A DNA stretch of 64,000 nucleotides, taken from the NCBI RefSeq assembly GCF_021646685.1, contig NZ_JAKJHW010000001.1, positions 558,001-622,000 of the forward strand, read 5' to 3'. This document shows, piece after piece, positions 1-64,000 of the stretch. The notes under the pieces were generated by a model. That model had not been told where the DNA came from and searched no databases. It saw only the letters and a program-made list of their open reading frames with translations. Within the stretch, counting starts at the first letter, position 1, and every line of letters starts with the position of its first letter. The DNA comes from Pseudalkalibacillus salsuginis (GTDB taxonomy: Bacteria > Bacillota > Bacilli > Bacillales > Fictibacillaceae). A program made the position numbers and the translations under genes.

Positions 1-584
1 TCACCCATCTTCCCGGCACCAATGATCAATACATTCTTTCCTTCAAGTCCATCGAAAATTTTCTTAGCCAGTTCGACTGCAGCATAGCTCACAGATACTG
101 CATTCTCTCCAATTTCAGTTTCGGAATGAGAGCGCTTTGCCAACGTGATCGCCTTTTTGAACAACTCGTTGAACACAGTACCGGTTGTCCCTGTTTCTTG
201 TGCAGTCAAAAAGCTTGAACGCACTTGTCCAAGGATTTGGGTTTCCCCCAGGATCATCGAGTCCAGTCCACAAACCACCTTGAAGAGATGGTCTATGGCA
301 TCCTCCCGTTCACGAATTTGTAAGTATGGGTTCAACAAATCTTTATCTAATGAAAACCAATCCGCTAAAAATGCTTTTATATAATATCGCCCTGTATGCA
401 ACTGATCAGCGACGGCGTAGATTTCAGTACGGTTGCAGGTCGATACGATCACACATTCCAGTACGCTTTTCGTGTTTCTAAGCGACTGTAAAGCCAACTC
501 CAATTCACCAGGTTGAAAAGATACTTTTTCCCGTATTTCAACCGGAGCTGTCTTATGGTTCAGCCCAACTTTTAAAATGTGCAT
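1..584 (-). CDS. hemA: Glutamyl-tRNA reductase, N-terminal part (cut by window edge)
   Basis: First 194 codons of glutamyl-tRNA reductase, which uses NADPH to reduce glutamyl-tRNA(Glu) to glutamate-1-semialdehyde, the committed step of C5 haem synthesis. The protein begins [19 protein letters not shown], has the catalytic motif STCNRTEIY with Cys50, and reaches the start of the NADPH-binding Rossmann fold (LIIGAGKMG) at the window edge. ATG at 584 follows a strong GGGGGTGA ribosome site. In B. subtilis hemA directly follows ysxC; here about 3.7 kb of other genes separates them, so hemA probably has its own promoter in 585-823. The 3' end and the rest of the hem operon lie outside the window. 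Confidence 0.95.
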
Positions 585-853
585 CGTCCGTCACCCCCTG
601 TATTTATGTAAATGAGTATATATAATTTCCCAATAGCCATTATAGCATGTCCAATCAATTATTATTCGAAACAAATGTGAACAGTGTTTGAAAGTCTTAT
701 GGTATGATTTTTAATAGATAAAATCAGCATTCCCTTTTACACCAAATTTTAGTATCTCATAGGTTTCCAAGCTCCATACAAATCTAATGTACCAAATTTC
801 GAAGGTTTTCGCAAAAGAACAGCATGATTTTTGAGCTCTGTGAGGAGGAGATT

Positions 854-1318
854 ATGAAACAAGGTATTTTTCCAGGAACATTGATTGCAGGTTTAGGTGT
901 CTATTTTTTGTCAAAGCAATGGTCTGTTCCTTTTATTAGTGAGATCGATGCCCTTCCTGCATTCTTATTGATCATCGGGATAGCATTCCTATTACAAAGG
1001 AATGAACCTTACGCTCTGTTTTCCGGTGTAGTCATTTGCGGTATTGCTTTCCATTACTATGCCAGCGGTAATATCGCCAATTGGCCAGCCTTATGGATCG
1101 TATATTTTCTTAGTATCGGCACAGGATTTCTTCTGCAATATAATCGAACGAAGCAGAGCGGCTTATGGATCGGTGCAGTCCTGACTATCATTTCCCTGAT
1201 TGCACTTTTTTCAACTAATACAAAGGGAATCATCCGTACGATCATCAATTATACCGAACAATTTTGGGCAGTAATCCTGATTGTCATCGGATTTTATTTG
1301 ATTAAACGAAAAAAATGA
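854..1318 (+). CDS. Small polytopic membrane protein, LiaI/LiaF transmembrane-like
   Basis: 154-residue hydrophobic protein with five to six predicted membrane helices and a basic tail (IKRKK). ATG at 854 is chosen because GAGGAGG lies just upstream; an in-frame ATG at 824 has no comparable site. The helix pattern and short length resemble the transmembrane region of LiaF/LiaI-type (DUF5668-like) proteins involved in envelope stress, but I see no C-terminal LiaF domain and no regulator next door. It is one of four plus-strand protein genes here and faces the amino-acid transporter operon tail-to-tail. The function is not recognised; the family call is inference from topology. Confidence 0.7.
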   Translation: MKQGIFPGTLIAGLGVYFLSKQWSVPFISEIDALPAFLLIIGIAFLLQRNEPYALFSGVVICGIAFHYYASGNIANWPALWIVYFLSIGTGFLLQYNRTKQSGLWIGAVLTIISLIALFSTNTKGIIRTIINYTEQFWAVILIVIGFYLIKRKK

Positions 1319-1329
1319 CTCTTGCCTAT

Positions 1330-1444
1330 AAAAGCGGAATCGCCCTGTTTAGCCACGAAGGTCACTGGAAGTCCGACGAGGAGGCTGTCGCCGCAGCAGG
1401 AGGACTGAAGTGATCCGAGTGGTTGGGCGGTGAAGCTGGACATC
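1330..1444 (+). repeat. Structured intergenic repeat, copy R1 (short form)
   Basis: First of eight copies of an intergenic family, short form. The layout is a basal arm CGCCC (1341-1345) pairing with GGGCG (1425-1429), CCAC pairing with GTGG, GGTCACT with AGTGATCC, AGTCC (1370-1374) with GGACT (1402-1406), and an apical CGAC/GTCG hairpin closing a GAGGAGGCT loop. It is followed directly by copy R2, making the only tandem pair. It lies in the convergent gap between the 854-1318 gene and the amino-acid transporter operon. Confidence 0.85.
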
Positions 1445-1563
1445 AAAAGCGGAATCGCCCCTGGTTAGCCACGAAGGTCACTGGAAGTCTGACGAGGAGG
1501 CTGTCACCGGCGAAGGAGGACTGAAGTGATCCGAGTGGTTGGGCGGTGAAGCTGGACATCACT
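1445..1563 (+). repeat. Structured intergenic repeat, copy R2 (short form)
   Basis: Second member of the tandem pair, about 90 percent identical to R1 by eye. Its apical stem is TGAC (1490-1493) with GTCA (1503-1506), where R1 has CGAC with GTCG, a compensatory change. Basal arms are 1456-1460 with 1541-1545 and 1469-1472 with 1535-1538. A weaker extension shared with R3 and R8 (to about 1592) runs right up to the terminator of the transporter operon. Confidence 0.85.
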
Positions 1564-1592
1564 TCACCGAAATTTTTGCTTTCTTATCTTTG

Positions 1593-1626
1593 AAAAAAGG
1601 TGTGACCAGTGATGGTCACACCTTTT
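1593..1626 (-). terminator. Terminator of the amino-acid ABC transporter operon
   Basis: Inverted repeat with arms AAGGTGTGACCA and TGGTCACACCTT around a 4-base loop, followed on the minus strand by a T-run. It lies just past the ATPase stop codon. Confidence 0.9.
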
Positions 1627-1629
1627 ACT

Positions 1630-2376
1630 TTAGAGTATGGAACTTAAGAAATCCTTCGTACGTTGTTCTTTCGGGTTGTTGAAAAGTTCTTGCGGCTCGC
1701 CCCGTTCAACAATTCGTCCATCATGCATATAAAAGACCCAATCACCTACTTCACGGGCAAAGCCCATTTCATGGGTAACGACGACCATCGTCATCCCTTC
1801 TCTCGCCAGCTGTTTCATTGTCGATAAGACTTCCCCGACAAGCTCAGGATCTAATGCTGATGTAGGCTCGTCAAAAAGCATGATGTCCGGTTTCATCGCC
1901 AATGCCCTTGCAATAGCTACACGCTGTTTCTGTCCACCAGAAAGTTTAGATGGATAGACATCCGCTTTTTCAGCGAGCCCGACTTTTTCCAGTAATTCTT
2001 TCCCTTCTTTCTCAGCCTGGGATCTGTTCTTCCTTTTTACGACAAGTGGTGCTTCCATGACGTTTTGAAGTACCGTCTTATGAGGAAACAGGTTGAAGTG
2101 CTGGAATACCATTCCGATCTGTTCACGAACTTTATTCAAATTGTCTTTTTTAGGATCAATTTCTTTTCCTTCAACGATAATTTTTCCACCGTTTTTAATT
2201 TCCAAGAAATTCAGGCATCTGAGCAGGGTACTTTTCCCAGACCCACTTGCCCCGATCAAAACGACAACGTCATTTTCTTTGACTTCCATATCAATATCCT
2301 TCAGAACATGTAGATCACCAAAGCTCTTGTTCAGCTTTTCTATTTTGATCATTTCACGTTTTTCACTCAATATCAT
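1630..2376 (-). CDS. Polar amino-acid ABC transporter, ATP-binding subunit
   Basis: 248-residue ATPase of a polar amino-acid importer (GlnQ/ArtR/HisP family); it powers uptake through the permease encoded upstream. Walker [10 protein letters not shown] is at residues 42-50, then a Q-loop, the LSGGQKQR signature near 146, and Walker [13 protein letters not shown]. The ATG at 2376 sits 8 bases after the permease stop with AAGGGAGTGA before it; an internal ATG at 2352 ([11 protein letters not shown]) matches the usual family start and is an alternative. It is the last gene of a binding protein-permease-ATPase operon, the same order as B. subtilis artPQR, but substrate (Arg, Gln, Cys or other) cannot be assigned. 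Confidence 0.93.
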
Positions 2377-2384
2377 TCACTCCC

Positions 2385-3044
2385 TTAATCACTCGCAGAT
2401 AGCTTTTTCTCCATCAAGCTGACAATGGTTGTTAATAGGAAGACAAGAATCAGATAGTAAACAGCTACAATCAATAAATAGGTCATAGAATCAAAGTTAT
2501 TCGATCCAGCTGTTGTAGCAACATTGAATAATTCATACATACCGATGAAGGCTGCTAATGAGGAGTCTTTCAATCCTATGATGAACTGATTACCGAGTGG
2601 AGGCAATGCTCTACGGAAAGCTTGCGGAAGAATGATTCTTCGCATAGTCAAAGCATTCGTCATACCTAATGAACGCCCAGCTTCCATTTGGCCTTTATCG
2701 ATCGATTGGATCGTGCCTCGAAAGATTTCTGCTATATAGGCACCGTTGTGAAAGGCAAGTGCCAATGTTGCAGACCAGAACCCTGAAATATTATATTCTG
2801 ATAACCCGAAATAAAAAATGAAGATTTGGACGATCAGTGGTGTCCCTCGGACGATATAAATATAAACATTCGCTATTGCTTCCAATACTTTGATTTTAGA
2901 AATCTTCAAAAATGCAAAGAAAAGACCTATAAATATTGCAATCAAGATAGAAACTGCCGTAACTTGAAGGGTTAAAAGCATCCCCTTGAAAAAGACTGGA
3001 TAACTATCGATGAACGTTTCAAAAAAATGCGAAAAACTTGGCAA
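2385..3044 (-). CDS. Polar amino-acid ABC transporter, permease
   Basis: 219-residue inner-membrane permease of the HisM/GlnP type, normally working as a homodimer when a single permease gene is present. About five helices are visible, and the EAA loop is present (EAGRSLGMTNALTMRRIILP region, residues near 140-160), which docks with the ATPase. The start is a TTG at 3044: AAGGAGATGATA lies upstream at good spacing and there is no in-frame ATG. It lies between the binding-protein gene and the ATPase gene; a strong hairpin at 3139-3162 separates it from the binding protein. Confidence 0.93.
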   Translation of the reverse strand: MPSFSHFFETFIDSYPVFFKGMLLTLQVTAVSILIAIFIGLFFAFLKISKIKVLEAIANVYIYIVRGTPLIVQIFIFYFGLSEYNISGFWSATLALAFHNGAYIAEIFRGTIQSIDKGQMEAGRSLGMTNALTMRRIILPQAFRRALPPLGNQFIIGLKDSSLAAFIGMYELFNVATTAGSNNFDSMTYLLIVAVYYLILVFLLTTIVSLMEKKLSASD

Positions 3045-3138
3045 GGTGTATCATCTCCTTAAAGCACCGATATCAAGCTGGTATGATTGTATGGTTCATG
3101 CCTTTGGAAAAGTTATGCAATACATATGATAAGAAACA

Positions 3139-3165
3139 AATGTGCGCAAAGCTGCGCACATTCGT
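3139..3165 (-). terminator. Intercistronic stem-loop after the binding-protein gene
   Basis: Ten-base-pair arms (AATGTGCGCA and TGCGCACATT) around a 4-base loop, followed on the minus strand by TTGTTTCTT. It lies between the binding-protein and permease genes. Its position suggests partial termination or 3' end protection, giving more binding protein than membrane subunits, a common design in such operons (inference). Confidence 0.75.
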
Positions 3166-3185
3166 CATTCTTTCCTAGTCAAAAT

Positions 3186-3983
3186 TTATTTACCTTCAGG
3201 ATCAGATGTAATGTCATCCCCGAAGTACTTTTCACTTAGCTTTTTCAATGTACCATCTTCTCTAAGTTTCTCTAAAGCTGCATTGATATCTTTAAGTAGT
3301 TTATCGTTGTCTTTGGCAACAGCGATTGCTTGCTCACTTCGTCCTAAAAGTTCTTTTCCTTCGATATTGAAGCCATTCCCGATCGCTTCTTTACCAGTAA
3401 TAAAATCAGTGATGACCGCGTCGTGCTTCCCTTCACTCAAAGCTTCAAGTGCTGTCACGTCACTGTCATAAATTTTGATGTTATCGGTCATTTCTTCCGC
3501 TGATTTTGCATATGTCGACCCTTTTGAGACAGCGATTTCCTTATCTTTCAAGTCATCTTTTGTTTCAATATCACTATCTGATCTTGTGAAAATCTGTGGA
3601 CCAGAATAGTAGTATGGAATGGAAAAATCCACATGCTCTGCTCGTTCCTCGTTAATGGTATGACTTGCAACCGCAGCATCAAATCGTCCAGTCTTTACCC
3701 CTTCAACGATACTTGCAAACTTGAACTTTTGTGGATTAGGCTCCAATCCTAATTCTTTGGCTATTGCCTCTGCTACTTCGATATCAAATCCAGTCATTTC
3801 ACCATTTGCATCCGTTGAACTGAATGGTTTGAACTCACCCGAAGATGCGTAAGTGAACTTTCCATCTTCCTTGAGATCGTATTCCCCATTTGCTCCGTCC
3901 CCATCTTCTGAACCGCCTCCACAGGCTGCCAGAAGCATTGAAAACAATAAGATCATGACTGCCCATAAGCTAACTTTTCTCAT
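3186..3983 (-). CDS. Polar amino-acid ABC transporter, substrate-binding lipoprotein
   Basis: 265-residue extracellular solute-binding protein (SBP_bac_3 fold). A lipoprotein signal ends in LLAAC with the acylated Cys at residue 21, followed by an acidic Gly/Ser linker. The mature part has typical family motifs: FKPFSSTDANGEMTGFDIEV near residue 52 and a VSKGSTYA-like hinge segment. It captures a polar amino acid outside the membrane for the downstream permease and ATPase. It is the first gene of the operon; ATG at 3983 has an AGAGGGT ribosome site. The ligand is not deducible by eye. In B. subtilis such a set is not found between ysxC and hemA, so the operon looks inserted here. Confidence 0.92.
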   Translation of the reverse strand: MRKVSLWAVMILLFSMLLAACGGGSEDGDGANGEYDLKEDGKFTYASSGEFKPFSSTDANGEMTGFDIEVAEAIAKELGLEPNPQKFKFASIVEGVKTGRFDAAVASHTINEERAEHVDFSIPYYYSGPQIFTRSDSDIETKDDLKDKEIAVSKGSTYAKSAEEMTDNIKIYDSDVTALEALSEGKHDAVITDFITGKEAIGNGFNIEGKELLGRSEQAIAVAKDNDKLLKDINAALEKLREDGTLKKLSEKYFGDDITSDPEGK

Positions 3984-4235
3984 TCTGTTTTGACCCTCTT
4001 TCTGTAGAATTTTGGATACTACTTACGAGAGAAACATACAGTGGTAAACAGTCACAAAAAACGATCCTATTATTTTTCAAAGAGTATGTAGACGAGGCAT
4101 TTATTCTTTCAGCCTACTTCACACACTCTACATTTCTCTCCACCACTGTACATTTCCCTTAACTGCGACGAACTAAACAGCACCAAAGCCCTGCTTTCTA
4201 TTAAAGTATCCACTGTATACCTTCTACATAAAAAC

Positions 4236-4276
4236 AAAAAAACCTCCTTGTTTTTTAAAACAGGGAGGTTTTTGTC
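4236..4276 (-). terminator. Terminator of the lonA-ysxC operon
   Basis: Arms AAAAACCTCC and GGAGGTTTTT around an A/T-rich loop, with a T-run on the minus strand, immediately downstream of the ysxC stop. Confidence 0.88.
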
Positions 4277-4279
4277 ACT

Positions 4280-4861
4280 TTATAAAAGGCTTTCGATTGT
4301 TGACCAGACTTTTTCTTTACCGAATGATGTTTCTGCAGAAAAAAGGTGTACTGACTCCCCTTTTTCCATCTGAAGGGTTTCACGGATCTGTTTGATATGC
4401 TGCTGGTGCTTGCCTTTTGGAATCTTATCCGCTTTTGTCGCAACGACAATTACGGGGATTTCAAAGTGCTTCAACCAATCAAACATCAATTGATCGTCCT
4501 TGGTTGGCGCATGGCGTAGATCGACTAGCAAAACAACAGCCTTCAATTTCTTGCTTTCCTTCAAATAGGTCTCTATCATCCGCCCCCAGGCATCACGTTC
4601 TTTTTTCGAGACTTTTGCAAATCCATACCCTGGAACATCGACAAAGTACATTACTTCATTCAAAAGGTAAAAATTCAAAGTTTGTGTCTTACCTGGTTTG
4701 GAAGATGTCCTGGCAAGAGCTTTACGATTGATCATTTTATTTATGAAAGAGGATTTACCTACATTCGAACGGCCAGCGAGTGCGATTTCCGGCTTCATGT
4801 CATTCGGGTATTGTTCCTTTTTTACGGCGCTGATAATCAGTTCAGCTGTATTTACTTTCAT
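4280..4861 (-). CDS. ysxC: Ribosome biogenesis GTPase YsxC/EngB
   Basis: 193-residue circularly ordinary TRAFAC GTPase needed for late 50S subunit assembly. G1 is GRSNVGKSS (residues 30-38), G3 is DVPGYG, and the G4 motif reads TKADK. Length equals the usual family size. The ATG overlaps the lonA stop by 4 bases (ATGA), so translation is probably coupled. The lonA-ysxC pair is conserved in Bacillus; here the operon ends at ysxC with its own terminator rather than running into hemA. Confidence 0.97.
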
Positions 4862-7182
4862 TCTTGTCCACCTATCAATGCTTCTTTTAATACTTCATCT
4901 AAATGAGAAACTGGAATGAAGATAAGATCCTTCTTTACACTATCCGGAATATCATCCAAGTCTTTTTCATTTTCTTTAGGGAAAATGATTCTTTCAAGTC
5001 CTGCTCGATGGGCACTCAGTGTCTTTTCTTTCAATCCGCCAATCGGCAACACACGTCCCCGAAGGGTAATTTCCCCGGTCATGCCGACTTCTTTGCGCAC
5101 AGGACGGTTTGTCATTGCTGAAATGAGCGCTGTTGCCATCGTAATCCCTGCAGAGGGGCCATCCTTTGGTGTTGCACCTTCCGGGACATGGATATGAATA
5201 TCATTTTTTTCGGAAAACTCTGTATCGATATTCAATTCTTCAGCACGTGAACGGATATAACTGAATGCTGCTTGCGCCGATTCTTTCATGACATCGCCAA
5301 GTTTTCCAGTCAAGATCAACTTGCCTTTACCTGGTGAAACTGAGACTTCGATCGAAAGTGTATCACCGCCAGCTGTCGTATAAGCGAGACCTGTGGCAGT
5401 TCCGATTTGATCTTCCACTTCAGCTTGTCCATACCTGAATTTAGGTTTGCCGAGATAATCTCCCAGCGTTTTTTCTGTAATAATGACACGCTTTTTGTCG
5501 CCACCCACGATTTCTTTTGCCGCTTTTCGGCATAAGGATGCGATTTGACGTTCCAGGTTACGGACCCCCGCTTCACGCGTGTAGCGACGGATGACTTGCA
5601 TCAACGCTTCATCACGGATCTGAAGCTTGCCTTTGGTAAGACCATGTGCCTCTGTTTGTTTTTTTACAAGATATTGATTCGCTATATGAAGCTTTTCCAC
5701 TTCAGTATATCCAGCGATCTGTATCAATTCCATACGATCCAGCAGCGGACCAGGTATGGTTGAAATGTTGTTTGCAGTCGTTACAAATAAAACCTTTGAT
5801 AGATCATAAGGCTCTTCGATGAAGTGATCGCTGAACGTATTATTCTGCTCAGGATCTAGCACCTCTAGTAAAGCTGATGCAGGGTCCCCGCGGAAATCAT
5901 TAGACATTTTATCAATTTCATCAAGTAAGAACACAGGATTCACAGAGCCTGCTTTTTTCATCCCTTGGATAAGCCGTCCAGGCATCGCACCTACATATGT
6001 GCGGCGATGACCGCGAATTTCCGCTTCATCACGTACACCCCCCAGTGAAATTCTTACAAAATTCCGTCCAAGTGTACGCGCGATCGACCTTGCAAGGGAG
6101 GTTTTTCCAACCCCAGGAGGTCCGACCAAGCATAAAATCGGTCCTTTCAAAGAATTTGTAAGCTGTTGGACTGCAAGGTATTCAAGGACCCTTTCCTTCA
6201 CTTTCTCAAGGCCATAATGGTCCTCATTCAAGATTTTTTCGGCATGATTGATATCAAGGTTGTCTTCTGTCTCTTTCACCCAAGGTATGTTAAGCAGCCA
6301 ATCGATGTAATTTCGGATTACACCGCTTTCAGCAGAGTTTTGCGGCATCTTTTCATATCTGTCCAATTCTTTAAGCGCGGTATTCTGGACATTTTCAGGC
6401 ATTTGAGACTCTTCAATTTTTTCCCTTAATGATGTGACTTCCCCTGCTTTACCTTCCTTGTCACCAAGTTCCTTTTGGATCGCCTTCATTTGTTCACGAA
6501 GGTAATATTCTTTCTGAGTCCGTTCCATCGACTTTTTGACACGCTGGCCGATTTTCTTCTCAAGACCGAGTACTTCCTTTTCGTTATTCAATATCTTAAT
6601 GATTTTATTAAGCCGTTCTTTGGTTTCAAGTGTTTCTAAAATTTCTTGTTTTTGTTTTATTTTTAACGGTAAATGTGAAGAAACGATATCAGCTAGTCTG
6701 CCGGGCTCTTCAATGTCTTGAACAGAAGCGAGGGTCTCGGCTGTCACTTTCTTTGATAGGTTTATGTATTGTTCAAAATAGTGCAGCAATGTACGCATCA
6801 ATGCCATTTCTTCAGCATCTGCCTCTACGCGTTCTTCGATCAATTTTACATTCACTTCGATATATCCGATTTCATCATCGTCTTTATAAGAAGTGACTTC
6901 TCCGCGTTGTACACCTTCAACTAGTACCCTGATCGTTCCATTCGGGAGCTTCAGCATCTGATTGACTTTAACAATCGTCCCTAATTTATAAATTTCATCT
7001 TCCGTTGGATCTTCTATGGCCACTTCTTTTTGAGTGGATAAAAATATGTGCTGGTCATCCATCATTACTTGTTCAAGGGCTTGAACAGACTTCTTGCGTC
7101 CCACATCCAAGTGTAGTACCATTCCTGGATAAACAAGCAGTCCTCTTAGTGGCAACAATGGTATTGTTCTCGTTTGAGCCAT
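4858..7182 (-). CDS. lonA: ATP-dependent protease LonA
   Basis: 774-residue cytosolic AAA+ serine protease, the same length as B. subtilis LonA. It contains an N-terminal LON substrate-binding domain (to about 200), a coiled coil, the AAA module with Walker [12 protein letters not shown] near 355, and a C-terminal protease domain with the Ser of [14 protein letters not shown] and the downstream catalytic Lys. It degrades misfolded and regulatory proteins. Start ATG 7182 ([12 protein letters not shown]) is chosen over an upstream in-frame ATG at 7233 because GGAGGTG lies 8 bases before it. No CtsR operator was recognised in the 284-base upstream gap. Confidence 0.97.
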
Positions 7183-7448
7183 AGAAACACACCTCCAAAT
7201 TCTATTTGACAAACTGATTTGAAAAAACTTCACCCATACTAGTAGTCACGAAATATTCTTCAATGATACAGGGATCGGAGTGGATGAACATCAGCTTGAT
7301 TATCATGAGTTGAAATAGGTATTTCATCTTATCAATTCTACCCGTAAATCACATCTTTGTCTAATAAGTACTATTCCATTCAGCCTTTATTTTAGATGAT
7401 TTCTAGAATTATTCAATGTCCAGGAAATACGTTTTCACTAATCAAATT

Positions 7449-7486
7449 AAAAAAGAAAGCCCCGCCTCAAACGACCTTTGGCGAGG
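7449..7486 (-). terminator. Terminator of lonB, overlapping the coding end
   Basis: Arms CCTCGCC and GGCGGGG (one G-T pair) followed on the minus strand by CTTTCTTTTTT. The 5' arm lies inside the last lonB codons, so the stop codon at 7467-7469 is within the hairpin loop. Confidence 0.8.
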
Positions 7487-9134
7487 ACTCTTGCGCAGTG
7501 ATGCTATCGACTCTTTCTTTATTATACTTTTCCTTGAAGACGTGTTCGAAAACCTCATCTAGGTGATCGACATAAACAATTTCGATTCCTTTGATTTCCT
7601 TTAAAATCGATTGTTGGTTCTCTTTAGGGACAAAGACGGTCTGAACGCCTGCCTGACTTGCGGCTGAAACCTTTGCAAATACGCCTCCGACTGGTTTGAC
7701 ACTTCCATGTATACTGATTTCACCTGTCATGGCAATTTGGTTGTCGACCTTGATCCCTTTTATCGCTGAATAGATGGCTGTTGCAATCGCTATTCCTGCG
7801 GAAGGTCCATCAACTGGAGCGCCACCAGGGAAATTGATATGGATATCATAATTGTTGGACGGGACACCCATTCTTCTAAGAACTGTCAATACATTTTCGA
7901 CTGAGCTCTTTGCGAGGCTCTTCCTTCTTATCGATTTTGATTGACTTCCGATACTCTCCTCTTCAACAATCCCTGTGATCATGATCGAGCCTTTTTCTTT
8001 TGTAGGAATCACCGTCGCTTCAATCTCGAGTAATGCACCTGTATTCGGTCCATAAACAGCTAGCCCATTGATATAACCCTCTCGCGGGACCGGATGGATC
8101 TTTGACTCCATCCTAGGGGACAGCTGGCTTGAGTGAAGAACCCATTCGATATCATTTTTGGTTAAATGGTTTCGATCTTCCGTGATTGCTAACCCTGCTG
8201 CAATTTGTACACTATTGACAGCTTCTCGTCCATTCCGCGCATATTGGGATAGGAGGGTCAAAGCACTTTCCTCAATTGTAAAGCTGATTTTTTCCACCGC
8301 TCTTTTTGCAATTCGGATGATATCTTCAGCAGTCAGTTCTTTAAAGAATATTTCAAGACACCGTGATCGAATGGCTGGTGGGATCTCTTCTGGTGTACGA
8401 GTAGTCGCACCAATTAAGCGGAAATCTGCAGGTAATCCATTTTGGAAAATATCATGGATATGCTGGGGGATTTGAGTGTTTTCTTGACTATAATAGGCAC
8501 TTTCCAGGAAGACTTTTCGATCTTCAAGAACCTTCAACAGCTTATTCATTTGGATCGGATGAAGCTCACCGATTTCATCAATGAACAGTACACCCCCATG
8601 CGCATTCGTAACCGCTCCTTGTTTAGGCTGTGGAATTCCTGCTTGGCCCATCGCCCCCGCACCTTGGTAGATCGGATCATGCACAGAACCAATAAGGGGA
8701 TCGGCAATACCTCTTTCATCAAAACGGGCTGTCGTGGCATCCAGTTCCACAAAAACAGCAGTCGGTTTAAATGGAGACCGTCTATTTTTCTTAGCTTCTT
8801 CCAGTACAATTCTCGCAGCAGCTGTCTTCCCTACTCCTGGTGGTCCATAAATGATAACGTGTTGCGGATTGGGACCACATAGAGCTGCCTGTAACGCACG
8901 TATTCCTTCAGCTTGACCAATAATTTCATCAAAACGAGAAGGACGGACTTTTTCTGATAACGGTTCGCTTAACGAAATATTTCTCAGCTTACGAAGCTGA
9001 TCCATTTCTTTTCGTGATTCCTTATCTATCGAGACTTTCTGTGTCCGTTGGTTTCGTAATAAATTCCAGAAGTAGAGACCGATGATGATTCCGAAGAACA
9101 GCTGGATGACCAGTGCTATTCCTGTCCAACTCAT
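7467..9134 (-). CDS. lonB: Membrane-anchored Lon-like protease LonB
   Basis: 555-residue Lon-type protease of spore formers. An N-terminal transmembrane helix (about residues 4-23, GIALVIQLFFGIIIGLYFW) anchors it, followed by an AAA domain with Walker [12 protein letters not shown] and a C-terminal protease domain with the Ser of PVDGPSAGIAIATA. In B. subtilis LonB is made in the forespore under sigma-F. Start ATG 9134 is chosen because AGGAGGGGAAAG precedes it; an upstream in-frame ATG at 9185 has no ribosome site. It sits between clpX and lonA as in B. subtilis and ends in its own terminator. Confidence 0.95.
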   Translation of the reverse strand: MSWTGIALVIQLFFGIIIGLYFWNLLRNQRTQKVSIDKESRKEMDQLRKLRNISLSEPLSEKVRPSRFDEIIGQAEGIRALQAALCGPNPQHVIIYGPPGVGKTAAARIVLEEAKKNRRSPFKPTAVFVELDATTARFDERGIADPLIGSVHDPIYQGAGAMGQAGIPQPKQGAVTNAHGGVLFIDEIGELHPIQMNKLLKVLEDRKVFLESAYYSQENTQIPQHIHDIFQNGLPADFRLIGATTRTPEEIPPAIRSRCLEIFFKELTAEDIIRIAKRAVEKISFTIEESALTLLSQYARNGREAVNSVQIAAGLAITEDRNHLTKNDIEWVLHSSQLSPRMESKIHPVPREGYINGLAVYGPNTGALLEIEATVIPTKEKGSIMITGIVEEESIGSQSKSIRRKSLAKSSVENVLTVLRRMGVPSNNYDIHINFPGGAPVDGPSAGIAIATAIYSAIKGIKVDNQIAMTGEISIHGSVKPVGGVFAKVSAASQAGVQTVFVPKENQQSILKEIKGIEIVYVDHLDEVFEHVFKEKYNKERVDSITAQESSPKVV

Positions 9135-9363
9135 GCTTTCCCCTCCTATATGTATGTTTTCGTATCCATTAGTATCTCCGAGCATGTGTTGGACTAAACG
9201 TTATTTTAAGAAATGAATCGAGGAATTTGAATCAGAGTATTAGTCGAGGTGCTATTCGATCAAATACAAGAAAAGGATTAACTTCAGATTAAAAATTAAG
9301 GTTCACCCTCCTTGAATGATCGTATTCAAATAATGTTAGGCCAAAAGTACTTTTAAATCATCA

Positions 9364-9485
9364 AAAAAAGCGCAAGCGCCCTGTTCAACCACGAAAGTCG
9401 CTGGAAGTCCGACGAGGAGGCTGTCGCCGCCACAGGAGGGCTGAAGTGATCCAAGTGGGTGGGCGATGGAGCTAGACATTACTTC
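9364..9485 (+). repeat. Structured intergenic repeat, copy R3 (short form)
   Basis: Short-form copy in the clpX-lonB gap. Basal arms CGCCC (9377-9381) with GGGCG (9461-9465) and CCAC (9389-9392) with GTGG (9455-9458) are intact. The inner arm reads GTCGCT against AGTGAT, still pairable through two G-T pairs. An extension to about 9521 shared with R2 and R8 runs into the T-tract of the clpX terminator. A 78-codon minus-strand open frame through it is a by-product of the repeat. Confidence 0.85.
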
Positions 9486-9521
9486 TTCATCGAAACAAAA
9501 CTTTTGTACTTCCTTATCATT

Positions 9522-9559
9522 AAAAAAACACCCCGCCGAATGCACGCGGAGTGTTTTTA
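9522..9559 (-). terminator. Terminator of clpX
   Basis: Arms AAAACACTCCGC and GCGGGGTGTTTT with a short loop and minus-strand T-run, placed 9 bases after the clpX stop. Confidence 0.9.
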
Positions 9560-9568
9560 CACAATTGA

Positions 9569-10840
9569 TCAAGCACTTTCTTTTGGTTTCTTTTCATCGA
9601 TAACAGTTCCGTCTTCAAGAATAAGTTGTGGCGGAACCTTATCCGTAACCGTTTGCGCAGTGATGACACATTTGTTGATATCTTCACGTGAAGGAAGGTC
9701 AAACATGACATCGAGCATGATCCCTTCAATAATGGAACGCAGACCACGTGCACCAGTTTTACGTTCAATCGCTTGTTTTGCGATTTCGCTCAATGCGTCT
9801 TCCGTAAATTCAAGCTCAACATCATCCAACTGCAACAGTTTCTTGTATTGTTTTACAAGAGCGTTTTTCGGCTTTGTAAGGATTTCTACCAATGCTTCCT
9901 CATCCAACGGCGTCAAGCTTGCTGTCACTGGCAAACGACCGATGAATTCTGGAATAAGCCCGAAACGAAGCAAGTCTTCAGGCAATACTTTTGAAAGGTA
10001 CTCACCTTGATTAAGATCCGCTTTTTCGGTAGTCTCAGTTCCGAATCCGATAACCTTTTTACCAAGACGACGCTTGACGATCTGTTCAATTCCATCGAAC
10101 GCTCCACCACAAACGAATAAAATATTCGTGGTATCGATCTGGATGAACTCTTGATGTGGATGCTTACGACCCCCTTGAGGAGGAACACTTGCAACAGTTC
10201 CTTCTAAAATCTTAAGCAAGGCCTGCTGCACCCCTTCACCAGATACATCCCGAGTGATGGATGGGTTCTCGGATTTACGTGCAATCTTATCGATTTCGTC
10301 AATGTAAATGATACCGCGCTCTGCTTTTTCCACATCATAATCTGCTGACTGGATCAGTTTGAGTAAGATGTTTTCCACATCTTCACCTACGTAACCTGCT
10401 TCAGTCAATGATGTAGCATCAGCGATTGCGAACGGTACATTCAGGATACGTGCCAACGTTTGGGCCAGCAACGTCTTACCGCTACCAGTCGGTCCGATCA
10501 TTGCAATATTACTTTTAGCCAACTCTACATCGTCCGACTTCTTAGAAGCGTTGATACGCTTGTAATGGTTATAAACCGCAACGGAAAGCGATTTTTTCGC
10601 CTGCTCCTGACCAATGACATAATCATCGAGTATTTTCCGGATTTCCTGAGGTTTCGGTACATCTTTAAATTCTACATCCTCTTCAGTACCGAGTTCCTCT
10701 TCTACGATTTCTGTACACAATTCAATACATTCATCACAAATATAGACACCTGGTCCGGCAACCAGTTTACGTACTTGATCTTGTGTTTTGCCACAGAAAG
10801 AACACTTCAATTGTCCTTTTTCTTCGTTAAATTTAAACAT
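9569..10840 (-). CDS. clpX: ClpX, ATPase subunit of the ClpXP protease
   Basis: 423-residue AAA+ unfoldase that recognises substrates and feeds ClpP. An N-terminal zinc-binding domain has Cys13, Cys16, Cys35 and Cys38; Walker [12 protein letters not shown], Walker [12 protein letters not shown] and the ClpP-docking loop with IGFG (in KKVIGFGTE) are visible. ATG at 10840 follows AGGGGTGA. It lies downstream of tig but each has its own terminator, so it is probably transcribed from a promoter in the 360-base gap upstream. Confidence 0.97.
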
Positions 10841-11152
10841 TGAATCACCCCTAAGAATGGTTTGGATGAATTGTTACTTTTAGTTATTTGTCATCACGTG
10901 TATTTTACACATTGAAAGATTTACAATATGTTTTCAGAGTAACAAATCTGGTCGATGGCTTCCATTTTATTATGTACATACGATTTTATCATGAAGAGCC
11001 GTAAAACAAAAATAATAACGCTTTGCTATGTAAAATCCAAGTCCGATATATATCAGTATAGTCATAATTCAGATATGCGATTCCTGCTAAAAAAATATTC
11101 TCGAATTGACTCACATAAAATCCCCATACATATAAATAAAGGTATTTTTGTA
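10841..11152. other. clpX upstream region, no gene seen
   Basis: AT-rich gap between the tig terminator and clpX. It must hold the clpX promoter, but I find no confident -35/-10 pair, no CtsR box and no credible reading frame with a ribosome site. Confidence 0.6.
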
Positions 11153-11186
11153 CAAAACAAGGCACGAAATTCCGCGCCTTGTTTTA
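11153..11186 (-). terminator. Terminator of tig
   Basis: Ten-base-pair hairpin (ACAAGGCGCG with CGTGCCTTGT) followed by a minus-strand T-run, 15 bases after the tig stop. Confidence 0.9.
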
Positions 11187-11200
11187 CATCTTACTGTATA

Positions 11201-12496
11201 TTATGCAACAGTTTTGCTATTCTCCACAAGAAAATCAATTGCCTTACGAACTTTCAGGTCACCCTTCAAGAGATCAGGTCCACCTTGCATCGCTAACATT
11301 TGCTTCATTTTTTCAACTTCCATTTGGTACATTTCAGCCATTTTCTTGATTTCTTCTTCTATTTCTTCTTCAGTGATTTCAATGTTTTCAGCTTCAGCGA
11401 TCGCTTCAAGAGTCAAGTTTGTACGAACACGCTTTTCTGCATCTTCTTTCATTTGCTCTTTCAACTGATCTTCGGAAGTACCTGAGAACTGGTAGTACAT
11501 ATCCAAGTTCATGCCTTGCATTTGGAGACGTTGGTCGAATTCCTTCATCATACGATCAAGTTCGGAATTGACCATCGCTTCAGGAACATCAATTTCAGCG
11601 TTTTCAGATGCTTTTTGTACAAGTTGATCTTTCATTTCATTTTCAGCTTGTGTTGTTTTATCATTTTGAAGACGCTCTTTGATTTGAGCTTTCAACTCAT
11701 CAAGTGTTTCCACTTCTTCATTTGCGTCCTTAGCAAACTCGTCATCGAGCTCCGGTAGTTCCAATTGCTTGATTTCGTGGATTTTCACCTTGAATGTAGC
11801 TGGTTTTCCTGCAAGCTCTTCAGCATGGTATTCTTCAGGGAATGTTACTTCAACATCCTTTTCAGCACCTGCTTCTTCACCCTCGAGCTGCTCTTCAAAA
11901 CCAGGAATGAATGATCCAGTACCGATTTCAAGAGAGTAATTCTCTGCTGTTCCGCCTTCGAAGGCCTCACCGTCAACATATCCAGCAAAGTCGATTACGA
12001 CTGTATCGCCTTTTTCAACTTTACCTTCTTCTTTGACTGCTAGTTCAGCATGCTTTTTTTGAAGTGATGTCAATTCTTCTTGGACGTCTTCATCTGTCAC
12101 TTCTGTATTTTGTTTTTCTACTTCAAGGCCTTTGTATTCGCCTAGTTTCACTTCAGGTTTTACTGTAACAGTTGCTTTGAAAATGAGGTTTTTCCCTTTT
12201 TCCATTTGTTCGATATCAACGTCAGGTTGGTCGACTGGCTCGATACCCGCCTCCTCAACTGCTTGAGTATATGCGCTAGGAAGCAGGATATCTAAAGCGT
12301 CCTGATAAAGTGCTTCCACTCCGAAACGCTTTTCAAACATTGAACGCGGGACCTTCCCCTTACGGAATCCTGGAACGTTCACTTTTTTAACGACCTTTTT
12401 GAACGCTTGATCCAATGCTTCATTTACACGTTCAGCATCAACATCAATGGTTAATACACCTTGATTGCTTTCTTGTTTTTCCCATTTTGCACTCAT
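11201..12496 (-). CDS. tig: Trigger factor, ribosome-associated chaperone
   Basis: 431-residue trigger factor, which binds ribosomal protein L23 and shields nascent chains, with peptidyl-prolyl isomerase activity. The N-terminal ribosome-docking signature [17 protein letters not shown] is at about residues 43-59; the FKBP-like domain is central ([17 protein letters not shown]) and the acidic helical C-terminal domain follows. Start ATG 12496 ([10 protein letters not shown]) has GGAGGGA upstream; the longer frame to 12517 would add seven residues without support. Neighbours ysoA and clpX match the B. subtilis order. Confidence 0.97.
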
Positions 12497-12593
12497 GACT
12501 ATAATTCCCTCCAACATTTATCTTCTTAAACTACATTAACGTCCGAATGAGTTTACAACCACTACATTATAACACATGAACATCGGTTTTCAA

Positions 12594-13652
12594 CTAGTTC
12601 GACTGGTCATCAGAAAGACCGACTTCTTTCATAGATAATCGTTCAATTTCCAAAATCTTTCCGACAACATCCTCAAGTAATTCTTCATCTAATGAAAAAG
12701 CAACTTGAAGGTCATCTCCATCAAAATCTATACCGTTGAGCCTATGTGCAACTTCGAGAACAGCGACTGCCCATAATTGTTCATTAAGGGGCTCTGGCTG
12801 AAACGGGTAGATCATAAATAAGTAATGGTCCCAGATTTGCACAGCCATTTCTAACAATGTTGGATTCTGCTGTTCCAATTGATGTTCGATGATTGTTTTA
12901 ACCAGTCTATAAAATTGTCCATCCGGTATGTCGTGAAGTTGATCTGTACTGACCGTCATCGTTTTGCCGAACTTATGTATACTGATCGATTCTGACGCGT
13001 CTCCCTCTTTCAGCATTTGTAGCACAATTGTTTTTAAAGATGGATTGGCGTCAGGATATGTAAGAAAATTCTTCAACTCATTACGTACTGCTGGTTGATC
13101 TGGTTTTTCAATCGATTGGACTGCTTGCCATTGTTTCTTAGAGTCAGTTGATTTCAATTGTGTTGAAAGATGGTCTATCTCCTGCTCTGAAAATTTTGCT
13201 TCAAAAACAAAGTCATCACTCGGTTCATCCTCTGCCATTTTCCGACTGAAATACAAAAGCTGATAGAAATTCTCCGCCATTTGCGGCGGCAGGCTTTGCT
13301 CTTGAATGACTGCTTCGAGAATATCGACAACTTCTTCATAATCACCCAATTGGATGAGAATGGATATGTAAATTTGCAGGACATCATAATACTCACCGAT
13401 GTCTTTTTTCAGAATCGCATCACACTTTTCCTTTGCTTCGCTTAATTCACCAAGTTCAACCAGACTTAAGACAACGCCAACGTTCCCTTGTGGATGATCC
13501 GGCTCCATCTCGATCAGCTGTTGGAAAAAATTCAGCGATTCTTTGAATTTTTTTTGTTTGAGGGCTGACATTCCCTTATTCACAAGCTTTGCAGTAAGGT
13601 TTGGGAAGTAAACGATTTTACTTTCACGCGGCCCTTTATGGTCTTTTTCCAA
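12594..13652 (-). CDS. ysoA: TPR-repeat protein YsoA
   Basis: 352-residue soluble protein with tetratricopeptide-like helices near its N-terminus (ALKQKKFKESLNFFQQLIEM, then GELSEAKEKCDAIL and LGDYEEVVDILEAV), followed by a region of unknown fold. Similar to B. subtilis YsoA, which precedes tig in the same orientation; function unknown, probably protein-protein interaction. The preferred start is TTG at 13652, because GGGGAG lies 6 bases upstream; a TTG at 13676 would place that site inside the coding region. No ATG start is available in frame near the 5' end. Confidence 0.85.
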   Translation of the reverse strand: MEKDHKGPRESKIVYFPNLTAKLVNKGMSALKQKKFKESLNFFQQLIEMEPDHPQGNVGVVLSLVELGELSEAKEKCDAILKKDIGEYYDVLQIYISILIQLGDYEEVVDILEAVIQEQSLPPQMAENFYQLLYFSRKMAEDEPSDDFVFEAKFSEQEIDHLSTQLKSTDSKKQWQAVQSIEKPDQPAVRNELKNFLTYPDANPSLKTIVLQMLKEGDASESISIHKFGKTMTVSTDQLHDIPDGQFYRLVKTIIEHQLEQQNPTLLEMAVQIWDHYLFMIYPFQPEPLNEQLWAVAVLEVAHRLNGIDFDGDDLQVAFSLDEELLEDVVGKILEIERLSMKEVGLSDDQSN

Positions 13653-13880
13653 ATCAATCTCCCCGCTTTTTATCAATCGTTTAAAGCAAGTTTAGCAGTT
13701 TAACTTCCTAAAAACAAATCGTAACACATTAAGTCTATATTACACTTGTCTTTACAAATTCATTCAACTGCATACGATGTCATCATGCCGATCCGGATCT
13801 TTCATACGGACAATTATACGGATTCCATCACTTGAATTTTCGTACCCGAGTTGTCTAATGAAAGAATCAGCAGCATAATA

Positions 13881-13916
13881 AAAAAAACGCTTCTCTGCTG
13901 CTATGCAAAGAAGCGA
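13881..13916 (-). terminator. Terminator after the tRNA pair
   Basis: Arms CGCTTCT and AGAAGCG with a 14-base loop followed by eight Ts on the minus strand, 17 bases after the tRNA-Arg 3' end. Confidence 0.88.
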
Positions 13917-13932
13917 TCGTATGTATGAAGTA

Positions 13933-14009
13933 TGGCGTCCCAGGAGCGATTCGAACGCCCGACCGACAGCTTAGAAGGCTGTTGCTCTATCCAGCTGAGC
14001 TACTGGGAC
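13933..14009 (-). tRNA. tRNA-Arg (anticodon TCT)
   Basis: 77-base cloverleaf with acceptor arms GTCCCAG and CTGGGAC, discriminator G and encoded CCA, D-arm AGCTCAGCTGG, anticodon loop containing TCT, and T-arm GTTCGAATC. It decodes AGA/AGG. It is cotranscribed with the tRNA-Gly gene 6 bases upstream. Confidence 0.96.
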
Positions 14010-14015
14010 ATGTAA

Positions 14016-14089
14016 TGGAGCGGGTGATGGGAATCGAACCCACGACCAGAGCTTGGAAGGCTCTTGTTTTACCACTAAACTACACCCGC
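14016..14089 (-). tRNA. tRNA-Gly (anticodon TCC)
   Basis: 74-base cloverleaf with acceptor arms GCGGGTG and CACCCGC, encoded CCA, anticodon loop with TCC and T-loop GTTCGATTC. It decodes GGA/GGG. It is the first gene of the two-tRNA unit, with a consensus promoter 20 bases upstream. Confidence 0.96.
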
Positions 14090-14109
14090 ATCAATCAGCG
14101 ACAGTATTT

Positions 14110-14138
14110 AATATACCGAATTCTGATATAAATGTCAA
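14110..14138 (-). promoter_or_regulatory. Sigma-A type promoter of the tRNA pair
   Basis: Minus strand carries TTGACA (14133-14138), a 17-base spacer and TATATT (14110-14115), a near-perfect vegetative promoter about 20 bases before tRNA-Gly. It lies downstream of ysnB, so the tRNAs need not depend on read-through. Confidence 0.85.
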
Positions 14139-14169
14139 GGTTTTTTTGGTGATCGTGAGTTTATTTCCA

Positions 14170-14685
14170 TTATAGCTGATATTCAGTTGATAAATCTGTT
14201 AGTTCGTCCCCATCAAATTCAAAAAAACGGACCCGTATGTTATGACGATCTTTACATTCACAGATTGCATAAGACCTTTCTTTCCGCCCTCTTGGCAAAC
14301 GGAAACTTCCTGGATTAACAAAAATCATGCCATTTTCCTCGAACGATTCAGCGATGTGAGAGTGCCCGAAGAAAACCAGGTCCGCTCCTTGTTCTTCAGC
14401 CTTGTAGGCTAAATTCATGTAGGACATTTTCACATTGTATAAGTGTCCATGTGTGACAAACAAGCGATAACCCTGTTCTTCAACCAATGTTTCATTCGGA
14501 AAATCATGATGTCCGAGATCCATATTCCCTTGAACATTGTAAAAAGGTTTTAGCATCGGATCGTCGGAAGGCAATTCAGAATCACCACAATGAATCATCG
14601 CATCAATATGGTTTTTATGCAATTCAGCGAGTTCCTTCAGTTCCTTTGTCAGTCCATGACTATCACTTACGACTAGTACATTCAA
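14170..14685 (-). CDS. ysnB: Metallophosphoesterase YsnB (YfcE/MJ0936 type)
   Basis: 171-residue calcineurin-like phosphoesterase. Metal-binding motifs occur in order: SDSHG at residues 7-11, HCGDSE, GNMD, THGH and GHSH, matching the MJ0936/YfcE phosphodiesterase family. The physiological substrate is unknown. The start is TTG at 14685, placed 8 bases after AGGAGG; no in-frame ATG precedes the SDSHG motif. It closes the rph-ysnA-ysnB group, 75 bases after ysnA. Confidence 0.92.
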   Translation of the reverse strand: MNVLVVSDSHGLTKELKELAELHKNHIDAMIHCGDSELPSDDPMLKPFYNVQGNMDLGHHDFPNETLVEEQGYRLFVTHGHLYNVKMSYMNLAYKAEEQGADLVFFGHSHIAESFEENGMIFVNPGSFRLPRGRKERSYAICECKDRHNIRVRFFEFDGDELTDLSTEYQL

Positions 14686-14760
14686 TGAAAGGTCCTCCTT
14701 TTAAAAGCTAAGAAACTTAGCAAAGCCACACCTATGGCAAAGACTGAGCTTTATTTGCCT

Positions 14761-15357
14761 TTAAGAAAAGATATCAGACCAATGATAACGTAACTCCTTC
14801 AAAGCGTTGGCGCGGTGACTGATTCTGTTTTTTTCCCCAGGTTCCAATTGAGCCAATGTTTTTCCCAATGCCGGAATATAAAAAATCGGATCATAGCCAA
14901 AACCGTGATCACCTCTTTTTTCGTGAAGGATGAATCCTTCACACTTTCCTTCCACACTACTTGTTTCTTTCCCTGGTTGTGCAACCGCTAAAACACAAAT
15001 AAATCGAGCAGATCGATCCTTTTCCGCAACATGTTCCATTTCCGCTAATACTTTATGTAGATTGGCTTTATCGTCTTTCTCTTCCCCTGCATACCGTGCT
15101 GAATAGACTCCCGGTCTGCCATCCAGTGCATCAATTACAAGGCCGGAGTCATCAGCGATGACAGGCTCATGGAAATGGTTGGCGATGGTTTCCGCTTTAA
15201 TACTGGCATTTTCTTTGAAAGTGGAACCATTTTCTTCGATTTCATCGTGAAAATCCAGGTCCCTTAAAGAAACCACCTTTACGTTAAACTTTTCAAACAT
15301 TTCTCGAAATTCCTTGACCTTCCCTTCATTATGGGAAGCGATGATAATCTTTTCCAT
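14761..15357 (-). CDS. ysnA: XTP/dITP diphosphatase (Ham1/RdgB family)
   Basis: 198-residue house-cleaning nucleotidase that hydrolyses XTP, ITP and dITP to monophosphates, preventing incorporation of deaminated purines. It begins with the substrate-binding motif ASHNEGKVKEF and has the catalytic DDSGL segment and the C-terminal ISHRANAL motif. The start lies 8 bases after the rph stop, so the two genes are in one operon. Confidence 0.96.
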   Translation of the reverse strand: MEKIIIASHNEGKVKEFREMFEKFNVKVVSLRDLDFHDEIEENGSTFKENASIKAETIANHFHEPVIADDSGLVIDALDGRPGVYSARYAGEEKDDKANLHKVLAEMEHVAEKDRSARFICVLAVAQPGKETSSVEGKCEGFILHEKRGDHGFGYDPIFYIPALGKTLAQLEPGEKNRISHRANALKELRYHWSDIFS

Positions 15358-15365
15358 TATGGCAC

Positions 15366-16109
15366 CTACTTTTCACCGATCAGATTATGAATTTTCCCCA
15401 ATGCTTCTTTTTGGTATTCTATAAGTTCAGTAATTCCTTTATCTGCAAGGTTAAGCATTGTCTGTAATTGACTGTATGAGAAAGTTGCTTCTTCGCCTGT
15501 ACCTTGCAATTCGACAAATTCTTTCCCGCCAGTCATGATGACGTTCATATCCACGTGGGCTTTAGAATCCTCTTCATAACAAAGGTCTAAGATTTCCCCG
15601 TTCTCTGGTACCACCCCTACAGATGTTGCAGCCAAAAATTCCTTTATCGGCAATTTTTTGATGACATCTTGCTCAATGAGTCTGTTGAAAGCCAATGCCA
15701 TAGCAACAAATGCACCAGTTATACTTGCGGTACGGGTGCCTCCATCTGCTTGTATGACATCGCAATCGATCCAGCATGTGCGTTCTCCGAATTTATCCAG
15801 CTCTACAACCGACCGGAGTGCACGACCAATCAACCGTTGAATCTCCATTGTTCGTCCGGATACTTTCCCTTTACTCGACTCACGGATGTTCCGTTGCTCT
15901 GTAGCACGTGGAAGCATAGAATACTCTGCTGCAATCCAACCTTTCCCTTGATTTCTCATGAAGGGTGGAACACGATCTTCAATACTGGCTGTACAAATAA
16001 CTTTTGTATCCCCCACTGAGATCAATACAGAGCCTTCCGGGTGTTTAATGTAATTCGTTTCGATATGTATTTTTCTTAATTGATCCTTCAACCTACCATC
16101 TGTTCTCAT
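15366..16109 (-). CDS. rph: Ribonuclease PH
   Basis: 247-residue phosphorolytic 3' exoribonuclease that trims tRNA 3' ends. Family sequences are clear: MRTDGR start, the phosphate-binding [11 protein letters not shown] segment, and the RNA-binding core around residue 85. It is the first gene of the rph-ysnA-ysnB operon; gerM upstream ends in its own terminator. Adjacency to gerM and racE matches B. subtilis. Confidence 0.96.
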
Positions 16110-16195
16110 ATGAAATTCCTCCTCTGTAACTTACACTATTGATTAGTATGACCAACACAATCTATAAAGTATCCCGGTGATCCTTTGTGTTCGGC

Positions 16196-16224
16196 AAAAG
16201 AAAAAGGCGGCTGTTAACCGCCTG
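16196..16224 (-). terminator. Terminator of gerM
   Basis: GGCGG/CCGCC stem (16207 to 16222) with a 7-base loop followed by TTTTTCTTTT on the minus strand. Confidence 0.8.
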
Positions 16225-16262
16225 ACTCTATTATCGTAACACATTTACCTTTTCTATTCATT

Positions 16263-17348
16263 TTAAAATTCTACAGTATTCACATTCACTGGTCTAGAAA
16301 CAGGCTCAGTCAGTAATTTCCCATCTTGGCTGACGACTTCATTCGTGCCATTCACTTTGATTTGTACCTTTTCGATACCTGTAAGCTCAGTCAATGATAA
16401 GACCAGTGAGTTCAGGACAGCGTCAGATATAGCTGTATTTTTCTGTTCACCGAGGATCGCCTCATTGAAGTCTAATGTTACGACTCCCCCCTCTTCAACT
16501 GGGGCACTTACAAGTTCAGCTTCGTTTCTCATATCGGTCAGCAGGCCGGATTGAATGGATGGGCCGTTCAGCAATTCATCAACAGTGGCTTTCACCAAAT
16601 TTTCATTGGAATTCACCTTTCTTGTGACAGGAACATAGTAGAATTCATCATCACCATTTTGACCGATAAAGTAAACCGTAACGGTCTTGCTTCCTGTTAC
16701 ATCGACGACCCCATTGGTTTCAATATTGATTCCATCTGCCCGAGTCATGTTTTCACCGATTGGAGTCTGGTTGACCGGCATGACTTTCTGGTCTTCTCCG
16801 TTAATCTTGATCTTGACTGCGTGCACATTATCGAATTGTGTAAGCGTGTAGGTCAAAGATTGCAAAATGCGAAGTTCATCTTCAGCTGCATACTCTTTAA
16901 ACTCCTTAGAAAAGTCGACCGTTGCCGTCCCCTGGTCTATGTTCATGCCTAAGACTTCGGTTCCTGCAGGTAAAACGGCTCGCATACCATTTGGAATATA
17001 ATTGGACGCTTTTCCATCATTCACTAAGTACTCGACAACCTGCTTTGCTGGATCTTCCGCACTCGGCATTTTCATCGTTTGTGGAACGACCAGCCCATTT
17101 TCATCAATTAAGTATACTTGTAATTGGTGCGATTCAGTAGCACCTGCTGGGGCATCCTTCCCATCTGCCAAAGCATCTTTGTCTTCACCAGTCTCCTCCA
17201 GAGACTCGCCATCATCCAGAAAGTTGACTTCTTGGGGTGGATCGATTTCGTTATTTGTTTTTTCTGTTAACAAGCCACACCCAGACATAAGCAGTAATAG
17301 ACCTGTTAAAAGAGAAACAAAGATTATTTTCCTCTGCTTCTTCCTCAT
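16263..17348 (-). CDS. gerM: GerM, sporulation/germination lipoprotein
   Basis: 361-residue lipoprotein with an N-terminal signal ending LLLLMSGC (acyl Cys24), an acidic linker, and two GerMN domains (about residues 75-190 and 220-345). GerM is needed in B. subtilis for engulfment-stage assembly around the SpoIIQ-SpoIIIAG complex and affects germination. ATG at 17348 follows GGAGGGAATGGA. Each GerMN domain carries similar ATVDFSKEF and VTLDFNEAIL segments. Context (racE upstream, rph downstream) is the B. subtilis arrangement. Confidence 0.94.
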   Translation of the reverse strand: MRKKQRKIIFVSLLTGLLLLMSGCGLLTEKTNNEIDPPQEVNFLDDGESLEETGEDKDALADGKDAPAGATESHQLQVYLIDENGLVVPQTMKMPSAEDPAKQVVEYLVNDGKASNYIPNGMRAVLPAGTEVLGMNIDQGTATVDFSKEFKEYAAEDELRILQSLTYTLTQFDNVHAVKIKINGEDQKVMPVNQTPIGENMTRADGINIETNGVVDVTGSKTVTVYFIGQNGDDEFYYVPVTRKVNSNENLVKATVDELLNGPSIQSGLLTDMRNEAELVSAPVEEGGVVTLDFNEAILGEQKNTAISDAVLNSLVLSLTELTGIEKVQIKVNGTNEVVSQDGKLLTEPVSRPVNVNTVEF

Positions 17349-17482
17349 TCCATTCCCTCCTACAATGGTTTGTACTACTATATATACGAGCTATCCGTCC
17401 AATTAGACCATCGTTCTATAATTTTAAGGAAATGGAAGGAAGGGATCTGATTGTCTATTTTCTTGACCTTTGCGCGGACTAA

Positions 17483-17656
17483 TGAAAAGTGGCGACCCGC
17501 CTAGTTACGCAGGTCACTGGAAGACTGACGAGGAGGCTCGAACCAAACAAAGTTCGGTTCTGCGTGGACTCTCACATAAGATGTAAATCAATGTGTCGAC
17601 CGCCGCAGGAAGTCTGAAGTGATCCAAGTGACTGGTCGCTGAGCTGGATCACTTTC
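17483..17656 (+). repeat. Structured intergenic repeat, copy R4 (long form)
   Basis: Long-form copy between gerM and racE. Its stems differ from the short forms but remain paired: CGACC (17493-17497) with GGTCG (17634-17638), AGTTAC (17503-17508) with GTGACT (17628-17633), AGACT (17522-17526) with AGTCT (17611-17615). An inserted module after GAGGAGGCT contains a GAACC/GGTTC hairpin and an ATCAATGTGTCGA segment. A further tail (about 17665-17701) resembles the R5 tail. Confidence 0.85.
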
Positions 17657-17740
17657 ATAGGATCTCGCTTTTACCGCAGGAGTGTCGCGAATTTCACTAA
17701 AAACAATTTTCTCTATAAAAATATCCGATAAAAGGACTCA

Positions 17741-17772
17741 AAAAGAAAAACGGCACAATGAATGCTGTGCCG
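17741..17772 (-). terminator. Terminator of racE
   Basis: CGGCACA/TGTGCCG stem (17751-17772) followed by TTTTTCTTTTTG on the minus strand; the hairpin overlaps the last bases before the racE stop. Confidence 0.88.
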
Positions 17773-17774
17773 CC

Positions 17775-18569
17775 TCATAATTCGATATGCTCAATATGTT
17801 TTACACTTTGGTCAAACCATTCATTGCTCAGACGATTGAAGATCTGACTGGAACCTGTAGTGAAAAAACGATGTTCAGGTGTTCGGCTGCCTGTGTATAG
17901 ACGATTACTATAATATAGGAGTGTACTTACTTCCCTCGCTGTTTCAGCTCCAGATGAAATGATCCGGACATTACTTCCCATCACTTTGTCAATGACAGGC
18001 GCCAGAATCGGATAATGTGTACAGCCGAGAATCAACGTATCGATCGGAAAATCACTCAAAGGGGCTAGCCTTTCATAGACCACTTGCAATGTTTCGTGGC
18101 TGTCGATCATTCCACTTTCAACTAGGGGCACGAATTCAGGGCACGCAAGACCATGGACATTGACCTCGCTATCAATATTTCGTAATGCCTTTACATAAGC
18201 CCGGCTATTGATAGTTCCTTCTGTCCCGATTACACCTATTTCTCGGTTCAAGGTGTTCTTTATTGCCGCTCTAGCCCCTGGATGAATGACACCTACCACA
18301 GGAATCGGAAGTTTTTCCTGAGCCTCCTCCAATACTGCAGCAGTAGCTGTATTACAGGCGATCACAAGCAGCTTGATATTTTTCTCTAAAAAGTAATGGA
18401 TCATTCTCCAAGTGTACGTTCGGACTTCCTCTATGGGTCTTGGACCATATGGACAACGCAGAGTATCGCCTAAATAATAAATTTTTTCTTTAGGAAGCTG
18501 CCTCATGACTTCCCGAGCTACAGTCATCCCCCCAACACCAGAATCAATAATTCCTATAGGACTATTCAA
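17775..18569 (-). CDS. racE: Glutamate racemase
   Basis: 264-residue cofactor-independent racemase supplying D-glutamate for peptidoglycan (and, where made, poly-gamma-glutamate). The two catalytic cysteines lie in ACNTATAA and LGCTHYP, and the N-terminus carries GIIDSGVGGMTV. The start is TTG at 18569, 5 bases after GAGGGGA. It follows ysmB by 27 bases, probably in one transcript, and has its own terminator. Confidence 0.96.
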   Translation of the reverse strand: MNSPIGIIDSGVGGMTVAREVMRQLPKEKIYYLGDTLRCPYGPRPIEEVRTYTWRMIHYFLEKNIKLLVIACNTATAAVLEEAQEKLPIPVVGVIHPGARAAIKNTLNREIGVIGTEGTINSRAYVKALRNIDSEVNVHGLACPEFVPLVESGMIDSHETLQVVYERLAPLSDFPIDTLILGCTHYPILAPVIDKVMGSNVRIISSGAETAREVSTLLYYSNRLYTGSRTPEHRFFTTGSSQIFNRLSNEWFDQSVKHIEHIEL

Positions 18570-18596
18570 AAAATCCCCTCAATTTCTCTGTTAAGT

Positions 18597-19046
18597 CTAG
18601 TTGGTAGTATGTGAATTCATTTTGTCATAAAGGAGATGCAAGCTTTGGTGAAGATTTTCAATTTCTTCATCGGAAAATTGCTCAGTCAAATCCTTAAGAT
18701 AATTCTGTCTCCGTTTAATAACCTCTTCTATTATTTCGTAGCCCTTATCAAGTTTCTGAATACGGACCACACGACGATCTTTCGGATCCCGTATTCTTTT
18801 TACGAGTCCGTTGTTTTCCATACGGTCGATCAAGTCCGTAGTCGTGCTGTATGCAAGGTACATTTTGTTTGAAAGATCCCCGATCGTCATTTCATTTTGT
18901 TCAAATAACCATTGCAATGCCACAAATTGCGGCGGTGTAATAGAGAAATCATTCAAGATTTCCCTACCCTTCTGTTTTATATGTGCTGAAATCATTCTTA
19001 GTGCTTTTTCCATCTCATTGATTTTTTCTTGTTTAGCTAGCTCCAA
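18597..19046 (-). CDS. ysmB: MarR-family transcriptional regulator YsmB
   Basis: 149-residue winged-helix repressor-type protein. A helix-turn-helix with MTIGDLSNKMYLAYSTTTDL precedes the wing DPKDRRVVRIQ. The target and ligand are unknown. The TTG start at 19046 has GGAGG 8 bases upstream. In B. subtilis ysmB follows gerE directly; here the glucose PTS genes have been placed between gerE and ysmB. Confidence 0.9.
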   Translation of the reverse strand: MELAKQEKINEMEKALRMISAHIKQKGREILNDFSITPPQFVALQWLFEQNEMTIGDLSNKMYLAYSTTTDLIDRMENNGLVKRIRDPKDRRVVRIQKLDKGYEIIEEVIKRRQNYLKDLTEQFSDEEIENLHQSLHLLYDKMNSHTTN

Positions 19047-19282
19047 CTATGTAACCTCCTGAACAAACTGTTATTTTCTATTTTGCGGTCTTTAGTGGTT
19101 TTTTTCAACTACAATTCCTGTTAATGTGCAATATTTCGTCATTAAAGGTAAGAATAAGACTGCATTTTTCCTCTTAAAATGATACAAAATCCTGAATCCC
19201 CTTAAACAATAGGTTTTAACGTATATAAAATCTTGGCAAAGATCTGAAAATCAAAAACTATTTTTAAAATACGGTTATCCAT

Positions 19283-19322
19283 AAAAGAAATGACCCTAAA
19301 GGATACTCCTCATGGGTCATCT
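19283..19322 (-). terminator. Terminator of the pts operon
   Basis: ATGACCC/GGGTCAT stem (19290-19320) followed by TTCTTTTA on the minus strand, just past the ptsI stop. Confidence 0.75.
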
Positions 19323-19329
19323 GTTTACT

Positions 19330-21048
19330 TTACTTTAGGAAATGTTGTTGGACATATTGCTTTACTGCTTCATCTGTATCGAGTTGCAGGAGATCTCCCA
19401 TATGAGTCTCAGTTTCCCCTTTACTCAATCTTCGAATCTGGTTTCGAGCAGGTAGAATCGATGTTGCGCTCATGCTGAATTCATCCAATCCTAATCCAAG
19501 CAGGATAGGGATAGCGATTTCATCACCAGCCATTTCGCCACACATGCCAGCCCATTTGCCTTCTTTATGAGCTGCATCGATCACATTCTTCACCAATCTT
19601 AAAATAGCAGGGTTATATGGTTGGTAAAGATAGGATACCTGCTCATTCATACGGTCAGCTGCCATCGTATACTGAATCAGGTCGTTTGTACCGATGCTGA
19701 AGAAATCCACCTCTTTCGCAAAAAGGTCTGCCATTACTGCAGTGGATGGGATTTCCACCATCATTCCGATTTCAATTGAATCTGATACGTCAACTCCACC
19801 TTGCTCAAGTTTTTCCTTTTCTTCTAAAAGAATCGCTTTCGCTTGACGGAATTCATCCAGTGTGGCAATCATCGGGAACATCACTTTCAAATTACCAAAA
19901 GCACTTGCGCGTAACAATGCCTTAAGTTGTGTCCTGAAAATCGATTGTTGATCGAGACAAAGCCGGATGGCCCGGTAGCCTAAGAATGGATTCAACTCCT
20001 TCGGAAGGTTCAAGTATGGTAATTCTTTGTCTCCTCCTACATCCAATGTACGGATGACGACAGGTTTACCTTCCATTTTAGAGAGAACTTCTTTATACGC
20101 TTCGAACTGTTCCTCTTCAGTCGGCAATTGATCCCGATTCATATATAGGAATTCCGTCCGGTATAACCCGATTCCTTCTGCCCCGTTGTTTAATACGCCT
20201 GGGAGATCTTTTGGAGTACCGATATTTGCAGCAAGCTCAACATGTTTATCATCTGCCGATTTTGTCGATTCATCGACTAGCTTCGCCCATTCATTCTTCT
20301 GCTCTTCGTAGCGTACTCGCTTTTGCTCATACGATGCCTTTTCATCTTCTGTTGGATCGATGATTACAACGCCATCTATACCATCGATGATAACAGTCGT
20401 TCCATTTTCAACTGATCCAGTGATTTCCTTTGTACCAACTACAGATGGGATTTCCATTGAGCGAGCCATGATTGCTGAATGGGATGTTCTTCCTCCAATA
20501 TCAGTGGCGAAACCTTTTACAAATGTTCTGTTCAATTGGGCTGTGTCAGAAGGAGTCAAGTCATCAGCAATAATAATCACTTCTTCAGTAATCATACTTG
20601 GCGTATTGAATTCAACATTCATCAAATGAGCCAGCACCCTTTTTCGAACATCACGGATGTCTGCTGCTCTTTCCTTCATATATTCATTGTCCATATTTTC
20701 GAACATAGAGATGAACATACCTGAAACTTCATCCAAAGCACTTTCTGCATTGGTCTTATCCTCATTGATCTTGCTCGTTACGTTATCGATCAATTCTGGG
20801 TCTTGCAGAACAAGAAGATGGGCAGCAAATATTGCTGCCTTGTCTTCTCCTAGCTCTTTTTCTGCATGGTCTTTGATAACTTCGAGTTCAGTTTTCGATT
20901 GGCTGATCGCTTCTTTAAATCGCTCTACTTCTTGCTCCGGATTATTTATCGTTGTTTTTACTATTTCAAGAGCAGGATTTTCAAGCTTGAATACTTTTGC
21001 GATGGCGATTCCTGCAGAAGCTCCAATTCCTGTGATGCGCTGGCTCAT
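19330..21048 (-). CDS. ptsI: PTS enzyme I (phosphoenolpyruvate-protein phosphotransferase)
   Basis: 572-residue general PTS component that autophosphorylates from phosphoenolpyruvate and passes phosphate to HPr. The active histidine lies in [19 protein letters not shown] near residue 190; the C-terminal PEP-binding TIM barrel shows [17 protein letters not shown] and GMCGEMAGD. Its ATG overlaps the ptsH stop by one base (TAATG), so translation is coupled. Last gene of the ptsG-ptsH-ptsI operon. Confidence 0.97.
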
Positions 21049-21314
21049 TACTCAGCAAGCCCTTCTTGTTTTAATACATCTGTCAAAGCAGAAAGTGCCT
21101 CGTCCGCATCGTTTCCGTTTGCCTTAATTGTAATTTCAGAACCTTGTTGAATTCCTAAAGACATGACACCCATGATCGATTTCAAGTTTACTGTTTTCCC
21201 TTTGTGCTCAAGCTCAATGTCAGAACTGAATTTCCCAGCCTTATTTACTAATGTGGTCGCAGGTCGTGCATGTATTCCTGATTCACTCGTTACTGTAAAA
21301 GTTTTCTCTGCCAT
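21048..21314 (-). CDS. ptsH: Phosphocarrier protein HPr
   Basis: 88-residue HPr with the phosphorylatable His15 in SGIHARPA and the regulatory Ser46 in [11 protein letters not shown]. Ser46 phosphorylation by HPr kinase makes HPr the CcpA corepressor in Bacillaceae, so this gene links glucose uptake with catabolite repression. Located 15 bases after ptsG. Confidence 0.97.
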
Positions 21315-21329
21315 TTTCCATCTTCCTTC

Positions 21330-23405
21330 CTATTTTTCGATTGAGATAATGTCTTCTTCTTTGTGATCAACTGAACCAGACTTCTTTATTCTCACTTTTT
21401 CTCCTTCTTGGAGGTTTGTAAACACTATTGGAGTAATGATCGAGGCTGCATGTTTGGAAATGTAATCAAGGTCTGCCTTCATCAATGTTTGACCTTTTTT
21501 TACTTCGTCCCCTTGCTCAACCATTATTTCGAAACCTTTCCCTTTCAAGTTGACGGTATCAATTCCAAAATGGATCAATATTTCGCGGCCGCCAGCAGTT
21601 TCTAATCCGATAGCATGCTTTGTCGGAAATACATTGACCACTTTACCATCGACCGGTGAAACAACGGTTCCCTCCACTGGTTTAATTGCAAAGCCGTCAC
21701 CCATCATCTTGCCAGAGAAGACTTGGTCTGGAACTTCTGTTATTTCAAGAATCTTTCCTTTGATTGGTGATACAATCGTTTCTTTGTCCACCTCAACTTG
21801 GTTTTTCAAAGCACCAGGAGTCACATCTTCTATTTGTTCTTGAACTTCCTCGCCGGTATCTGTTTCGACTTTCCGAGGACGCTTCCCTTTCATGATGTCT
21901 TGCATCTGAGATTTAATGGAATCAGACTTTGGTCCAAAGATCGCTTGAATGTTATTCCCTACTTCAAGCACACCTGAAGCACCTAATTTCTTCAATCTTG
22001 ATTTGTCCACCTTTTTCACATCATTTACAGATACTCTGAGACGGGTGATACATGCATCTAAATGGGAGATGTTATCCTGTCCACCAAGTCCTTCTAGTAT
22101 GTTGTACGGCAACTCGGAAGTGCTCGATTGTGTCGTATCTTCATCATCTTCAGCGATGTCTTCCCGTCCTGGTGTCATTAGGTTGAATTTACGGATCGCA
22201 AAGCGGAATCCGAAATAATAGATCAACGCAAAAACTAGTCCTACTGGAATGACAAGCCACCAGTTTGTTTGAGGGTTGATGACGCCAAACAGGATGTAGT
22301 CGATCAGTCCTCCTGAGAAAGTCATACCGATTTTAACATCCAGCAAATGCATTGTCATGAATGATAATCCGGCAAAAATCGTATGGATTCCAAACAATAT
22401 AGGAGCTACGAATAAGAATGAGAACTCAATAGGTTCAGTTATACCAGTCAAGAACGATGTCAGTGCTGCTGAAGCCATTATACCAGCAACAACTTTTTTT
22501 CGCTCAGGTCGTGCTTCATGATAGATGGCGAGTGCTGCTGCAGGAAGTCCGAACATCATGAATGGAAACTTACCAGTCATAAATGTCCCGGCAGTCAAGT
22601 TTTGTACACCATCCTTGATCTGTTCAAAGAAAATACGCTGGTCTCCACGTACGAGAGTACCTGCTTCATTGGTATAAGAACCGAATTCGAACCAGAATGG
22701 AGCATAAAAGATATGGTGGAGTCCAAACGGGATCAACGCACGTTCAATGACACCGAATACAAACGCAGATAACGTCAGGTTCGCATGCACCATGTTTTCA
22801 GAGAATGCGTTCAAACCATTCTGTACCGGAGGCCAGATGAATGTCAGGATGACACCGAGGATGACTGCACTCGCTGCTGTTGCAATCGGTACGAATCGTT
22901 TCCCAGCAAAGAATCCTAAGTACGATGGTAAATCAATGTTATAAAATTTATTGTACATGTACGCAGCAACTATACCGAGTATGATCCCTCCAAACACACC
23001 TGTTTGTAAAGTAGGGATCCCCAATACGAGCGCAAATGCCGGGTCAGCATTTTTACCAATTACATCTGCAATCTCAAGTCCTTGGATGACGCTCATCGTA
23101 GCATTCATGATCAAGAACCCGACAGTCGCTGCAAGACCAGCAACACCATCACCGCCCGCTAAACCTATGGCTACCCCCACAGCAAAGAGCAATGCTAGAT
23201 TATCAAAAATAATCCCCCCGGCTCTTTCCATGACTGATGCAATCATTTCAACCACTCCATTATCCAGGAAAGGTGTCATTTCCAATAATGTAGGGTTTTG
23301 CAATGCATTACCAAACGCAAGTAAAAGACCTGCAGCTGGTAAAATTGCAACCGGTAGCATCAATGCCTTACCGACTTTTTGTAAAGTGCCAAAAGCCTTT
23401 TGCAT
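21330..23405 (-). CDS. ptsG: PTS glucose-specific enzyme IICBA
   Basis: 691-residue glucose permease with domains in the order IIC (membrane, to about 400), IIB with the phospho-Cys in [13 protein letters not shown] near 460, and IIA with the phospho-His in [18 protein letters not shown] near 610. It imports and phosphorylates glucose. The start ATG 23405 follows GGAGG. The 190-base leader contains a GlcT-type antiterminator/terminator pair, and glcT is the next gene upstream. Confidence 0.96.
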
Positions 23406-23470
23406 TTTCTAAACCTCCATTGTTATTGTAGTCCGCAATAGCTTAAGAATACGGTTACATGAAAGAAAAA

Positions 23471-23578
23471 AAGACATGAGTAAACAAGACCAAAATGCAC
23501 CTAAGGTATATACTACCCCTATTTTGAGCATTTCAATAATCTTCTTTACTCATGCCTGATCGTATCAGTAACACGTAA
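23471..23578 (-). promoter_or_regulatory. GlcT antitermination site (RAT) and overlapping terminator of ptsG
   Basis: On the minus strand the leader reads ACGTGTTACTGATACGATCA then GGCATGAGTAAA (RAT, about 23545-23576), closely like the B. subtilis ptsG RAT. The 3' half of RAT can instead pair with TTTACTCATGTC (23473-23484), which is followed by TTTTTTTCTTTC, forming a terminator. GlcT bound to RAT would block the terminator when glucose is present. Confidence 0.9.
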
Positions 23579-23596
23579 AGTGTAGCTTTTCTTATT

Positions 23597-24436
23597 CTAT
23601 TGAGGTGAAAGCCTTTGCAAATGCATAGTCAAGTATACCGCTTCTGCATCAGAAACATGTTTGCCTACCTTTTGCTGCATGACTTTCATCAGCTTCCATG
23701 CAAGATTGTAGCATACTGGATATTCTTCTTTCAACACTTTTGCAAGTTTATCTTGATTACCAACTTGTTCCTCTCTTTCGATTCTGTCGATGCCATGCCG
23801 CAAATGCTGAACGAGTCTTAAATAATCCATACTTGAACGATCAATCGAAATATCCAAGTGCTGTTCAATAAGCTGGATCAGTGAATTGATCAATTGAGAG
23901 TTACGATTCAACTTAGAGATCGAACGATTGGTCGCTGCACTGTGAAGATGGAGAGCTATGAATCCAATCTCACCTTCCGGAAGATGAACACCGGTTTCTT
24001 CCTCAATCAACTTAACGACTTCTTCTGCTACTGTATATTCTTTCGGATAAAGAAGTTCCGTTTCTTTTGAAAAAGGGTTCGTAATATCGATACCTTGCTG
24101 GATTCGTTTAAGGGCAAAAGCAATATGATCGGTCAATGCGATATGGATATGCTCGTTGAACTTCACTCCTAATTGATTCTCACTATAAAAGATCACTTCA
24201 TTCATGACAAGTATAAAGGATTCGTCGACTTGTGAGAGCAATTGCTTGTATTGTTGTTGTTCCTCCATATCATGCAATATATAGAGCTTGTCTACACTTG
24301 GACCATCAAGGATATCATTGCTTTTTTTCGAGAATCCGATACCCTTGCCAATCAACACGACTTCCTGAAGAGCGGGATCACGTGCAATGATAACGTTGTT
24401 GTTCAATACTTTTAAAATGGTATACTTCCTATCCAT
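23597..24436 (-). CDS. glcT: GlcT, BglG/SacY-type transcription antiterminator
   Basis: 279-residue RNA-binding antiterminator of glucose PTS expression. An N-terminal co-antiterminator domain (about 1-55, VLNNNVIIARD and GKGIGFSKK) is followed by PRD1 and PRD2, which carry phosphorylated histidines (HIHIALTDHIAF in PRD1; ALHLHSAATNRS and LTMHLQRLSP in PRD2). Without glucose, phosphorylation by PtsG inactivates it. It lies upstream of ptsG with its target RAT in between. Confidence 0.96.
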   Translation of the reverse strand: MDRKYTILKVLNNNVIIARDPALQEVVLIGKGIGFSKKSNDILDGPSVDKLYILHDMEEQQQYKQLLSQVDESFILVMNEVIFYSENQLGVKFNEHIHIALTDHIAFALKRIQQGIDITNPFSKETELLYPKEYTVAEEVVKLIEEETGVHLPEGEIGFIALHLHSAATNRSISKLNRNSQLINSLIQLIEQHLDISIDRSSMDYLRLVQHLRHGIDRIEREEQVGNQDKLAKVLKEEYPVCYNLAWKLMKVMQQKVGKHVSDAEAVYLTMHLQRLSPQ

Positions 24437-24589
24437 GCACTGCCATCCCCTTTCACCTGTCCGTCATGTTTCCAAACGACAACATCATACCTGATCATAC
24501 AATTACCGTCAATATTCATTATAACAGTCTGACAGTAATGTTCTAGTTATAGTCCGTAACTTGAAACATTAAAGTTTAACTAAGCAAAG

Positions 24590-24621
24590 AAAAAAGCGGC
24601 TTTCATTGTTGAAAGCCGCAA
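24590..24621 (-). terminator. Terminator of gerE
   Basis: GCGGCTTTC/GAAAGCCGC stem (24596-24619) followed by TTTTTTCTTT on the minus strand, 5 bases after the gerE stop. Confidence 0.9.
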
Positions 24622-24625
24622 ACCT

Positions 24626-24850
24626 CTAAATTTCCAACTCGCCAAGCCGCAATAGCTCGACGACAGCCTGGGAGCGCCCCTTGACACCTAGTTTTTGCAT
24701 CGTATTGGAAATGTGATTCCGAACAGTTTTTTCACTTATAAAAAGTTGTTCGGCAATCTCCCTGGTCGTCTTGTCTTGAACAAGAAGTTCGAATACTTCT
24801 CTCTCCCTTTTTGTAAGTAGAGGCTTCGGTCGGTAGTGTTTATCTTTCAA
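24626..24850 (-). CDS. gerE: GerE, late mother-cell transcription regulator
   Basis: 74-residue LuxR-type helix-turn-helix protein, the same length as B. subtilis GerE, which acts with sigma-K to switch coat genes on or off at the end of sporulation. Nearly all of it is the DNA-binding domain: LLTKREREVFELL, TTREIAEQLFISEKTVRNHI. The start is TTG at 24850 after GGAGGGGTGA. Confidence 0.95.
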   Translation of the reverse strand: MKDKHYRPKPLLTKREREVFELLVQDKTTREIAEQLFISEKTVRNHISNTMQKLGVKGRSQAVVELLRLGELEI

Positions 24851-24981
24851 TGAATTTCACCCCTCCTTGCATGGGCTAACGAGCTGCGGTTCATGCAGAA
24901 AAGATATTTAGTCAACATATCATATGAAGGGATGAAATCGGTCGTGACTTGACACAATGAAAATAATTGAGAAAACGTGAT

Positions 24982-25437
24982 TTACCTCTTCATTCTCTCC
25001 ATGCGTTCGATCATATCGCCTGTCCATTTTTCAGGAACGCCTTTATGTTTATCGATATGGACGATACGCCCCCTGCCTACAAGAGAGGACTCACCTTCCG
25101 AGTTCTCTGCCAGATAGTGCAGATCGACCGACGTTTTTCCGATATGGGCGATTTTTACATAGATTTTCAACGTTTCATCAAAATAGATTTGTTTCAGATA
25201 ATTGCATTGAAGGTCCGCTACCACTGGAATCGTTTTGCTGCCTGCCTTGTTCCACTCTTCCATGAACCCTAACTCTTTGAACAACTGTATACGCGCATCT
25301 TCAAAATAGACAAATGGAATCGTATTATTCAAATGGTTAAATGGATCAACTTCAGAAAATCGGACATCTACCGTGGTATAAAAGTGAAAACCTGTTCTCC
25401 AGCTCTTCCAGTCTTGTATGTAATCTATCCCTTTCAT
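24982..25437 (-). CDS. ysmA: Acyl-CoA thioesterase YsmA (4-hydroxybenzoyl-CoA thioesterase fold)
   Basis: 151-residue hotdog-fold thioesterase. The motif DVRFSEVDPFNHLNNTIPFVYFED near residues 24-47 contains the Asp-x-x-x-His-like active-site region of the 4HBT family; it is expected to hydrolyse acyl-CoA esters in the cytosol. ATG at 25437 has AGGGG upstream. It lies between gerE and sdhB as in B. subtilis. A near-consensus FadR operator embedded in a 28-base inverted repeat sits just upstream, suggesting control with the fatty-acid degradation genes. Confidence 0.88.
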   Translation of the reverse strand: MKGIDYIQDWKSWRTGFHFYTTVDVRFSEVDPFNHLNNTIPFVYFEDARIQLFKELGFMEEWNKAGSKTIPVVADLQCNYLKQIYFDETLKIYVKIAHIGKTSVDLHYLAENSEGESSLVGRGRIVHIDKHKGVPEKWTGDMIERMERMKR

Positions 25438-25461
25438 GGTCCCCTCCGGATCAATGTATTC

Positions 25462-25489
25462 CCAAAAATGAATGATTATTCATTTTTGG
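25462..25489 (-). promoter_or_regulatory. FadR-like operator in a near-perfect 28-base palindrome, upstream of ysmA
   Basis: Arms CCAAAAATGAAT and ATTCATTTTTGG flank GATT. The 18-base core TGAATGATTATTCATTTT (25469-25486) matches the B. subtilis FadR box TGAATGAMTANTCATTCA, as I recall it, at all but three places. It starts 25 bases before the ysmA start codon. A terminator role for sdhB is possible but no T-run follows. Confidence 0.6.
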
Positions 25490-25497
25490 CGGCAAAT

Positions 25498-25529
25498 GAG
25501 GACTGACACTTTTTAGGCCAGTCCTCAGA
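25498..25529 (-). terminator. Possible hairpin after sdhB
   Basis: GAGGACTG/CAGTCCTC stem with a 13-base loop just past the sdhB stop. The following minus-strand sequence is only weakly T-rich, so it may be a weak terminator or a 3' stabiliser. Confidence 0.5.
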
Positions 25530-25542
25530 AGATCATTAGCTA

Positions 25543-26307
25543 TTATTGTGCATCCGATCCGAAGAAATTCCGGAAAGATTGCAATGATGTATCACGGTTG
25601 AGCGCAGCAATCGATGTCGTCAATGGAATCCCTTTCGGACATGATTGGACACAGTTTTGGGAATTTCCGCAAGAAGCAAGTCCACCGTCTCCCATAAGTG
25701 AAGTCAAACGTTCGGCTTTGTTCATTTCTCCAGTTGGGTGTGCGTTGAACAAACGAACTTGCGAGAGTGCAGCTGGACCGATAAAGTCAGAATTATCATT
25801 GACGTTCGGGCATGCCTCTAAACAGACCCCACATGTCATACATTTAGATAATTCATAAGCCCATTGTCGCTTGCTTTCTGGCATACGAGGTCCAGGACCG
25901 AGATCGTATGTGCCATCGATTGGAATCCATGCCTTAACCTTTTTCAAAGCATCGAACATACGGCTGCGATCGACTTGTAAATCACGTACGACCGGGAATG
26001 TCGCCATCGGCTCTAGTCGGATCGGTTGTTCAAGCTGATCAACCAACGCCGTACAAGATTGACGGGGCTTTCCATTGATCAACATCGAGCAAGCTCCGCA
26101 TACCTCTTCAAGGCAATTCATTTCCCATGCGACTGGGGTAGTTGCCTCGCCTTTACTATTTACAGGATTTCGACGGATTTCCATCAAAGCCGAAATCACA
26201 TTCATATTCGGACGGTAAGGGATCTCGAATTTTTCATCATAAGCTGCAGAATCGGGGTCATCTTGACGTTTGATAATAAATTGGATCACTTTATTTTCTT
26301 CAGCCAT
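25543..26307 (-). CDS. sdhB: Succinate dehydrogenase iron-sulfur subunit
   Basis: 254-residue subunit carrying three Fe-S centres. The [2Fe-2S] ligands lie in CLEEVCGACSML with a later Cys (about residues 64-84); the C-terminal clusters use CMTCGVCLEACP and the CGNSQNCVQSCPKG segment. It passes electrons from SdhA to the haem-bearing SdhC for menaquinone reduction in the TCA cycle and respiratory chain. It is the last gene of the sdhCAB operon. Confidence 0.96.
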   Translation of the reverse strand: MAEENKVIQFIIKRQDDPDSAAYDEKFEIPYRPNMNVISALMEIRRNPVNSKGEATTPVAWEMNCLEEVCGACSMLINGKPRQSCTALVDQLEQPIRLEPMATFPVVRDLQVDRSRMFDALKKVKAWIPIDGTYDLGPGPRMPESKRQWAYELSKCMTCGVCLEACPNVNDNSDFIGPAALSQVRLFNAHPTGEMNKAERLTSLMGDGGLASCGNSQNCVQSCPKGIPLTTSIAALNRDTSLQSFRNFFGSDAQ

Positions 26308-26312
26308 GACAA

Positions 26313-28073
26313 TTATTTCTCTCCCTTCTTCTTAGAATAGTCACGCTTACGTGGTTTGATGAGAGAAGTATCGACAGGTTCATATTCTAAGTCTGGGCCG
26401 TTCTTCTCTGGATTGAAAATCGCTATAGTGGTCTTCAACCATTCTTCATCGTTACGATCCGGGAAGTCCGGCTTGAAGTGTGCACCGCGGCTTTCGTTAC
26501 GATTCAGTGCACCAAGTGTGATGACACGTGCCAATTGTAACATATGCCACAGTTGTCGCGTGAACGACACACCCTGGTTGCTCCATTTTGATGTATCGTT
26601 GATGTTGATGTTCTTATAACGTTCCATCAACTCTACTATCTTGTCATCTGTTTCTTTCAACTTATCGTTGTGACGGACAACCGTCACGTTATCTGTCATC
26701 CACTCACCTAACTCTTTATGAAGCTGATAGGCATTTTCGGTACCATCCATCTTCATGATTTGAGCTAAGTGATCTTCTTCTTTTTTCACTTGACGTTCAT
26801 AAATGTCCTCAGGAATATCCTCGATTGTTTTTTCGAGGCCGCTGACATATTCTGCTGCCTTAGGACCAGCTACCATACCACCGAAGATGGAAGATAACAA
26901 CGAGTTCGCCCCTAAGCGGTTTGCCCCATGTTGGGAATAATCACATTCACCGGCAGCAAAAAGGCCAGGAATGTTCGTCATTTGATCATAATCAACCCAC
27001 ATACCACCCATTGAATAGTGGACAGCAGGGAAGATCTTCATTGGTACCTTACGAGGATCATCACCCATGAACTTTTCATAAATTTCAATGATACCACCTA
27101 GCTTGATATCAAGTTCTTTCGGATCCTTATGTGATAGATCAAGATAAACCATATTTTCCCCGTTGATACCGAGCTTTTGCCTTACACAGACGTCAAAGAT
27201 TTCACGTGTTGCGATATCACGCGGAACGAGGTTTCCATAAGCCGGATACTTCTCCTCAAGAAAATACCACGGTTTACCGTCTTTATATGTCCATACACGT
27301 CCACCTTCTCCACGAGCAGATTCACTCATGAGCCGGAGCTTATCGTCTCCTGGAATGGCGGTTGGATGGATTTGGATGAACTCTCCATTAGCATAGTGGA
27401 CACCTTGTTGATAAAGGGCAGAAGCTGCTGAACCTGTATTGATGACAGAGTTCGTGGATTTACCGAATATGACACCAGGACCACCAGTAGCCATGATGAC
27501 TGCATCAGCTTTGAAACTCTTGATTTCAGATGTCTTCAAATATTGGGCTACGATACCGCGGCATACATTGTCCCCGTCAAGTACAGCTGATTGGAAATCC
27601 CAGCCTTCATATTTTGTAACAAGTCCTTGCACTTCATAACGACGGACCTGCTCATCCAGAGCATAAAGTAATTGTTGGCCTGTTGTAGCCCCGGCAAATG
27701 CTGTACGATGGTGCTGTGTTCCGCCAAATCGACGGAAATCCAATAATCCTTCGGGTGTACGGTTGAACATGACACCCATACGATCTAATAGATGTATGAT
27801 TCCAGGTGCGGCATCACACATTGCTTTAACAGGAGGTTGGTTTGCAAGAAAGTCCCCACCATATACTGTGTCGTCAAAATGTTCCCAAGGAGAGTCTCCC
27901 TCACCTTTTGTGTTAACTGCTCCGTTTATTCCGCCTTGTGCACAAACGGAGTGAGAACGTTTTACAGGCACGAGTGAGAACAAGTCAACATGTGTTCCTG
28001 CTTCAGCGGATTTGATGGCAGCCATCAAGCCGGCCAGTCCTCCGCCTACAATTATGATATTTCCTTTGCTCAT
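26313..28073 (-). CDS. sdhA: Succinate dehydrogenase flavoprotein subunit
   Basis: 586-residue subunit that oxidises succinate to fumarate. The N-terminal FAD-binding fold shows GGGLAGLMAAIKSAEAG; SVCAQGGINGAV includes a family hallmark, and the histidine expected to bind FAD covalently is in the HSVCAQGG motif. The substrate-binding region HPTAIPG and RGEGGRVW is intact. It lies 13 bases after sdhC and 5 before sdhB. Confidence 0.96.
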   Translation of the reverse strand: MSKGNIIIVGGGLAGLMAAIKSAEAGTHVDLFSLVPVKRSHSVCAQGGINGAVNTKGEGDSPWEHFDDTVYGGDFLANQPPVKAMCDAAPGIIHLLDRMGVMFNRTPEGLLDFRRFGGTQHHRTAFAGATTGQQLLYALDEQVRRYEVQGLVTKYEGWDFQSAVLDGDNVCRGIVAQYLKTSEIKSFKADAVIMATGGPGVIFGKSTNSVINTGSAASALYQQGVHYANGEFIQIHPTAIPGDDKLRLMSESARGEGGRVWTYKDGKPWYFLEEKYPAYGNLVPRDIATREIFDVCVRQKLGINGENMVYLDLSHKDPKELDIKLGGIIEIYEKFMGDDPRKVPMKIFPAVHYSMGGMWVDYDQMTNIPGLFAAGECDYSQHGANRLGANSLLSSIFGGMVAGPKAAEYVSGLEKTIEDIPEDIYERQVKKEEDHLAQIMKMDGTENAYQLHKELGEWMTDNVTVVRHNDKLKETDDKIVELMERYKNININDTSKWSNQGVSFTRQLWHMLQLARVITLGALNRNESRGAHFKPDFPDRNDEEWLKTTIAIFNPEKNGPDLEYEPVDTSLIKPRKRDYSKKKGEK

Positions 28074-28086
28074 CGTGACTCACTCC

Positions 28087-28737
28087 TTATAAAATTGGTA
28101 GGTTTGTTGCAAAAGCAAACCATTCAGGATTTACAAATGCAAAAATAGCTCTCATTCCAACGATTGAAACTGCGAAGAAGACTCCTATCGTTACAAACGT
28201 TGCGATTCTCTGAGAGCGTGGTGATTGAACAATTCCCCACGTTACTAGGAATGACCATAATCCGTTCGAAAAATGGAAGATAGTAGAGAGTACGCCAACA
28301 ACATAGAATCCAATCATGAAAGGATTATCTAAAATCTCTTCCATCATGGTGAAGTTGACTTTCGCCCCGAATGCGGCTTGTACACGTGTTTCCCATACGT
28401 GCCATGAAATGAAGATAAGTGTAATGATCCCAGTTACACGTTGCAATAGAAACATCCAGTTACGGAAATAACCGTAACGGCTTACATTGTTGCGAGCTTG
28501 GAACGTTATGTACAATCCGAAAACAGCATGAAAAATGATCGGTAAAAAGATGATGAAAATTTCAAGGAAATAGCGGTATGGAAGTGTCTCCATAAAATGT
28601 GCTGCAGCATCGAATGATTCACGACCTCTGGTCGCAAAATGGTTTACTGTCAAGTGCTGGATCAGATATAAACCAATTGGTATAACACCAAGTAACGAAT
28701 GTAATCTTCTTAAAGCAAAATCTCTTGTGTCTGCCAT
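28087..28737 (-). CDS. sdhC: Succinate dehydrogenase cytochrome b558 subunit
   Basis: 216-residue membrane anchor with five predicted helices and conserved histidines for two haems; it carries electrons to menaquinone. Start ATG 28737 (MADTRDFALRRLHSLLG) is chosen since AAGGGAG is 7 bases upstream; an in-frame ATG at 28800 would add 21 unsupported residues. It begins the sdhCAB operon, whose promoter is at 28857-28885. Confidence 0.95.
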   Translation of the reverse strand: MADTRDFALRRLHSLLGVIPIGLYLIQHLTVNHFATRGRESFDAAAHFMETLPYRYFLEIFIIFLPIIFHAVFGLYITFQARNNVSRYGYFRNWMFLLQRVTGIITLIFISWHVWETRVQAAFGAKVNFTMMEEILDNPFMIGFYVVGVLSTIFHFSNGLWSFLVTWGIVQSPRSQRIATFVTIGVFFAVSIVGMRAIFAFVNPEWFAFATNLPIL

Positions 28738-28856
28738 GTCTGTGCTCCCTTCTAAATAAGTGTTGCCGCTGCAAAATACAACATGTGAAAAGCCGATCAT
28801 ACGTTCAGAATACTGTTAATCGAAGACAAGCTCCGACAAGAATTGATAACATGTCT

Positions 28857-28885
28857 ATTGTACTCCCATCATTTAGGACCGTCAA
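28857..28885 (-). promoter_or_regulatory. Sigma-A type promoter of sdhCAB
   Basis: TTGACG (28880-28885), 17-base spacer and TACAAT (28857-28862) on the minus strand, about 120 bases before the sdhC start. The rest of the 347-base gap to yslB shows no gene. Confidence 0.75.
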
Positions 28886-29084
28886 GAAAACGAATACATT
28901 GGATTTCAGAAATTTCTTGAAGGCGAAAACCCTTTCAATCCTTGAAGAATCGGGATTATTTCTCTTTATGTAAAGCCTTACCTTTCTTTTGATCCTTTAA
29001 TGTGTCACAGAAAGTTTAACCTTTGTCAATCACCTTAAAGATAGTATAATGAAATAATGATGAGTGAAGGAAAGGGGAAAGCAT

Positions 29085-29552
29085 ATGAAAAAAGACAATG
29101 ATGTCCTTCCGCAACCGACGAATGAAAAAGAGGGTTATTTGTTCGGCTACGAATTAATGAGGGATGTTTTATTGCCTGAGCTGTTAGGTAAAGAAGATCA
29201 TAGTCTTCTCTATTGGGCAGGCAGGACCCTTGCGCGTAAATACCCTATGGATACATCAGAGGAACTGATACAATTCTTTGCTGCTGCCAACTTCGGAGAG
29301 TTGCGTCTTAAAGAAGAAACCTCTAAGACGATAACCTTCGAGTTGACTTCCGATCGGATTTCTGACTTGCTGAGGAAAAGAAGGCACGAGGGATTTCAAT
29401 TGGAAGCAGGTTTCCTGGCTGAGCAAATCCAAAGGAAAAAAGAGAGAATCACTGAATCGTTTGAAGAAATCAAGCGGGGCAAGGAAGACAAGATTATTTT
29501 CACCGTCCAATGGGATCGGAAAGATGAAATATCGGACTCGACCAGTGTCTGA
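29085..29552 (+). CDS. yslB: YslB, DUF2507 family protein
   Basis: 155-residue soluble protein of the DUF2507 (YslB) family, function unknown. It has the family motif GYELMRDVLLPELLG and a V4R-like LLYWAGRTLARK segment, suggesting a small-ligand or haem-NO-like fold (inference). Start ATG 29085 follows GAAAGGGGAAAG; a GTG at 29064 is in frame but its codons overlap that ribosome site. Divergent from sdhC, convergent with uvrC, as in B. subtilis. Confidence 0.88.
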   Translation: MKKDNDVLPQPTNEKEGYLFGYELMRDVLLPELLGKEDHSLLYWAGRTLARKYPMDTSEELIQFFAAANFGELRLKEETSKTITFELTSDRISDLLRKRRHEGFQLEAGFLAEQIQRKKERITESFEEIKRGKEDKIIFTVQWDRKDEISDSTSV

Positions 29553-29575
29553 AGTTGATTGGGTTTACATATGAG

Positions 29576-29613
29576 AGGCTCCAAAGAATTCAATTTCTTT
29601 AGGAGCTTCTTTT
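29576..29613 (+). terminator. Terminator of yslB
   Basis: GGCTCCAAAGAA pairs with TTCTTTAGGAGCT (one bulge), followed by TCTTTTATT on the plus strand. Confidence 0.8.
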
Positions 29614-29685
29614 ATTAAGCTTGAGCTTATCTACTAAATAAAGGGCATGAAGAGTAATATCTACCACACATACTTTAAGTGAAAG

Positions 29686-29730
29686 TAAAAAACGCAGGTG
29701 ATTCCTTTCTTATAGGAAATCGCCTGCGCT
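29686..29730 (-). terminator. Terminator of uvrC
   Basis: Long stem GCAGGCGATTTCC with GGAATCACCTGC followed by GTTTTTTAC on the minus strand. Confidence 0.88.
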
Positions 29731-29745
29731 TCCGTCTACCCAAGT

Positions 29746-31551
29746 TCATTCAGATTCAGTCTCTTCCTCTTCCTTTTCCTGGTCTGTAAAATAAGAGACA
29801 ATACTTTCTGCAACTGATGTAGGGATCTTCGCGTCTCGTAAATCATCAACGGACGCCTGCTTGATTTTTTTAAAAGAACCGAAGTGACGCAGCAAAGCTT
29901 TACGGCGTTTTTCACCGACTCCAGGGATCTTATCAAGGCTTGATTGCACCATTCCCTTTTCACGGATTTTACGATGAAAGGTAATCGCAAAACGATGTAC
30001 CTCATCTTGGATTCGTTGCAGCAGGTAGAATTCCTGACTGTTCCTTGCAAGGGGGATGGTTTCAGGTGGATCGCCCATCATCAATTGGGCTGTATTATGC
30101 TTTTCATCTTTTACCAGCCCACATACTGGGATGGATAAACCCAGCTCATTTTCGAGAACGTCGATGGCTGCACTGATCTGGCCTTTTCCTCCATCAATGA
30201 TGATCAGATCAGGAAGCGGCAGGTCTTCTTTCAAAACACGTGAATACCTTCTTCGTGTAACTTCCTTCATTGATGCATAATCATCCGGGCCTTCTACAGT
30301 TTTGATTTTATACTTCCTATATTGCTTTTTGTTCGGTTTCCCGTCCGTAAACACGACCATGGCAGAAACAGGATTGGTTCCTTGGATATTTGAGTTATCG
30401 AAGGCTTCAATTAAATGGGGGGTTGCAATTCCCAGCTTTTCCCCTAGCCCCTCAACCGCATTGATCGTCCGGGCCTCATCTCTCTGGATGAGCTCGAACT
30501 TTTCACTTAAAGCGATCTCGGCATTTTTCGTTGCAAGATTAACGAGGTCTTTCTTTTTTCCTCGTTGGGGTTGGGATACTGGAATTTCAAGCAGTTCCTC
30601 CAACAGATGATGCTCAACATGTTTTGGTACGAAAATTTCTTTTGGCATGATATGGTGCTTTTGCAAATAAAACTGTCCGACAAAAGAGAGAAATTCTTCC
30701 TCAGGATCACCGTAAACAGGGAAAAGTGAAACATCACGTTCAATCAGCTTTCCCTGGCGGACAAAGAATACTTGGATACACATCCAGCCTTTATCCACAT
30801 GATATCCGAAAACATCCCGGTCCTTCTGGTCGGTATGAACCATCTTTTGTTGCTCCATGACCGACTCGATATGCCTGATTTGATCTCTAAGTTCCTTGGC
30901 CCGTTCAAATTCAAGCTTTTCAGCAGCCTCTTCCATTTTCCGTTGCAGGTCGCGCTTGACTTCTTTATGGCCGCCGTTAAGAAAACGGTAAATCCCTTCG
31001 ACCATCTCCTGGTTCTGCTCTTTCGTGACCTCATGGACACATGGAGCAAGACATTGCCCCATATGATAATAGAGACAAACCCGATCAGGAAGCGTTTTGC
31101 ATTTTCTCAATGGATAGATCCGATCGAGTAGCTTTTTTGTCTCGTTGGCGGCATACACATTCGGATATGGACCGAAATATCTTCCAGTTCCTTTGTTCAC
31201 TTTTCGGGTCGTGATCAATCTAGGATGTTTCTCATTCGTGACCTTGATATATGGATAGCTTTTATCATCCTTCAACATTACATTGTAGCGGGGGTCATGC
31301 TTTTTAATCAGATTCATCTCCAGGACAAGGGCTTCTAGATCTGAGGTCGTGACGATATATTCAAAATCCTGTATTTCCAGGACGAGCCGTTGTGTCTTCC
31401 CGTCATGTGATCCGGAAAAATAGGAGCGGACTCGATTCCGTAGATTTTTGGCTTTTCCAATATATATGATCGTGCCGTTCCGATCCTTCATCAAATAACA
31501 CCCAGGCTGGTCTGGAAGGACGGAAAGCTTTTGCTTCAACCGTTGATTCAT
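29746..31551 (-). CDS. uvrC: Excinuclease ABC subunit C
   Basis: 601-residue nucleotide-excision-repair endonuclease that makes both incisions around a lesion in the UvrB-DNA complex. An N-terminal GIY-YIG nuclease domain ([29 protein letters not shown], split here as residues 18-46), a UVR domain near 200-230 ([16 protein letters not shown]), an RNase H-like 5' incision domain, and a C-terminal helix-hairpin-helix ([13 protein letters not shown]). ATG at 31551 has GGAGG upstream. In B. subtilis uvrC follows trxA, as here. Confidence 0.96.
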
Positions 31552-31647
31552 CTTTCAACCTCCTTAAGGAGTGGCATTGCTTTATTATATGGTCTTGTCA
31601 TACCCAACTGCTTATTGGAAGATTCACTTCCTTTCTACAGACATAAG

Positions 31648-31821
31648 AAAAGCGGAAGCGACCCGCCTAGTCACGTAGGTCACTGGAAATTGCCGAGGAG
31701 GCTTAAACCAAACAAAGTTCGGTTCGTTCGGGCTCCCACATAAGATGTAAATCAATGTGTCGAGCGCCACAGGAAGTCTGAAGTGATCCAAGTAACTGGT
31801 TTCTGAGCTGGACATCACTTC
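31648..31821 (+). repeat. Structured intergenic repeat, copy R5 (long form)
   Basis: Long-form copy between uvrC and trxA, most like R4. AGTCAC pairs with GTAACT, where R4 has AGTTAC with GTGACT. The inserted module includes AACCAAACAAAGTTCGGTT and the AATCAATGTGTCGA segment. The apical stem is degraded. A tail about 31862-31890 (AGGAATATCGCGAGTT) resembles the R4 tail. Minus-strand open frames across it are by-products. Confidence 0.83.
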
Positions 31822-31988
31822 TCCGCATCTAAACTGTGGGGTCTAGCCTGGCTAACTTCCCCATAGGAATATCGCGAGTTCTGCTTAAAGAAATTCAAGC
31901 AAAACCTTATATGTATTAATCCCGAATCTAACCATTGATTTGATTGTATCATTCTCGAACATTATATGGAAAAAGATAACCTTCAAAC

Positions 31989-32026
31989 ACGAAAAAGAGG
32001 CTGGTCCTTGGAAGGAAACAGCCCCA
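31989..32026 (-). terminator. Terminator of trxA
   Basis: Minus-strand hairpin GGCTG-TTTCCTT with AAGGA-CAGCC followed by TCTTTTT. Confidence 0.82.
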
Positions 32027-32044
32027 TTTGGTTGGTTGTATGGA

Positions 32045-32359
32045 TTATTGATGTTTGTTGATCAAGTCGACTAGTGCTTCTTTCGGTTGGAAACCGACAA
32101 CTTGATCAACTACTTCACCATTTTTGAAAAGCATCAGGGTCGGAATGCTCATTACGCCGAACTTCCCTGCAGTTTCCTGGTTTTCATCTACATCAAGTTT
32201 TACGATTTTAACACTATCGCTCATTTCACTATCAATCTCTTCCAATACTGGTGCAATCATTTTACAAGGTCCGCACCATGGGGCCCAAAAGTCAGCTAAT
32301 ACAAGGCCATCACTTGTTTCTGAAGTGAAATTTTGGTCTGTTGCTTTCACGATTGCCAT
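32045..32359 (-). CDS. trxA: Thioredoxin
   Basis: 104-residue cytosolic thioredoxin with the redox motif WCGPCK (Cys29 and Cys32) and the cis-Pro segment SIPTLMLF; it reduces disulfides in ribonucleotide reductase and other targets. ATG at 32359 follows GAGGAGG. A monocistronic unit with promoter and terminator visible. Confidence 0.97.
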
Positions 32360-32393
32360 ATTAATGCCTCCTCATCATTTCGCTACAATGCAA

Positions 32394-32423
32394 AGTATAT
32401 CACCTTACAAAAAAACTTCCCAA
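32394..32423 (-). promoter_or_regulatory. Probable sigma-A promoter of trxA
   Basis: TTGGGA (32418-32423), 18-base spacer, TATACT (32394-32399) on the minus strand, about 35 bases before the trxA start. Confidence 0.6.
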
Positions 32424-32640
32424 TAATTTGTTTTCACTTGTAGCATACCCGATTCTTCCTAACTCAGACACCCTTTTCATTAGGTTGTATCCGTGGAGCA
32501 AAGAAAAAGAATCGACTCATCTATGTCTGTTACTCCATCCTATACATTATAAGAAACGTTGTGAGGAGTAAAAGAGCTATATTTGAGCCGATCTCGTGAA
32601 CCACCATTGTGATCCCAATTCTTCATTGAACCAAACTGGA

Positions 32641-33612
32641 TTAGACAAGTACCTTCTTGAATTCTTCTGTCAGCTTCGGTACGACTTCAAAGAGATCCCC
32701 TACGATACCATAGTCAGCTATATTGAAGATGTTCGCTTCAGGGTCTTTATTGATCGCTACGATGATTTTCGAGTTGGACATACCAGCCAAATGCTGGATG
32801 GCTCCTGAAATACCACAAGCGATATAAAGGTCCGGAGTCACGACTTTACCTGTCTGGCCGATCTGTAAGCCATAGTCACAATATTCCGCGTCACAAGCAC
32901 CGCGGGATGCACCGACAGCCGCTCCGAGAACTTCTGCAAGTTCTTCCAACGGTCCGAATCCCTCTGCAGATTTTACACCGCGTCCGCCTGCAACAATGAT
33001 TTTCGCTTCTGAAAGATCGACACCATCCGTCGTCTTCCGAACGATCTCTTTAACAATCGTACGGAGATCCTTGATTGAGACGTCTATATTCGTTACATCG
33101 CCTGAACGGCTTTCATCTTTCTCAAGAGCTGCAATGTTGTTTGGACGAATCGTCACAAAGGAAATCCCATCTGTGATGATTTTCTTTTCGAACGCTTTCC
33201 CAGAGTAGATTGGACGGGTATAGATCAGGTTTCCCCCGGTATTTTCAATGCCAGTGACATCTGAAACCAGCCCGGACCCAAGTTTGGCTGCAAGACGCGG
33301 GGAGAGGTCTTTCCCCATTGCTGTATGGCCGAAAACGATTCCTTCTGGATCTTCCTGATCGATCACTTGCAACAGTGCTTGTGCATATCCATCTGTTGTA
33401 TACGTTTTTAATTTTTCGTCTTCAATAACCAATACACGATCTGCTCCATAATGGATCAAATTATCCGCTAACCCGCTCACAGATTCACCGCATAGGACAC
33501 TGACGATTTCTCCGCCTTCAGCGATTTCTTTTGCTGCAGCAACCGCTTCATAGGATACATTGCGTAGTTCTCCGTCTCTGACTTCTCCTAATACTAATAC
33601 TTTTTTAGCCAT
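32641..33612 (-). CDS. etfA: Electron transfer flavoprotein alpha subunit
   Basis: 323-residue FAD-carrying subunit; with EtfB it accepts electrons from acyl-CoA dehydrogenases and passes them to the quinone pool. The C-terminal FAD domain shows GGRGVKSAEGFGPLEEL and GASRGACDAEY then GQTGKVVTPDLYIACGISGA (residues about 205-265). Last gene of the fadR-fadB-etfB-etfA operon, 15 bases after etfB. No clear terminator was seen downstream. Confidence 0.96.
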   Translation of the reverse strand: MAKKVLVLGEVRDGELRNVSYEAVAAAKEIAEGGEIVSVLCGESVSGLADNLIHYGADRVLVIEDEKLKTYTTDGYAQALLQVIDQEDPEGIVFGHTAMGKDLSPRLAAKLGSGLVSDVTGIENTGGNLIYTRPIYSGKAFEKKIITDGISFVTIRPNNIAALEKDESRSGDVTNIDVSIKDLRTIVKEIVRKTTDGVDLSEAKIIVAGGRGVKSAEGFGPLEELAEVLGAAVGASRGACDAEYCDYGLQIGQTGKVVTPDLYIACGISGAIQHLAGMSNSKIIVAINKDPEANIFNIADYGIVGDLFEVVPKLTEEFKKVLV

Positions 33613-33627
33613 GGTTCCTCTCCCCTT

Positions 33628-34398
33628 CTATATCACTTTTGCTTCTGAACGTAACAATGACACTAGTTCTTTTACTTGATCATCAAGTTCCCCTTCAAGG
33701 ACTTTACCTGCTTGCTTTTCAGGCGGCAAGTATACTTCTAGTGTTCTTGTCTTTCCTTCCACTTCGTCCTCATCAAGGTCGAGATCATCAATTTCCAGCT
33801 CTTCAAGCGGCTTCTTCTTTGCTTTCATGATCCCTGGAAGTGATGGATAACGGGGCTCGTTCAAACCTTGCTGTGCAGTAACAAGTACTGGTAAAGAAGT
33901 TTCGATCACTTCTACGTCCCCTTCTACATCCCTTTCGATCTTAACATTCGTACCATCAATTTCCAGTTTTGTGATCGTCGTTACATGGGGAATATCCAGT
34001 AATTCTGCGAGACGCGGACCGACTTGTCCTGATGCTCCGTCTATCGCCACGTTTCCGCCAATGATGATATCTACTTCCTTATCTTCGAAGTATGCAGCAA
34101 GGATTTTTGCAGTTGAGAATTGGTCTCCATCCTCCACATCTTCGTCATCGATCAATACTGATTTATCAGCCCCCATCGCAAGTGCAGTACGAAGCTGTTT
34201 ATCACTTTCCTCTTCACCGACAGTAACGACAGTCACTTCTCCGCCATGCTCATCACGTAATTTGATAGCTTCTTCTACGGCATATTCATCATAAGGATTG
34301 ATAATGAATTCCACACCATCTTCACTGATTTTGCCGTTTTCGATTACAATCTTCTCTTCCGTATCGAATGTACGTTTTAGAATCACATAAATGTTCAT
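33628..34398 (-). CDS. etfB: Electron transfer flavoprotein beta subunit
   Basis: 256-residue partner of EtfA. The N-terminus MNIYVILKRTFDTEEKI and the GADKSVLIDD and GNVAIDGASGQVGPRLAELL segments (AMP/FAD-binding beta-subunit motif) are typical. It follows fadB by 18 bases in the fatty-acid degradation operon. Confidence 0.96.
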   Translation of the reverse strand: MNIYVILKRTFDTEEKIVIENGKISEDGVEFIINPYDEYAVEEAIKLRDEHGGEVTVVTVGEEESDKQLRTALAMGADKSVLIDDEDVEDGDQFSTAKILAAYFEDKEVDIIIGGNVAIDGASGQVGPRLAELLDIPHVTTITKLEIDGTNVKIERDVEGDVEVIETSLPVLVTAQQGLNEPRYPSLPGIMKAKKKPLEELEIDDLDLDEDEVEGKTRTLEVYLPPEKQAGKVLEGELDDQVKELVSLLRSEAKVI

Positions 34399-34416
34399 TA
34401 TTCTTCCCCTCCAGTA

Positions 34417-35190
34417 TTAACGGTCTTTAAATTCTGGTTTTCGTTTTTCTATGAAAGCTTGGATCCCTTCTTGTCCATCATGCGAGGAAAAGGCTCTACC
34501 GAAAAATTCAGCTTCCTTTTCAGCTCCTGCTTCATATTTACCTTTTCTAGCATAGTCCACCAGTTTCAAAGCAAAGTCCACTGCGACAGCACTTTTAGCT
34601 GCTGCTTTACCTGCCAGTCCATAAACCTTATCCAGTAGTTCATCCTCTGAAACGACGTGATTGGCTAAACCTGAACGATGGGCTTCAGTACCGGTAATCG
34701 GCTCACTGGTCAAAAGCATTTCTGTCGCTTTAGCTGCACCGACATACCGCGGAAGACGTTGAGAGCCGGCAAACCCTGGTACTAAACCAAGCTGCAGTTC
34801 AGGCAAGCCTAGTTTGGCATTTTCCGTTACAATCCGCATATGGCAAGACATTGCGAGTTCAAGTCCCCCACCAAGTGCCGCACCGTGTACTGCAGCAATG
34901 ACAGGTTTTGAGAATTGTTCGATCCGATCAAACACCTTTTGTCCGAAAGCTCCGAGTTCCGAGAATCCATCCGCATCTTTGACGGTTGTAAATTCTTTTA
35001 TATCTGCACCCGCAGAGAAGAATCTTCCTTCTCCCCGAATGACAATCGCTTTTACCTCTGAATCATTCTCCAATTCATCAAATACCGAGTTCAGTTCTTT
35101 GATCATCGGGGAACAGAGAGCGTTTGCAGGTGCATGCTGCAGTAGGATCGTGCATATGTTGTGTTCTTTTGAATAGGATAAGTACTCCAA
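34417..35190 (-). CDS. fadB: Enoyl-CoA hydratase/isomerase FadB
   Basis: 257-residue crotonase-fold enzyme for the hydration step of beta-oxidation. Oxyanion-hole motifs are RFFSAGADIKEF near residue 58 and AAVHGAALGGGLELAMSCHMR near 95; GLVPGFAGSQRLPR follows. The start is a TTG at 35190: GGAGGAGAG lies 5-9 bases upstream, and the longer frame (to 35229) would overlap fadR by 26 bases. It is 13 bases after the fadR stop. Confidence 0.93.
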   Translation of the reverse strand: MEYLSYSKEHNICTILLQHAPANALCSPMIKELNSVFDELENDSEVKAIVIRGEGRFFSAGADIKEFTTVKDADGFSELGAFGQKVFDRIEQFSKPVIAAVHGAALGGGLELAMSCHMRIVTENAKLGLPELQLGLVPGFAGSQRLPRYVGAAKATEMLLTSEPITGTEAHRSGLANHVVSEDELLDKVYGLAGKAAAKSAVAVDFALKLVDYARKGKYEAGAEKEAEFFGRAFSSHDGQEGIQAFIEKRKPEFKDR

Positions 35191-35203
35191 AATCTCTCCT
35201 CCT

Positions 35204-35800
35204 CTAACTTGGTCTATAACGGAAGCCATTAATCAGTAAATCGTGGACCGGTTTTGCAAGCGCTATCAAATCAAAACGATGATCATTCATCACCCAGCTC
35301 GTAGTCGTCTCGTCTATCGTGCCGAAAATCATTTGACGGACGATACGGATATCAAGGTCCGGTTGGAAAACCTTTTGATCGATGCCTTCAAGGATGATCG
35401 AGTCGACCAATTCCAAATACCGCTTCAGCACTTCCCCGATCTTCGCCCGTAATTCCCGATTCGTCTGACGGAGCTCCAGCTGGGTGACGATTGCAAGTCC
35501 ATGGTCCACTGATAGCTGTTTGAAGTGCATTTCAATCAAAGTTAACAGCTTATCTTCAACAGATTTCTGATGTTCGATTTCATCTATTGTCGTGTCGATA
35601 AAACGTCCCATCTTTTCGCGGAACAAAGAGATGAGGAGATCCTCCTTGTTTTTGAAATAGAGATAGATCGTTCCATCAGCTACACCAGCTTCGCGTGCAA
35701 TTTTTGAAATTTGTGATTGGTGATAGCCATGTTTTGCTATGACCGTTACAGCTGCATCGATTATTTTTTCATATTTGGGTCCTTTACGTTTTACGGTCAT
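35204..35800 (-). CDS. fadR: FadR, TetR-family repressor of fatty-acid degradation
   Basis: 198-residue repressor that in B. subtilis is released from DNA by long-chain acyl-CoA and controls lcfA, fadB, etfBA and other beta-oxidation genes. N-terminal helix-turn-helix GYHQSQISKIAREAGVADGTIYLYFKNKEDLL (given as residues about 23-54) is followed by a ligand-binding domain. ATG 35800 follows GGAGGTAAAACAA; an in-frame GTG five codons earlier overlaps the ribosome site. It heads its own operon and has a FadR-like box upstream, so is probably autoregulated. Confidence 0.94.
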   Translation of the reverse strand: MTVKRKGPKYEKIIDAAVTVIAKHGYHQSQISKIAREAGVADGTIYLYFKNKEDLLISLFREKMGRFIDTTIDEIEHQKSVEDKLLTLIEMHFKQLSVDHGLAIVTQLELRQTNRELRAKIGEVLKRYLELVDSIILEGIDQKVFQPDLDIRIVRQMIFGTIDETTTSWVMNDHRFDLIALAKPVHDLLINGFRYRPS

Positions 35801-35915
35801 TTGTTTTACCTCCACAGTAAAGAAAACTTGGCTAGATCAAGCCTTTGGCGTAGGATGAGCCTTAGTTATCCTTATATTGAAGAAAGGATACATACTTTCT
35901 TCAAGTGACAAAAAA

Positions 35916-35933
35916 TGAATGAACATTCACTCG
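35916..35933 (-). promoter_or_regulatory. FadR-like operator upstream of fadR
   Basis: TGAATGAACATTCACTCG differs at three positions from the B. subtilis FadR box (TGAATGAMTANTCATTCA, from memory). It lies 115 bases before the fadR start and would give autoregulation of fadR-fadB-etfBA. Confidence 0.6.
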
Positions 35934-36031
35934 GGTTAATTGTACTGTAATTGAAGGTGAAAAGTCAACGAATCTTTCGTATTTTTCAGAATTTTTCGCA
36001 CCCTGTTTCAAGTATACAACCAACTGTTTGA

Positions 36032-36211
36032 CATGGCAAAAGTTATAGGTCCTTTTTTATATTTAGTCAATTTTATAAGACTACCGATGAATTCCAGATT
36101 TATGATGAATTTTTTGATAAAGATGGTAAGATGATTTTGGTTGATCCCATTTTGGTCGTGTACCTGATTTTTTGGAGATTTATACATGTTTCCACCTTAT
36201 TAGACGCTTAA
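36032..36211 (+). pseudogene. Possible decayed coding fragment
   Basis: A 59-codon open stretch with no start codon until near its middle. The part from 36062 reads like real protein (QFYKTTDEFQIYDEFF, then DKDGKMILVDPILVVYLIFW) and ends in TAA at 36209. I do not recognise a family. It may be a remnant of a lost gene or a chance frame in AT-rich DNA. Confidence 0.25.
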
Positions 36212-36279
36212 AAAGAACGACTTTATCCTGATAAAGCTATCGACCAGCTACAACTAAGGATCAAACCACTACAAATTTG

Positions 36280-36375
36280 AAATTATCTAAACAACTCAGA
36301 ATTAGTCTCGACAACTCAGAATTTATCTCGACAACTACAAAATTACCTCTACAACTGCAAAAATATCTCTAATAT
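36280..36375. repeat. Degenerate 20-base tandem repeat
   Basis: Successive 20-base units begin at 36280, 36300, 36320 and 36340, with a partial unit to 36375. The shared pattern is AATTATCTCGACAACTCAG with changes in each unit. Two weaker units may precede (36240-36279). It lies between the lcfA terminator and the fadR promoter region, in a 490-base stretch without an intact gene. Confidence 0.75.
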
Positions 36376-36391
36376 GTAAATGTTCGCAAAC

Positions 36392-36425
36392 AAATAAAGA
36401 AAGACCCCACCTTTGTGAGGCCTTC
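36392..36425 (-). terminator. Terminator of lcfA
   Basis: GCCTCAC/GTGGGGT stem (two G-T pairs) followed by CTTTCTTTATTT on the minus strand. Confidence 0.78.
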
Positions 36426-36433
36426 ATATTCCT

Positions 36434-38122
36434 TCACGCATTTTGTTTTTGCTTTTGCTTTTCTTTTTCTTCATCTACAAGCACTCTCCGTAATACTTTA
36501 CCTACCATTGTCTTCGGAAGTTCGTCTCGGAATTCGTAAAGGCGCGGTACTTTAAATGAAGCCAGGTGTTTTCTGCAATGTTCATCCAGTTCCTGTTCGG
36601 TACATTCGGTGTTATCCTTCAATACGACGAAAGCTTTCACCGTTTCGCCACGATATGGGTCAGGAACACCGATGATGGTTGCTTCCTTTACCTTCGGATG
36701 TTCAAACAGGATCTCTTCAATCTCACGGGGATAGATATTGAATCCGCCGGCAATGATCATATCCTTTTTCCGATCCACGATATAAAAGTATCCTTTCTCA
36801 TCCATATACCCCATATCACCTGTCAAAAGCCAGCCATCATGGAAGGTTGAAGCCGTTTCTTCAGGCTGATTCCAGTAACCTTTCATCACTTGTGGTCCTT
36901 TGATCATCAGTTCGCCTACCTCATTAACGTCAGCTATCGTACCAGTTTCAGCGGACAAAATCGCTGCTTCGGTATTCGGCCAAGGTACACCAATACTTCC
37001 TGTCATACGCTTATCATACAGGAAGTTAGCATGCGTAACAGGTGAAGTTTCAGTCAAACCATATCCTTCTACAAGATTTCCTCCTGTAATGGATTCAAAT
37101 TTCTCTTGAATCTCCACAGGCAGTGGTGCTGATCCACTGATACAACTTGCAATCGAGGATAAATCATAGGATTTGATATTCGGTTCATTCAATAAAGCAA
37201 TGTACATGGTTGGTGCACCTGGAAACATGGTCGGCTTGTGCTTTCCGATTGCTTTTAAAACCTGTTTCGGATCAAACCTAGGGAGAATGATCATTTCTGA
37301 CAAGTACATGATTGAAAAGTTCATGACACAGGTCATCCCATAAACGTGGAAGAAAGGCAGTGCTCCAAGGATCTTCTCTTCTCCATATTTAGCCTTATAC
37401 AACCACGACCGGCATTGCATGGTATTTGCAACAAGATTGTAATGCGTCAGCATGACACCCTTTGCAGGTCCTGTAGTACCTCCTGTATATTGCAGTAGGG
37501 CGAGATCCTCCTTGGGATCGATGTCAAGTTTAATAGGGTTCGATGAGCCTTCATCCATCAATTTTTTAAAAGCATGGACCTTATCGCTGTAACTGATATT
37601 GACGACGATGTTGGTCTGTCTTTTTTGGATGAACGGATAGATGAGATTCTTCGGAAACGGAAGATAATCCTTTACCCCAGTCACAACCACATGTGTCAAT
37701 TCCGTGCGGTTTTTTACAGCTTCTACTCTCGGAAATAATAGATCCAAGCAGATGATGATTTTCGATCCAGAGTCGATCAATTGATGCTCCAACTCCCGTT
37801 CTGTGTATAACGGGTTCGTTTGTACAACGATTCCGCCAGCAATCAATACACCATAGTAACTGATGACGGATTGTGGAGAATTCGGCAGCATGATTGCTAC
37901 CCTGTCACCTTTCTGAATACCGAGCGAACGCAGTTGATTCGCCATTCTCAGGGCACTTCCGTACACCTCGCCATATGTCATCCTTTTGCCCAAAAACTCC
38001 AAAGCAGGTTTTCCAGGATGCTTGTTAGCGGCATCCTCCAGATAAAATTGCAACAGCTTCTCGTCGATTTCGACTTCTTGAGGGATCTCTTCGGGATATT
38101 GCTGTAACCATCTTTTCTCCAC
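36434..38122 (-). CDS. lcfA: Long-chain fatty-acid-CoA ligase LcfA
   Basis: 562-residue acyl-CoA synthetase that activates fatty acids with ATP and CoA for beta-oxidation. Motifs: phosphate-binding QYTGGTTGPAKGVMLTH near 205, GYGLTETSP near 350, and LTGDMGYMDEKGYFYIVDR with KDMIIAGGFNIYP near 440. The likely start is GTG at 38122 (protein MEKRWLQQYPEEIP), after AAGGAGGAG; the frame stays open to an ATG at 38179 but lacks a ribosome site. Unlike B. subtilis, where lcfA leads the fadR operon, it has its own terminator and is 630 bases away. The C-terminal KEKQKQKQNA tail is unusually basic. Confidence 0.93.
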   Translation of the reverse strand: MEKRWLQQYPEEIPQEVEIDEKLLQFYLEDAANKHPGKPALEFLGKRMTYGEVYGSALRMANQLRSLGIQKGDRVAIMLPNSPQSVISYYGVLIAGGIVVQTNPLYTERELEHQLIDSGSKIIICLDLLFPRVEAVKNRTELTHVVVTGVKDYLPFPKNLIYPFIQKRQTNIVVNISYSDKVHAFKKLMDEGSSNPIKLDIDPKEDLALLQYTGGTTGPAKGVMLTHYNLVANTMQCRSWLYKAKYGEEKILGALPFFHVYGMTCVMNFSIMYLSEMIILPRFDPKQVLKAIGKHKPTMFPGAPTMYIALLNEPNIKSYDLSSIASCISGSAPLPVEIQEKFESITGGNLVEGYGLTETSPVTHANFLYDKRMTGSIGVPWPNTEAAILSAETGTIADVNEVGELMIKGPQVMKGYWNQPEETASTFHDGWLLTGDMGYMDEKGYFYIVDRKKDMIIAGGFNIYPREIEEILFEHPKVKEATIIGVPDPYRGETVKAFVVLKDNTECTEQELDEHCRKHLASFKVPRLYEFRDELPKTMVGKVLRRVLVDEEKEKQKQKQNA

Positions 38123-38180
38123 CTTAATCTCCTCCTTTATACCGCTCCTTTCCATTAAAAACTCACTCTCTATTCCCATT

Positions 38181-38198
38181 ATAATGAAAACGGATTCA
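38181..38198 (-). promoter_or_regulatory. lcfA promoter -10 region with weak FadR-like box
   Basis: TGAATCCGTTTTCATTAT matches about two thirds of the FadR box, with both outer half-sites (TGAAT and TTTCATT) kept. It overlaps a TATAAT -10 hexamer (38180-38185), so a bound repressor would block the promoter. The -35 is poor. Confidence 0.4.
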
Positions 38199-38306
38199 TT
38201 TTTACATATTTTTAGAATATTTTTTCATTTATAGTTTTTACCATTTCCATTTTAAGGAGATTTATAGCAGCCACTACTCCTAATTTAAATATATGAAAAT
38301 GTCGAT

Positions 38307-38350
38307 AAAAAAGACCTTCCCAGGCATAAATACCTAGTAAAGGTCTTCTC
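38307..38350 (-). terminator. Terminator of the zapA-yshB-polX-mutSB-yshE operon
   Basis: AAGACCTT ... AGG and CCT ... AAGGTCTT arms form an interrupted hairpin, followed by TTTTTTATC on the minus strand. Confidence 0.82.
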
Positions 38351-38390
38351 AGCAAAAGAAAGTTTCATTTGTTGGGCTTTTAAAATTCCT

Positions 38391-38468
38391 CTAAAAAAAG
38401 AGGTAGATCACCCCTGCCAAAATGAACAACCCACAACAAACCAACAGAACCTTCCATAATGTTTCCAT
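38391..38468 (-). CDS. 25-residue hydrophobic micro-ORF downstream of yshE
   Basis: ATG at 38468 with AGGTGAAAG upstream, ending at TAG 38391-38393. The peptide is one probable membrane helix with a short N-terminus: METLWKVLLV then CCGLFILAGVIYLFF. It starts 10 bases after the yshE stop and before the operon terminator, so it would be cotranscribed. No function is known to me; single-helix peptides of this size often bind a membrane partner, and YshE is the obvious candidate (inference). Confidence 0.55.
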   Translation of the reverse strand: METLWKVLLVCCGLFILAGVIYLFF

Positions 38469-38478
38469 ATGCTTTCAC

Positions 38479-38886
38479 CTATCCGATTCCACTGCCGATC
38501 ACAAATGATAATCCAACAGATATGATCATGGAAATCAAACCGACAGCCCTATTGTCCTTTTGAATTTCTTCATCGATACGGAAGCGGGGTGTCAGAAATT
38601 CAAATATGAAATATCCGATCAACATCAATAAAAATCCATAGGCACCCCATGCCATCATATCAATGATCGTATCGTTATGCTCAATCGAGTAGCGGAAAAT
38701 GTTGGCTATCCCGAATATTTTTCCTCCAGTCGCCATTGCAACTGAGAGATTCCCTTTACTGATTTCTTCCCAATTCTTATACTTGGTTACAACCTCAAAA
38801 ACAGCCAGGAAAACAACTAAACTTAAAACGACTACACTATAGTTTGCTACGGTCTCAATGTATGGATTCGTCAACCAACTAACCAT
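38479..38886 (-). CDS. yshE: YshE, DUF350 membrane protein
   Basis: 135-residue integral membrane protein with four predicted helices, DUF350 family. Function unknown. It follows mutSB by 14 bases and is conserved at this place in Bacillus. Confidence 0.88.
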   Translation of the reverse strand: MVSWLTNPYIETVANYSVVVLSLVVFLAVFEVVTKYKNWEEISKGNLSVAMATGGKIFGIANIFRYSIEHNDTIIDMMAWGAYGFLLMLIGYFIFEFLTPRFRIDEEIQKDNRAVGLISMIISVGLSFVIGSGIG

Positions 38887-38900
38887 TTCCGCCCCACCTT

Positions 38901-41258
38901 CTATTTCAATCCAACAATTGTTACACCGCTTCCGCCTTCACCTGCAGAACCTAACCGAGTCGTTTTCACATTCGGATGTTCCTTGAGCAAGGATTGGACC
39001 CCATTCCTGAGAGCCCCAGTCCCTTTCCCATGGATGATCGAAACCTGCGGATAACCTGCTAATAAGGATTCATCCAAAAATTTATCAACTGCTCGCAGTG
39101 CATTTTCATAACGTTCGCCTCGCAAGTCCAATTCCGGCTTGGTGACAGATGAACCTTCTACTTTTACGAATGGTTTAGGTTCACGTTTCTTTTTTGTTTT
39201 GATCGGCTCCAGCTCGTTCGCTTTAACTGTCATTTTCATGATTCCGATTTGGACTTGATATTCATCTGTTCCGACTTTTTCAACAATATGGCCTTTCTGA
39301 TTTACGCTCAACACTTTCACTTCTTGGCCTGGTTTAAGATTTTCCAGTGTTTTGTCCGTTTGCCTTACTTGCTTTTTCGTTTTCGGATCAAAATCCGGCA
39401 TCGCTTCGTCTAAACGTTTTTGTGCTTCGATCAATTTGTGTTCTTTCACATTCCCATATTCTTTCTGATAAGCTCGGAGCTCTTTTAAGATAGCATCGGC
39501 TTCTTTACGTGCTTTTTCCACCGATTGCTGAGCCTCTTGTTCAGCTTTCGCATAGAGCTTATCTTTGAACCGTTCGAACTCATGCAATTTATTCTCTAAA
39601 TCCTTTTTCAATGCCTCGGCTTCCTGATGGAACTCGATTGCTTCCGAACGTTCACGTTCCGCTTTTTTCTGAACATCTTCCAAGGATGCGATCATAACAT
39701 CGATTTTATTGTTGTCGGCACTAATATGACTACGGGCATTTTCAATGATCTTATCATTCAACCCGATCCGTTTCGAAATTTCAAAGGCATTACTCCGACC
39801 GGGAACTCCAATTAATAATCGATACGTAGGTCGTAGAGTTTCCACATCAAATTCAACACTCGCATTCATAACACCCGTACGGTTGTATGCATAAGCTTTC
39901 AATTCACTATAATGGGTCGTAGCGACAACTTTTGCCCCACGGTCATTTACATAATCCAAGATTGAGATGGCGAGGGCAGCACCCTCTGTAGGATCCGTTC
40001 CAGCTCCTAATTCATCGAAAAGCACAAGGGACTTGAAATCCACCCTGTCCAAAATATTAACAATGTTGGTCATATGGGAAGAGAACGTACTCAAGTTTTG
40101 TTCAATCGATTGTTCGTCCCCGATATCCGCATAGATCGCATCAAAGACTGTCACCTCAGATTCTTCTTCTGTCGGTATTTGCAAGCCGGATTGAGCCATC
40201 AATGAAAGAAGGCCGATCGTCTTAAGTGTAACCGTCTTCCCGCCAGTGTTCGGACCTGTGATGACAAGAGCGTTATACTCACCGCCTAGTTCAACATTGA
40301 TCGGTACAACTTCTTCAGCTGGAATCAGAGGATGCCGTGCACGTTTCAGACGGATAAACTCTTTGTTATTCAAAACCGGCTTCGTCGCTTTGATGGAGTG
40401 ACCATAACGAGCTTTTGCAAAAATGAAGTCAATCTCAGCAAGGACCGTAACATTATGGGTCAGGAAGCCGGATACTTCAGCAACCCTCTCGGTCAAATCT
40501 TTTAAAATCCGTTGGATTTCTTGATATTCTTTACTCTTTGCTTCTTTCAACTGGTTGTTGATCGTCACAACTGCCTGTGGTTCGATGAATAATGTAGCTC
40601 CTGAAGCGGATTGATCGTGGACCATCCCACCGAATGCGGAACGATACTCCTGTTTGACCGGGATCACATATCGATCATTTCGAATGGTAACGATTGCATC
40701 AGAAAGCATCTTTTGGGATTTTGAAGAACGGATGAGCGATTCCAATTTTTCACGAATTCGAGACTCATAGCTTCTCAACTGCTGCCGGATCGTCCTTAGG
40801 GCCGGGCTTGCAGTATCCATCACATGCCCTTGGTCATCGATGCAATCTTTGATTTTCGTTTCGACCTCCATCAAAGGATCGATCTGTTCAACAAGATCTT
40901 GCAGGATCGGTAGTTCGATTTCATCCTCCAGCATACTTTCTATGAATCTTTTGAACCTTCTGCCCCCATATATAGTCGTTGAAATATCAACTAATTCTTC
41001 TGGATTGAGAATGCCTCCGATTTCACTTCGTTTGACAGAAGCACGTATGTCACGTATCCCACCTAATGGCACATTCCCTTTCAACCGCAGAACCTGGACA
41101 CCCTCGTCCGTACTGCTTTGTTGATGGGCAACATCTTTAAAATTCGTCCACGGCACCAATGCGTTGATCTTTTCTTTTCCTAAGGATGAGGAGACATGCT
41201 CGAGTAATTGTTCTTTAACCTTCGTATATTCCAAAACTCTTAATATTCGTTCGTTCAC
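38901..41258 (-). CDS. mutSB: MutS2 (MutSB), Smr-domain DNA/ribosome-acting ATPase
   Basis: 785-residue MutS2, the same length as B. subtilis MutSB. The MutS core ATPase has Walker [19 protein letters not shown] near 330 and the [16 protein letters not shown] Walker B region; a coiled coil (about 515-640) leads to a C-terminal Smr nuclease-like domain ([11 protein letters not shown] and [14 protein letters not shown]). MutS2 proteins suppress recombination in some species and act in rescue of collided ribosomes in B. subtilis. It is not the mismatch-repair MutS. Confidence 0.96.
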
Positions 41259-41284
41259 TTGAAAGCCTCCTGTTAACAGTTCAC

Positions 41285-42997
41285 TTACTTATGCCGGTCT
41301 AAGAAAGTACGGAACTCTTCCAAACTATAAGCGTTTAAAACGTTTTCTTTTCTTAATAACGCTTGTTGACCGACACATACACCGATGCCCATATGTTCAA
41401 GGGTCTCCTTGACATGGGCATCTGTATTGATGGACAGCTTAACACCCCGTTCCTGGGCTTTTTCCAACCATTCCGGTGCCAAATCCAGCCGGTTTGGGTT
41501 CGCATTCAATTCTAATGCTGTGTCCGTTTCTGCTGCCATTTCTATCAATCGATCAAAATCCACTGGATAACCTTTACGGCGTCCGATGATTCTTCCAGAA
41601 GGATGAGCAATCAGGTCGACATGAGGATTACGGAATGCCATTTCCAAACGTTTCATGATCATCCCTTCACTTTGTGAAAAAGAGGAATGGATCGATGCAA
41701 TCACAAAGTCAAGCTCTGCTAAAAAAGCATCATCATAATCCAAGGAACCATCAGGTAAGATATCCATCTCGATACCGGAAAAAATAGTGAAGTCATCCCA
41801 TTTTTCATTAACCCGTCTGATTTCTGCCTGTTGTTCCTTGGCCCTCTCTGGTGTCAAACCATTCGCAACACGTAAAAATTGTGAATGGTCGGTGATAACG
41901 ATATGGCTATATCCTCTATTTCGTGCAGCCTCTGCCATCTCTTCAATCGAATTCGCACCATCACTCCATGTCGTATGCATGTGGAGATCGCTTTTTATAT
42001 CGTCACGCTTCAGGTAGTCGACTTTGTTTTTAAAAAGTTCAAGCTCATTTCTCCCTTGCCTAACTTGAGGAGGAATGAACTCCAATCCAAAATGGGCAAA
42101 AAACGCTTCCTCGGTCTCAAAAGTCTTGATTTTTCCAGACTCTGTGTCTTCCACGCCATATTCACTCAATTTTTCAGCGCGCTTCTTAGCGAGCTGGCGC
42201 ATTTTGATGTTGTGATCTTTGGAGCCTGTAAAATAATGCAGAGCACTGGCAAATTCCTCAGGCTTTATAAGACGGAAGTCGACGGCTATGTCATAATCAT
42301 ACGTGATGACCACAGACACTTTCGTCGATCCTGATGCAATGACCTCCGTAACATTTTCAAGCTTCTCAAGCTCGGGAGCGATTTTTTCCGGGGTATTCGT
42401 ACCAATGAGGAAATCGATATCTTTAATCGTTTCACTGAAACGCCGTATACTCCCTGCACGTGAATAACGTTCGATCCCTTCAAGCATTGAGAGTTGTTCT
42501 TCAATTCTTTCAGCGATCGGCAGCATCACCGCAATCGGGAGACGTTCAGGTCGTTTTCCGAAGTCTTCAATAGCTACAAGGATCTTCTCCTCAGTCTTCT
42601 TCCCGAACCCCTGCATTTCCTGTACTCGATTTTGTTCACATACTTTTTTCAATGATTGGATATCTGTGACTCCAAGTTCATGATAAAGCTTGGCGATCTT
42701 CTTGCCTCCTAACCCTGGCAAATGGACCAAGCTAAGTAAGCCTGCAGGCAGTTCTTCTTTCAATTCTTCCAAAAGGGAAGACTCACCTGTTTCCAAAATC
42801 TCCTCAATTACCGATAATGTCCCTTTCCCAATGCCTTTGATTTTCGAAAGGTCGTCCATTTCAGAAATCGTTCTTGAATCACTTTCCAACGCCTGTGCAG
42901 CTCTCCGATATGCTGATATTTTAAAACTATTTTCACCTTTTATTTCCATATAAAGAGCAATCTGCTCGAGTATCCTGACAATTTGCTTTTTATTCAT
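41285..42997 (-). CDS. polX: Family X DNA polymerase with PHP domain
   Basis: 570-residue repair polymerase, equal in length to B. subtilis PolX. The N-terminal half (to about 315) has helix-hairpin-helix segments ([28 protein letters not shown]) and the nucleotidyl-transferase core; the C-terminal PHP domain from about 335 ([30 protein letters not shown]) supplies Mn-dependent 3'-5' exonuclease and AP endonuclease activity. It fills short gaps in base-excision repair. Confidence 0.95.
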
Positions 42998-43087
42998 CAG
43001 ATGACCCCTCCCTTTGCCGGTATGTCAAAAAAGGCCGGAATGTAGAAAAGGGCGTGACTTCAAAAGCGTCAGCCCCCGGACTCTCAA

Positions 43088-43636
43088 TTAGATCTTCGTA
43101 TTGATTTCAGCAATCCACATACTTTTTATTTTTTCAGAAAAAACCGGCGTATGTTCTACCATTGCTTTAGCTACAACAGAATCAGCAATGGCTGTTTGTA
43201 TTGATGCAAGCGGAACAAGCGCAGCAATATATAAGAAAAGGAAGATGACCAAATATACCTCTACAAATCCAAGGATTCCTCCCAACCAGCCATTGATCGT
43301 CCTCAATATAGGAAGATCCGCCAGGAAGTCTAACATCGAACCTAATATTTGCAGAATTATTTTTGTTGCAAAGAATAACATTGCAAATGCAATGGCACGA
43401 TAATACGCATCTTCTAAAAACCCAGCATTCACAAACATGGCTAGGCTGCTTTCCTCTGAGACTGTAGGATAAGGTATCCAAAGCCTCAATTTAGGAGCCA
43501 ATTCATCGAAATAAAGGTAAGCAATGATGAATGCAGCGATGAACCCAGTCAAGTGAACAAGCTGCAGGATCAATCCCCTTCTTAACCCGATCAGAAAGCC
43601 GACCACCAGTACCCCTATTAAAATCAAATCAATCAT
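43088..43636 (-). CDS. yshB: CvpA-family membrane protein YshB
   Basis: 182-residue protein with four predicted helices of the CvpA (colicin V production) family; the N-terminus MIDLILIGVLVVGFLIGLRRG is characteristic. Function in Bacillus unknown. It starts 3 bases after the zapA stop. Confidence 0.88.
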   Translation of the reverse strand: MIDLILIGVLVVGFLIGLRRGLILQLVHLTGFIAAFIIAYLYFDELAPKLRLWIPYPTVSEESSLAMFVNAGFLEDAYYRAIAFAMLFFATKIILQILGSMLDFLADLPILRTINGWLGGILGFVEVYLVIFLFLYIAALVPLASIQTAIADSVVAKAMVEHTPVFSEKIKSMWIAEINTKI

Positions 43637-43639
43637 ATA

Positions 43640-43885
43640 TTATTCCTCTTTCTGTTTCTCTAAATGTCTGACACGTTCCTGTAATTTCAAATAATCACTC
43701 GTAATATTGACCGATGTAAGGACAGCTAATTGTTTAGCATCAAGGTTATTGCTTTGATGTCGAATCTCTCTCATTTTTTTATCGACTATTGATGCCACTC
43801 TATTGACATGCCCTGGGTCCTCTTCACCTACAATAGTATATTGCTGACCATAAATATGGACAATTGTTCGATTACCGTTAGACAC
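43640..43885 (-). CDS. zapA: Cell division protein ZapA
   Basis: 81-residue FtsZ-binding protein that promotes Z-ring assembly. An N-terminal beta domain (TIVHIYGQQYTIVG) is followed by a coiled coil (LKLQERVRHLEKQKEE). The GTG at 43885 is chosen because AGGAGG lies 7 bases upstream; a TTG two codons earlier is too close to that site. It heads the operon running to yshE and diverges from rnhC. Confidence 0.92.
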   Translation of the reverse strand: MSNGNRTIVHIYGQQYTIVGEEDPGHVNRVASIVDKKMREIRHQSNNLDAKQLAVLTSVNITSDYLKLQERVRHLEKQKEE

Positions 43886-44134
43886 CCACAAGCCTCCTAA
43901 CTCGAAAATAACTAATCATAATATTAACACGAACTACCGAGAATGGGAATAATGAGACTCCAAGGTTTTACATATTATTACAAAACGATAACCCTTCCAT
44001 TTTATTTTACTGAATATGTGAATATGATTTCAACCTATTTTCTATTCGCGTGCTTCGCCTGCCTCCGTTATAATGGTGTTGGGGCTATCAAGTTTAAAGT
44101 CATTAATTTCATAGGAACGAAGGTGACAGATGAA

Positions 44135-45085
44135 ATGTCTCATGCTGTACTAAAATTGGATCAAGCTCAAATCGATAAAATTAAAAATGAATATCAACCA
44201 TACATACAATCGAACGTTCCCCAGGGCGGCTTATTCGTTGCAAAAGTGGAAGGCTGTACAATCACCGCTTACAAATCAGGAAAAATCCTTTTCCAGGGAC
44301 CGGCTGCAGAACAGGAATCCTCTCGTTGGGGTGAAGGAGAAACGAACTCAAACGCCCAAGGAAAATCAAAAGCTCGAAAAAAACACGCCTATCTTCCACC
44401 AGAAAATGTCGGCTCAATGTCTTTGATCGGTTCAGACGAGGTAGGAACAGGAGATTTCTTTGGACCGATCACTGTCGTAGCTGCTTACGTATCAAAAGAA
44501 CAGCTTCCGCTTGTAAAAGAACTGGGTGTCAAGGATTCTAAGCTTTTAAAGGATCCGCAAATCATTGAGATTGCAAAAGACCTGATCCAAAGCATCCCCT
44601 ATAGTCTATTGGTGCTCGGTAATCCCAAGTACAATGATCTTCAGAGTAAAGGAATGTCACAAGGAAAAATGAAGGCGATGCTCCATCATAAGGCGATCGG
44701 CAACGTACTCTCAAAAGTATCAGTTTCTGCTGCTGTGGAAGGTATTTTGATCGATCAATTTTGTGAACCGACCATTTATTTCAAGCATACGAATTCACAG
44801 CCTGGCAAAAATCCGCCCTACTTTTTCGAAACGAAAGCGGAAACGCTCCACCATTCTGTCGCAGCAGCTTCCATCATCGCTCGCTATGCTTTCTTAAAAA
44901 AAATGGATGAACTTTCTGATTCTCTCGGACTTCCACTGCCGAAAGGAGCTGGATCACTCGTTGACGAAGCTGCTGCAAGGATCATTTTCAATCATGGGCT
45001 CGAAGGATTGAAAAAAGTGAGCAAAGCCCACTTTGCCAACACCCAAAAGGCGATCAAACTTGCGCAACAGAAGCGGAAAGGCTGA
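44135..45085 (+). CDS. rnhC: Ribonuclease HIII
   Basis: 316-residue RNase HIII that cuts RNA in RNA-DNA hybrids. An N-terminal substrate-binding TBP-like domain (MSHAVLKLDQAQIDKI) precedes the catalytic domain with GSDEVGTGDFFGP (Asp and Glu of the active site), later VKDSK and an ASIIARY segment. The reading frame is open 64 codons further upstream, but ATG 44135 with AAGGTGA matches the family start and length. Divergent from zapA, as in B. subtilis. Confidence 0.95.
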   Translation: MSHAVLKLDQAQIDKIKNEYQPYIQSNVPQGGLFVAKVEGCTITAYKSGKILFQGPAAEQESSRWGEGETNSNAQGKSKARKKHAYLPPENVGSMSLIGSDEVGTGDFFGPITVVAAYVSKEQLPLVKELGVKDSKLLKDPQIIEIAKDLIQSIPYSLLVLGNPKYNDLQSKGMSQGKMKAMLHHKAIGNVLSKVSVSAAVEGILIDQFCEPTIYFKHTNSQPGKNPPYFFETKAETLHHSVAAASIIARYAFLKKMDELSDSLGLPLPKGAGSLVDEAAARIIFNHGLEGLKKVSKAHFANTQKAIKLAQQKRKG

Positions 45086-45138
45086 ACTAAGAGCCTAGAA
45101 TCCGTTTTACAGATTCCACTCCCTTTCCTGAGGCTAAA

Positions 45139-45241
45139 GATAAGCGGAAACGACCTGATTAGTCACGTAGGTCACTGGAAAACAGCCGAGGAGGCTCGAA
45201 CCAAACAAAGACTTGGTTTTGCGTGGGCTTACACATAAAAT
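45139..45241 (+). repeat. Structured intergenic repeat, copy R6 (3'-truncated)
   Basis: Carries the 5' half of the long form (CGACC, AGTCACG, GGTCACTGG, GAGGAGGCTCGAACC and the start of the module) but loses similarity near 45241, so the right-hand arms are missing. It sits just downstream of rnhC in a convergent gap. Confidence 0.8.
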
Positions 45242-45267
45242 GTTTTTCAAGAGTGAATTTGTCCTAT

Positions 45268-45306
45268 AAAACAGGGTAGGCCCCAACTTGGTGCCTACCC
45301 TGTTTC
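45268..45306. terminator. Bidirectional terminator between rnhC and pheT
   Basis: Stem AAACAGGGTAGGC with GCCTACCCTGTTT, with A/T on both flanks, so it can serve both convergent genes. Confidence 0.88.
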
Positions 45307-45309
45307 CTA

Positions 45310-47742
45310 TCAACCTCTCATGGTTGCGTTAAACTTTTCCTTCACGTAGCCGAGCACTTTGCTGTGGACTTTTTCCACATCGTCGTCTGTCAGTGTTTTT
45401 TCTGGATTGTAATAGGTGAGAGAGTATGCGACTGACTTCTTCCCTTCATCCATATGTTCTCCCTCATACAAATCGAAGATCGATACTTCTTTCAACAATT
45501 CGCCGCCTGCAGCTTTAATACCAGATTGTACCTCTCCAGCACTTACATCCTGTTCAAGGATCAACGCAATATCACGTGAAATTGATGGATATCGTGGTAA
45601 AGCAGAGTACACCACTGGTTCCACATCTATATCGAAGACGATATCGAGGTCAAGTTCGAACAGGTATGTTTCCTTGATGTCCCATTCTTTTTGATCTGCA
45701 GGGTGCAGTTGTCCGATAACTCCGATTTGTTTCCCATCAAGCAACACGATAGCCGTTCGGCCAGGATGGAACCCTTCACGTTTCACTTGTTGAAACTCGA
45801 TTCGTTCACTGACTCCAAGCTTTTTGAACAAACCATCCAGCACTCCTTTTACGACATAAAAATCTACAGGTTTCTTCTCCTGCTGCCATGGGTGGAAGTG
45901 CCATAATCCTGAAAAAGCAGCGGCTAGTTTTTGATGCTCATTCGGGAGCTTTTCCAGGTTCCTTTCATCCGTCAAATAAGTAGAACCGATTTCGTATACA
46001 GCCACATCGTTCAACTGGCGATTTTGGTTGTACTGGACCACTTCAAGTAGTTGAGGTAATATCGTACGGCGCAAGACTGCTCGTTCCTCACTCATTGGCA
46101 TCGAGACAGAAATGAAAGCTGGTTCTTCCTCTGTAGCCAGGCCATGATAGGCGTTCGCTTTCTTTTTTGTCGTCAGTGAGTATGTGAGTGCCTGATAAAG
46201 GCCTACGCTTTCCAAATAGCGGCGTACTTTACGTCTTTTCATTTGGGATGGGGTCAAGCCTCCCGTTGTAGTGGCACCTTCTGGTAGTGTTGCAGGAATT
46301 TTATCATAGCCATAAATACGCCCGATCTCCTCAATCAAATCCTCTTCCAGTGTGATGTCCGGGCGTCTGGCCGGAACCTCAACCGTAATTTCATCATTCT
46401 CATGTTCATACGAAAACCTGAGTCGTTCCAATATTTCGTGAATCTCTTTCGTTTCGATATTTGTCCCTAATACTTTATTGGCCCGCTCACCGCGCACAAT
46501 GACCTTTTCTGGGTCCACGAACCTTGGTCCTGCTTCTACAATCCCTTCTAGAACCTCGCCTCCCGCTATTTCAGCCATCAATTCAGCAGCACGATTGGCC
46601 GCCTCATAAACACGGTTGCGGTCGATCCCTTTTTCGAATCGTGTAGATGATTCACTTCGAAGCCCCAAGTCTTTCGAAGCTTGACGGACAATAGATGGGT
46701 TGAAGTAAGCAGCTTCAAGTAAAATCGTCGTCGTCTCATCTGAAACTTCTGAATATGCGCCTCCCATTACACCAGCTACAGCTACGGGTTTCATCCCGTT
46801 AGTGATGACGAGATGATGTGCTTCAAGCTTTCGCATTTCATCATCTAATGTCCTGATTTCTTCTCCAGCTTCCGCACGTCTTATGAGTACTTCTTTGGAT
46901 CCGAATCGGTCATAGTCGAAAGCATGAAGAGGTTGACCGTATTCAAGCAGTACATAGTTTGTGATATCCACCACGTTGTTGATCGGACGTATCCCTGCTG
47001 AAATCAAACGACTTTGCATCCATTCAGGAGACGGTCCCACTTTAATATTACGGATCACTTTCGCACCATAATACGGATTATCCCCAAAGTCGTCCACCTT
47101 GACCGAGATACAATCAGATGCAGATTCATTGTTTTCATTCAATGACGGCTTTGGTAACGTCAATTTTCGTTCAAATACAGCGGCTGTTTCATAAGCCACT
47201 CCGATCATATTCAAGCAATCAGCACGATTCGGAGTAAGACCCAATTCTAAAATATGATCGTCGAGGTTGAGGTAGGAAAGTGCGTTCTTCCCGACTTCTG
47301 CATCTTCCTTCATGACATATATGCCATCCGCAAATTCCTTCGGTACCATTTTCACATCTACTCCCAGTTCTTCTAAGGAACAGATCATCCCGTTCGAAAC
47401 TTCCCCACGGAGTTTCGCTTTTTTGATTTTGAAGTTACCTGGAAGAACCGCTCCGACTGTGGCAACCGGGACTTTTTGGCCCGTACCGACGTTTGGGGCT
47501 CCGCAGATGATTTGAACTGGCTCTCCTTCTCCGATTTTCACCTGACACACATTCAATTTATCAGCATTCGGATGTTGTTCGCACTTTTCCACATGGCCGA
47601 CAACAACACCGGAAATACCCTGACTCAAAGATTCGACTCCTTCAACCTCGATGCCGCTTTTCGTGATCCGGTCAGCAAGCTCATCTGGTTGAATACCATC
47701 GAGATCAACATATTCTTTCAACCAATTATAGGATACTAACAT
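45310..47742 (-). CDS. pheT: Phenylalanyl-tRNA synthetase beta subunit
   Basis: 810-residue beta subunit of the alpha2-beta2 enzyme. Domains: an EMAP-like tRNA-binding domain (about 40-150, VVGHVEKCEQHPNADKL), B3/B4 editing domain, B5 domain, catalytic-like core, and a C-terminal anticodon-binding FDX-ACB domain. It edits Tyr-tRNA(Phe) and binds tRNA. Located 44 bases after pheS, under the same T-box. Confidence 0.97.
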   Translation of the reverse strand: MLVSYNWLKEYVDLDGIQPDELADRITKSGIEVEGVESLSQGISGVVVGHVEKCEQHPNADKLNVCQVKIGEGEPVQIICGAPNVGTGQKVPVATVGAVLPGNFKIKKAKLRGEVSNGMICSLEELGVDVKMVPKEFADGIYVMKEDAEVGKNALSYLNLDDHILELGLTPNRADCLNMIGVAYETAAVFERKLTLPKPSLNENNESASDCISVKVDDFGDNPYYGAKVIRNIKVGPSPEWMQSRLISAGIRPINNVVDITNYVLLEYGQPLHAFDYDRFGSKEVLIRRAEAGEEIRTLDDEMRKLEAHHLVITNGMKPVAVAGVMGGAYSEVSDETTTILLEAAYFNPSIVRQASKDLGLRSESSTRFEKGIDRNRVYEAANRAAELMAEIAGGEVLEGIVEAGPRFVDPEKVIVRGERANKVLGTNIETKEIHEILERLRFSYEHENDEITVEVPARRPDITLEEDLIEEIGRIYGYDKIPATLPEGATTTGGLTPSQMKRRKVRRYLESVGLYQALTYSLTTKKKANAYHGLATEEEPAFISVSMPMSEERAVLRRTILPQLLEVVQYNQNRQLNDVAVYEIGSTYLTDERNLEKLPNEHQKLAAAFSGLWHFHPWQQEKKPVDFYVVKGVLDGLFKKLGVSERIEFQQVKREGFHPGRTAIVLLDGKQIGVIGQLHPADQKEWDIKETYLFELDLDIVFDIDVEPVVYSALPRYPSISRDIALILEQDVSAGEVQSGIKAAGGELLKEVSIFDLYEGEHMDEGKKSVAYSLTYYNPEKTLTDDDVEKVHSKVLGYVKEKFNATMRG

Positions 47743-47786
47743 GATTTACACTCCCCATATAGATTTGTTCCATCATCATTTCGAAT

Positions 47787-48821
47787 TTATGCCCGTTTGA
47801 ACTGTTCCAAGAACCTAAGATCATTCGTATAGAAATGACGGATGTCATCAATTCCGAACTTCAACATGGCGATTCTTTCAGGACCCATACCAAACGCGAA
47901 GCCCGTATACTCTTTAGAATCGAACCCAGCCATTTCAAGTACATTCGGGTGAACCATCCCAGCTCCTAAAATTTCAATCCAACCGGTCCTTTTACAGATT
48001 GAACATCCTGCTCCGTTGCATTTGAAACAAGACACATCGACTTCAACAGATGGCTCAGTGAATGGGAAGAAGCTTGGCCGGAGTCGGATTTCACGTTCTT
48101 CTCCAAACAGCTTTTGTGCAAACAACGTCAATGTTCCTTTCAAATCACTCATTCGGATATTTTTATCGACGAGAAGTCCTTCAATTTGCATGAACTGATG
48201 AGAGTGTGTCGCATCATCTGTATCTCGGCGATAGACTTTACCAGGACTGATGATTTTGACAGGACCCTTCCCTTCATGTTTTTCCATCGTGCGGGCTTGT
48301 ACCGGTGATGTCTGTGTACGTAAGAGAAGGTCTTCCGTGATGAAAAAAGAATCCTGCATATCTCGTGCAGGGTGGTTCTTCGGTAGATTCAACGCCTCAA
48401 AATTATAGTAGTCCGTTTCAACTTCCGGACCTTCAGCAATTGAAAAACCCATGCCGATAAAAAGATCTTCAATTTCTTCAATTACTGCTGTAAGCGGATG
48501 TGCGTTCCCTTGACGGATTGGACGTCCAGGCAAAGTTACATCGATCGTTTCATTACTTAATTGGCGATCAAGTTCTTCCCTCTCAAGCTTCTCCTGTTTG
48601 GAATCCACTTTTGTCGTGATGACTTCTCTTACTTCATTTGCTAATTGGCCCATCTTCGGTCTTTCTTCAGCTGGCAGCTTGCCCATACCTCGTAAAACTT
48701 CTGTGATTGGGCCTTTCTTGCCTAAATATTCAACCCGGATATCCTGCAATTCCTTTAATGAAGAGGCATGTTCAATTTTTTCAACAGCTTCCTCTTGCAG
48801 GGTCATCAAACGCTCTTGCAT
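47787..48821 (-). CDS. pheS: Phenylalanyl-tRNA synthetase alpha subunit
   Basis: 344-residue catalytic subunit, class II aminoacyl-tRNA synthetase. An N-terminal coiled coil binds tRNA; motif 2 ([18 protein letters not shown], including the Phe-specific HSHQF) and motif 3 ([14 protein letters not shown]) are present. ATG 48821 follows GGAGGAAC. Expression is set by the T-box leader upstream. Confidence 0.97.
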
Positions 48822-49063
48822 AACTTGTTCCTCCTTTATCTTCGTAAACTTGACCTATAAAAGGTTCATAAATTTCCTGGATAAGCCTTTCATTTTAATC
48901 TTGTGTCATAACCTTCGAATACTTATGAGCAAGTATGCTTCTCTGTGCCCTATCCAAGTGTGGCGGTGCAATAGGACTCTGAGGAAAGGCAAGGGTGTCA
49001 GCCTCCCATGTAAAACCTTGCTGATACGAAAGAGCCATGATAGGGAGTAAAAATGCCATAAAA

Positions 49064-49320
49064 AAACCTTCATCCCAGAAAGGGACGAAGGTATCGCGTT
49101 ACCACCCTAATTAACAGCATTAAATCAAGAAGCTGTTCACTCCATTATGTAACGGTTTCCCGGCACAATCTTAGCTCATCGGAAATCCGATCAGTGTTCG
49201 AAAGGCAACTCCGGAATGAATTCCACCATCTCTACCATAAGCACGCTTCCAGTCTATGGCGTCCTCTCCCTGAATGGCGACCTATGATGTACTAGTTTCC
49301 ATCATCGTCATTTTCAACTA
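49064..49320 (-). promoter_or_regulatory. T-box leader of pheST
   Basis: The T-box core GGGTGGTAACGCG lies at 49095-49107, followed by the terminator ACCTTCGTCCC/GGGATGAAGGT with a T-run (49058-49092). The upstream part forms Stem I; a TTC triplet at 49218-49220 in GGTGGAATTCATTCC is the candidate phenylalanine specifier. Uncharged tRNA-Phe would stabilise the antiterminator and permit pheST transcription. Confidence 0.9.
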
Positions 49321-49338
49321 TTTTGTTAACTATACTGT

Positions 49339-49367
49339 ATTATAAGGAATCAATAACGTTCCTGCAA
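49339..49367 (-). promoter_or_regulatory. Probable promoter of pheST
   Basis: TATAAT (49339-49344) with a 17-base spacer to a weak TTGCAG (49362-49367) on the minus strand, just upstream of the T-box leader. Confidence 0.6.
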
Positions 49368-49378
49368 CTATTATCGTC

Positions 49379-50140
49379 TTATTTACCCTCTTTTAGACCA
49401 TATAACAGAATCCCCGCAGCCACAGCCACATTTAGTGATTCTGCCTGCCCATAAATCGGTACGAAAAGATTCTGATCCGAGGATGCCAGAAGGTCTTCAT
49501 GCACACCGTTCGCTTCATTCCCTAAAATCAGGGCATAACCGCTTATTCTGTCGGATAAAGTGTAAGGGATGCCGCCCTTGAGAGAGGTCCCGAATACCTG
49601 GATTCCTTTCTCTTTCATTCGCGGAATCCACTCTAGTAAATTTCCTTTTACAATAGGCAAGTGAAATAAAGATCCTTGTGTCGATCTCAGAACCTTACTG
49701 TTGTATAGATCCACCGTTCCGTTTCCGAGAATCACCCCGTCAGCACCTGCACTATCTGCAGTCCGGATAATCGCCCCTAAATTACCTGGGTCCTGAATCC
49801 CGTCAAGTAGAAGGTAGCTCCCATCAGAACTGAGTTCCATTTCCTTGGATCCCGCTTGGACAATCGCTACCACACCCTGTGGAGTCTCAGTATCTGCCAG
49901 TTCCTCGATCACAGAAGATGTTGCAACCCAGGTCGTCATATTCCCTGTATGCCAATCAGATGGGATACGGAATGATTTATCGATGATCAGATCAGTTACT
50001 TCAGCTTTATGCTTTAAAGCCTCCTCAATCAAATGAGGTCCTTCGATAATGAAAGCACCGGCTTTGTCCCGGCCCTTTTTTCTTTTTAATTTATTCCATT
50101 CCTTTACCCTGCTGTTTTTAGGTGATGTAATTCGATTCAT
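49379..50140 (-). CDS. ysgA: TrmH/SpoU-family RNA 2'-O-methyltransferase YsgA
   Basis: 253-residue SAM-dependent methyltransferase with the SPOUT trefoil-knot fold. Motif 1 (LLLDGIQDPGNLGAIIRTADSAG, residues about 112-134), motif 2 (YALILGNEANGV) and motif 3 (VPIYGQAESLNVAVAAGILLY) are all clear. The probable substrate is 23S rRNA; exact site unknown. ATG 50140 has AAGGA 9 bases upstream; the ATG three codons earlier abuts that site. Confidence 0.92.
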   Translation of the reverse strand: MNRITSPKNSRVKEWNKLKRKKGRDKAGAFIIEGPHLIEEALKHKAEVTDLIIDKSFRIPSDWHTGNMTTWVATSSVIEELADTETPQGVVAIVQAGSKEMELSSDGSYLLLDGIQDPGNLGAIIRTADSAGADGVILGNGTVDLYNSKVLRSTQGSLFHLPIVKGNLLEWIPRMKEKGIQVFGTSLKGGIPYTLSDRISGYALILGNEANGVHEDLLASSDQNLFVPIYGQAESLNVAVAAGILLYGLKEGK

Positions 50141-50275
50141 CTTTTTCATTCCTTACCAAAATAATAATGCTATTATACGTGATAATCATACATAATCCAA
50201 TACAACTGGATAAAAACTATCAACATACAAATGCTATGTACATCACTCCTAAACGAAAATATGAGGTGAAAAAGT

Positions 50276-50482
50276 ATGGATCTAAACCTAAGGAAAGCAG
50301 TTTTAGCGAATGTTTCTGGGAATAGCCACGAAGAGCTTGAAAGTACGATTGTTGAAGCGATCAACAGCGGAGAAGAAAAGATGCTCCCTGGACTCGGTGT
50401 ACTTTTTGAAGTCATCTGGCAGAACTGTGACGAATCAGAGAAAAACGAAATACTTGAAATTCTTGCAGAAGGTCTTCAATAA
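50276..50482 (+). CDS. sspI: Small acid-soluble spore protein I
   Basis: 68-residue minor SASP of the spore core, SspI family ([15 protein letters not shown], then [17 protein letters not shown]). Made in the forespore, normally under sigma-G. ATG at 50276 follows GAGGTGAAAA. Diverges from ysgA. Confidence 0.93.
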
Positions 50483-50499
50483 TTAGAATTAGAAAGTCA

Positions 50500-50539
50500 T
50501 GAAGAACAGGACTCCATAAAAAGGAGTCCTGTTCTTCAT
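50500..50539. terminator. Bidirectional terminator between sspI and ysdC
   Basis: Perfect 15-base arms GAAGAACAGGACTCC and GGAGTCCTGTTCTTC around a 7-base loop, serving convergent sspI and ysdC. Confidence 0.88.
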
Positions 50540-50540
50540 T

Positions 50541-51626
50541 TCAGGATTCTTTGATTTGGCGTACCATTTTCTCATCCAGGCCTTTGATAAGCTCTACCAT
50601 CAAACGTACAGCTTGTTCATAATCATCTCTATGGATGATCGATGCATTAGTATGCAAGTACCTCGTAGCAATCGTAATTGAAATGGTGGGTACTCCTTCA
50701 TGACTGATATGGATATTTCCTGCATCCGTACCTCCTCCAGGTGTTGTATCGATCTGGTAAGGTATTTTATTTTTTTCTGCTGTTTCAATGACAAAGTCCC
50801 GTAACCCTTTATGAGAAATCGTCCTTGCATCATAAATGATAATCTGTGGTCCTTCCCCAAGCTTGGATAGTGCATCTCGCTCTGTCACCCCAGGAGTGTC
50901 ACCCGGAATGCCTGTATCAATGGCGAATGCAATATCAGGCTGGATCATATGAGCTGCCGTCTTAGCACCACGTAAACCTACTTCTTCCTGGGCAGTCCCT
51001 ACACCATAAATGGTATTCTGATGCTTGATCTTTTTCAACTGCCTCAACGTATCAATTACGATTGCACATCCAATCCGGTTATCAAAAGCTTTGGCAAGCA
51101 GCATTTTCGGGTTGCTCATGACTGTAAATTCGAAGTAAGGTATGACGGAATCCCCTGGCCGCACTCCAATTTCCAAGGCATTTTCCTTATCCGAAGCACC
51201 AATATCAATATACATATCCTTGATCGGTACAGGCTTCTTCCTCGCTTCAGGTGAAAGGATATGTGGCGGCTTAGAACCAATTATTCCTACAACGTCTCCC
51301 TTTTTCGTTTTAACTGTGACACGCTGGGCGAGCAAAACTTGCTCCCACCAGCCCCCAACAGGTTGAAAACGCAAAAAGCCTTTATCATCGATTCTTGTAA
51401 CCATAAATCCAACTTCATCCAGATGTCCTGCCAGCATGATGCTCGGGCCATTTTTGGAACCTTTCTTCTTAGCAACCAAACTTCCGAGATTATCGTAAAA
51501 TACCTCATCAGCATAGGGTTTGATGTATTTTTTCATAACCTCCCGCGGTTCTGATTCGTCCCCTGAGATTCCGTTTGCATCTGTCAATTCCTTCAGCATG
51601 GTAAGTGTTTCATCTGAATTATTCAT
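50541..51626 (-). CDS. ysdC: M42-family metallopeptidase YsdC
   Basis: 361-residue cocatalytic metallo-aminopeptidase of the M42 (glutamyl aminopeptidase/TET) family. Metal and catalytic residues lie in [29 protein letters not shown] and [12 protein letters not shown]. Acts on peptides in the cytosol. ATG 51626 is preceded by AGGAGGG; the longer frame (to 51671) would overlap the upstream gene. Confidence 0.93.
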
Positions 51627-51657
51627 GAAGACCCTCCTGATGTCTAATCGTGATGTA

Positions 51658-52158
51658 TCAATACCCCTCATCTTGACGTGCGTGGTTCACCTGATTCTTT
51701 GATAAGTAAGCATCTTTTATCTCTTCAATAGTAAAACCTAAAACCCGTCCGATCATCAGATAGTCTTCCATTAATCGATTGTAATTATTGATGTCATCCT
51801 CATTGTTTTTAAATATGGACACACTCTCATAAACCTTCAAGAAAGCATGGACAGGATTTATGTCGGCAACTTTGGGTAGAGTTACTTGCTGTGGTACTTC
51901 ATAAGGAAGAATCAACCCAATTGAAAGCAAAAAATGGACTCCATCCACGTATTCTTCCAGGATGGTTTCTTTAGGTGAAGGCGGCTTGGAGCTCCAGAAT
52001 TTGAAGCATCGCGTTTCATTCGCGAGTTCACCAATTTCCACAAGTAATGCGAGTACTTTTTCATCTAATAAATCTTCTTTCTCCAAGCCTCTTTCAGATT
52101 CAATTCGTCGATCCAATTCATTTTGCATCTTATACATTTGTTGAAGTTCCAGGTCCAT
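51658..52158 (-). CDS. Dimeric all-alpha dUTP diphosphatase (dUTPase_2/MazG-like)
   Basis: 166-residue protein of the all-alpha NTP pyrophosphatase superfamily. Metal-binding motifs [19 protein letters not shown] (ExxE) and [15 protein letters not shown] (ExxD) match dimeric dUTPases. It would hydrolyse dUTP to dUMP, limiting uracil in DNA and supplying thymidylate synthesis. ATG 52158 has GAGGGGATA upstream. It lies 31 bases before ysdC, probably cotranscribed. I do not recall this gene at this place in B. subtilis. Confidence 0.85.
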
Positions 52159-52233
52159 AGAATATCCCCTCTCTTTATACTTTCTCCAGTATAACAAGGA
52201 ACATCATGAACCTTAAAGAATTCTTCTTAATAT

Positions 52234-52388
52234 GAAAAGTGTAAACACCCTGTTCAGCCACGAACGTCACTGGAAGTCCGACGGGGAGACTCAACCAAAC
52301 AAAGTTCGGTTCTGCGTGGGTAAACCCCTGGACGCTACAGGAAACTGAAGAGACCCGTGGTGAGGGGTTGCAGCTGGACATTCCTTCA
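52234..52388 (+). repeat. Structured intergenic repeat, copy R7 (rearranged)
   Basis: Diverged copy between the dUTPase and the TVP38 gene. Its first small hairpin is GTGTAAACAC where others have GCGCAAGCGC, again self-complementary. The module part AACCAAACAAAGTTCGGTT is kept but the AATCAATGTGTCGA part is gone, and the right arm is altered (CCGTGGTGAGGGGTTG). Its end is about 14 bases from the next terminator's T-tract. Confidence 0.78.
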
Positions 52389-52401
52389 TCTCTTACCTTT
52401 T

Positions 52402-52438
52402 AAAAAAGCCGGAACCTCTTTTTAAGAGTATACCGGCA
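52402..52438 (-). terminator. Terminator of the TVP38-family gene
   Basis: GCCGG/CCGGC outer stem (52408-52437) with an inner CTCTT/AAGAG pair, followed by TTTTTTAAAAG on the minus strand. Confidence 0.8.
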
Positions 52439-52446
52439 CTATACCC

Positions 52447-53019
52447 TCAGCGTGCTTCCGCAAAGAAATCCCGCCATTTGTAGACCCATTCTTTACGCCT
52501 TAGTGCATAAAACAACACTGCTAAGATACAGAGGATACTGATCATCCAATAGAGCGTCAATTGGTTCAACCAGCTTCCAAACGATGTATAGACAATAGCT
52601 AAAGGCACATTCGTAAATATGGAAAGCTTGGTGTAGTCCTTGAAATTTCTTGCAATCTCAATGATACAGAGAGAAATGAGATGAAAATGAAGAAAGGGGA
52701 CCAAGCGTAAGATGGTGATTTGTCCGATTGAGAGTTCTGAACGTTTTCCAAACCATTTTTCTTTCATGTACATGACTTTACTGAAAGATTTCGGCAACGA
52801 TTTTACGAGTGCATAAAAATAGACACTGACCAATGTTACACCAATGATGGAATAGATCGTTCCGAAAACCACACCAAAAACGACACCGCCAAGAATACAG
52901 ATGAATCCGACTGGAATAAATAAAAATTGCCGTAAAATGTGCAGGAAAATAAACAGGACTGGGGCCAATGCACCGCTTTTACCGAGCCAATGGATGAGTT
53001 GCATTGCATGCTGTTCCAT
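52447..53019 (-). CDS. TVP38/TMEM64-family (VTT domain) membrane protein
   Basis: 190-residue integral membrane protein with five to six helices and the VTT-domain signature (FIPVGFICILGGVVFGVVFG, then SIIGVTLVSVYFY). DedA/TVP38 proteins are linked to lipid scrambling or flipping of undecaprenyl phosphate in other members; this one's role is unknown. ATG 53019 (MEQHAMQ) follows a GGGGGGATGGAG stretch. It begins 22 bases after ysdA ends. Confidence 0.82.
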   Translation of the reverse strand: MEQHAMQLIHWLGKSGALAPVLFIFLHILRQFLFIPVGFICILGGVVFGVVFGTIYSIIGVTLVSVYFYALVKSLPKSFSKVMYMKEKWFGKRSELSIGQITILRLVPFLHFHLISLCIIEIARNFKDYTKLSIFTNVPLAIVYTSFGSWLNQLTLYWMISILCILAVLFYALRRKEWVYKWRDFFAEAR

Positions 53020-53041
53020 CTCCATCCCCCCCATAAACAAT

Positions 53042-53329
53042 TTATGAAAAGGGAAACGGACTTAGACCTTGCCTGTTGGCAGACAAGTATAGGTAAAGAC
53101 TGATCTGGAGGATGATCAAGACCGGGAGTCCTATTCGGAAGGAGAGGTGCTTCGTTTTATGACGGAAGAGATGCATACCTGCAAAAATTCCGATCGCGCC
53201 GCCCACTATGGAAACGATCCATAAATGACTTTCAGAGATCCTCCATTGCTGTCTCTTTGCTTTTTGTTTATCAATGAACATGATGATTAGACCATATAAA
53301 TTTATCAAAATCAATGTATAAATGATCAT
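53042..53329 (-). CDS. ysdA: YsdA, DUF1294 membrane protein
   Basis: 95-residue protein with three or four predicted helices, DUF1294 family; the motifs FIDKQKAKRQQWRISE and GGAIGIFAGMHLFRHKTKH are typical. Function unknown. Located downstream of rplT, as in B. subtilis. The ribosome site is weak (GGAAGCG). Confidence 0.85.
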   Translation of the reverse strand: MIIYTLILINLYGLIIMFIDKQKAKRQQWRISESHLWIVSIVGGAIGIFAGMHLFRHKTKHLSFRIGLPVLIILQISLYLYLSANRQGLSPFPFS

Positions 53330-53710
53330 CGTTTACGCTTCCTTTTTCTTCTCGTTGGATTTTTAGTTATCGGACTGGTGATTGCAGGCTGGTTTTGCAG
53401 ACCCGCTTTACGCATTTATGTATTTGCCCGTTTTGTACGAAAGGATATCAATTTTTGATATAAGGTGGCTAGTTCTTCATTCGGCCGTACAGTTCACATA
53501 ATGATGTAATTGAAGCCATAATTGATCTCCCTGTTCCTTTGTGTTTCGTTTATTTAGAAAAAATAAACATCTGGACTCACTTATTTCGCGTTTGACGGCT
53601 TAATGAGTATCCCAAAATTCATTTTTCGCATTTTCAGGGTCTCAGATCGCATTACTGAGTAACTTATCCCAACTTTTCCGCCTCGTAAAGTATTTAGAGA
53701 CCTGCATATA
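53330..53710. other. rplT-ysdA gap with two palindromic units
   Basis: No confident gene. A 29-codon minus-strand frame ends by overlapping the ysdA ATG but lacks a ribosome site. Between 53573 and 53702 there are two adjacent folded-looking units: GGACTC ... GAGTATCC (53573-53611) and GGTCTC ... GAGACC (53638-53702). Confidence 0.5.
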
Positions 53711-53745
53711 TAAAAAAGGCTGACTATTTATATAGTCAACCCCTT
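53711..53745 (-). terminator. Terminator of the infC-rpmI-rplT operon
   Basis: GGTTGACTA/TAGTCAGCC stem followed by TTTTTTATA on the minus strand, just past rplT. Confidence 0.88.
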
Positions 53746-53751
53746 TGTTAT

Positions 53752-54111
53752 TTATGCTTTAAGGCTATCTTTAGCTTTGTTTGCAAGTTCCGAGAAAGCT
53801 TTTTCATCGTTTATAGCAAGTTCAGCTAGCATCTTACGATTAACGTCGATTCCGGCTTGCTTCAAACCGTGCATCATACGGCTGTAAGAAATTCCGTTCA
53901 AACGAGCTGCCGCGTTGATACGTGTGATCCATAATTTACGGAAATCACGCTTCTTTTGACGACGGTCACGGTATGCATAGCGCAATGATTTGAATACTTG
54001 TTGTTGAGCAACTTTGAATAATTTATGTTTCGCACCAAAATAACCTTTAGCAAGTTTTAAGACGCGTTTACGACGACGACGTGTTACATAGCCACCTTTT
54101 ACTCTTGGCAT
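53752..54111 (-). CDS. rplT: 50S ribosomal protein L20
   Basis: 119-residue L20, required early in 50S assembly and the repressor of its own operon in B. subtilis. The basic N-terminal extension ([19 protein letters not shown]) and the globular domain ([19 protein letters not shown]) are typical. It follows rpmI by 80 bases. Confidence 0.98.
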
Positions 54112-54191
54112 TGTAATCCCTCCTAGATTTTTCAGTTATTATTTCTTGTTCAAAAAGCAGGCGTACAGTAGCTTTCTGAACATATGATGAT

Positions 54192-54380
54192 TTAGATCAT
54201 GTCTTTGATACGCTTGTAGTCTCCGCTGGACACAAGTGCAGATTTACGGAGCTTACGCTTTTGCTTTTGAGACTTGTTACGGAACATATGGCTGGTGAAT
54301 GCGTGTGAACGCTTCAATTTGCCACTTCCGGTTTTCTTGAATCGCTTAGCAGTCCCTTTATGAGTTTTCATTTTAGGCAT
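54192..54380 (-). CDS. rpmI: 50S ribosomal protein L35
   Basis: 62-residue L35 ([20 protein letters not shown]), ending RIKDMI. Members usually have about 64-66 residues; this one lacks the last few. ATG has AGGAGG upstream. Confidence 0.97.
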
Positions 54381-54448
54381 GGTAAAAGTTCCTCCTTTAA
54401 TTACTAGTTCAAAGAAATTTCGTTCAAGATCCCTACCGTTATCAAAAG

Positions 54449-54967
54449 TTACTTACTTTCAATCGGAGCTAAGATCAAGAACATACTGCGGCCTTCCATT
54501 TTAGGCTTGGATTCAATCGTTCCAAAATCCTCACATTCCTTGGCCATACGCATAAGCACGTCACGTCCTAATTCAGAGTGAGTGATCGCACGTCCTCGGA
54601 AACGGATGGACGCTTTGACTTTGTTCCCCTTTTCAAGGAACTTTCTCGCATTACGAAGTTTTGTGTTGAAATCGTGTTCTTCAATATTCGGGCTAAGACG
54701 AACTTCCTTCGTCGTAATAGTCTTTTGATTCTTACGCGCTTCTTTTTCTTTCTTCTGTTGCTCATAGCGATACTTACCATAGTCCATAATTCTGCAGACT
54801 GGCGGTTTCGCACCAGGTGCAACAAGAACAAGATCTAGATTTGCATTTGCTGCAATTTCAAGTGCTTCTTGACGAGATTTTACGCCAATTTGATCTCCAT
54901 TAGCGCCAATCAGGCGAACTTCGCGGGCGCGAATGCCGTCGTTGACCATCATGTCCTTACTAATAAT
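54449..54967 (-). CDS. infC: Translation initiation factor IF-3, AUU start
   Basis: 172-residue IF-3, which keeps 30S subunits free and checks start-codon pairing. N-domain [19 protein letters not shown] and C-domain around [12 protein letters not shown] are clear. The likely start is ATT at 54967: GGAGGTGG lies directly upstream and the residues ISKD before the first ATG (54952) match B. subtilis IF-3 (ISKDQIVNEG, from memory). The ATG at 54952 has no ribosome site. AUU starts are a known autoregulatory feature of infC. Confidence 0.93.
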
Positions 54968-55048
54968 GAGCCACCTCCATCGATTTTTACAACCTAATCT
55001 TTTCTTGTAAAGTAAAGCAAATCTATTTCAATTTAATACAAAACAAAT

Positions 55049-55190
55049 AGAAAAAGCGTCGGCGCATACCACACCCACACTGAAAGGTTCCAACTATTGT
55101 CGAAAACTGTATCATTTATACCTGTCAGCTGTACTTTTGTACGCCAATCAGGTGAGAAGCGGGTGCTTCTGCTTGTTTACAAGAATATAC
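55049..55190 (-). promoter_or_regulatory. Ribosomal protein L20 leader
   Basis: The infC leader has a GAAGC-ACCC-GCTTC hairpin (55157-55170), GATTGGCGTAC, and a distal TATGCGCC-GACGC segment followed by TTTTTCTATTTG (55049-55070), the arrangement of the Bacillus L20 leader in which L20 binding to an rRNA mimic favours termination before infC. Confidence 0.75.
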
Positions 55191-55341
55191 GATTATATTT
55201 ACATTAGAATCATATCATCGATGTCATATTGATGTCAAGCCCTCTGGCTTCGTTTCAACCTTTATAGCGTAAATGATTTCATGTGAAAAATCAAGGATTA
55301 TTTTGTGAAAGGCAATAACAAATCGTTTTTTGAATTACAAA

Positions 55342-55518
55342 AGAAAAGTGCAAGCGTCCTGGTTAGCCACGAAGGTCACTGGAAGTCAGACGAGGAGGCT
55401 CGAACCAAACAAAGTTCGGTTCTGCGTGGGTAAACACTTCGACTTAAATCAATGTGTCGACCGCCCAGGAGGACTGAAGTGATCCAGTGGTTGGGCGGTG
55501 AACCCTGGACATCACTTC
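55342..55518 (+). repeat. Structured intergenic repeat, copy R8 (long form)
   Basis: Best-preserved long form, between thrS and the L20 leader. CGTCC (55355-55359) pairs with GGGCG (55493-55497), CCAC with GTGG, GGTCACT with AGTGATCC. The inserted module has GAACC/GGTTC and AATCAATGTGTCGAC. A shared tail to about 55550 leads directly into the thrS terminator. Confidence 0.85.
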
Positions 55519-55553
55519 ATCGCAACCAAATTTTTATGCTTTCTTATCCTTCT

Positions 55554-55586
55554 AGGAAAAGGAGATGACCGATTCAGTCATCTCCC
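55554..55586 (-). terminator. Terminator of thrS
   Basis: GGAGATGAC/GTCATCTCC stem with a 7-base loop followed by TTTTCC on the minus strand. Confidence 0.85.
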
Positions 55587-55593
55587 TCTTCCT

Positions 55594-57528
55594 TCAACTA
55601 TGCTCTATTTCTGCTTTAAGACTTGCTTTGAAGTCCTCTAGTGAAACTGTTTCGGAATCTTGTTCCCCGTACTTACGAACATTAACAGCGTTGGACTCGA
55701 TTTCCTGGTCTCCCACTACCAACATGTAAGGGACTTTCTGCATTTGTGCTTCACGGATCTTATATCCGATCTTTTCTTCACGGGAATCTACCTCGACACG
55801 GATTCCACTCGTCCTCAGTTCTTCCTGTACTTTATATGCATAGTCCATATGCACCGCAGATACAGGGATGATTTTCGCTTGGACTGGAGCCAACCAGGTA
55901 GGAAGCGCACCTTTATATTCTTCAATCAAGAATGCGACAAAGCGTTCCATTGTTGAAACGACTCCTCTGTGGATGACGACCGGGCGATGGTCTTGGCCGT
56001 CGCTGCCTTTGTAAGTAAGATCAAAGCGTTCTGGCAAGTGGAAGTCAAGCTGTACAGTAGAGAGCGTCTCCTCTTTTCCAAGCGCTGTCCTCACCTGGAC
56101 ATCCAGTTTCGGCCCGTAGAAGGCTGCTTCCCCATCTGCTTCCACATAATTCAGATCCATGTCTTCCATTGTCTCTTTCAAGAGGGCTTGTGCCTTTTCC
56201 CACATTTCATCGTTATCCACATACTTCTCTTTATCTTCAGGGTCACGATAGGATAGACGGAATTTGTAGTCCTTGATTCCGAAGTCCTTGTAAACTTTCT
56301 GGATAAGTTGCACCACCCTGATAAATTCCTCTTTCAACTGATCTGGCCTTACGAAAATATGGGCATCATTCAACGTCATGGAGCGTACCCGTTGTAGCCC
56401 TGCAAGTGCTCCAGACATTTCATGGCGATGCATAGTGCCGAGCTCAGCAATACGGACAGGCAGATCACGGTAGCTGTGCAATGCGTTTTTATAAATCATC
56501 ATATGATGCGGACAGTTCATCGGACGGAGAACGAGCTGTTCGTTATCCATTTCAATTGCCGGATACATATCCTCCTGGTAATGGTCCCAGTGGCCGGAAG
56601 TCTTGTATAGTTCAACACTGCCAAGATGAGGTGTGTATACATGGTCATAGCCGAGCTTTACTTCCGTATCGATGATATATCGTTCGATGACCCGGCGGAT
56701 TGTTGCACCTTTAGGAAGCCAGATCGGCAGTCCTTGGCCGACCTTTTGTGAGATTGTGAAAATCTCTAATTCTTTTCCTAGTTTACGGTGGTCACGTTCC
56801 TTCGCTTCCTCGAGGAAGTACAGATGCTCCTCAAGTTCTGATTTTTTATTGAACGCTGTCCCGTAAACTCGTTGAAGCATTTGGTTATCACTGTCACCTC
56901 TCCAATAAGCCCCAGAGATGTTCATCAGTTTGAAAACCTTCAGTTTGCTTGTTTGCGGGACATGGACACCCCGGCAAAGATCAAAGAATTCTCCCTGATG
57001 ATAGAAAGTGATCTTTTCTCCTTCTGGAATCGCCTCGACTAACTCTACTTTAAGATCATCCCCGATTTCCTCATACCGGCGGATTGCTTCTTCCCGCCTC
57101 ACTTCCTCGCGAGTGATTTCAAGGTTTTCATCTACGATTTTTTTCATTTCTTTTTCAATCTTAGGAAAATCCTCTTCAGTGAGGCGGTGCTCCATATCGA
57201 TATCATAGTAGAACCCATTTTCAATCGTCGGTCCTACACCAAGTTTGACTTTCTGATCTGAAAAAACGCGCTTAATTGCTTGTGCCATCAGATGAGCTGT
57301 ACTGTGACGGATGATTTCAAGCCCTTCTTCAGAATCGGGCATGATGATTGTGATTGTTCCGTCATGCTCAATCGGTTGACGCAGGTCAAGCAACTGGTCA
57401 TCAAGTTTTCCGGCGATGGCTTTCTTTTTCAAGCCTGGGCTGATTGATGCGGCTATTTCTTCTGTTGTCACGCCTTTTTTAAACTCCTTTACTGCTCCAT
57501 CCGGGAAAGTAATTTTCACCTTAGACAT
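55594..57528 (-). CDS. thrS: Threonyl-tRNA synthetase
   Basis: 644-residue class II synthetase. N-terminal TGS domain (1-62), editing domain with [10 protein letters not shown] and a later C-containing DLCRGVHV motif, catalytic core with zinc ligands (MNCPHHM Cys and two His), and an anticodon-binding C-domain. The editing site removes Ser from tRNA(Thr). The 414-base upstream region holds a T-box. Confidence 0.97.
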
Positions 57529-57623
57529 GGTCGTTCACACTCCTACATTAATTAATACAACTATTAGTCAACTAGCTTTGCGTAAACCAGAAAAACACTT
57601 TCTCCCGTCAAACAAAATGGAAT

Positions 57624-57870
57624 TAAAAAAACACCCATCCCTGGAAAAGGGACGAGTGTTTGCTCGCGGTTCCACCCTCGTTCCGACTCACATGCCGGCA
57701 CTTGGAATCATTTAACGGTCATTTACCGTCAACGGTTATTTTACGATTTCCCCGTTGAAGTTCAGAGGTGGTAAGCACTTTTTACTTGGTGAAGAGATTT
57801 CAGCTGATTCTCTTCTCTCTGGAAACCAGTATCCAAAGGCCCATATCCTCGTCATTACTTTGGTATTGTT
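57624..57870 (-). promoter_or_regulatory. T-box leader of thrS
   Basis: Core AGGGTGGAACCGCG at 57665-57678, terminator ACACTCGTCCC/GGGATGGGTGT with a T-run (57624-57660). In the Stem I region GCTTACCACCTCT offers ACC as the threonine specifier (57767-57772 holds two ACC triplets). Confidence 0.9.
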
Positions 57871-57884
57871 AATTGTTATGTAGT

Positions 57885-57913
57885 ATTATATGCAGTCTAC
57901 CAAAGAAAATCAA
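57885..57913 (-). promoter_or_regulatory. Promoter of thrS
   Basis: TTGATT (57908-57913), 17-base spacer, TATAAT (57885-57890) on the minus strand, placed just before the T-box leader. Confidence 0.78.
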
Positions 57914-57942
57914 GCCTGAAAATACCAAATATAAGTTTTTTG

Positions 57943-58800
57943 TTATCTAACTAAAAATTTACGGTTAGGAAGGATGTGGACGCGTTCTTGAAATACATTC
58001 TGAATGGTACGGTTCATCGAGTCGTCTTCAGCATCGGTATACAGATAAATTCTCTCTGGAGCGATCTCGACCAATATCTTCAATAAATCCGAAAATATGG
58101 ACTGTAAATAGGCTTTTCCTTTCCCCTTTGTAAGCTGTTCGATATCTTGTTTAGTTAATTCATAATAATGTTCATTATAAATCTTGAACTGATTCCGCTC
58201 ATGCTTAAGATGCACAGTTGAAAACAAAGAGACCCTTGATTTGACAAATTGCCGCAATTGGTTGATGAAATCCTGGTACTCTTGTTCGTACTTAAATTCA
58301 TCGATCGCACATTCGATATACCTTGTTAATAGTTCCTGGTATGGCTTCAAGCGGAATTGCAAAAATGATTCATAGGAAAAAATCATTTCAGAATCAAAAA
58401 AGTCCTCCAATGCATCGACGATCATATCTTCTCTTGATGGGAACTTGCTGACTAATGGTATATTTTCGGAATTCCCTTCGATAAGGGATTGAGCGATGGA
58501 TAAAATTTGGAGTTGTTCATCTATATCCGTAAAATAAAAATTACTTTCCAAGATTCTTATTATCCAGGCTGCTTCCCTTGTACGAATGATATGCTTCGCC
58601 AGAAAAAGTAAAATCGTCGGCCTTAACATGTCACTGACCGGATCCCGGTGATCCATATCAATTTCCAATGCGTTTTCATCTGTATATTGAATCCTTATGG
58701 GAGTCGACCGGTTGGATATGTTTTGGTTATTAAGTAGTTTATTGATTCGTTCAAACAAATAATGGCCTTCCTTTTCATCCAAAAAGTGAATCGTAACCAA
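57943..58800 (-). CDS. ytxC: Sporulation protein YtxC
   Basis: 285-residue YtxC-family protein, present in spore formers; function not established. It is rich in charged residues with a C-terminal RIYLYTDAEDDSMNRTI segment typical of the family. The start is a TTG at 58800, with GGAGG seven bases upstream; the frame remains open to 58848, but those residues overlap the ribosome site and look non-coding. It lies between dnaI and thrS as in B. subtilis. Confidence 0.85.
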   Translation of the reverse strand: MVTIHFLDEKEGHYLFERINKLLNNQNISNRSTPIRIQYTDENALEIDMDHRDPVSDMLRPTILLFLAKHIIRTREAAWIIRILESNFYFTDIDEQLQILSIAQSLIEGNSENIPLVSKFPSREDMIVDALEDFFDSEMIFSYESFLQFRLKPYQELLTRYIECAIDEFKYEQEYQDFINQLRQFVKSRVSLFSTVHLKHERNQFKIYNEHYYELTKQDIEQLTKGKGKAYLQSIFSDLLKILVEIAPERIYLYTDAEDDSMNRTIQNVFQERVHILPNRKFLVR

Positions 58801-58877
58801 CCTTAATCCTCCTTGTCCACAATCATTGTTACAATATATGAACATCAAGAAAGATTATTCTAACGAAAGCTGTCAAA

Positions 58878-58913
58878 AGAAAAAGACTCTGTCCTGTAAG
58901 AATGACAGAGCCT
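58878..58913 (-). terminator. Terminator of dnaB-dnaI
   Basis: GGCTCTGTC/GACAGAGTC stem with a 10-base loop followed by TTTTTCTTTTG on the minus strand; it separates dnaI from ytxC. Confidence 0.85.
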
Positions 58914-58920
58914 GTTCTAT

Positions 58921-59856
58921 TTATCTTTGACGTCGATTTCCCCCGCCGAGTGAAATTGGCGTTGTGAAGTGCTTGATCCGTTCCATAATACGCTTTGCCT
59001 TCAATTGTTCTATACCGCCTTTTTGGGAATAGGCGAGATGATCTTCAAGTTCCTCATAATCGTAATTTGATGTATAGCAGGTTGGCAGTTTCTCCATCAT
59101 CCGATATTGTAAGATTGAACCTAATACTTCATCTCGTATCCAGCTGGACATCGTTTCAGCCCCGATATCATCAAGTACTAATACTGGTGCTTTTTTAATC
59201 ACATTCAACTTTTCATCTACGGTCTGATCCCCGATAGAGGATTTCATTTCTCTAAAAAAGTCAGGTGTATAGACGAGAATTGTTTGGATGTTCTTTTTAG
59301 CCAGAGCGTTTGCAATCGCCCCCATAAGAAAGGTCTTTCCCACCCCGAATTCACCGTGTGCATAGAGGCCTTGGGCAGGGCCTTCAGGGCCAGAGACTGA
59401 TTTCACAAACTCTGCAGCCTTCAGAGTCGCTTGATATCTCTCCTGGTCCTTCTTATCAAATTGATCAAAGGTGGCAGTCAGGATGTCCTTTGGGATGAAA
59501 TAGCTTTTGATTAACGACTGTAAATTTTCCATCTCTTCGTTAGCCACTTTACTAGGACACCGAGTGTACGTAACATCAATGATCTGACCTTTAATGAACA
59601 ACTGGGGCTCGTACCCTTTGATCATGTTTCGGCAACTTTTCAGGTCCACACATCCTTTACAATCCCTTGTTCCTTCTATAAACTCCACTAGTCTCGGAAG
59701 GCTCCTGTTGATCATATCAATCGTAACTTCTGGGTTTGCTTGATGGAACGCCTTCCAATCAGGGTGCGACAACACCTTCTTCTTCAGTTCGATTAATTCT
59801 CTTTCTACATTCGAACGCTCGGTAAAACCTTTCATCGATTCTGATATGGATTTCAC
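58921..59856 (-). CDS. dnaI: Primosomal protein DnaI, helicase loader
   Basis: 311-residue AAA+ ATPase that loads the replicative helicase DnaC in B. subtilis. The N-terminal helicase-binding, zinc-linked domain has CKGCVDLKSC near residue 80; Walker A GEFGVGKTFLMGAI and Walker B VLVLDDIGAE follow. The start is GTG at 59856, after GGGGGTGA. It is 11 bases after dnaB. Confidence 0.96.
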   Translation of the reverse strand: MKSISESMKGFTERSNVERELIELKKKVLSHPDWKAFHQANPEVTIDMINRSLPRLVEFIEGTRDCKGCVDLKSCRNMIKGYEPQLFIKGQIIDVTYTRCPSKVANEEMENLQSLIKSYFIPKDILTATFDQFDKKDQERYQATLKAAEFVKSVSGPEGPAQGLYAHGEFGVGKTFLMGAIANALAKKNIQTILVYTPDFFREMKSSIGDQTVDEKLNVIKKAPVLVLDDIGAETMSSWIRDEVLGSILQYRMMEKLPTCYTSNYDYEELEDHLAYSQKGGIEQLKAKRIMERIKHFTTPISLGGGNRRQR

Positions 59857-59867
59857 GTTGTCACCCC

Positions 59868-61220
59868 CTATAGCCCTTTCAAATATTCTTCAAGCCATTT
59901 TTCATCCATTTCTGAAACTTTTTGTTTTTCCTTATCTGGTTTAGGTGAGTCCATCCATTTAGGAAGTTTGTCCTTTCTGACATTCTTCTGTTGGGCTGGT
60001 CTGCCTGATTTTGTTTTTTGCTGTTTAAAGGATTGATAACTTTTATGCTCCGCTTTCGCCAGTTCCATCGCTTCTCTGACTGAAGATATCTTTTTGCGTT
60101 TCCATTGGCTTGCGATCTTTTCTACATGCCCATGAATCAACTTCATATCATTAGTATTTAATACATAATCGATCAGTACATTGATGACCCCTGCTGAAAG
60201 TTTCTGATCAAACATGATGGAGTCGATCAGTTTAAGGTCAGCGCTCGCAGCACGCCCACCCTCGCTGTATTTTTCAAGTAAGGTTCGCGGTGAGATCGTC
60301 TCGAACGTCTGGATCATCAATTCTTCTGGTGATAGATGCTCCGAATTTTTTTGAGGCGGAGCATTCGTATGGCTCCGTTCACTTAATCGTGGCAAATGCC
60401 CTGGCTTTTCGATTTTATACCACCGTTGCACCTCTTGCCTTAAAGAGTAAGGTGTTAATTGCTCATCCCTGAAATAAGCCTGTTGGACGATACTGCTCAT
60501 TTCAATCGGAGATATTTGATAAATGAACGCAAGTCGATGAATGGATTCACGGATGGTATCCGTCAACACCTCTGAAGGAATGATGAAACTGCTCAAGTCC
60601 CGTTCAAGCGCATTGAAATCGAAGTCATCTTCAGAAAAGTTGGGCGCACTTCCCGTAACATTTCCATTTTGGGTATTCGAGATAGCCTGATGGATTTCAG
60701 AGTCTGTTGCCGCTCTGATCTCAGATTCATGTAATGATGAGAACACATCATTAAAGCTAGCTGTAATATTATCGAATTCGTCATGTTGTTCTGTTTTCAG
60801 GACAAAACGGTTTCTTACTTCAAGATATCTTTGCTTCCCTAAACGTCCATATAAATAGACACTTAAAACATCGTCCTGGAAAAACTGCTCTGGCTTTATT
60901 ATCGGTTGTAGTTCATATATGAAAATCCGGTCATCGTCAGTTCGTTTCCGATATGTTTTTAAAAGTCCGATTGCCTCAAGTTTTTTTCGCTCTTCAAAAA
61001 TCTGCTGCATATTCATTTGCGTGTGGTTCATCAATGTATGATGAGAAGTCATTCCATTTAGGTTTTCACTGAAAAGAGTCATGTATAGGCTATATGCTTT
61101 CGCACCTACCAATGGTTGATATAATAGGGTAACCATCTTCAATTCTTCAGCTTGTATCCTTCCCCTGCTATATACTTGAAAGCGGTCGACAGGAAGTAGT
61201 TCTTTCCAATGGTTTTGCAT
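59868..61220 (-). CDS. dnaB: DnaB, replication initiation and membrane attachment protein
   Basis: 450-residue Firmicutes DnaB (not the replicative helicase), a helicase co-loader acting with DnaD and DnaI at oriC and restart sites. It has the N-terminal winged-helix region (LLPVDRFQVYSRG) and a DDBH2-type C-terminal domain (about 325-400). Slightly shorter than the B. subtilis protein. ATG follows AAGGTGA. Confidence 0.95.
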   Translation of the reverse strand: MQNHWKELLPVDRFQVYSRGRIQAEELKMVTLLYQPLVGAKAYSLYMTLFSENLNGMTSHHTLMNHTQMNMQQIFEERKKLEAIGLLKTYRKRTDDDRIFIYELQPIIKPEQFFQDDVLSVYLYGRLGKQRYLEVRNRFVLKTEQHDEFDNITASFNDVFSSLHESEIRAATDSEIHQAISNTQNGNVTGSAPNFSEDDFDFNALERDLSSFIIPSEVLTDTIRESIHRLAFIYQISPIEMSSIVQQAYFRDEQLTPYSLRQEVQRWYKIEKPGHLPRLSERSHTNAPPQKNSEHLSPEELMIQTFETISPRTLLEKYSEGGRAASADLKLIDSIMFDQKLSAGVINVLIDYVLNTNDMKLIHGHVEKIASQWKRKKISSVREAMELAKAEHKSYQSFKQQKTKSGRPAQQKNVRKDKLPKWMDSPKPDKEKQKVSEMDEKWLEEYLKGL

Positions 61221-61310
61221 TTACTTCACCTTTATCATCCCATAATTGGGTTAATCGAGCATAGTTACGTTTATTCTAAAGAAAGGATTTATACTTTCTA
61301 ATGTGCAAGT

Positions 61311-61341
61311 GAAAAAAGAGCTTATGTATAGGTAAGCTCTT
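61311..61341 (-). terminator. Terminator of nrdR
   Basis: AGAGCTTA/TAAGCTCT stem with an 8-base loop followed by TTTTTTCAC on the minus strand. Confidence 0.85.
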
Positions 61342-61802
61342 TACTCGTTCTCTCGTTTTAATAGATCTTTCAGTTCATCGATGAATACGTTGATATCCTT
61401 GAATTGCCTGTAAACGGACGCGAAACGGACATAAGCGACTTCGTCGATCTTTGCTAAATGGTCCATTACACGTTCACCAATTTCTTTACTTTGGATTTCT
61501 GAAGAGCCATCATTCCGTAATTCCTTTTCGACAGTATTTACGACCTCTTCTAAAACCTCAAGCGGAACTGGACGTTTTTCACAAGCCTTTATCAAACCAC
61601 GTAACAGCTTGTCCCGGTTAAATTCTTCTCTGGTACCCTCTTTTTTTACAACGACAAGAGGAATCTCTTCAACTGTTTCAAAAGTGGTGAACCGATAATT
61701 GCATTTTTCGCACTCTCTACGTCTGCGAATCGAACGTCCACCATGAACCGGGCGAGAATCCAACACCCTGGTACCATTATTTTGACAATTTGGACAACGC
61801 AT
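61341..61802 (-). CDS. nrdR: Ribonucleotide reductase repressor NrdR
   Basis: 153-residue zinc-ribbon/ATP-cone repressor that senses dATP/ATP and controls ribonucleotide reductase genes. Zinc ligands are in MRCPNCQNN and CEKCNYRF; the ATP cone covers about residues 49-139 ([20 protein letters not shown]). No NrdR boxes were seen nearby. Confidence 0.96.
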
Positions 61803-62017
61803 GTAACCAACCCCATATCGATAAACTTTGCTTTATATCCTGTCATATATAGTCGAATTGTAAAATTATCCTCAACTATAATGATAGTAGAAAGGTGTCC
61901 CTGTGACAAGATATTTTCAAATCAACTGAGGTCCTCGCCGTTTTTCCATTTGGCTCTGTTACAGGTTATTGTTTATTTCGGTTAGCTACAGCGCTGAAAA
62001 GTTATACTTTCTTAACG

Positions 62018-62049
62018 ATTAAAAAAGGTGTGCAGCTGCACACCTTGTT
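62018..62049 (-). terminator. Terminator of speD
   Basis: Palindrome AAGGTGTGCAGCTGCACACC TT (62026-62047) flanked by a T-run on the minus strand. Confidence 0.85.
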
Positions 62050-62061
62050 GGTTTTTTGTGA

Positions 62062-62445
62062 TTACAAATATGCCGAGACCTTTTTCTGGTCAACTTTAAC
62101 CGGACCCATACCTCTTGGAAGTTCTACATTCTCTTTGGACGTAGCACCAAGGGCCTCTGCAATATAATCAGCAGCGACATTTGGATCAAGGTCACCGCAT
62201 GTATAAACATCAATGCTTGCATAACCATGCTCTGGAAAACTGTGAATGGTTAGGTGTGATTCAGAAATGATCACAACTCCACTAACTCCATGAGGTGCAA
62301 ATTTATGAAAAGCAACTTCTCTTACCTCTGCACCTGATTTAAGTGCAGCCTCTACAAAAAGTTGTTCAATATAAGGCATATTGTTCAATTTCTCAACATC
62401 ACAACCCCATAACTCAGCAATCACATGACGTCCCATTGTATCCAT
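62062..62445 (-). CDS. speD: S-adenosylmethionine decarboxylase proenzyme
   Basis: 127-residue short (class 1B) SAM decarboxylase that makes the aminopropyl donor for spermidine. It self-cleaves between Glu62 and Ser63 in [15 protein letters not shown] to give a pyruvoyl group on Ser63; His68 and Cys83 region (YTCGDLDP) are conserved. ATG 62445 (MDTMGRH) is 9 bases after AGGGGGA; an ATG two codons earlier is too close. Confidence 0.96.
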
Positions 62446-62788
62446 TTGCATAGTCCCCCTTTAAAATTAATCATGCCTTCAAAAGCATGCGGAAATGGAA
62501 TTTTACCACGGGGGAAAGTTAGTCCAAAGAGGTCCTAACCCTTTAAGTAGTATCCAGTTCCTGAATTGCTTATAACATGAAGTTCACGAAGAACAGTATA
62601 CTGCTTTTCATCATTTTTTGCAAGTTGATTTTTCGATTTTCCACCTCCATAAAAAATACACCCTTGTACTTCCTCATTCCACAATGAAAGAAATAAAAAA
62701 CATATAATCCCTTCAAGTATGGATGATCATATGTTTCCCACAAGCAATGTTAATCCGTTGGCAGCAGACTAAGCAGTCTTTTACACAA
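62446..62788. other. speD-gapB gap
   Basis: The region must hold the speD promoter. A minus-strand frame open from about 62726 to TAG at 62535 ends with protein-like GGGKSKNQLAKNDEKQYT and VLRELHVISNSGTGYYLKG, but has no start with a ribosome site. Overlapping it, a 26-codon ATG frame at about 62651 has AAGGGTG upstream. Neither is called as a gene. Confidence 0.4.
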
Positions 62789-62826
62789 TATAAAAAACGG
62801 AGTTGACCATGAAGGTCTACCCCGTT
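62789..62826 (-). terminator. Terminator of gapB
   Basis: ACGGGGT-A-GACC pairs with GGTC-A-ACTCCGT, followed by TTTTTTATA on the minus strand. Confidence 0.85.
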
Positions 62827-62849
62827 CCACTTTCTGATTATAAGGATTG

Positions 62850-63890
62850 TTACGCAGTTCCGGACAAGCGCTTATTGGATAACGCACCAAGTGTTTCTCC
62901 AACTTTCTCCGCAAGATCGACTACTCGGCAAGAATATCCCCATTCGTTGTCATACCAGGCAAGAACTTTAACTTTTCGATCTTCGATCACCATTGTAGAC
63001 AACCCATCAATGATTGAAGAATTTTCATTTCCGTTGAAGTCGATTGAGACAAGTGGATCTTTCGTATAACCCAGGATTCCTTGCAAAGTTCCTTTAGACG
63101 CTGTTTCGAGGGCTGCATTGACAGTTTCAACCGTCGCATCACGCTTCACGTCGACAACAAGATCAACTAGAGATACATTCGGTGTCGGCACCCGAAGCGC
63201 CATCCCGTGAAGTTTACCTTCTAATTGAGGCATAACCTTCGCGATTGCTTTCGCTGCACCGGTTGATGTAGGTATGATCGATTGACCGCAAGCACGAGCA
63301 CGTCTTAGGTCTTTGTGAGGATTATCGATATTCTTCTGATCATTTGTATAGGCATGAACGGTCGTCATCACACCGTTTTCGATCCCAAATTGTTCATCAA
63401 TAACTTTTACTACCGGTGCGAGACAGTTTGTCGTACATGAGGCATTGGAAAGAATATGGTGCTCTTCCGGAATGTAAGCGTCATCATTTACACCCATCAC
63501 GACTGTAAGATCTTCATCTTTACCTGGAGCAGTGATGATAACCTTCTTGGCACCAGCTTCTAAATGGTAAGCGGCAGTCTCTTTTGATTTGAACTTGCCT
63601 GTTGCTTCAATGACGATATCAATGCCCAAATGCCCCCATGGCAATTGTTTAGGATCCCTATTACTGAGCAACTTGATTTCTTTACCATCTACAAACAGAG
63701 AATTCTCATTCGCTTCAACCTCGAGATCGTAAGTACCATGAATGCTATCGTATTTGATAAGATGAGCTAATGTCTCAGAAGGATAACTTGCATTTATCGC
63801 AACAACATCTAATTGTTGGTTTTTCATCGCTTTACGGAATACCATCCGTCCAATTCGTCCAAATCCATTAATAGCTACTTTAGCTTTCAT
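62850..63890 (-). CDS. gapB: Glyceraldehyde-3-phosphate dehydrogenase GapB (gluconeogenic, NADP type)
   Basis: 346-residue GAPDH. NAD(P)-binding GFGRIG at 9-14, catalytic Cys152 in SNASCTTNC, and the C-terminal YDNEWGYSCR motif. The residue after the second beta strand is Ala34 in AINASYP rather than the Asp found in glycolytic GapA, which fits the NADP preference of GapB. In B. subtilis GapB works in gluconeogenesis and is repressed by CcpN under glycolytic conditions. ATG follows GGAGGGATT. speD is the next gene downstream. Confidence 0.96.
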   Translation of the reverse strand: MKAKVAINGFGRIGRMVFRKAMKNQQLDVVAINASYPSETLAHLIKYDSIHGTYDLEVEANENSLFVDGKEIKLLSNRDPKQLPWGHLGIDIVIEATGKFKSKETAAYHLEAGAKKVIITAPGKDEDLTVVMGVNDDAYIPEEHHILSNASCTTNCLAPVVKVIDEQFGIENGVMTTVHAYTNDQKNIDNPHKDLRRARACGQSIIPTSTGAAKAIAKVMPQLEGKLHGMALRVPTPNVSLVDLVVDVKRDATVETVNAALETASKGTLQGILGYTKDPLVSIDFNGNENSSIIDGLSTMVIEDRKVKVLAWYDNEWGYSCRVVDLAEKVGETLGALSNKRLSGTA

Positions 63891-63913
63891 GTTGAAATCC
63901 CTCCACTATATAA

Positions 63914-63956
63914 AGTGCTATACTTTTTTCTAAAAATCTAAAATTAGTATAACATA
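63914..63956 (-). promoter_or_regulatory. Two CcpN-like boxes at the gapB promoter
   Basis: TATGTTATACT on the minus strand (63946-63956) fits the CcpN consensus TRTGHYATAYW (from memory) exactly and contains a TATACT -10-like hexamer. AGTGCTATACT on the plus strand (63914-63924) fits at 10 of 11 positions. The pair lies 24-66 bases before the gapB start, like the two-site arrangement at B. subtilis gapB. Confidence 0.65.
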
Positions 63957-64000
63957 TTATATGTAAAAGGGAACACTAAATTTATCAATATAAAAAAAAG

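Follow-up and report, generated by a model that had tools for sequence, protein, structure and literature searches.

BOX elements of Streptococcus pneumoniae are short, intergenic and clustered, structured when transcribed, and modular, with an inner module that is absent or repeated and varies between strains (PMC3049150). The repeat family analysed here resembles them in these respects. However, BOX elements are described as combinations of the sequence modules boxA, boxB and boxC in streptococci, whereas in the present family the fold and not the sequence is common to an order and, unlike in BOX, arrays are made of whole hairpins (PMC3049150). The bcr1-bcr18 repeats of the Bacillus cereus group are likewise interspersed and non-coding, measure 100-400 bp and show mobile-element features; their description sets them apart by restriction to that group and by TTTAT motifs (PMC6542083). 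No TTTAT pair was seen by eye at recent copies of our family in genome G002. Palindromic or hairpin-forming, non-autonomous REP and REPIN sequences, for which dissemination by TnpA-REP (RAYT) has been proposed (PMC3116915, PMC8266576), are also similar, but the present repeat has a much larger fold and by its distribution needs no Y1 gene. An intergenic stem-loop family is known from a Bacillus as well, namely the 74 bp Bhal-1 of Bacillus halodurans with 36 copies (PMC2267715), which was compared with ours by description and not by sequence.

Repeat copies in the window and their fold

A preliminary description of the window, i.e., the whole 64-kb stretch of DNA analysed, had reported an eight-copy intergenic repeat family with covarying stems. 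All eight copies are present in the sequence on the + strand (Table 1), and covariance model R2 recovered seven of them at E ≤ 1e-6, missing only copy R6. The term "eight-copy" holds for the window but not for the family as a whole, since the source genome carries at least 150 copies. The element is a hairpin of ~111-166 nt in which five stems are stacked and the bulges and internal loops are fixed; an AT-rich tail usually follows. Short and long forms differ by the apical module, the long form having extra apical hairpins. The tail of the R1-R2 array, which is followed by a terminator-like hairpin, is also present on recent copies of G002. The motif GAGGAGGCT occurs nine times in the window against 0.36 expected, with seven of the nine inside copies; its reported near-constancy as a loop applies within the genus, whereas the wider family has a different apical hairpin. 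Copy R5 is embedded among pieces of a different repeat family.

Table 1 Repeat copies and associated tails in the window.
Feature	Position	Strand	Description	Basis
R1	1330..1440	+	short form, first of tandem pair	model R2, 101.5 bits
R2	1445..1556	+	short form, second of tandem pair	model R2, 91.1 bits
Tail of R1-R2 array	1557..1596, end approximate	+	AT-rich 3' tail (catcacttcaccgaaatttttgctttcttatc...)	read from sequence
R3	9366..9476	+	short form	model R2, 87.5 bits
Tail of R3	9477..9519, end approximate	+	AT-rich 3' tail	flank sequence
R4	17485..17648	+	long form, extra apical hairpins	model R2, 61.6 bits; alignment A2
R5	31648..31812	+	long form, partly decayed	model R2, 54.4 bits
R6	45141..45250, ends approximate	+	5' half only, 3' half lost	alignment A1
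R7	52235..52378	+	long form, decayed	model R2, 41.4 bits
R8	55344..55509	+	long form	model R2, 57.2 bits
Tail of R8	55510..55556, end approximate	+	AT-rich 3' tail	flank of locus L031

Pairing is conserved across genera although the letters of the arms differ. Among 35 short copies of the genus, 11 of 28 pairs showed double changes, compared to 5.3 ± 1.4 after shuffling, and 93.9% of cells were paired versus 89.8% (alignment A3). Double changes were present at 19 of 24 pairs in alignment A5. In alignment A6, double changes occurred at 22 of 24 pairs, with 685 double-change cells versus 192.7 in shuffled controls, and 95.4% of cells pair versus 69.0%; A6 was fitted to the model, while A3 and A5 are plain MAFFT alignments. 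The proposal of selection on a fold is supported by this covariation. The asymmetric bulges and internal loops are retained throughout the order, and the A run preceding P1 is nearly invariant (in alignment A5, positions A1 and A2 of the run are invariant and position A3 is at 90% or more).

The paired arm changes named earlier for R1-R8 could be found, with three qualifications. In R5, AGTCAC/GTAACT is indeed changed on both arms, but one C-A mismatch remains. The apical CGAC/GTCG hairpin drew little support, with one double-change cell in 35 copies and 91 of 105 cells paired. The "first small hairpin" has its 3' arm in common with basal stem P2, so that the two are mutually alternative. When copies were folded singly against 100 dinucleotide shuffles, z was -4.8, -3.4, -2.0 and -3.0 for R1 to R4 and -0.2, -1.3, +0.2 and -1.0 for R5 to R8; the predicted folding signal is uneven, and four of the eight copies are decayed or barely beyond shuffles.

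G-T cells outnumbered A-C cells 48 to 14 in A6 (56 non-redundant rows), 28 to 13 in A5, 51 to 22 in A3 (P1-P5) and 45 to 23 in A2 (P1-P5). The extra apical helices P6-P9 of the long form lack this + strand bias (23 G-T, 32 A-C). The excess marks the + strand as the one that folds; it does not tell DNA from RNA.

Distribution and genomic placement

Similar sequences had been suspected in other Bacillaceae, and the covariance model indeed found relatives in 158 of the 199 genomes sampled from the order, representing 77 of 97 sampled genera. In a class-wide sample a further 22 genomes beyond the order matched, 20 of them from one family. In G002 we found 21 near-identical copies of two subtypes with unrelated flanks and common ends, genome G129 has five equal-score copies at a period of 123 nt, and in G116 all 18 scored candidates were matches. 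The copies scanned matched none of the 4227 Rfam families at gathering score, and relaxed thresholds also gave nothing on the hairpins; weak sub-threshold matches (cHP in locus L065, SurC in L162) both adjoin the hairpin core. Searches by blastn of plasmids (three query sequences) and phages (two query sequences) gave no match, and an exact-pattern scan of viral contigs gave a single one, at a contig edge. In the main texts of open-access literature, no described family with this fold was found. Apparently, this is an undescribed large family of short mobile DNA elements in Bacillus-like bacteria.

Copies nearly always have one orientation relative to replication. Among the 50 matches listed for model C7 in the source genome, 49 were on the + and one on the - strand, and orientation agreed with GC skew for 17 of 20 copies in G001 and 15 of 18 in G145. 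Most copies lie downstream of a gene, and 71/83, 42/51 and 13/16 of the right-hand neighbours are on the - strand. Among the 53 copies with a tail matching a pattern, on which alone terminator adjacency was scored, 28 had a terminator-like hairpin no more than 70 nt from their right end (10/16, 10/16, 6/19 in G002 and 2/2); such hairpins occurred in 3-6% of shuffles and, 300 nt farther out, in 1 of 52 stretches. Many G002 copies, and three of five G116 copies starting with TAAG, have inverted ends of ~7 nt, TAAGAAA...TTTCTTA. No target-site duplication was seen by eye in the 21 G002 copies. The repeat core is too short to encode a protein of more than 55 aa; like a MITE, the element is multi-copy without coding capacity for a transposase.

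Group IIC introns lie adjacent to terminators, and integron attC sites are recognised as folded single strands with an orientation relative to replication. The present family resembles the former in its terminator adjacency and the latter in its orientation and probably in the recognition of a folded single strand; no intron domain matched on the copies scanned.

Decay of orthologous copies and possible modes of multiplication

We compared 18 orthologous copies between two species whose flanks are ~92-97% identical. The sample is non-random: source-genome loci were chosen for matching loci of genome G005, and 31 one-flank links were excluded. Pair-breaking changes numbered 54 (51 single and 3 double breaks), one-sided pair-keeping changes 32, and compensatory changes only 2. 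Resident copies thus decay, and compensation is nearly absent. At 9 of 18 sites the two species differ in the form of the apical module, short or long, and in two of five aligned pairs the source-genome copy is without its inner part. Given so few compensatory changes, resident copies drift, and the fold seems to be selected at the time of multiplication rather than in copies already in place. No clean pair of empty and occupied sites emerged from 24 joined-flank queries of G005 against the source genome: 20 had both flanks, 108-562 nt apart and in no case contiguous, one had one flank, and three (L090, L104, L116) had no match among those listed. The search scored 40 of 53 candidates, and an absent match is no proof of absence. 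The differing sites inspected were replacements or internal changes.

Of the two options offered by the preliminary description, a structured RNA or a folded mobile DNA, the mobile element fits better than a functional RNA retained locus by locus, because orthologous copies lose pairing freely. We consider it somewhat more probable than otherwise that the repeat is mobile but non-autonomous, comparable to a REPIN, BOX element or MITE, and that its folded single strand is what is recognised. Recognition would be by a recombinase or transposase acting in trans, possibly through the shape of the strand, the G-A internal loops and the AAAAGC...GCTRGACA feet. If so, only copies that still fold could multiply, and pairing would be renewed at each multiplication step. 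The TAAGAAA...TTTCTTA ends, seen in copies of two genera, may delimit full-length elements of one type, and the T-tract side of intrinsic terminators would be the preferred place of insertion. The classic single-stranded DNA model (IS200/IS605) predicts the lagging-strand template; contrary to it, the + strand of the repeat is not that template. No autonomous partner for the family was found. A broader version is less likely than not: an undescribed, order-wide mobile class with shape as its conserved unit and the folded single strand as the substrate of a replication or recombination machinery, by which resident copies would also be overwritten in place, as the differing apical modules at orthologous sites suggest.

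Strong covariation, the one-strand G-T excess, position at gene 3' ends and the tandem G-A internal loop, a motif common in RNA, would all suit copies retained for a role in transcripts (3' UTR stabiliser, sRNA or regulator). Such a per-locus RNA is nevertheless rather unlikely in view of the breaks and internal deletions among orthologues and of the unrelated 5' flanks of recent copies, in which no common upstream + strand promoter is therefore seen. Covariation could also arise without any function, if template switching copied one arm of the quasi-palindrome onto the other, a process favoured by long arms and small loops. Arm correction, however, would erase the asymmetric bulges and internal loops that the whole order keeps, and almost no corrected pairs occur among the orthologues, which makes this quite improbable. 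We attach hardly any probability to selected, orientation-specific terminators, in which an opposite-strand hairpin followed by UUUU ends leading-strand transcripts: the A run before P1 and the - strand right-hand neighbours fit, but a terminator-like hairpin is already present at about half of the scored sites and the G-T bias favours the + strand.

Regarding the mobiliser, a HUH/Y1 REP-associated tyrosine transposase, as in REPIN-RAYT systems, is suggested by a RAYT-like Y1 gene that several congeners carry among similar neighbours, by a repeat copy ~0.4 kb from that gene in the source genome and by Y1 genes in 159 of 199 genomes. Yet G002 has one intact IS200-type gene, one broken Y1 gene and no intact RAYT-like gene, and G116 has no Y1 match. 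Copies are present in 13 of 20 listed Y1-negative genomes and Y1 in 15 of 20 listed copy-negative ones (about half of each class being listed), and a repeat lies within 1.5 kb at 2 of 15 Y1 loci (two of which overlap), once beside an IS200-type gene. Distribution and weak gene adjacency thus put a required Y1 transposase low, and we regard this system as very unlikely. The IS200 element next to one of the G002 copies seems to have inserted separately, because homology to G001 begins at the repeat edge.

Alternatively, a small RNA could be retrotransposed, SINE-like, by a reverse transcriptase, e.g., that of a group II intron; some such introns insert beside terminators. Terminator adjacency, the one main replication orientation and the folded strand bias fit, and RVT_1 matches numbered 2, 9 and 4 in three high-copy congeners, some of these being gene fragments, and 1, 1, 0, 0 and 0 in five low-copy ones. 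This copy-number trend is suggestive, but the three of eight congeners without RVT_1 match carry 8-32 copies, which argues against such an enzyme as required mobiliser. Moreover, the introns found belong to several classes, the polarity toward the terminator is opposite to that of group IIC introns, and group II intron models matched reverse transcriptase loci but none of the repeat copies scanned. We therefore think retrotransposition unlikely.

A structured repeat can thus be very widespread, in 77 of 97 sampled genera, and yet fit no Rfam model over the copies scanned. Covariation by itself is no proof of a functional RNA; orthologous decay offers a test by which selection of a fold for multiplication can be told apart from a cellular function. 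The family is a target for finding the mobilising enzyme. If shape is indeed the conserved unit, the element would evolve like a structured RNA yet live as intergenic DNA.

Fold and distribution of the repeat

All eight copies (R1 to R8) listed in the preliminary description were recovered within the window, on the plus strand. In the short form a core of ~111 nt stacks five stems (P1 to P5); a bulge separates P2 from P3, and P3 and P4 are each topped by an internal loop. The long form (R4, R5, R7 and R8; ~166 nt) carries additional small helices at its apex, where the RNAalifold consensus disagrees with our own. An AT-rich tail, ending in ...TATACTTTCTTA or a variant of it, follows many copies. 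R1 and R2 are arranged in tandem and have a single tail in common; R6 is truncated, and R5, R7 and R8 show little or no gain in folding over shuffles.

Covariation, a test of which the preliminary description had proposed, was present in three alignments, each compared with shuffles that leave the kinship among rows in place. For 35 short copies of the genus (plain MAFFT), 93.9% of the paired cells could pair versus 89.8% after shuffling, and double-sided changes occurred at 11/28 pairs (5.3 shuffled, 2-7 with slid partners). In 28 sequences from four genera these values were 95.1% versus 71.5% (26-40% with slid partners) and 19/24 versus 14.4, and in 108 model-aligned copies 95.4% versus 69.0% and 22/24 versus 17.7. 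The positions of bulges and internal loops stay constant while the arm letters vary.

The eight copies are part of a far larger family: at least 150 copies reside in the P. salsuginis genome, a lower bound as 150 of 1253 candidates were scored and all 150 matched. Of 60 genomes searched by DNA similarity, only the 8 belonging to the genus matched. A first covariance model matched 33/34 genomes of the family, and a second, built from four genera, 158/199 genomes of the order in 77/97 genera (E<=1e-4). This supports the belief, stated in the preliminary description, that similar sequences occur in other Bacillaceae; such sequences are not known to carry a name there. At E<=1e-6 the second model matched 43/299 genomes of the class, of which 21 belong to the own order; of the other 22, one family contributes 20. 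Since only 18 (order) or 12 (class) candidates were scored per genome, copy numbers at these levels are lower bounds. A blastn search of plasmids and phages found no copies.

Ends, neighbours and orientation

In the congener G002, near-identical cores of two subtypes lie at 21 loci with unrelated flanks, a sign of recent spread. TAA|GAAAAGC forms the left end at 19/21 loci, and the right end is ...CTTTCTTA with variants. Among 17 copies examined in G116, a genome of another family, five start with TAAG, three of which end in ...ACTTTCTTA. The other 12 start with an ACA motif, in most cases GAACA, and bear a distinct tail with a partly mutated TTATCCACA-like motif, which resembles a DnaA box. 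A single hairpin module thus occurs with more than one kind of end.

Other repeats are found beside the copies. Pieces of a second family (CACTCCCTTTCCGCGGGC... left, ...CGCAGGAGTGTCG right) adjoin R4-R6 and likewise surround copies at four further loci (L067, L073, L086, L096), giving nested repeat families. In the flanks of L030, L085, L169, L172 and L277, a third family (TTGGCTAGCGCCAAGCCTTAGCG.../GCCTTAGTTACGCTTATA...) directly adjoins the element tail or is close to it. Two T-box leaders and an L20 leader also lie in the window.

Coordinates of features at and around the repeat copies
Feature	Location	Remark
Second repeat family, pieces	window 31625-31647 + 31813-31860; 17651-17696; 45118-45140	beside R4-R6
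Two T-box leaders and L20 leader	window 57645-57864, 49078-49314, 55044-55180	minus strand
Tandem 52-nt units, about four	L277 from 1501 (own genome, contig C7:814479 on)	in apex of copy
RAYT-like HUH transposase gene	L189 1468-2055	also in L188, L191, L192
Bacillaceae-1 RNA (RF01690)	L211 2694-2760 (G002)	near group II intron fragment

The right-hand gene lies on the minus strand, its 3' end toward the element, for 71/83 placed copies in P. salsuginis, 42/51 in a second species, G005, and 13/16 in G002, and same-direction neighbours are (-,-) versus (+,+) in 46:5, 27:3 and 9:1 cases, with tandem copies tallied singly and ORFs called mechanically. In the window the right ORF is on the minus strand for 8/8 copies, taking the longer one where ORFs overlap. 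Of the copies scored, 10/16, 10/16, 6/19 and 2/2 have a terminator-like hairpin and T-tract no more than 70 nt from their right end; the shuffled controls gave 11/320, 10/320, 21/380 and 2/40, and positions at 300 nt 0/16, 0/15, 1/19 and 0/2.

Copy orientation follows replication. On contig C7 of the own genome 49/50 of the matches listed are on the plus strand, and GC skew, measured within the window, is negative throughout it. Orientation fits GC skew for 17/20 copies in the genome G001, where the three misfits score 30-38 bits, and for 15/18 strong matches in G145, from another family. Of the G145 misfits, two at 4.30-4.31 Mb fall where the skew is weak (-0.041), its sign having changed by 4.55 Mb; the remaining one, at 3.56 Mb, lies outside that area. 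In G029 (g4), judged by strand, orientations look more mixed.

When one transition hits a G-C pair, the plus strand is left with G-T or A-C. The G-T:A-C ratio was 51:22 for P1-P5 of the 35 short copies, 45:23 for P1-P5 of the long form, 28:13 for the four genera and 48:14 for 56 non-redundant model-aligned rows. Column independence predicts 66.1:41.8 for the short copies, so composition explains part of the excess, and the extra long-form helices break the trend (23 G-T versus 32 A-C). The surplus in P1-P5 indicates that the plus strand is likely the folded one there, either as RNA or as single-stranded DNA.

Decay and possible exchange at orthologous sites

Copies of P. salsuginis and G005 were paired when both flanks matched. 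Of the 28 base pairs in each of the 18 resulting orthologue pairs, 390 in total were unchanged and 26 gapped; 51 were broken by a single and 3 by a double change, 32 still paired after a single change and 2 showed compensatory changes. Mistaken orthology would inflate such changes, not mask compensation. The same script applied to 400 random paralogue pairs of P. salsuginis gave 132 base pairs kept and 172 broken after double changes, and 563 kept and 1097 broken after single ones, so that compensation is a minority within one genome too; the strong signal is between genera. The selection on a fold claimed in the preliminary description agrees with the covariation across lineages, but resident copies drift, and in 2/5 aligned orthologue pairs the P. 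salsuginis copy is without the inner part. Taken together, this would place selection at the multiplication of copies rather than at each locus.

By length, 9/18 orthologous sites carry the short form in one species and the long form in the other, seven long in P. salsuginis and two in G005; the nine include one partial match (L268, 138 nt). Overwriting by another copy seems a likelier cause than repeated deletions, since GGCTGTCGCCGCC, present in many short copies, is not expected if the long apex was simply deleted. The tandem apical units of L277 (...GTTTTTCGCGTTGTAAGTGCTCCATAAAGGTCTTATGAGTACCTTAAGATC) are missing from the G005 orthologue.

Candidate mobilisers and classification

The search for a mobiliser covered Y1 transposases and group II reverse transcriptases. 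Y1 matches occur in 8/8 congeners (G002 has one intact IS200-type gene and one broken Y1 gene) and in 159/199 genomes of the order. Among the 20 Y1-negative genomes listed, however, 13 have copies, so Y1 is not required; Y1 is also present in 15 of the 20 copy-negative genomes listed. Group II reverse transcriptases, found in 5/8 congeners and of several classes, are likewise not required. A RAYT-like HUH gene with neighbours of ~144 and ~207 aa, found in several congeners, appears to be vertically inherited.

No Rfam family, a comparison also suggested in the preliminary description, matched the copies scanned, and our literature search found no described family with this fold. The Bhal-1 repeat described in B. 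halodurans (PMC2267715) may represent a fragment of the present family. Between the structured RNA and the folded mobile DNA element initially envisaged, the repeat is best filed as a small non-autonomous mobile element of a new variety; selection at each locus fits less well with resident copies that decay nearly uncompensated. BOX and REPIN are the nearest analogues in behaviour. The unusual trait of the present repeat is the combination of an order-wide fold, kept over sequence, with this decay of its resident copies.
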